From IMG/VR virus record IMGVR_UViG_3300023192_001275, positions 1 to 23,002 of that record: 23,002 bases of DNA; one strand, given 5' to 3'. Of the stretch, positions 1 through 23,002 are shown one piece after another. Source of the stretch: a virus. The notes beneath the pieces were generated by a model. It was not told the DNA's origin. It searched no databases and worked only from the letters and a program-made list of their open reading frames with translations. Every line of letters starts with the position of its first letter. Position 1 is the first letter of the stretch. The position numbers and the translations under genes were made by a program.

Positions 1-1
1 G

Positions 2-148
2 GTTATTAACGATGCACCAGACTACCCACTGATTTGGATTACAAACAATGTCCCATACATCGAAAGATTAGAACATGGTCATAGTGGACAAGCACCGACA
101 GGTATGGCACAAAACACAATAAACGAGATGGATGTTATTTTCACATGA
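2..148 (+). CDS. HK97 gp10-like neck/tail-completion protein (3' end only)
   Basis: The window opens inside this gene; 48 codons are visible before the TGA at 146-148. The visible tail includes NNVPYIERLEHGHSGQAPTGM, which matches the C-terminal signature of HK97 gp10-type proteins (an 'NN.PYa..LE.G.S.QAP.GM' pattern). That family acts at the head-tail junction during siphovirus assembly. The stop overlaps the ATG of the next gene as ATGA, implying translational coupling. The next genes are tail terminator and tail tube, the usual neighbours. The start and N-terminal domain lie outside the window, so length cannot be judged. The family call rests on the short motif and on gene order. Confidence 0.75.
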   Translation, partial: VINDAPDYPLIWITNNVPYIERLEHGHSGQAPTGMAQNTINEMDVIFT

Positions 149-576
149 GTGTAGTAAAAAGCCATCAAAAACTTCACGATGTTGTCAGAAAGAGATTTGC
201 TGATGAGTTTGGCGATGAATATCTCACTGCCTATGACAACGCTCCATTTGAACAACCCGATGACGAGATGTGGATTCGGTGGTCGGTTACTACTGGAGAT
301 TCTTGGCAAGCCTCTATCGGTGGTATAACAAACAGATATAGGCATTCAGGGGTAGCCATTGCCCAGATTTTCTCTGTACTTGGGAAAGGTACGAGAGAAG
401 CCTTAATCCTTGCCGATAGGATTGTAGAGAAGTTCCTTACAACAACAGACTCCGTTTCGGTGTCTGGGAACTCAGTTAATTTCAGAACACCGTCCATCAC
501 ACATGTTGGGAGAGCCGACAGCCAATGGTGGCAAATCAATGTCAACTGTCCGTATTATGCGGATGAAATCTCCTAG
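145..576 (+). CDS. Tail terminator-like protein (DUF4128 / lambda gpU-like)
   Basis: A 143-residue protein starting at an ATG that overlaps the previous stop. Residues about 45-95 read R-x-SGVAIAQIFSVLGKGTREALILADRIVEKF, the pattern of tail-terminator proteins: a strand ending in a 'G....qif.p.G.G' turn followed by a helix with 'A..lAd.i...f'. Tail terminators form a ring that caps the growing tube and joins it to the neck. Length is typical (130-150 residues). It lies between the neck protein and the tail tube gene, the standard location. I infer the role from motif plus order; sequence divergence in this family is high. Confidence 0.7.
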   Translation: MSVVKSHQKLHDVVRKRFADEFGDEYLTAYDNAPFEQPDDEMWIRWSVTTGDSWQASIGGITNRYRHSGVAIAQIFSVLGKGTREALILADRIVEKFLTTTDSVSVSGNSVNFRTPSITHVGRADSQWWQINVNCPYYADEIS

Positions 577-593
577 AAAATGAGGAAAATAAA

Positions 594-1787
594 ATGAGTG
601 ATAGTAATCGAGTACAATTAGGATACAAAAAAGAAACTGGGGGTTATGCGATTTCTCCAACTGGGGAGTATGCCGCACTTCGTATAACAGGCGAGTCTCT
701 ACATCAAGAGACTTCCACAATTACATCTGCTGAAATCCGTAGTGATAGACAAATATCCGATGTTGTCAGGTCAAACTTAAATGCCGCAGGTGATACAAAC
801 TGGGAGTTGTCTTACAACTTTCTAGATTTATTAGAATCTGCATTGATGTCAAATTCAACTTGGGCGGGCGCAGAAGTAAGTGGTGCAATTAACTGCACAG
901 CCGATTCTTCAGGACAAACATTGACTACAACAACTGGGAGTGATACATTCGATGACTTTGAAGTAGGGCAGTGGGTTAAGGTAACGGGTTTTGTGACTAA
1001 TGAAGTAAACAATGGTTACTTCAAAGTCAAAACCGTAGCCTCGTTGGTGCTTACTGTTGAGGGTAATTCGCTTATTAGTGAGGTTGTTTCAGGTACTACT
1101 GTTAATATCAACCAAGGTGGTCAGATTCTAAATGGTGTATTGCAGACTCATTACACCATACAACGGAAATATCAAGACCATTCGGGTACTGGTGCAGTAG
1201 CACTCTACGCGGGGATGATGATTGACAGCATGACACTTTCAGCAACCACGGAAGCAGTTGTTACTGGTTCATTCTCTTGGCTAGGTAAAAAAGAATTGTC
1301 AGCATCATCAATAACAGGAACTTTTGCCGACCCGAACACTGAAGATGTTATGAACTCTGTTGAAGATGTTGCGGGTGTACAAGAAGGTAGATTAGGCACA
1401 GCAACTGCTTACGATGCACAAACAATTACAGCGTTCTCGTTTAGTCTTGGAAATAACTTGCGACCTAGACTTGAAATCGGAACACTGGGTGCAATCTCAA
1501 TCGGTACTGGTACTTGCAATGTATCGGGTACATTCCAACGATACTACGAAGATGCTTCTATGATTGACAAGTATCTCGACTTTGAGGACTCATCTCTTGC
1601 GATTGCATTCAACGATGCAGACGGCAATGCCTTTGTTCTTGACTTCCCTAAAATCGTATACACATCTGCACAACGAGTTGCGGGTGGTCAAAACCAAGAC
1701 ATCATTTGTGATATGGCTTGGGAAGCAATCGCTGATGACACCGAAGACATCACAATCAGAATATCGAAATGGACAGACGGTGTTTAA
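594..1787 (+). CDS. Major tail tube protein (phage tail tube 2-like family)
   Basis: A 397-residue protein beginning 17 bases after the terminator gene, with a good ribosome site (gaggaaaataaa before ATG). The N-terminal 80 residues contain an ITSAEIRSDRQISDVVRSNLNAAGDTNWELSYN segment, characteristic of the Phage_tube_2-type tail tube family ('eirsdRq.sd...g...a.G.i..els'). Residues about 90-180 look like an inserted beta domain. The product would form the hexameric rings of the tail tube. At nearly 400 residues it is longer than minimal tube proteins (about 200), consistent with a decorated tube. A strong hairpin follows, as is common after a highly expressed structural gene. Confidence 0.85.
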   Translation: MSDSNRVQLGYKKETGGYAISPTGEYAALRITGESLHQETSTITSAEIRSDRQISDVVRSNLNAAGDTNWELSYNFLDLLESALMSNSTWAGAEVSGAINCTADSSGQTLTTTTGSDTFDDFEVGQWVKVTGFVTNEVNNGYFKVKTVASLVLTVEGNSLISEVVSGTTVNINQGGQILNGVLQTHYTIQRKYQDHSGTGAVALYAGMMIDSMTLSATTEAVVTGSFSWLGKKELSASSITGTFADPNTEDVMNSVEDVAGVQEGRLGTATAYDAQTITAFSFSLGNNLRPRLEIGTLGAISIGTGTCNVSGTFQRYYEDASMIDKYLDFEDSSLAIAFNDADGNAFVLDFPKIVYTSAQRVAGGQNQDIICDMAWEAIADDTEDITIRISKWTDGV

Positions 1788-1807
1788 CATAATTTGACAA
1801 CCAAGAG

Positions 1808-1830
1808 CCTCGTCACACAGGGTGGCGAGG
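1808..1830 (+). terminator. Strong hairpin after the tail tube gene (terminator or attenuator)
   Basis: CCTCGTCAC (1808-1816) pairs with GTGGCGAGG (1822-1830) around a 5-base loop: nine pairs, one of them G-U. The bases after it (tatttaac) are only weakly U-rich, so I read it as an attenuator or mRNA-stabilising hairpin rather than a full stop. It sits in the only real gap (76 bases) between tail tube and chaperone genes. It would favour tube transcript over downstream genes, matching the stoichiometry a tail needs. Confidence 0.65.
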
Positions 1831-1863
1831 TATTTAACCCAACCCTAGAAGAAGGATTACACA

Positions 1864-2334
1864 ATGGCGTTTAATATAGGAAAACTAAAATCAACCTCAG
1901 AAGGTGTCTGGGTTGATTGTGGGGCAGACCTCAGAATAAAGATTCTTCGTATGGGCAACCCCGCCTACGAAGAAGAAATCAGGAAACTCGCTAAACCGTT
2001 CATGCGACAAATGCGACTTGGGACAATGAATATCGAGGACATGGAAAACCTCGCAAAGAAAGCGACCGCACACAACATAATTCAAGGATGGGAAAACCTT
2101 GAGGACGAAGACGGAACACCGATTAAGTTCTCCAAGGATAAGGCTTTGGAACTGTTCGACAAGTATCCAGACTTTTATTCTATTGTCAAAGATGTGGCAT
2201 CGGAAGCAGAATTATTTAGACAAGATGACATGGAGGAAGGAGCAAAAAACTCCGAGGCTACTTGCGATTCCAACTCGAATGGGGAAAACACGAAAAGCAC
2301 CTCCTCGCCCAACAAAAAGCAGGAGTCCAAGTAG
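1864..2334 (+). CDS. Tail assembly chaperone, short form (gpG-like)
   Basis: A 156-residue acidic protein preceded by agaagaaggattacaca. It includes NIIQGWENLEDEDGTPIKFSKDKALELFDKYPDF (about residues 75-108), the pattern seen in siphovirus tail assembly chaperones ('..gw.nl.deDG.pi.fs.e.a..l....p'). These proteins bind the tape measure before the tube polymerises. The gene lies between tube and tape measure, as always for this family. After residue 129 the zero frame continues into a low-complexity Asn/Ser/Lys tail ending at 2334, which is the usual product when no frameshift happens. The longer form is described separately. Confidence 0.85.
   Translation: MAFNIGKLKSTSEGVWVDCGADLRIKILRMGNPAYEEEIRKLAKPFMRQMRLGTMNIEDMENLAKKATAHNIIQGWENLEDEDGTPIKFSKDKALELFDKYPDFYSIVKDVASEAELFRQDDMEEGAKNSEATCDSNSNGENTKSTSSPNKKQESK
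2232..2250 (+). promoter_or_regulatory. Programmed -1 frameshift site with upstream SD-like stimulator
   Basis: A_AAA_AAC occupies 2244-2250 and is in phase with the chaperone reading frame (codons AAA at 2245, AAC at 2248), so both tRNAs can re-pair one base back as AAA AAA. GGAGG at 2232-2236 and AAGGAG at 2237-2242 lie just upstream, where an anti-SD interaction can promote -1 slippage, as known for E. coli dnaX. Only weak hairpins are visible downstream (for example CGAG/CTCG around 2253-2278). Confidence 0.85.
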
Positions 2335-2633
2335 CCGCATTAGACAACGCACCTGAACTAGACGAATGGTTATATTGTTATTGGAAAGCATTTAATGAAC
2401 TAAACCCAACACGAAACATATCTGAAGCAGGTCCTTCTGGAATACTTGTATCTGAAATTGTTGCTTGGCTCGATTTGAATTGCATTCCAGACCCAGAAAG
2501 TAGATGTGAGTTTTTGTTTTACATCCGACAAATAGACATAGGGTTCCTTGCATATTCAAGTGAGAAACAACGAGAGCAACATGACAGACATAAACAAGAG
2601 ATGCAAAAAGCAAAATCAAAAGCGAGAAGATAA
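2250..2633 (+). CDS. Tail assembly chaperone extension (gpT-like), made by -1 frameshift from 1864
   Basis: This frame is open from 2229, just after a TGA at 2226-2228, to the TAA at 2631-2633. It has no credible start of its own: the first candidate is a TTG at 2262 with no ribosome site at the right distance. Read through the slippery site, the product joins residues 1-129 of the short form to 127 more (about 256 aa in all). The extension has a helical, Trp-rich stretch (LDEWLYCYWKAFNELNPTR), a middle segment with SEIVAWLDLNCI, and a basic, highly charged C-terminus (QREQHDRHKQEMQKAKSKARR). In lambda, the G-T fusion links the tape measure to tube subunits. The tape measure gene begins four bases later. 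Confidence 0.82.
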   Translation, partial: LRGYLRFQLEWGKHEKHLLAQQKAGVQVAALDNAPELDEWLYCYWKAFNELNPTRNISEAGPSGILVSEIVAWLDLNCIPDPESRCEFLFYIRQIDIGFLAYSSEKQREQHDRHKQEMQKAKSKARR

Positions 2634-2636
2634 CTA

Positions 2637-5600
2637 ATGGCTTCTGTACATTCGTTACGGGTGGGGATTGATGCTAGGGCGGCTGTTGCGGGGGCGGCTC
2701 AAGCCAGTGGTGCAATGGCTACTGTTGGTACTGCGGCTGTTACCGCAGGTAAAAAAGTTCAGTCTTTCGGTAATAATCTAAAATACTTGGCAGGTGGTCT
2801 TATTGGGTTGATGGTGATACGAGATATTATCAAGACTGTTGTTGACTTTGAAAAAACAATGAAAACTGTTGGTATAGTCACAGGGGAAACCACTAAAAAG
2901 TTACAAGAGATGTCGGTTGTTGCTAGGAGACTTGGTGCAACCACAAGATTCACAGCAACAGAAGCCGCAGAAGGTATGACCTTCTTGGCTCGTGCGGGAT
3001 TCAAAGCAGAACAAGTTATGAAAATGATTCCTCACACATTGAATCTTGCTACTGCGGCTGTCATTGACCTTGGTGCATCAAGTGACATGGTTGCAAATAC
3101 TATTCACCAATTTAGTTTAGAGGCAGGTGATGCAGAGCGAGTAGTTGATTCATTCTTGATTACCGCAAATAATGCAAACACAAATGTCTTGCAATTAGGT
3201 CAAGCGTTGCAGTACGCAGGTACATTCGCAGGTGCGTTGAGCGTTCCTCTTGAAGACACAAATGCCGCACTTGGTATCTTGGCTGACTCAGGAATCAAAG
3301 GCAGTATGGCAGGTACACAAATGCGTGGTGTATTTGCCGCACTCATTAAGCCAACAGAAAAAGCAGAGAAAGCACTTCGTGCGTTGGGGCTTTCTGTACA
3401 AGATGTCAATCCTGCAATCATGGATTTGGATGAAATATTCCAAAACTTTGCCGAAGCACAATCAACAATGACTGACAAGACAAAGTTTGCGGGTCTTATG
3501 CTCGACATCTTTTCAAGAAGACCAGTTGCCGCGGCTCTTGCTCTAGCCAAGATGAACGAGAAATTAACCGAGAGCATCCAAAGACAAAAAGATTTGGCAG
3601 GAGAAACCAGACGGGCGGCTCTTGCAATGGAAGACACAATGTTTGGTGCGTTGAAAGCGTTAAGGTCTGCAATGCAGGAAGCATGGTTGGCAACTGGGGA
3701 TGCGGGGTTCAGTGGTGCATTGCGGGTGTTGGTAGATTTGATGACAGGTGTTGTTAGAGTAATGGCGGGGATGAGAGACTCTGTTGAAAAATACAATACT
3801 CTTGCAAATGTACTTGCGTTGACAATGAAAATCTTAATAACTAGGTTTGTTGCACTCATGGCTCTCAAACTTATAGGAATGTTTTATGCACTTGCATTAG
3901 CCGTTGCACAAGCAATTGCAGGAATGCTAACTTTGAACGCTGTGATGGCTATGAATCCTGCTGTTGCACTCGCAACCGTAATTTCTATTGTTGTTGTTGC
4001 TTTCTATGAGATGGCAGATGGTGCAAGAGCCGCAGAGTCTGCACAAAAAGCGTTGAACTTGTCAATGGCTTCAGCAGTTGAATCTAGAGTGGCATACCAT
4101 GCCGCAGAAACTTATATTGAACAACTAAAATCTGCACAAGCACATCTCGACAATCTTACCGAAACAAGAAAAAAGTTTTCCGATACCAACAGACTTGTTG
4201 AAGATAATGCAGGTAACGTGGTGCAGAAGTCTGGTAGTTTTTTAGGCATGGGTTACCTCTGGAAAGAAACACTGGACGATACTAACCCACTAAAACTAAA
4301 GTACGACCGCATGAAAGAAGAACAGTTGGAGTTTATTGACATTTATCTAGCACACCAAACAGAATTTGTTGAAAAGTATGTGACAAAAATGGAAGAGTGG
4401 GAAGACAGGATGTTCTTACTTGACCCACGCGCAATTATTCAAATAAAAGAGGGTATGCCAGAGTATGAAGATTTGGCTGATTTAAGTGAGTTTGTGGATG
4501 GGTATCTAGTATTGATGAAAACACTTACGATGCCAGAACACCAAGAACTTGCAAGAAAGTTTGGTTCAGGAATTCTTCCTCAAGGTGATGAATTAGATGC
4601 GCTAATCAAAAAATTAGCACATATTCGTAAAGCAATAGACGAAGCAACAGGCAAAGAAACGGGATTGTTTGCAAGTGCAGGACCTTCTGAAGAAGCCATT
4701 AGAAAATGGGACGAGTTGGGAGTTTCAATAAAACACAATACAACAATTGTTGGTTTGCATGTAGAGGCTCAAAAAATGATTAACCGTGAGCGAAATATTG
4801 ACAACATGGCACTTGAAGCAGGATTGAAATTAGGTTCAGAAGAAGTCGAACAGTACAAAGAATCCGCAAACTTATTGTACCATCTTACCGAAATGTGGAA
4901 AGAACATTGGGCTAATAAAGAAAAAGCGAGAATAGAAACACAACGATTGGACGATGCAGAAAAAAAACTTCAAGAACGCCTATCAACTACCTATAAACAA
5001 ATGGTACAAGACCTCAAGTCTGAACGATATGAATTAGATGCAACAACACAGGAAATGAGAAGATACAACTATGAGCGAATGATAACCTCACAGTTAGAAG
5101 GAAGTGATAATGCAGAAGAACGTATCAAGTGGTTAATGGCAGAGCGTGATGCGATTGATAAGTTGAGAGAATCGACCGAGTTCTACGGTTTGAAAATGGT
5201 AGACATACAAACTGCTTTAGGTCAATCAATCACCAGTGCAGTCATGTCCGTTGTTGATGGTTCAGCGACAATGGTCGAAGCGTTGTCCAACGTAGTAATG
5301 ATGCTAATCGAAATGACTATCAGGGCGGTCATGTTCCAAGCAATCATGGGTTGGATGTCTGGTGGTGCAGGTAATGTGCCAACCGATGCAGGAATCCAAA
5401 CAGGACCTTTTATGGCGGCAAAAGGTGCAGTAATGTCTGGTGGAAGTCCAATAGCGTTCGCACAAGGTGGTATTGTCAGAAGCCCAACAATCTTCCCAAT
5501 GGCACAAGGCAGTCTGGGTTTGATGGGTGAAGCAGGAGCAGAAGCAATTATGCCTCTCGCAAGATTGCAGGATGGAAGTCTGGGGGTAAGAGCAGAAGGT

Positions 5601-5726
5601 TCTGGTGGAGTAACTGTCGTTGTAAACATGAACATTAACACTCCAAACGCAGACTCATTTAGAAAGTCACAGAAACAGATTACAAGGTCACTTAGCAAAG
5701 CAGTTCGCAGTTCAGCACTGAACTAA
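2637..5726 (+). CDS. Tail tape measure protein (TP901-type core)
   Basis: A 1029-residue protein. Residues about 75-290 match the phage tail tape measure core: ARRLGATTRFTATEAAEGM, FLARAGF, DSFLITANNANTNV, then LGILADSGIKGSMAGTQMRG. Residues about 400-458 are strongly hydrophobic and could form one or two membrane-crossing helices used during DNA ejection. The middle (about 640-880) is rich in charged helices and probably coiled coil. The C-terminus has the Gly-rich GGIVRSPTIFPMAQGSLGLMGEAGAEAIMPL motif seen in lambda-like and GTA-like tape measures. The protein sets tail length; using the usual about 0.15 nm per residue I would infer a tail near 150 nm. It starts four bases after the chaperone extension ends. 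Confidence 0.95.
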   Translation: MASVHSLRVGIDARAAVAGAAQASGAMATVGTAAVTAGKKVQSFGNNLKYLAGGLIGLMVIRDIIKTVVDFEKTMKTVGIVTGETTKKLQEMSVVARRLGATTRFTATEAAEGMTFLARAGFKAEQVMKMIPHTLNLATAAVIDLGASSDMVANTIHQFSLEAGDAERVVDSFLITANNANTNVLQLGQALQYAGTFAGALSVPLEDTNAALGILADSGIKGSMAGTQMRGVFAALIKPTEKAEKALRALGLSVQDVNPAIMDLDEIFQNFAEAQSTMTDKTKFAGLMLDIFSRRPVAAALALAKMNEKLTESIQRQKDLAGETRRAALAMEDTMFGALKALRSAMQEAWLATGDAGFSGALRVLVDLMTGVVRVMAGMRDSVEKYNTLANVLALTMKILITRFVALMALKLIGMFYALALAVAQAIAGMLTLNAVMAMNPAVALATVISIVVVAFYEMADGARAAESAQKALNLSMASAVESRVAYHAAETYIEQLKSAQAHLDNLTETRKKFSDTNRLVEDNAGNVVQKSGSFLGMGYLWKETLDDTNPLKLKYDRMKEEQLEFIDIYLAHQTEFVEKYVTKMEEWEDRMFLLDPRAIIQIKEGMPEYEDLADLSEFVDGYLVLMKTLTMPEHQELARKFGSGILPQGDELDALIKKLAHIRKAIDEATGKETGLFASAGPSEEAIRKWDELGVSIKHNTTIVGLHVEAQKMINRERNIDNMALEAGLKLGSEEVEQYKESANLLYHLTEMWKEHWANKEKARIETQRLDDAEKKLQERLSTTYKQMVQDLKSERYELDATTQEMRRYNYERMITSQLEGSDNAEERIKWLMAERDAIDKLRESTEFYGLKMVDIQTALGQSITSAVMSVVDGSATMVEALSNVVMMLIEMTIRAVMFQAIMGWMSGGAGNVPTDAGIQTGPFMAAKGAVMSGGSPIAFAQGGIVRSPTIFPMAQGSLGLMGEAGAEAIMPLARLQDGSLGVRAEGSGGVTVVVNMNINTPNADSFRKSQKQITRSLSKAVRSSALN

Positions 5727-5741
5727 TACGGAGATGGTTAG

Positions 5742-6782
5742 ATGTCATTTTATGAAGTCAGATTCCCAATAAACATTTCATACGGCTCATCAGGTGGTCC
5801 TTCTTTTTCTACAACCATTGTTGGTCTGGATGCGGGTGCAGAACAACGAGTCGCTCGTTGGAGCAAGGCAAGAAGAAAATATGATGTATCGTATGGATTA
5901 AAAACATACACTGACTTGCAGGATTTAATCGAGTTCTACATGTCGGTGAAGGGTGCGGCATACGGTTTCCGTTACAAAGATTGGATTGACTTTACAACTG
6001 CAACTGATGGTCGTTCTACACACACCTTTTCGGATGTCATAGTTGCCACAGCATCACAAGCATACCTCTCTGGTGAACTAACCGTTCAACTTAAAAAAAG
6101 ATACTCTGTAACAGATGGGACAACCACAACCACCGTTGTTACTAGAGAACTGAACAAACCAGTTTCAGGGACGGTTGTTATGGGGGAGAAACCCGAAGGG
6201 ACAATAACAGAGATTAACAGTAGTGATTTTGAGGTTGATTTTTCAACTGGAATTGTCACAATAAATAAAGCGGTTGCTGAAAACACATCAATTTATTGTG
6301 GGTGTGAGTTCGATGTTCCTGTTCGGTTCACAAAAAGCATGGATGATTTACTTAGTGTTAGTCTTGAGTCTTTTGACTCAGGCACAACAGACTCTATTGA
6401 GTTGGTGGAGTTACTTGACCACAGCGAACACCTTGATGAATACTTTTACGGTGGCTCTTCCCAACTCATTTTGTCAGGTGATACAACTTTGAGTGTGACC
6501 AATGGGCGAGTGATTTCTTATGACCCGTCTTCTAATGGTCACATTGTAACTTTGCAACCGCCTACCGACTTATCAAATGGTGGTCCTTATTTCTATATCG
6601 TTAACCAATCACCATCATTTGAAGGATTCACAATCAACTTTTCAGATTCGGGTGACCACGAAGGAACTAGCACCATATTGACTTACAACCTTCCTGCAAA
6701 CACATCAGCATCATTCTGGGTTTTTGAACACGGAGACACATCAAAACAGTGGAAAGCGTGGCAGAGCCACTTGGGAACGTAA
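5742..6782 (+). CDS. Distal tail protein, DUF2460/TIGR02217 (GTA gp12-like) with C-terminal extension
   Basis: A 346-residue protein with SD ggagat before its ATG. Residues 1 to about 215 match the DUF2460 family: FPINISYGSSGGPSF near the start, then RVARWSKARRKYDVSYGLKT, AAYGFRYKDWIDF and FDVPVRF. In GTAs and related phages this protein forms the ring at the tube end to which the hub attaches. DUF2460 proteins are usually about 210 residues, so the last 130 are extra. That part (GGSSQLILSGDTTLSV to YFYIVNQSP to FWVFEHGD) reads as a beta-sandwich decoration of the kind found on tail proteins, possibly glycan-binding. Its TAA shares a base with the next ATG. Confidence 0.88.
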   Translation: MSFYEVRFPINISYGSSGGPSFSTTIVGLDAGAEQRVARWSKARRKYDVSYGLKTYTDLQDLIEFYMSVKGAAYGFRYKDWIDFTTATDGRSTHTFSDVIVATASQAYLSGELTVQLKKRYSVTDGTTTTTVVTRELNKPVSGTVVMGEKPEGTITEINSSDFEVDFSTGIVTINKAVAENTSIYCGCEFDVPVRFTKSMDDLLSVSLESFDSGTTDSIELVELLDHSEHLDEYFYGGSSQLILSGDTTLSVTNGRVISYDPSSNGHIVTLQPPTDLSNGGPYFYIVNQSPSFEGFTINFSDSGDHEGTSTILTYNLPANTSASFWVFEHGDTSKQWKAWQSHLGT

Positions 6783-7351
6783 TGACAATAAAATCATCAA
6801 AATTTTATGGTGGCTACAAAAAAGTAACCGTTGACGCAATTTACAGACTATCCGCACTACATCCGAGATTCATTCGGTTTATTTGTATGCACCATGAAGA
6901 TTCTATTTATTTACCCAAAGCAAATGAGTTACCTATCCATACGGGTGGTGCATCCTTTACCTTATGGAATGAAGGCTACCACAACTGCATAATAAAAGAT
7001 TACAGTGGTAATGTTGTTGGATGTCTACAAGGAACTGCAAGAGAACCAACGGAATTGAGTCGTTGGACTAGCGTACATTTAATAAAAGCAGACAAAGCAT
7101 CGGGAACGTGGTGGATAGATTCGGTAGAGTGTGTTGACCCACCAGACTTAACGGTCACTGAGACATGGTGTGACACTGCGTCCAGTTCATTTTCTAGTTC
7201 TGGAAGTTGGGGTGGTTCATCTGGGGATGGACATAGCAGTGGTTACAGCCATCATTTAAGTATTGAATACCCTAACCCACTTCCTTTTCCACGACACCCA
7301 GAAATACCAATACCACAACGAAGACCCAAACGGGCGGCTGAAGGGATTTGA
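6782..7351 (+). CDS. Unrecognised tail-module protein with Ser/Gly linker and Pro-rich end
   Basis: I chose the ATG at 6782 (189 residues), overlapping the previous stop by one base. An upstream in-frame GTG at 6749 would overlap the previous gene by 34 bases and has no clear ribosome site. Residues 1 to about 130 look globular, with aromatic residues and ALHPRFIRFICMHHEDSIYLP near the start. Residues about 133-158 are a Ser/Gly/His-rich linker and the last 28 are Pro/Arg-rich (YPNPLPFPRHPEIPIPQRRP). I do not recognise the family. Its place between distal tail protein and glycosyltransferase, within a tightly packed operon, suggests a small structural or tail-tip accessory protein. Confidence 0.7.
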   Translation: MTIKSSKFYGGYKKVTVDAIYRLSALHPRFIRFICMHHEDSIYLPKANELPIHTGGASFTLWNEGYHNCIIKDYSGNVVGCLQGTAREPTELSRWTSVHLIKADKASGTWWIDSVECVDPPDLTVTETWCDTASSSFSSSGSWGGSSGDGHSSGYSHHLSIEYPNPLPFPRHPEIPIPQRRPKRAAEGI

Positions 7352-7355
7352 ATAA

Positions 7356-8432
7356 ATGGAGTTTACTTATTCGGTTGTAATACCAACTCACAACGAGATT
7401 CGTGATTTAGAAGTTACGGTTGCTATGGTTTGGGCAAGTGAACCAAGACCACACGAAATTATTGTGGTTGACGATTGTGGTGATGACGATGTTGAACAAA
7501 GACTAAGTTCTTTTCCTGATGTCAAAGTAGTTAGAACACCAGAACAACTAGGGTCTCAACCCGCTAAAAGGTTCGGAGCAGAAATCGCAACAGGCGATGT
7601 GATAGTCACTTTGGACTCACACATGCGAATGCCGTTGGATTGGTTGCAACAAGCCGATGATGCAATAGAACTACACCCGAATGCTATATTCTGTTGTGCT
7701 TGTAGAAACTTTAGTGGTGATTGGTTGGGGTGTGGTGGAAAGTTTACACGAACCTCAACAAAAAAGCGTGGAGACATTTTCTTAGGTAGGGGTTGGTTAG
7801 ACCGTGGTGATGTAGACACAATCGACCGATGTCCGTGTTTGCTTGGTGGTTGCTATTTCTACCCACGACATATTTGGACTTCTCTACAAGGGATAAACCC
7901 AAACATGCAAGGGTGGGGGTACGGGGAGCAAGACATGTCGATTCGTTCTTGGTTGTTTGGTTTTGAGGTTCGCAGAATAAACGGACTGTGCATGCCCCAT
8001 CGTTTTCAAAGTGAGATACTTGATTCAAGTGGAAAAAGAAAAAGCAAGAAAGGAATAAACAACTTATCTAAGTGGCACAACCAATTCAACGGAATGGTTG
8101 TGAGTGCCACAGTGTTTGAAGATGGTGTGTTTGACCGATTGTACAGACCCTTCTACAAACAAATAGTTCCTGTTGATGCAGTGATTCAATTTGAAGAAAA
8201 CCTTGATGAGATAAACAAGTTTAGACATTTTGTCCAATCAACAAGGGTGTATTCAGATGATGAATTACAGGCTCTGTGTAATTTCAAGTTACCCACTCTT
8301 GCAAGACAACAGTCAATGGTGGATTTAATTTTGACAACCAAGAACGAAAAAAGCAAAGAACGAAGACGAACAACAAGACTAAAAAAATGCAAGTGTGGGG
8401 ATAATACATTAGAGGTTGCTCAAAAATGGTAG
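7356..8432 (+). CDS. Family 2 / GalNAc-transferase-like (GT-A fold) glycosyltransferase
   Basis: A 358-residue protein. It opens with a GT-A nucleotide-binding half: YSVVIPTHNE (5-14) and IIVVDDCGDDD (35-45). The metal site reads LDSHM with D87 and H89, the D-x-H form seen in polypeptide GalNAc-transferases rather than the usual DxD. GGCYFYPRHIW (164-174) and MQGWGYGEQDMSIRSW (184-199) match the acceptor/catalytic 'GG.f.i....f......m..WG.En.e.s.R.W' motif of that group, and H215 could be the third metal ligand. The C-terminal 140 residues are unassigned and end in a short CKCGD segment. No signal peptide or membrane segment is seen, so it should act in the cytoplasm. It is embedded among tail genes; the substrate is unknown. 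Confidence 0.88.
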   Translation: MEFTYSVVIPTHNEIRDLEVTVAMVWASEPRPHEIIVVDDCGDDDVEQRLSSFPDVKVVRTPEQLGSQPAKRFGAEIATGDVIVTLDSHMRMPLDWLQQADDAIELHPNAIFCCACRNFSGDWLGCGGKFTRTSTKKRGDIFLGRGWLDRGDVDTIDRCPCLLGGCYFYPRHIWTSLQGINPNMQGWGYGEQDMSIRSWLFGFEVRRINGLCMPHRFQSEILDSSGKRKSKKGINNLSKWHNQFNGMVVSATVFEDGVFDRLYRPFYKQIVPVDAVIQFEENLDEINKFRHFVQSTRVYSDDELQALCNFKLPTLARQQSMVDLILTTKNEKSKERRRTTRLKKCKCGDNTLEVAQKW

Positions 8433-9406
8433 TAATCCTAGATGCACAACTAAAATCCTTAAACTCCAATACCATACACCGCTATTGTCTTCTTTGGAAA
8501 ATTGACAGAGTTGACGGGGGTAGGTTTCGTTTCACAGACCACAACACAGACGTAACATTCCAAGGTAATACTTATGGTGCGGCTGTTGGTTTTGGCGTAT
8601 CTGCCACACAACGCGAGAGTGGACTAAACGAACAGAATAAAGAAGCCGCAGGTATCATTGTCCCTGAAGGCGTTGCAGGAATTACCAACGAAGAACTGCG
8701 TGGTGGTAAGTTTCGTAATGCCGTGGTGACTGAGTACATAGTAGATTGGCAATACCCTTGGTTGGGCGAGTTTTACAAAACCAAATATCTCATTGCCGAT
8801 ATGGCGTTTAATGGTTTCCATTGGAAAGCGGAACTTGTTGGACAAGCCAAATATGTCCGTATGCCTGTTGGAAAAATCTACAACCGTAATTGTAGACACA
8901 ATCTAGGACACAGCCACCATTACAAAGAAGGTGAAAATGTTGTAATGTTTGAATCAAGGTGTGGATTTGATTTAGATGGAAATATGTCTAGCCCAAACCT
9001 CCCCGCGCAATTAGAAAACCAAACAATTACATCAGTTGACAACCTAAGAAAAAAGTTCAGGGTAGCAATCACTTCAGCATACGTTGGAGAGACTTTCAGA
9101 TACGGATTGGTGGGGTTTGAAACTGGATTGAATGATGGATTGTGGTTTGAGATTGCGACTCAATCAGCAACAGGTGGTGGCAATGATGCGAAATTCATGT
9201 TGTTTGTTGATACTCCTTACAACATAAGTGATGGAAGTGGGGATGCAGGGGAGTGGAATGAAACAGCAGACCTAGTTACTCTCATAGTGGGTTGTGATAA
9301 AACTCTTGAAACCTGCAAAACCAAGTTCGGAAACAATTTGAATTATGGGGGCTACCCAGATATTGTCGGAGTTGACCGAGCAATTTTAATACCAGACACA
9401 CGTTAA
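8426..9406 (+). CDS. Tail hub protein, DUF2163 / phiJL001 Gp84-like (GTA gp13-like)
   Basis: A 326-residue protein overlapping the glycosyltransferase gene by 7 bases. The N-terminal half matches the phiJL001 Gp84 N-terminal family: CLLWKIDRVDGGRFRFTDHNTDVTFQGNTY, then ESGLNEQNKEAAGIIVPEGV. The C-terminal part has NRNCRHNLGHSHHYKEGENVVMFESRCGFDLDG, corresponding to the Cys-containing BR0599-type C-terminal domain ('C...lGd..C.vdl'). In GTA-like tails it forms the hub joining the distal ring to the tip. It lies between the distal tail protein and the NlpC/P60 peptidase, the usual order apart from the two inserted genes before it. Confidence 0.88.
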   Translation: MVVILDAQLKSLNSNTIHRYCLLWKIDRVDGGRFRFTDHNTDVTFQGNTYGAAVGFGVSATQRESGLNEQNKEAAGIIVPEGVAGITNEELRGGKFRNAVVTEYIVDWQYPWLGEFYKTKYLIADMAFNGFHWKAELVGQAKYVRMPVGKIYNRNCRHNLGHSHHYKEGENVVMFESRCGFDLDGNMSSPNLPAQLENQTITSVDNLRKKFRVAITSAYVGETFRYGLVGFETGLNDGLWFEIATQSATGGGNDAKFMLFVDTPYNISDGSGDAGEWNETADLVTLIVGCDKTLETCKTKFGNNLNYGGYPDIVGVDRAILIPDTR

Positions 9407-9407
9407 C

Positions 9408-9905
9408 ATGAAAAAAAAAGAACCCAAACTCAAACTTGTTCACCCACCAGAACTCTTACCCAGAATGGCAGTGGTAGAAGCCGCACGAAAATACATCGGT
9501 AACCCTTGGGTCTTTGGTGGTCGAAACAGATGTAGTGGATTGGACTGCATAGGGTTGTTAGTTCTCATTGCAGAAGACTTAGAGATTTCGCATTTGATGG
9601 GGGATTACGATTGGTCGGAATATCCACCACTAGACTTTCCACCACACGGACACCCAAACAGCATGGATAAAAGACTTGAAAAACCAATGATAAGGATTCC
9701 TTTTGAAGATGTTGGCATCGGAGATGTGGAAACTTATTGGATACGGGATAGGGGTGCTACTTGCCACTGTGCAATAATTTCCGATAAAGGTTTTATCCAC
9801 ACCCACCAAGGATGTAAACAAGTAATGGAAACAGTAAAGTCACCATTTTGGAATAGAAGACGAACAGGGGCGTTTCGCTATCCTAACATTGAGGATGGTG
9901 CATAA
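9408..9905 (+). CDS. NlpC/P60-family tail peptidase (phage cell-wall peptidase)
   Basis: A 165-residue protein. AARKYIGNPWVFGGRNRCSGLDCIGLL (25-51) carries the catalytic Cys (C47) in the 'G.DCiGl' motif. H120 in ATCHCAII is the expected catalytic His, and H131 or H133 (GFIHTH) could complete the triad. The family cleaves peptide cross-links of peptidoglycan; in GTA-like tails it sits at the tip and opens the cell wall locally during DNA entry. No signal peptide is present, as expected for a virion-borne enzyme. It begins 2 bases after the hub gene stop and its own stop overlaps the tail tip start (taATG), so the three are translationally coupled. Confidence 0.9.
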   Translation: MKKKEPKLKLVHPPELLPRMAVVEAARKYIGNPWVFGGRNRCSGLDCIGLLVLIAEDLEISHLMGDYDWSEYPPLDFPPHGHPNSMDKRLEKPMIRIPFEDVGIGDVETYWIRDRGATCHCAIISDKGFIHTHQGCKQVMETVKSPFWNRRRTGAFRYPNIEDGA

Positions 9906-12900
9906 TGGGTAGTGGTTCTCAATGGGGAATGATTCTTGGTTTCGGTATTGGTATTGGTCTTGCCTTTATGACGGGCGGTACGAGTCTTGCATTTATGGGT
10001 TGGCTAGGTACTTCTGCGGGTTTTGGGGCGGCAATGTACGGGGCGGCTATCGGTGCAACCATTGGTGGACTAGCGGGCGGTTTAATTTCTCCGACAGAGT
10101 TTCATGGTCCTGATGTACAAGGTCCTCGCTTAGAAGAACTTCAACTCACGGGTGTTTCTGAGGGTTCAGGAATTACAAGAGCATTCGGTGACCAAATGAG
10201 AATCGCAGGAATGATGATAGCCGCAGGGGGTCTTAGAGAAACTAAACATACAACAGAAAACCCAACGATGAGTGGTAAGTCTTTTGTCGCAGGAACACCT
10301 ATAAAATTAGCCAGTGGTCAAGAAATTCCGATTGAGGATGTTAGGGTTGGGGATTTATTAACAACCGCACACCACGGTTGGTTGTCAAAACTGCTAGGCA
10401 AAGACCCACAGTTCAGAAGAAAAAGAGTTACTTCCTTACAAAAAGGAACAGCCACCAAAGCAATTAAAGTCTGTGCTGATTTTGACAACAAGGACATTAA
10501 AAATGTCGAGTTCACATGCACACCCGAACATGAGGTCTATGGATATAAGGTTGACAGAAAGCCTCACTGGTTTCAAGCACAAGGTCTAAAGACAGGAGAT
10601 GCTTTGTACACCGAGAATGGTTGGGTTCGTGTCGTGTCGTGCGACCGTTTTGAAATAAACGAACCTGTCTACAACTTAACGGTTAATGATGACCACAATT
10701 ATCTAGCCAATGGTGCGCTGGTTCACAACGGTGGTGGCGGTGGTGGGAAGAGTACAACAACTTGGTACACATACTCGTGTGACTTGGTTGTTGCTACTTG
10801 CGAAGGTCCTATTTGGGGTGTGTCGGAAATGTTTATGAACGGAAAAACCAAATACTCTAAATCAATCGGCTATACAAACAAGGTAGGTGATAATGTAAGT
10901 TCCTTTACTGTGTACGTTCGTGCAGAGCCGATTGGGACTTATAGTAGTGGTCATGTATCGTGGAGATACATCGCAAATATTTCTGCGGCAGGTGGTGACG
11001 AACCGTTTAAGGTTTGGGCGGCAGGAATGCGAATCACAACAAGCGGAAGTACCGATGGTAATTCTGGTGATTGGAATGGAGAAGACTCAAGGAAGATAAG
11101 AAATGTTGACAACACTAATTATGATTACATCGAAGTAGAAATTGGTGGGTCAACATCATTTACTCAATACGGAGAATATCCCATATATACTTACACACAT
11201 GTTTTTAGTGGCTTCGATGATACAACAACGGAGCATACAAATAATAATCTAGTAAACAGTACACCTATCACCTTTACAAGTTCTGGTACAAAGATTTATA
11301 CGGCAACAATCGCTTACTCAGGAAAAACAGCAAATGGAATAAGAGTATACATAGGTGACGATGGTTCATTCGACTTGCAAATAGGTAACGAAATCGTAGG
11401 AAATGATGGTGGGGGAATAGAACACTACCACAACACAGAACCCGACAGCGTTCTGTCTCAACTCAACGAAGACTCACCTGCATACAGAGGTACTGCGTAT
11501 GTTGTCTTTGATGATTTGGAACTCGCAGATTTTGGAAACCAACTACCACAGTGCAATTTTAGAATAGATGCTCGACCAAGAGAAACAGAAATAGAAGGCA
11601 ACACCGCAGAAGTCACAGAATATTGCACTGTTGGACAAGTTATTGATGTGCTTATGATTCGTAGTGGTCGCTACAAGGCAGAGGGGGTTGGTGGTCTTTT
11701 TCAGACCCACGACCACTTCGACTCAGACCAGTTTCAGGGAGACACAACGGGTATTCACGACAACAGGGTTCGTGGGTATGCGGTAGTGGGAGCAAAAACC
11801 ACTCAGTCAGCATTGTCAAATCTTATTCTTCGATATGATATTCTTATCAGCGAAGCGGGTGGTGTGTTAAAGTTTGCTAGAAGAGGACAAGAGGGTTCGG
11901 GTAGTGTTACAGAAGCGGATTTAGGTGCGTATACAACCCCCGAAAATTCTGAGCAAGACCCTAACTTTGCAATCTCTGACCAACCAGACACAGGTCTCCC
12001 AAACGAAATAAACATTTCTTATGCTGATGTGAATGATGACTACCAAAAAGCAAGTCAAAAGGCTAGAAGGTCTTTATCAGGATTACCAAGAGTTGACACT
12101 ATTGACCTTCCTATGTCAATGCTTGCCAGTGAAGCACAGAGTGTTGCGAATCGTGTGTTGTACCAAACTTGGAGTCAAAGACAAGCGTGTGCCTTCAAAC
12201 TTCCACCAAGTTACATCACTGTTGATGAAGCCGATATTCTAACAGTTACAAGTGGTGCAGAAGTCTACAAAGTTCGTGTGTTGGAAATAAATAGAGGCGT
12301 TGATTATATACACGAAGTTAGAGGATTGATTACTGAATCGGAGGAAGCACCTTACTCAGGTGAAGGTGATGATGGCGATGACGATGAACCTACGATTTAT
12401 TATCCACCACCAATGGTTACTTATGCCGCAGATGCACCTGCTTTACATCCAAATGGGATTGAAACATTAGGTCATTACTTCTGGGCTTGTACAACCGAAA
12501 TTAACCAAGATTATCAGGGTGGTAGCATCTTTGTTTCAGACAATGAGACAGTAGGTTACTCAGAGATTTCAAACTACCCCCATGAAGCAATGATTGTAAA
12601 AGTTGAAACAGCAATTGCAGATGGTCCTATTTCGTTTTGGGATGAAACAACAAGCATAGAAATAGAAGTATTCTCACCAGTTGCAGGGGATGCACCATCA
12701 ACTACCACCGATGCTTTAGTTCTTTCGGGCGGGTCAAATCACTTGTATATTGGTGGAGAGTTAATAGGTTTTAGATACGTCACGGCAGTAGGTGGAGAAC
12801 CACAAAAATATACTCTAACAAAACTCATTAGAGGACGAAGAGGTACTGATGATTTCATAGCAACACACATAAACAATGAGTATGGTTGCATTGTTTCACA

Positions 12901-13474
12901 CGAAAGTTCATCAGGTGTTGCAACTTTGAATTACGAACAAGAACATATCGGAGTACCTAGATACTATAAATTAGTTCCAAACGCAGGAGAACTAACAGAC
13001 AACGAAGCACTTTCAATCGAAGGTGGTGTGCGAAGAATAAAGCCGTTCCCTGTTGGTCGTGTTAATGGTTGGAAAGATGGTGGTTGGTATGTAGAGTTTA
13101 TGAGATGCGACAGGTCGTTTGATGCGAAGACTTTATTCTCGATATTCGCCACTCCAAATTCAGACACAGAAGTTGAAATTTACTATTGCAAGGTATACGG
13201 TAATATCAGTGCCGAGGGGGATACACTGTTAAGAACAATAACAATGGAAGCAAGTGAAAACGGTTCTGTTATCACCCAAACTGTTTTTGATGATAATGGA
13301 CACACTACGGCTGTTCCTTTTGTCTACTATCACAGTTCAGATTATCTTACTGACCTTATTGACGTAGGTCAAGGCGGTATTGCACAAGCCTCAATTAGCG
13401 TTGAGATATACAAAATAGGCGATACCTATGGTGTAACAGTGAAACAAAAAATAACAAACACAAGAACACACTAA
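9905..13474 (+). CDS. Central tail tip / host-specificity protein (GTA gp15- and J-like) with embedded Hint domain
   Basis: A 1189-residue protein. Residues 8-61 are a hydrophobic Gly/Ala-rich segment (glycine-zipper-like), as in other tip proteins. Residues 85-122 (EGSGITRAFGDQMRIAGMMI) and 276-310 (GGGGGGKSTTTWYTYSCDLVVATCEGPIWG) are two halves of the conserved N-terminal domain; a 150-residue Hint domain (126-275) splits them and is listed separately. YRGTAYVVFDDLELADFGNQLP (about 513-534) is the phage-tail_3 signature, and LTKLIRGRRGTDDFIATH (about 970-987) is typical of the C-terminal half of GTA gp15-type proteins. The protein closes the tube and contacts the receptor. Seven residues (VFSGFDD) come from a 22-base segment also found in the gene at 14140. 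Confidence 0.9.
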   Translation: MGSGSQWGMILGFGIGIGLAFMTGGTSLAFMGWLGTSAGFGAAMYGAAIGATIGGLAGGLISPTEFHGPDVQGPRLEELQLTGVSEGSGITRAFGDQMRIAGMMIAAGGLRETKHTTENPTMSGKSFVAGTPIKLASGQEIPIEDVRVGDLLTTAHHGWLSKLLGKDPQFRRKRVTSLQKGTATKAIKVCADFDNKDIKNVEFTCTPEHEVYGYKVDRKPHWFQAQGLKTGDALYTENGWVRVVSCDRFEINEPVYNLTVNDDHNYLANGALVHNGGGGGGKSTTTWYTYSCDLVVATCEGPIWGVSEMFMNGKTKYSKSIGYTNKVGDNVSSFTVYVRAEPIGTYSSGHVSWRYIANISAAGGDEPFKVWAAGMRITTSGSTDGNSGDWNGEDSRKIRNVDNTNYDYIEVEIGGSTSFTQYGEYPIYTYTHVFSGFDDTTTEHTNNNLVNSTPITFTSSGTKIYTATIAYSGKTANGIRVYIGDDGSFDLQIGNEIVGNDGGGIEHYHNTEPDSVLSQLNEDSPAYRGTAYVVFDDLELADFGNQLPQCNFRIDARPRETEIEGNTAEVTEYCTVGQVIDVLMIRSGRYKAEGVGGLFQTHDHFDSDQFQGDTTGIHDNRVRGYAVVGAKTTQSALSNLILRYDILISEAGGVLKFARRGQEGSGSVTEADLGAYTTPENSEQDPNFAISDQPDTGLPNEINISYADVNDDYQKASQKARRSLSGLPRVDTIDLPMSMLASEAQSVANRVLYQTWSQRQACAFKLPPSYITVDEADILTVTSGAEVYKVRVLEINRGVDYIHEVRGLITESEEAPYSGEGDDGDDDEPTIYYPPPMVTYAADAPALHPNGIETLGHYFWACTTEINQDYQGGSIFVSDNETVGYSEISNYPHEAMIVKVETAIADGPISFWDETTSIEIEVFSPVAGDAPSTTTDALVLSGGSNHLYIGGELIGFRYVTAVGGEPQKYTLTKLIRGRRGTDDFIATHINNEYGCIVSHESSSGVATLNYEQEHIGVPRYYKLVPNAGELTDNEALSIEGGVRRIKPFPVGRVNGWKDGGWYVEFMRCDRSFDAKTLFSIFATPNSDTEVEIYYCKVYGNISAEGDTLLRTITMEASENGSVITQTVFDDNGHTTAVPFVYYHSSDYLTDLIDVGQGGIAQASISVEIYKIGDTYGVTVKQKITNTRTH
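10280..10729 (+). other. Hint (intein-like, BIL type A-like) domain within the tail tip protein
   Basis: Residues 126-275 (150 aa) carry the Hint blocks in order. Block A is SFVAGTPIKLASGQEIPIED-VRVGD with Ser at position 1 where Cys is usual. Block B is FTCTPEHEVY with the TxxH motif (T206, H209). Block F is PVYNLTVNDDHNYLA, and block G is NGALVHN with the penultimate His 274 and terminal Asn 275. The +1 residue is Gly, not the Cys/Ser/Thr needed for standard splicing. There is no endonuclease insertion. Terminal HN with a non-nucleophile at +1 is the hallmark of type A bacterial intein-like domains. Removing it would leave SGK-GGGGGGKS, a loop like those of tip proteins without an insert. 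Confidence 0.9.
11200..11221 (+). repeat. 22-base repeat, copy 1 (in tail tip gene)
   Basis: This segment is identical over 22 bases to 14370-14391 and is read in the same frame in both genes (VFSGFDD). The flanking bases differ on both sides. Confidence 0.95.
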
Positions 13475-13486
13475 GAAGAAAATAAA

Positions 13487-14140
13487 ATGGCACTATCACC
13501 AAAACTAGGACTACCACTTCTATCAGAAAACCAATCTGCCGCAGAGTTTGTTTTTAATGAAGTGATGATAAAACTCGACTCAATTACACAACTTCAGGCG
13601 ATTGACTACACAGCAACACCACCTACATTAACAGATGGGTTGGTGTACCTTGTAGCGGATTCTGCTACTGGTGCTTGGGCAAACCAAGATGAAAAAATTG
13701 CATACTCTAATGCGGGTATATGGAAATTCATTATTCCACATGATGGTATGGTTGCTTTCGTAACATCTGGTGATTACGCGGGTAAATACCTGAGATATTC
13801 AACTTCCCCTACTACAACTTGGAAGTTGCACATCGGATATAAAGACATGATTAACGGTCACATTGTAGTACCTGTTGCAATGGATTATTGTATAGAGTTG
13901 AAAGCACAATCGGCATACACCATTGACTTACTCACTGCGGAAACAAGAAGTGGTACTTGTGACATAGCAATAAAGCATGCAACTGGTACAGAAACTGTTT
14001 TGTCGGTCAGTGACTCTCAAACAAGTCAAGTAGAAGATGTGGATATAGCGGTGAGTGGAAAGGTGGAGTTAGTTATATCAAACATTACCGAGGTTCTTGA
14101 TTTGCAGTTCCAAATCCAAATGAGTAAAGACACACTCTAA
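13487..14140 (+). CDS. DUF2793-like tail/adsorption protein, paralogue 1
   Basis: A 217-residue protein with ribosome site aagaagaaaataaa. Residues 5-90 match the DUF2793 pattern: LGLPLLSENQSAAEFVFNEVMIKLDSI, TPPTLTDGLVYLVADSATGAWANQDEKIAYSNAGIWKFIIPHDGMVAFV ('lPl...nQ....NeAl..LD', 'P..p.dG..yiV...atG.Wag....iA.....gW.f..P.eG'). The family is found downstream of tail tip genes and is thought to belong to tail fibre or receptor-binding structures. The last 85 residues form a beta-rich C-terminal domain (YTIDLLTAETRSGTCDIAI to LQFQIQM). The gene at 14140 encodes a diverged copy, and the two overlap by one base. The exact role is inferred from position. Confidence 0.78.
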   Translation: MALSPKLGLPLLSENQSAAEFVFNEVMIKLDSITQLQAIDYTATPPTLTDGLVYLVADSATGAWANQDEKIAYSNAGIWKFIIPHDGMVAFVTSGDYAGKYLRYSTSPTTTWKLHIGYKDMINGHIVVPVAMDYCIELKAQSAYTIDLLTAETRSGTCDIAIKHATGTETVLSVSDSQTSQVEDVDIAVSGKVELVISNITEVLDLQFQIQMSKDTL

Positions 14141-14880
14141 TGGTTACTACTCCACATCTACTACTTCCAATCCTTGTTGAGAACGCATCGGATTTACACA
14201 CTGATATAAATCGTGCTTTTTACAAATTGGATAACACTTCACATCTAAAAATAAATGGAAGACTACAAGACCCACCTGACTTAGATTTAAGTCAGTTGGG
14301 CAAGTTGTATATTGTGGAAGCATCACCAACGGGAGTTTGGGCGGGTCACGAAGACGATATTGCTTACTCTGTTTTTAGTGGCTTCGATGATGTTACTGAA
14401 TGGAGATACATTGTTCCCACTGAAGGGTTGAAGGCTCTTGTGTATTTCAATACTAATGATGCGTGTTGGGAATACTGGGATGGTAATAATTGGTTTGTGT
14501 TATTCACACGAACTTACAACGGACACATCCTTCACCCTGACAACAATGCAGATGAAGACCAAGCAGGAGATACACATTCATACAGCATCAATTCAGATTG
14601 TATTTCTCCGTATATTATTACGGAGTTCAGTGTGCAGATTGATGATTCAACAACCCCTACAAATGCGGAGTGTGATGTTCAATTAAGGATTGAAAGCAGT
14701 GACTACACACCGAGTTTGTTAACAGGTCCAGTTTTAGATGATTATGCGTTGCACACTGTATCGTTAAGTAAAGAGGTGTTGTCTGGTCAAACCCTAAGAA
14801 TAAAAATAAACAACTTTTCAACCTACCCGCCTCAGAATATCCGATTTTCTGTTCATGTAAAAATGTTGGCAAGAACTTGA
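14140..14880 (+). CDS. DUF2793-like tail/adsorption protein, paralogue 2
   Basis: A 246-residue protein whose ATG shares a base with the previous TAA. It aligns along its length with paralogue 1: LLLPILVENASDLHTDINRAFYKLD, DPPDL..GKLYIVEASPTGVWAGHEDDIAYS, EWRYIVPTEGLKALV, NGHILHP and a beta-rich C-terminus ending IRFSVHVKM. Compared with paralogue 1 it has extra residues after IAYS (VFSGFDDVTE), most of which lie in the 22-base repeat shared with the tail tip gene, and a longer loop after NGHI. The pair probably arose by tandem duplication and diverged. Likely part of the adsorption apparatus; the function is inferred from family and location. Confidence 0.72.
   Translation: MVTTPHLLLPILVENASDLHTDINRAFYKLDNTSHLKINGRLQDPPDLDLSQLGKLYIVEASPTGVWAGHEDDIAYSVFSGFDDVTEWRYIVPTEGLKALVYFNTNDACWEYWDGNNWFVLFTRTYNGHILHPDNNADEDQAGDTHSYSINSDCISPYIITEFSVQIDDSTTPTNAECDVQLRIESSDYTPSLLTGPVLDDYALHTVSLSKEVLSGQTLRIKINNFSTYPPQNIRFSVHVKMLART
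14370..14391 (+). repeat. 22-base repeat, copy 2 (in DUF2793-like paralogue 2)
   Basis: Identical to 11200-11221. Here it forms most of an insertion relative to paralogue 1, where IAYS is followed almost directly by the conserved Trp. Confidence 0.95.
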
Positions 14881-14905
14881 TAACCAATAATAAGAAGAAA
14901 ATAAA

Positions 14906-16015
14906 ATGACCCAAAAAACATGGATAAGTGATACGAGTTCGATTGGCGATGGCGATGCAGACGAGGGCGGTATTGATGAACAAACTCCAATGGAAATTGA
15001 AGACGATATAGTCATCGGTGATGCAATTGAATGTGTGGGTTGGTGGATGGCAGGAGTTGGCACTTCAGACGGTATGGTCGTAGGAGAATGGGCAACGAGT
15101 AAAGGCGGTGATACGGTCTACTATGTGAAGAAATGGCATGACTCTAGCGACAAGGGCAACGACCTTATTCATAACCAGATTGGAGAAGGTCCACAAATCT
15201 ACGGAGCGCATAGTTATTATTTAGGAACTCAAGCAGACGAAGTTGGTTCGGGTGGTGCAACGTATCCTGTTGCTCACTTCTCAACTATCACAAGCGGTAC
15301 TGCTCCTTTAACAAGACAATTGTTTCTGAAGTGTAATGCTTCTGTGAATAGTGATTTTATGCTAGGCAACAATTCCGATGACACCAAGCACCTTTCATTT
15401 ATAGCAGTGTGCAGACACCACTACGCTGAAGATGATTTGGATTCAACTGGCACTTCACATACCAATGTTGAGGATATGGGTATTGTGGCTTCGGCAGTTA
15501 CGGGGGAAGGAGAAGGTTGGGGGTTGGGGTTTTCTGAAGGTAACGTGACAACAACCCTTGGAGGCACAATAAATATGCCTACCAAAGCATCGTTTGGATT
15601 AGAAAACTCTACTGGTGATATTCACGCATACAGTAGCCCAACGGCAACAGGGATTCGAGATGTGGATAATAAGTATGGGATATTGCAAGTTTGGCAAGCA
15701 AACGGAGAAAATGATGCACCCAACAATTTTGAGAATGTCTCAGTGGGTACGTTTCGACCGTCTTCATATAATTATGTAGGTCAAACTTATTCGGATGGCA
15801 CGATAACCGAGAGTAGTGGTATCGGTGATGGTAATCTATACATAGGTAAAACAAAGTTCAACATAGGGGCGGCATCAACAACAAACCCACTCGCACAAAA
15901 TTTTGAAGGGCGAATCGTTGAGATGGCTTGTTGGAAATCCGACAACCCTATATCTGCATACAAACGGGCGCAGGTACTCCAATACTTCAAGAATAAGTTT
16001 AGCAACGACATCTAA
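14906..16015 (+). CDS. Concanavalin A/LamG-like fold protein, candidate receptor-binding protein
   Basis: A 369-residue protein preceded by the same aagaagaaaataaaATG leader as the gene at 13487. The N-terminal 45 residues are very acidic and Gly-rich, perhaps a tail-attachment linker. From about residue 65 it reads as a LamG/concanavalin A-like jelly roll: YYVKKWHDSSDKGNDLIHN..GEGPQIY ('v..W.D.Sg.gn.l.......P'), LSFIAVCRH, then NLYIGKTKF and NFEGRIVEMACWKSDNPISAYKRAQVLQYFKNKF ('f.G.iaEi.......l....r..v..yl..k'). Such domains bind glycans. As the last sizeable gene of the tail module it is the best candidate for a receptor-binding protein or distal tail decoration. The fold call is fairly secure; the role is inferred. 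Confidence 0.7.
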   Translation: MTQKTWISDTSSIGDGDADEGGIDEQTPMEIEDDIVIGDAIECVGWWMAGVGTSDGMVVGEWATSKGGDTVYYVKKWHDSSDKGNDLIHNQIGEGPQIYGAHSYYLGTQADEVGSGGATYPVAHFSTITSGTAPLTRQLFLKCNASVNSDFMLGNNSDDTKHLSFIAVCRHHYAEDDLDSTGTSHTNVEDMGIVASAVTGEGEGWGLGFSEGNVTTTLGGTINMPTKASFGLENSTGDIHAYSSPTATGIRDVDNKYGILQVWQANGENDAPNNFENVSVGTFRPSSYNYVGQTYSDGTITESSGIGDGNLYIGKTKFNIGAASTTNPLAQNFEGRIVEMACWKSDNPISAYKRAQVLQYFKNKFSNDI

Positions 16016-16034
16016 AAATAGCCGAAAGAGAATT

Positions 16035-16358
16035 ATGGGTAAATCAAAACAAAAAATAATACCTAGCCAACACCACGCCTGTTTGGGTGCAATACTCTCA
16101 AACATCGTTACATGGTCGGTGGTTGGTTTGTTGTGTGGTCAATCATACGCACAAGATACTGATGCTGTTCACCCTGCTTTGACTCACGACCAAATTCTTG
16201 TAACACTTCCTGTGTTTATATCTTCCATCATTGCAACTGCATTCTTCACATGGACGATTGCTCAGTATGACCGAAAACGAGACAAACGAATTGACCAAAC
16301 CCAACAACTGCTAACCGATTTGACCCGCAGAATGGGAGATTTAGAAACTAAGGGATAG
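16035..16358 (+). CDS. Small membrane protein, two hydrophobic segments; possible holin
   Basis: I place the start at the ATG at 16035 (107 residues, leader aaagagaatt). A longer reading from 15903 would lie inside the preceding gene. Two hydrophobic stretches are visible, LGAILSNIVTWSVVGLLCG (about 17-35) and ILVTLPVFISSIIATAFFTW (about 54-73). The first ends in SYAQ-D and could instead be a signal peptide cleaved after YAQ or SYA. The C-terminal 35 residues are highly charged (YDRKRDKRIDQTQQLLTDLTRRMGDLE) and probably a cytoplasmic coiled coil. Size, topology and position at the end of the tail module fit a holin, but no endolysin is seen nearby, so I leave the function open. Confidence 0.6.
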   Translation: MGKSKQKIIPSQHHACLGAILSNIVTWSVVGLLCGQSYAQDTDAVHPALTHDQILVTLPVFISSIIATAFFTWTIAQYDRKRDKRIDQTQQLLTDLTRRMGDLETKG

Positions 16359-16386
16359 TAGGTTTCTTCTTCGCCTACTTTTCTTT
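16357..16386 (+). terminator. Terminator-like hairpin at the end of the tail operon
   Basis: AGTAGG (16357-16362) pairs with CCTACT (16374-16379) around an 11-base loop, followed by TTTTCTTT. It overlaps the stop codons of both the + strand gene (TAG 16356-16358) and the converging minus-strand gene. The T-rich tract is only on the + side, so it should stop transcription from the tail module rather than from the opposite strand. Confidence 0.6.
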
Positions 16387-16887
16387 GTTGTCAAAAAGAC
16401 CTAGGAAGTACGCACCCATTCCTATTGCATCCGCACCATCGAGACTTTTGTCGTTGGTAGGGTCGTAGGACGGGAACAACTTCTCAATCTTCTTGGCACG
16501 GACAGCCTTCGATAGACATCGAGGGCTGTCTAGTCTAGTCCACTTGGATGTGGAGACTGTGACCACTCGATAACCAAGGGCGGTGAGATATGCAATTATC
16601 ATCCCGACCGCCATGCCCAGAGTAATTAGACCTCTTGCCCAAGGTCTGTTCTGACCAGAAGGGACTTCGACTGCAATTGTCACTGTCCTATCTCCCTCCA
16701 TTTTTCCAAGGATACCTTCAAGGATGGTTTCAATGGCACTGCACATCATCAGGCATCTGTCCACTGGGTCACGAGAGGTGGGAACTTTAACCAGAGACCA
16801 ATCAAGGAGCGTGGTGTCCTCAAAGACAGCGATTCCACTCACTCGTGAGCCAACATCTATTGAAAAAAGAATGGGCTTAGACGGCAT
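16375..16887 (-). CDS. RuvC-like Holliday-junction endonuclease
   Basis: A 170-residue protein, the only clear minus-strand gene in the window, with AGGAG 8 bases before its ATG. It has the RuvC/RNase H-like layout: beta-hairpin LFSIDVGSRVSGIAVFE with D11, IAVEVPSGQ with E74, and SLDGADAIGMGAYFLG with D150 and D153, giving the expected four acidic residues. Length matches bacterial RuvC (about 170). The role would be to cut branched or replicating phage DNA, for resolution or packaging, in the cytoplasm. Three sampled 60-base stretches are 50-55% G+C against about 37-43% in sampled neighbours, and it lies between a terminator and a divergent promoter, so it looks like a separately acquired cassette. 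Annotation as a RuvC-like resolvase is secure; true specificity is not. Confidence 0.85.
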   Translation of the reverse strand: MPSKPILFSIDVGSRVSGIAVFEDTTLLDWSLVKVPTSRDPVDRCLMMCSAIETILEGILGKMEGDRTVTIAVEVPSGQNRPWARGLITLGMAVGMIIAYLTALGYRVVTVSTSKWTRLDSPRCLSKAVRAKKIEKLFPSYDPTNDKSLDGADAIGMGAYFLGLFDNKEK

Positions 16888-16913
16888 CCTATGGACTCCT
16901 ATAAGGTGGGTTT

Positions 16914-16932
16914 ACGGGGTGATAAACGGGGT
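16914..16932. repeat. Short direct repeat ACGGGGT in the divergent intergenic region
   Basis: ACGGGGT occurs at 16914-16920 and 16926-16932, 12 bases apart, 27 bases upstream of the RuvC-like gene. It could be an operator half-site pair; nothing more supports this. Confidence 0.3.
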
Positions 16933-16998
16933 TTGTAACCTATCCTAGAATTATTTCGGCTTCTGTGCAGATTTTTCATAAATAAATGACTAATGGTC

Positions 16999-17026
16999 TT
17001 GCACATCATGTACCGAAGAGTATTAT
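16999..17026 (+). promoter_or_regulatory. Sigma70-like promoter for the replication module
   Basis: TTGCAC (16999-17004), a 16-base spacer and TATTAT (17021-17026). It faces the early genes and lies between them and the divergent RuvC-like gene. Transcription should start near 17033, which excludes the ATG at 17027 as a start for the next gene and supports the ATG at 17072. Confidence 0.6.
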
Positions 17027-17071
17027 ATGAGCATGTCAAACGAACGCAACTCAACTCAAGGAAACAGAACA

Positions 17072-17536
17072 ATGACCAACGCAACAAACAACACAATAAC
17101 ACCAACAAGAGAAACCAAAGTTAGAATCTTTTGGGCAGAAGCAAACGACAGCACAGTAGTTAAAAGAACAATGAAGGACTCAGACGGTGAAGATTTTTCT
17201 TTTGCATCACTTGACGAGTTTAACGGTTACTTTTGGAATCAACGACACGAAGATATTTTGGCTGAAGTTTACGAGCGACAAGGTAACAATACTGAAGGTC
17301 GAAAACTTTTCCCTTGTCAATACACTCTTTCAATTGGCGATGTAATTGAAATCGTAGAAGACACTAAAGAAAGCCAAGAAGCATTTACCGCACCAGATTG
17401 CACAGTGTACATCGTATCACGAGTTGGTTTCATCAAAATACAAGTGAACGAAGACGATGAACTGTTTGAACAATGGCGAAACTCCACATGTTCAGAACGA
17501 ATCCTAATGGCAAGAAAACTTTACACAACAAACTAA
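17072..17536 (+). CDS. Unrecognised protein, first gene of the early module
   Basis: Start chosen at the ATG at 17072 (154 residues): AAGGAA lies 8 bases upstream, whereas the in-frame ATG at 17027 directly abuts the promoter -10 box. The N-terminus is Asn/Thr-rich (MTNATNNTITPTRETKV), followed by what looks like a mixed alpha/beta protein (VRIFWAEAND, DEFNGYFWNQRHEDILAEVYE, YTLSIGDVIEIVED, CTVYIVSRVGFIKIQV). It is acidic overall. I do not recognise a family. As the first gene behind an early promoter it could be a host-takeover or regulatory protein, but that is only position-based inference. Confidence 0.7.
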   Translation: MTNATNNTITPTRETKVRIFWAEANDSTVVKRTMKDSDGEDFSFASLDEFNGYFWNQRHEDILAEVYERQGNNTEGRKLFPCQYTLSIGDVIEIVEDTKESQEAFTAPDCTVYIVSRVGFIKIQVNEDDELFEQWRNSTCSERILMARKLYTTN

Positions 17537-17545
17537 TCCCAACCC

Positions 17546-17582
17546 AGAGTGAGGTGACCGCCCTTGGGTCACACGCTCTTTT
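17546..17582 (+). terminator. Hairpin between early genes (weak terminator or attenuator)
   Basis: GTGACC (17554-17559) pairs with GGTCAC (17567-17572) around a 7-base loop, extended by AGAG (17546-17549) with CTCT (17576-17579), then TTTTA. The stem is short and the T run brief, so partial termination or RNA processing is more likely than a complete stop. Confidence 0.45.
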
Positions 17583-17606
17583 ACCTCAAGAAAGCAGGAA
17601 CGACCA

Positions 17607-18500
17607 ATGGAAAAAATAACCAAGCAAAACTTAATAATCGAAAAAAGCCTTGTTCTACTTTATGCAGACAAGGAAATGTATCGCATCTTTCTCCCATCAC
17701 TTTACAACAAGTATCCAGAACCAAGAACACCAAGAGAAGGTGTTGGTGAACTTCACACTCCCAAAAAACGAACTCGCATTATCCGTGATGAAATGATTAA
17801 GATTCACAACGAATACTTCCCAAGCACAAAGAAGCCAACATTGAAAATGGCTGAACAAATCTGGGAACTTTACCTTCACGAAATAACTTATGTAGACAGA
17901 ACTGGACATCGAGGCGAGTTTCGTTGTGCTATGGACACTGTTCAAGAATGTAAAGCAGATGAGTTTTGTGGTATTAATACAGGGTTCAATAAGAAGCGAG
18001 GCATGGTTCACGCTTGCTTAAAGAAGATAGCGACTTCAACTTGGAACAGTGGTAACCAACAGTTCTCTGGAACAATCACATACATCCGTGAATACTTTGA
18101 CCATGTTGCTCCTGAGTTCGGAAATTACAGCAGTTGCTTCAACAAGTCACGACAATACGGTGGTGTAACTTCTTCCGTAGAAGTCAACCCACATCTTTCA
18201 TTAGGTGTCACTCTTGACTCTGGTGAAAAAGTATGGTTCAGAACACCTTGTGCAATCATCAGTACAACAAGTTTCTCCTGCCCCGCAGGAAGTGGCAGTT
18301 GCCCACCACACATTGACAAGACAAACAACTGGTTAAAGATAGAAGTTGTCACAGAAGGAGACAATCCTTGCAACGAAACATACAAGGCTACTATCGAGTC
18401 AGCAGTTACAGTTGGACAAGCAATCACTTTCACAGCCAGACGGTCAAACAAAGTTGGCAACCACGGTGAAAAACTAACCCACGCAAAGAAGGGAGCATAA
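17607..18500 (+). CDS. Unrecognised 297-residue protein with Cys-rich C-terminal part
   Basis: Begins at an ATG with CAGGAA upstream. The N-terminal half is basic and helical (SLVLLYADKEMYRIFLPSLYNKY, PTLKMAEQIWELYLHEITY). The second half has scattered Cys residues (FRCAMDTVQECKADEFCG, SSCF, TPCAII, FSCPAGSGSCPP, DNPCNE), which could bind metal, though no standard zinc-ribbon spacing is clear to me. It ends in a basic tail (ARRSNKVGNHGEKLTHAKKGA). No family recognised. It is followed one base later by the next gene, so they form one transcription unit in the replication half. Confidence 0.65.
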   Translation: MEKITKQNLIIEKSLVLLYADKEMYRIFLPSLYNKYPEPRTPREGVGELHTPKKRTRIIRDEMIKIHNEYFPSTKKPTLKMAEQIWELYLHEITYVDRTGHRGEFRCAMDTVQECKADEFCGINTGFNKKRGMVHACLKKIATSTWNSGNQQFSGTITYIREYFDHVAPEFGNYSSCFNKSRQYGGVTSSVEVNPHLSLGVTLDSGEKVWFRTPCAIISTTSFSCPAGSGSCPPHIDKTNNWLKIEVVTEGDNPCNETYKATIESAVTVGQAITFTARRSNKVGNHGEKLTHAKKGA

Positions 18501-18501
18501 A

Positions 18502-18837
18502 ATGCCTTACCGAGACAAAATTATAGAACGAGCAATCCTCATCGCCACCGATGAGGCAACACAAAAGAGCGACCTAAACACAGCAGTGTGTTTGGTGCTG
18601 AACAAATCCTCCGAAGCATTCGCAAAGTTTCAACACATCTACCCAGAGACAGCACACTTGTTGTCAAAATCTGTAACTCCAGATTGGATTATGGTAGAGT
18701 CAATGTTTGCTGTATTCTCAAAAGCAGACCTTCGACACGCTGTTTCTTCTGTGCTGTGGGAAGCACACAACGAACTATGGGGTGAGGTTCAGTTAGCGAC
18801 TGAAGAAGCGTGGACAGCCAACGGTGGAAGACTATGA
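18502..18837 (+). CDS. Unrecognised small protein (111 aa)
   Basis: Starts one base after the preceding stop (gcataaaATG) with AAGGGAGC as ribosome site. The sequence is largely helical and mildly acidic: RDKIIERAILIATDEATQKSD, SEAFAKFQHIYPETAHLLSKS, then AVSSVLWEAHNELWGEVQLATEEAW. No motif recognised and no membrane segment. Its TGA overlaps the next ATG (ATGA), so it is coupled to the gene that follows. Confidence 0.6.
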   Translation: MPYRDKIIERAILIATDEATQKSDLNTAVCLVLNKSSEAFAKFQHIYPETAHLLSKSVTPDWIMVESMFAVFSKADLRHAVSSVLWEAHNELWGEVQLATEEAWTANGGRL

Positions 18838-19043
18838 GATATCCAGAAGATGGATTCACAACTAACACACCTTCTCCTGAAGGCTACTGGCTCACGAACC
18901 GTGGACTCAAGCGAGTCAAACGAGCAAGCATACGAGCAGGAATCAAATGGGACAGGGTGGCTTCAGACCCAGAAGATGCTCTAAAGTTTTGTGAGATGGT
19001 AGAGTGGGATGCAGAAAAAGAAAAGGGGGTGACTCATGGGTGA
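18834..19043 (+). CDS. Unrecognised small basic/acidic protein (69 aa)
   Basis: Start set at the ATG at 18834, which overlaps the previous stop (ATGA) and follows GGTGGAAG; an upstream in-frame ATG at 18810 would give eight extra residues. The protein has a basic centre (NRGLKRVKRASIRAGIKWDR) and an acidic end (DPEDALKFCEMVEWDAEKEKG). No family recognised. It closes the first early unit, and the following gap carries a direct repeat and a new promoter. Confidence 0.55.
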   Translation: MRYPEDGFTTNTPSPEGYWLTNRGLKRVKRASIRAGIKWDRVASDPEDALKFCEMVEWDAEKEKGVTHG

Positions 19044-19060
19044 TTGATTGGTGATTGATT
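19039..19060. repeat. Perfect tandem repeat GGTGATTGATT x2 upstream of a promoter
   Basis: Two adjacent 11-base copies (19039-19049 and 19050-19060), the first covering the stop codon of the previous gene. They lie 16 bases upstream of the -35 box at 19077, where an activator or repressor could bind. Confidence 0.6.
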
Positions 19061-19076
19061 TTATGGTACACTTTCC

Positions 19077-19104
19077 TTGACCTGCAATTCAGTGCGAATA
19101 TAAG
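19077..19104 (+). promoter_or_regulatory. Sigma70-like promoter for the helicase/primase unit
   Basis: TTGACC (19077-19082), 16-base spacer, TATAAG (19099-19104), with a predicted start near 19111, 32 bases before the ATG at 19143. This is the best match to a housekeeping promoter in the window and lies in the 99-base gap between two early units. Confidence 0.65.
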
Positions 19105-19142
19105 ACGGGTCTTTACTCTAAACGCAAAGTGAGGTGCTTATA

Positions 19143-19589
19143 ATGAGCGAACACGAAAATGCAACAACGAGTGAAGTTAGTGTGGGAGAATATCCCACTG
19201 ATTTCACAAATCTCAATCAAGGTCAATTCCTTAAACTGTACAAACAGTGCATTGATGACATAGATAAAATCAGAGCAGTTGAAAAGAAACTGACAAGTAC
19301 GAAAGCCTTCTTACAGCAAGAAGCAATTAAGCGTTGCAACTCAGAAGAAATTACAAAACTTTCGGGCGATGGCATTACCATTTCGGTTAAATCAATGCCA
19401 GTAGTCAAACTTGGTGAAGATGTCGATTGGGCAGATGTTCTGTCAAAACTTTGCCAAGATGGATATGCACACATGGTGCAACGGAGATTATCCGCTAGTA
19501 AGTTACAAGAAGAAATGGATGCAGGGTATCGTTTACCCTATGGCATTTCGATTGACGAAATACAAGTGGCGAATCATCGTAGAAGTTAG
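19143..19589 (+). CDS. Unrecognised early protein with central coiled coil
   Basis: Start chosen at the ATG at 19143 (148 residues), with GAGGTG 6 bases upstream; a GTG at 19134 in the same frame lies inside that ribosome site. After an acidic N-terminus, residues about 30-65 form a helical, probably coiled-coil segment (FLKLYKQCIDDIDKIRAVEKKLTSTKAFLQQEAIKR). The C-terminal half (VKLGEDVDWADVLSKLCQDGYAHMVQRRLSASKLQEEMDAGYRLPYGISIDEIQVANHRRS) has the general look of small phage proteins encoded beside replication and recombination genes, but I cannot name the family. First gene of the unit that carries helicase and primase. Confidence 0.65.
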   Translation: MSEHENATTSEVSVGEYPTDFTNLNQGQFLKLYKQCIDDIDKIRAVEKKLTSTKAFLQQEAIKRCNSEEITKLSGDGITISVKSMPVVKLGEDVDWADVLSKLCQDGYAHMVQRRLSASKLQEEMDAGYRLPYGISIDEIQVANHRRS

Positions 19590-19618
19590 TAGAACTTTAG
19601 AAACAAGGAATCAGAATC

Positions 19619-20410
19619 ATGGCTAAGAAAAAAGAAACAGAACTCGCAACATCCGTTGATGCACCAATCGTTGTGCCTGATTGGATGCAACAAGAAGAAG
19701 TCAAAGGTGTAGAACAGGTTGGTGAACACATGACAACTCCACGTTTGGCAATCATCCAAGCAATGAGTGACCAAGACCGAAAAGAAACATTTGGTGAAGG
19801 TGGTGTTGCAATCATGCCAGACGGTGTAAAAGTCGCAGGTAAAGACGAAGAGTTCATCGCAATTCCTCTAGTCTTTTGGGTGACTTGGGAACAATGGAGT
19901 GACATCAACGATTCGGGGTCACCAATGATTGAAAACTCCACACAAGATTCAACTCACGAAATTGCAAAGAAAGCACGGAACAAAGACACACGAGAAGAAA
20001 TGTATGGAGAAGGATTCAAAAGACGATATGTTGAATCACTTAACTTCATAATGAAAATTGATTCTGGCGATGCAATGGGCGAACTCGCTACCATTTCATT
20101 CAGCGTTGGAGAACACCACACAGGTTCTCGCCTATGTGGCTTGCTCAAACGCAGACCTTGTTCCATTTTCGCAAATCGTATTGCTTTCAGAACTGCTCTT
20201 CGTCAACGCAACAACCGTTCATGGTATGGTTTCGATTTTGCTAACCCAGAAACAGATGCTATTATCCAAGACAAAGCAGTGTACGAAGAACTTGAAAAAG
20301 TTCACGACAGTCTTTCAGGTTTGGTCAATACCAACAAACTTGTTGTCAACCGAGAAGACATTGACACAAGAGATGAACTTAACTTGAACACAGAAACAAT
20401 ACCTATCTAA
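19619..20410 (+). CDS. Possible DNA-binding/replication accessory protein (263 aa)
   Basis: ATG at 19619 with AAGGAA upstream. The protein starts with a charged stretch (MAKKKETE) then TPRLAIIQAMSDQDRKETFGEGGVAIMPD and EEFIAIPLVFWVTWEQWSD. The pattern 'pRl.iiQ..S......g..G.......' followed by a 'fipl.f...w..w' strand is one I associate with uncharacterised phage proteins in DNA-replication modules, some suspected to bind single-stranded DNA. The acidic C-terminus (REDIDTRDELNLNTETIPI) would fit such a role. No catalytic motif is visible. The gene sits just before the helicase and primase. The role is inferred weakly from context. Confidence 0.55.
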   Translation: MAKKKETELATSVDAPIVVPDWMQQEEVKGVEQVGEHMTTPRLAIIQAMSDQDRKETFGEGGVAIMPDGVKVAGKDEEFIAIPLVFWVTWEQWSDINDSGSPMIENSTQDSTHEIAKKARNKDTREEMYGEGFKRRYVESLNFIMKIDSGDAMGELATISFSVGEHHTGSRLCGLLKRRPCSIFANRIAFRTALRQRNNRSWYGFDFANPETDAIIQDKAVYEELEKVHDSLSGLVNTNKLVVNREDIDTRDELNLNTETIPI

Positions 20411-20421
20411 TTTTCTCAAGT

Positions 20422-20489
20422 CCTAGGTTGGTGGTGTGGGGAATTGCAAGTCACCACATGGTTTGCCCTGCCCACCAACCAAAGATAGG
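20422..20489 (+). ncRNA. Long structured intergenic RNA element
   Basis: GGTTGGTGG (20426-20434) pairs perfectly with CCACCAACC (20472-20480). CCTA (20422-20425) can extend it with TAGG (20486-20489) across a 5-base bulge. Inside, TGTGG (20435-20439) pairs with CCACA (20454-20458), stacking directly on the outer stem. No U-tract follows, so it is not an ordinary terminator. It lies in the 118-base gap before the gene at 20529. It could be a processing site, a regulatory leader or a small RNA; which of these is unknown. Confidence 0.5.
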
Positions 20490-20528
20490 TCACAACCACA
20501 AGTATCAACACTCAAGGAGATACGCAAC

Positions 20529-20804
20529 ATGACACTCGACCCATTTGAACAAAACTCCATACATCTTATGAAGGAAGGTTACATCTTCGCAATGGCAAGA
20601 GTTCAAGATAATTGCGTAGACGGCATACCATCTTGCGTAATGCCGATGTGGATTAAAGAAGATGATTTGGATTCAGAAGATACTGTTCGTGCAATACTAG
20701 GTTCAGAGCCTAAGATTGGTGAACACCCTGAAGTTGTATTAAATAGACAAAAGATTGACCAGTTAGTTTGGTCGGACATCAAGGGCATACAACAATGCCA
20801 ATAA
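20529..20804 (+). CDS. Unrecognised small protein (91 aa) ahead of the helicase
   Basis: Start chosen at the ATG at 20529, with AAGGAGA 8 bases upstream, the strongest ribosome site in this half. A longer in-frame reading from 20436 would begin inside the intergenic stem-loop. The protein is acidic (IKEDDLDSEDTVRAILGSEPKIGEHPEVV) with no recognised motif. It overlaps the helicase start by 10 bases, so it is probably co-translated with it, and may be a helicase partner; that is inference only. Confidence 0.6.
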   Translation: MTLDPFEQNSIHLMKEGYIFAMARVQDNCVDGIPSCVMPMWIKEDDLDSEDTVRAILGSEPKIGEHPEVVLNRQKIDQLVWSDIKGIQQCQ

Positions 20805-22174
20805 CATTATTTGACCACCAAAAACAGGGCGTGGAGATTGCACGAAACAATCCTCGATTTGCTTTTTTCTGGCAATGTGGAACAGGTAAAACAATCACGC
20901 TTTTACAAGTCCAAAACGAACGACCAATGCGAACTCTGGTGGTTGCCGCCAAGTCAATAATCTGGTCAGCGTGGGAAAAAGATGCAAAACTAACAGACAC
21001 AGAAGTAAAAGTTGTCTACCACAAAAACAAAGCAAAACGAAAAGAACTCATAATGGAAAAGGGTGACCACATACTCGTTACGAACTACGAGCAGTTCAGG
21101 ATGAATGTAGATTTGTTCATTGAATCTGGTGTACGCAGAGTTATCTTCGATGAGTCTTCCAAAATCAAAAATAGAAAAGCCAAAGTATCACAAGCCGCAC
21201 ATAAAATGGCAGACACATGTAATGAGGTTTACTTGTTATCAGGAACACCATCTCCCAACTGTGCGACCGAACTCTGGTCTCAATTACGAACGCTAACACC
21301 AAGTGCATCTGGTTTGCAGTTTTACAAGTGGGCTTACCAGTGGTTCATGCCTGTAACGGAAAACATACGGGGTCGAAGTGTCATCGCACGGTGGATTCCC
21401 AAGGGAGATTTGACAACCAAGTTCAACGACTACCTGAGAAAGTGGACTTGGGCATTACGAAAAGAAGAATGCTTAGACCTACCTCCTCAGACAGATGTTA
21501 TAAGGCAAATTGAATTGTCCCCACAAGAGGCAAAAACCTATCGTCAAATAGTGGAAGAATTAAGATTGTGCTGTGATGCAAATGGTGGGATTGAAAAACC
21601 AATTAGAGCAGAAGCAGTGCTTATGAAACTCCGACAGGTGACAGGTGGGAATGTGAAAATTGACAACCAAGCGGTCGAAGTTGGTTCAACGAAACTCGAT
21701 ACATTGGTTGATGTCCTTGAAGAATTGGGTTCTGAACCCGCAATTATTTGGGCTGAGTTCACAGCAGACATTAACAGGATTGCAAGAAGGCTAACGAAGG
21801 AAGGGTACAGCGTTGGAATTATTGACGGTCGAACATCGAGCGATGCACAAATGTACATAGACAGGTTTGTAAAAGGTGAACTTGACAAGTTGATATTACA
21901 CCCGAAAGCCGCAGGTCACGGAACGGATGGATTGCAAAAGGTTTGTCAATATGCTATTTACTACGGGTTGAGTTTTTCAGCAGAAGAACACATGCAAAGT
22001 CGTGATAGACTGCACAGGTCAGGACAAAATAAGCCAGTTACTTATATTTACCTCATCGCCAAGGATTCGGTCGATGAATCACTGTTGTGGGTTGTTCGTA
22101 AAAAGTCCAACAAACAGCAAGCACTACTCAAGGAACTCAGATTACAAAAAAGAGGCAAGGATGACAACGAATGA
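20795..22174 (+). CDS. SNF2-family DNA helicase/translocase
   Basis: Start at the ATG at 20795 (459 residues), overlapping the previous gene. It contains the SNF2/superfamily 2 motifs: Q-motif region FDHQKQGVEIA near the start, Walker A FWQCGTGKTITLL (K32), Walker B as IFDESSKIKN (D119-E120), motif III LLSGTPSPN (149-), and in the C-terminal RecA domain the arginine-finger motif SRDRLHRSGQ (R403 to Q411). Such proteins use ATP to translocate on duplex DNA; small phage versions are usually in replication/recombination modules and may remodel forks or strip proteins. Length (about 460) matches phage SNF2-type helicases without extra domains. Its end overlaps the primase start by 14 bases. Confidence 0.92.
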   Translation: MPITLFDHQKQGVEIARNNPRFAFFWQCGTGKTITLLQVQNERPMRTLVVAAKSIIWSAWEKDAKLTDTEVKVVYHKNKAKRKELIMEKGDHILVTNYEQFRMNVDLFIESGVRRVIFDESSKIKNRKAKVSQAAHKMADTCNEVYLLSGTPSPNCATELWSQLRTLTPSASGLQFYKWAYQWFMPVTENIRGRSVIARWIPKGDLTTKFNDYLRKWTWALRKEECLDLPPQTDVIRQIELSPQEAKTYRQIVEELRLCCDANGGIEKPIRAEAVLMKLRQVTGGNVKIDNQAVEVGSTKLDTLVDVLEELGSEPAIIWAEFTADINRIARRLTKEGYSVGIIDGRTSSDAQMYIDRFVKGELDKLILHPKAAGHGTDGLQKVCQYAIYYGLSFSAEEHMQSRDRLHRSGQNKPVTYIYLIAKDSVDESLLWVVRKKSNKQQALLKELRLQKRGKDDNE

Positions 22175-22934
22175 AAATATCAATGAACCCACAACTAATC
22201 ACCCAGTATGTTTTGACTCTGTTCAAAAGCATATACAAGCCATTTTCAAAGATGGAGATTGGATTGAGTTTCGTGCATTGCGGAACAAATCCTCTAACCA
22301 CAAGGTACACACACTCTACCGACAAGCACCATTACTGGAGAACGACCAATCGTTAATCGAGTGGCTTGACTCACATAATTTGCCTAGTTGGGCTTTGTAT
22401 ATCGGAGCGAACCCAAGAACAAAGAACAAAGGTTCTGGGTCTTGCAACACAGCCACAGATGAAGATGTCAGTACATTCCGAACCTTGTTCGCAGATTTCG
22501 ATGATGCAACACCAGATGGTGCATTGCTACGAATCGAATCAGCAGGGCTTCCAGAACCAACTCTTTTGGTTTCATCAGGTAGAGCCACTGGAACACATGC
22601 ATACTGGCGATTTAACGAACCAATCAAAGACTCTGGGTTGTGGCGGTCGTTGCAAATTGCACTTATCCGATTAGTCAAATCCGACAAAGCAATCAAGAAC
22701 CCTAGCCGAATCATGCGGTTATGCGGAACTGACAACCACAAACGAAACGCACCATGCAGAATACTGAAGGTTGGTGGGACATTCCCTAAGTGGGACGAGT
22801 TGGGTCTTGAACCTGCTGAAGAGATTCAAACATTTCAACAGTATGACCCAGACCTCATGCCACAAGAAAAGAACTTGAACAACAAGACAATCTCTTTTCT
22901 GAACGAGCCAACCACTAGCGGGGGAAAGAAATAA
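22161..22934 (+). CDS. AEP/RepB-type DNA primase
   Basis: Start at the ATG at 22161 (257 residues), overlapping the helicase end; AGGCAAGG lies directly before it. An ATG-like reading from 22002 would be buried in the helicase. The sequence shows the archaeo-eukaryotic primase core as in RepB-type proteins: LFADFDD with D112 and D114 for metals, LLVSSGRATGTHAYWRF with H146 in the 'SG.G.HaYw' motif, and PSRIMRLCGTDNHK (181-194), matching the 'r.mRlpGT.N.K' motif. It makes primers for phage replication. The protein stops soon after the primase core (GGKK) and lacks a fused helicase domain. The bases after the stop continue as coding-like sequence in the +1 frame. Confidence 0.85.
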   Translation: MTTNENINEPTTNHPVCFDSVQKHIQAIFKDGDWIEFRALRNKSSNHKVHTLYRQAPLLENDQSLIEWLDSHNLPSWALYIGANPRTKNKGSGSCNTATDEDVSTFRTLFADFDDATPDGALLRIESAGLPEPTLLVSSGRATGTHAYWRFNEPIKDSGLWRSLQIALIRLVKSDKAIKNPSRIMRLCGTDNHKRNAPCRILKVGGTFPKWDELGLEPAEEIQTFQQYDPDLMPQEKNLNNKTISFLNEPTTSGGKK

Positions 22935-23002
22935 CAGGCTCGTTGCCGCATCGTTCGATTACAACGCAAACAACTTCCCAATCGAGCAAGCAATCAAAGA
23001 GT
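22935..23002 (+). other. Start of a further coding-like region with no visible start codon
   Basis: After the primase stop, the +1 frame (open since a TGA at 22900-22902) reads RLVAASFDYNANNFPIEQAIKE to the window end, with codon use like the neighbouring genes. It contains no ATG, GTG or TTG. The -1 frame is also open but gives a Ser/Thr/Gln-rich string less like the other proteins. Too short to name. Confidence 0.35.

Follow-up and report, generated by a model that had tools for sequence, protein, structure and literature searches.

Lineage-wide elimination of four tetranucleotides and many longer palindromic sites in an uncultured tailed phage

The sequence described here comes from an uncultured tailed dsDNA phage whose lineage has lost GATC, AGCT, GGCC and CCGG from its DNA together with a large set of longer, mainly palindromic, restriction enzyme sites. 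With a probability of about 92%, this pattern is the result of strong and continuing selection against Type II restriction, exerted by hosts that would jointly carry about 30 or more specificities. The window, i.e., the whole stretch of 23,002 bp that was analysed, is one complete IMG/VR record (IMGVR_UViG_3300023192_001275, positions 1-23,002) with a G+C content of 42%. Given that the record is classed as linear and has this length, it is probably a fragment of a longer genome. The lifestyle of the phage is probably non-temperate, and its habitat is probably marine, as we take the sample series of its relatives to be marine viromes; a literature search yielded no paper that mentions the sample numbers.

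In the window, a siphovirus tail module is followed by genes for a RuvC-like resolvase, a Pam3 gp34-like protein and an SNF2-type helicase, and by the first part of a primase-like gene. The tail module (594..9905, plus strand) contains minor tail protein, tape measure (2637-5726, plus strand), distal tail, and hydrolase-like genes as well as a glycosyltransferase (7356-8432, plus strand), and the avoidance holds in all of its genes. The tail-tip protein, which is GTA Rcc01698-like (9905..13474, plus strand), has an embedded HINT/intein-like segment at 10280-10730 (residues ~126-275). This segment begins with SFVAGTPI and ends with LVHN and then glycines, without the usual Cys/Ser/Thr afterwards; the arrangement is equal in a 58.6-kb relative, a matching start is present in a 36.9-kb relative, and the segment may be a bacterial-intein-like domain. 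The RuvC-like Holliday junction resolvase lies at 16375..16887 (minus strand), the Pam3 gp34-like protein, assigned by a family match, at 19619..20410 (plus strand), and the SNF2/DEAD-type helicase, which served as the marker for finding relatives, at 20768..22174 (plus strand; its start is probably 20801). The replication block consisting of the gp34-like gene, the helicase, and the primase-like gene (window 17027-22934, compared with L035 11306-16897) is inverted in orientation with respect to the resolvase and tail genes when the window is set against both relatives. The inversion may be genuine, or the assembly may have made a join near 16.9-17.0 kb.

The absence of the four tetramers, originally noticed by eye, is exact: a string search of both strands returned 0 copies of each, and they are the sole absentees among the 256 tetramers. 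The original prediction from base composition was roughly 80, 80, 40, and 40 copies; the computed values are 84 GATC, 84 AGCT, 46 GGCC, and 46 CCGG, and a maximal-order Markov model gives 81, 41, 26, and 34, respectively. Since open reading frames cover ~95% of the window, a codon null was chosen, in which synonymous codons are reshuffled while every protein and the codon usage are kept. The means of 200 such shuffles, one of the controls that the original prediction had proposed, were 71 GATC, 58 AGCT, 24 GGCC, and 29 CCGG (z = -10.5, -9.6, -5.5, and -6.5), and the lowest single shuffles still held 54, 46, 13, and 19 copies, respectively. Elimination was defined as an observed/expected ratio below 0.1 with more than 15 copies expected; the four tetramers, each with an expectation of 26-81 copies in the window, have none there and are likewise eliminated in its relatives. 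Codon use and base composition leave this depletion unexplained (codon-shuffle z from -5.5 to -15.7). Other palindromes behave as had been described: CATG, GTAC, TGCA, and CTAG are plentiful (67, 60, 156, and 46 copies), and GCGC and CGCG are reduced yet present (7/26 and 6/22, observed/expected). ACGT, which had been overlooked, is also reduced (15/49).

The avoidance is visible in the choice of codons and even of amino acids. Where the next codon begins with C, Asp is encoded by GAC in 44 of 44 cases, as predicted from a few examples, while elsewhere in the window GAT (258) outnumbers GAC (145). Similarly, Ile following a codon with final G is never ATC (0/85), and Ser of the AGY type preceding T is never AGC (0/19). 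The RuvC-like gene, with 49% GC, obeys the same rule, also in line with the earlier claim. At the protein level, the dipeptide Trp-Pro must be encoded by TGG-CCN and therefore always creates GGCC. It occurs 0 times against ~21 expected in three contigs (the window and the relatives of 36.9 and 58.6 kb), whereas Pro-Trp occurs 20 times; the protein sequence itself has therefore yielded to the avoidance.

The helicase search gave three related IMG/VR contigs, G1 (36.9 kb), G2 (23.6 kb), and G3 (58.6 kb). Since G2 matches part of G3 at 99.96% identity, only two of the relatives are distinct, with a helicase protein that is ~75% identical. In G1 all four tetramers are at 0; G3 contains 0 GATC (159 expected), 0 AGCT (138), 0 GGCC (98), and 3 CCGG (76). 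G1 and G3 differ at ~1,635 positions over 18.9 kb, and random placement of these changes would generate, with both directions counted, ~56 GATC, 58 AGCT, 34 GGCC, and 24 CCGG. Against this expectation, the whole G1 and G3 contigs contain none of the four tetramers except the three CCGG of G3. The avoidance is thus lineage-wide and has been maintained during recent divergence, with no new sites retained. Two more distant relatives from the same collection, L038 and L039, retain all four tetramers. In L038 (41% helicase identity), GATC and CCGG are normal and AGCT and GGCC only partly reduced, and some longer sites are missing (GDGCHC 0/71, TTCGAA 0/22, and CTGCAG 0/11, both-strand expectations). 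The simplest reading is that the loss of hexamers is older and that the tetramers were lost later. Searches with the tail-tip protein found no close relatives, and those with the tape-measure protein found distant relatives only, without the avoidance pattern. The 58.6-kb relative also encodes a 991-aa tail fibre (L034 3544-6519) with two CBM5/12 chitin/cellulose-type carbohydrate-binding modules, which are a possible hint to the host.

The original prediction was correct for the four tetramers and too narrow in scope, as many sites of 5-6 bp are also at or near zero. In the pooled set of the window, G1, and G3 (118.6 kb), 48 six-base palindromes have a core that is not among the four tetramers; 34 of these have less than 0.27 of the expected copies and 14 have none, a few of the expectations being small. 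Degenerate sites are eliminated as well, with observed/expected values of 0/154 for GDGCHC, 0/59 for YACGTR, 0/54 for CGWCG, 0/47 for CYCGRG, and 0/30 for GRCGYC. In the window, GDGCHC, CYCGRG, YACGTR, CGWCG, TTCGAA, CATATG, GTGCAC, CTGCAG, and GGTACC are also at zero. Some losses are confined to one branch: CCWGG (0/28), GCWGC (0/21), CTRYAG (0/15), and TTTAAA (0/8) are missing only on the window branch, and ACGT (1/72) is nearly eliminated in G1 only.

The cause originally suggested was that the phage had long been exposed to hosts carrying several restriction systems, and this is indeed the best-supported explanation, given that the avoidance is lineage-wide, is concentrated on palindromic Type II sites, spares palindromes that no listed enzyme cuts, and has been kept up during recent divergence. 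The word "several" understates the case: tallied from the lists of depleted sites, the pattern would need about 30 or more Type II specificities, and host enzymes, spread across the host pool, would be the agent. With enzyme sites taken from the Biopython REBASE list, the median observed/expected ratio is 0.33 for palindromic sites and 1.04 for asymmetric ones. Among the hexamers cut by listed enzymes, 28 of 36 fall below 0.3, whereas, in what is a post hoc control, all four testable hexamers without a listed enzyme (TAATTA, TATATA, TTGCAA, and ATATAT) are at or above expectation. Enzyme number and hexamer G+C are, however, correlated (rho 0.71), so that the test by enzyme counts loses force; the sparing of uncut hexamers supports the restriction reading without proving it. 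Further points in its favour are the missing Trp-Pro, the branch-specific eliminations, and two genes of G3, which encode an N6/N4 DNA methyltransferase (Type II-like) and an ArdC-type anti-restriction protein (L036 4441-5613 and 16288-17253). Conversely, a number of sites for which enzymes are known show no avoidance (GANTC, GTAC, CTAG, TTAA, CATG, GTATAC, and TGTACA), and four asymmetric motifs (CCAGC, GAGACC, GCAGGC, and CCGCTC) are depleted; both observations count against the reading.

The depletion of most six-base palindromes is also what would be expected if palindromes were avoided for structural reasons, as hairpins, cruciforms, or targets of a resolvase or transposase. This is very improbable, since TTGCAA, ATATAT, TATATA, TAATTA, TGTACA, and GTATAC remain at ~0.9 or more of expectation, TGCA, GTAC, CTAG, and TTAA are common, and related phages lack the pattern. 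Moreover, the elimination extends to members of degenerate sites that are not self-complementary, such as GAGCAC and CCCGAG, precisely as follows from GDGCHC and CYCGRG. Sequence-specific nucleases are known from some phages, and the phage could in principle be evading its own host-degrading enzymes and not those of the host. More than thirty specificities would require many nuclease genes, and no restriction-endonuclease-like gene was found among the proteins scanned, which included part of the G3 set; such an origin is accordingly highly unlikely. A mutation bias or the codon usage of phage or host would fit the unusual dinucleotide contexts and the G+C of 42%, but it has a negligible probability, as codon-preserving shuffles restore 24-71 copies per tetramer in the window, the counts are exactly zero and not just low, and Trp-Pro is missing. 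Finally, all sequences come from metagenome assemblies, but an artefact of preparation or assembly, such as a restriction digest before sequencing, can practically be dismissed, since contigs of several sample numbers agree, L038 and L039 in the same collection keep all four sites, and a digest cannot yield context-dependent codon choice or a missing dipeptide.

Beyond the palindromes, the most striking loss is that of the non-palindromic pentamer CCAGC/GCTGG, with 1 copy against ~120 expected in the three related contigs. The codon-shuffle expectations are 22, 41, and 57 for the window, G1, and G3, where 1, 0, and 0 copies are observed; the lone copy of the window lies at 10717..10721, with 23 expected on both strands. 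GAGACC is low in G1 and G3, and GCAGGC and CCGCTC are likewise low. CCAGC/GCTGG is found at normal numbers in most of the other loci compared. The first 50 kb of Staphylococcus phage K (L081) contain 0 copies against 17 expected, besides lacking GATC and GGCC, and the specificity may hence be widespread. No enzyme with the 5-bp site CCAGC is present in the Biopython REBASE list, and a literature search found no description of a restriction specificity for CCAGC. The most plausible guess is a specificity outside the list, of an asymmetric Type II or a Type III enzyme; an agent other than restriction could also act on GCTGG. A more tentative proposal, to which we give less credit than to its opposite, is that the genome is a negative image of the restriction repertoire of its hosts and reveals undescribed specificities, CCAGC/GCTGG in particular.

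The lineage is a new, extreme case of an already known phenomenon. The survey by Rusinov et al. 2018 has reported that avoidance concerns orthodox Type II palindromic sites, that it is stronger in non-temperate dsDNA phages, and that complete elimination occurs in about a tenth of genomes (PMC6286503). The contrast that the survey drew between orthodox Type II sites and those of other types is paralleled in the window lineage by that between palindromic and asymmetric sites, whereas the number of jointly eliminated sites is far above the usual one or two and some asymmetric motifs are lost in addition. The clear and closest precedent is represented by the HF1-group haloviruses (HF1, HF2, HRTV-5/7/8, Serpecor1, and Hardycor2), in which tetramers are at zero (CTAG and GATC, with AGCT in HRTV-7), 21 six-base palindromes are absent in all members and 20 more are rare, and most members carry a phage methyltransferase (PMC7230728). 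The two groups share tetramers at zero and a wide loss of hexamers, but the haloviruses are archaeal myoviruses with another gene set. The window does not belong among them: none of 50,697 phage records matches it at the nucleotide level, and it carries the gene set of siphoviruses infecting Proteobacteria.

On a single scale, which sets the limit at 0.1 of expectation for tetramers and for testable six-base palindromes alike, the window, G1, and G3 have 4, 5, and 4 tetramers and 59%, 70%, and 62% of the hexamers below that limit. HF2 scores 2 and 82%, thus losing fewer tetramers and more hexamers than the window lineage, Anabaena phage A-4L 2 and 46%, T7 1 and 38%, Staphylococcus phage K 2 and 19%, lambda 0 and 9%, and relatives from Manatee Spring 0 and 2-4%; the reference panel, which comprises about a dozen phages next to ~60 other loci, is small and partly picked for known avoidance, so that these figures are no ranking among all phages. 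None of 71 other loci of at least 5 kb that were compared exceeds two near-absent tetramers. A-4L and phage K resemble the window lineage in lacking GATC and GGCC; A-4L is also without GDGCHC, CYCGRG, TTCGAA, CATATG, and CTGCAG, and phage K without CCAGC. Both differ from it in keeping AGCT and CCGG, and their profile correlation with it is at most 0.43. By gene content, the nearest relatives are the uncultured Manatee Spring siphoviruses MW202657 and MW202621 and the IMG/VR contig L038 (terminase 48-56%, DNA polymerase 35%, helicase 41%). None of the three is without the four tetramers; L038 has part of the hexamer avoidance, whereas the Manatee phages show no avoidance.

The suggestion that the four sites could help to identify the host was not borne out: no host has been assigned, and the profile correlates weakly with the small reference phage set. 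Among 14 reference phages and loci outside the clade, the correlation peaks at 0.33-0.43 (Anabaena phage A-4L), which is too weak for an assignment. Several of the avoided sites are those of enzymes first found in cyanobacteria, and the Pam3 gp34 family match also raised the idea of a cyanobacterial host; this found no support, as the profiles of Prochlorococcus phage PSS2 and Microcystis phage Ma-LMM01 differ and the cultured phages closest in their genes have Proteobacteria as hosts. More distant annotated relatives are phages of Pseudomonas, Xanthomonas, Stenotrophomonas, Roseobacter, and Caulobacter. A helicase profile search of 84,980 genomes found no relative, and a terminase profile search of genomes gave moderate relatives (up to 55%) that indicate no one host (Methylobacterium, Gemmatimonadetes, Pseudoduganella, Desulfovibrio, and others). 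Several terminase relatives (L046, L048, L050, L054, L057, L060, and L064) lie in genomes, most of which are deltaproteobacterial MAGs. Many of these ~20-kb stretches have few or no copies of CTAG (e.g., 0/42), a depletion that the window lineage does not share.

In the restriction reading, every unmethylated site would represent a chance of cleavage at entry, and mutants with fewer sites, lost through synonymous changes or, at times, amino-acid changes, would survive better. Prolonged exposure to a shifting repertoire of host enzymes would then bring the counts to zero and hold them there. Avoidance has usually been reported for one or two sites, whereas here four tetramers and more than 30 longer sites have been purged together, across a whole phage lineage and at a measurable amino-acid cost. 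The losses can be put in temporal order, as some are shared by the lineage and others belong to a single branch, such as those of CCWGG and GCWGC in the window and that of ACGT in one relative. Such a genome may be read backwards as a list of the restriction systems that defend an uncultured host population, and it could predict unknown specificities such as CCAGC.
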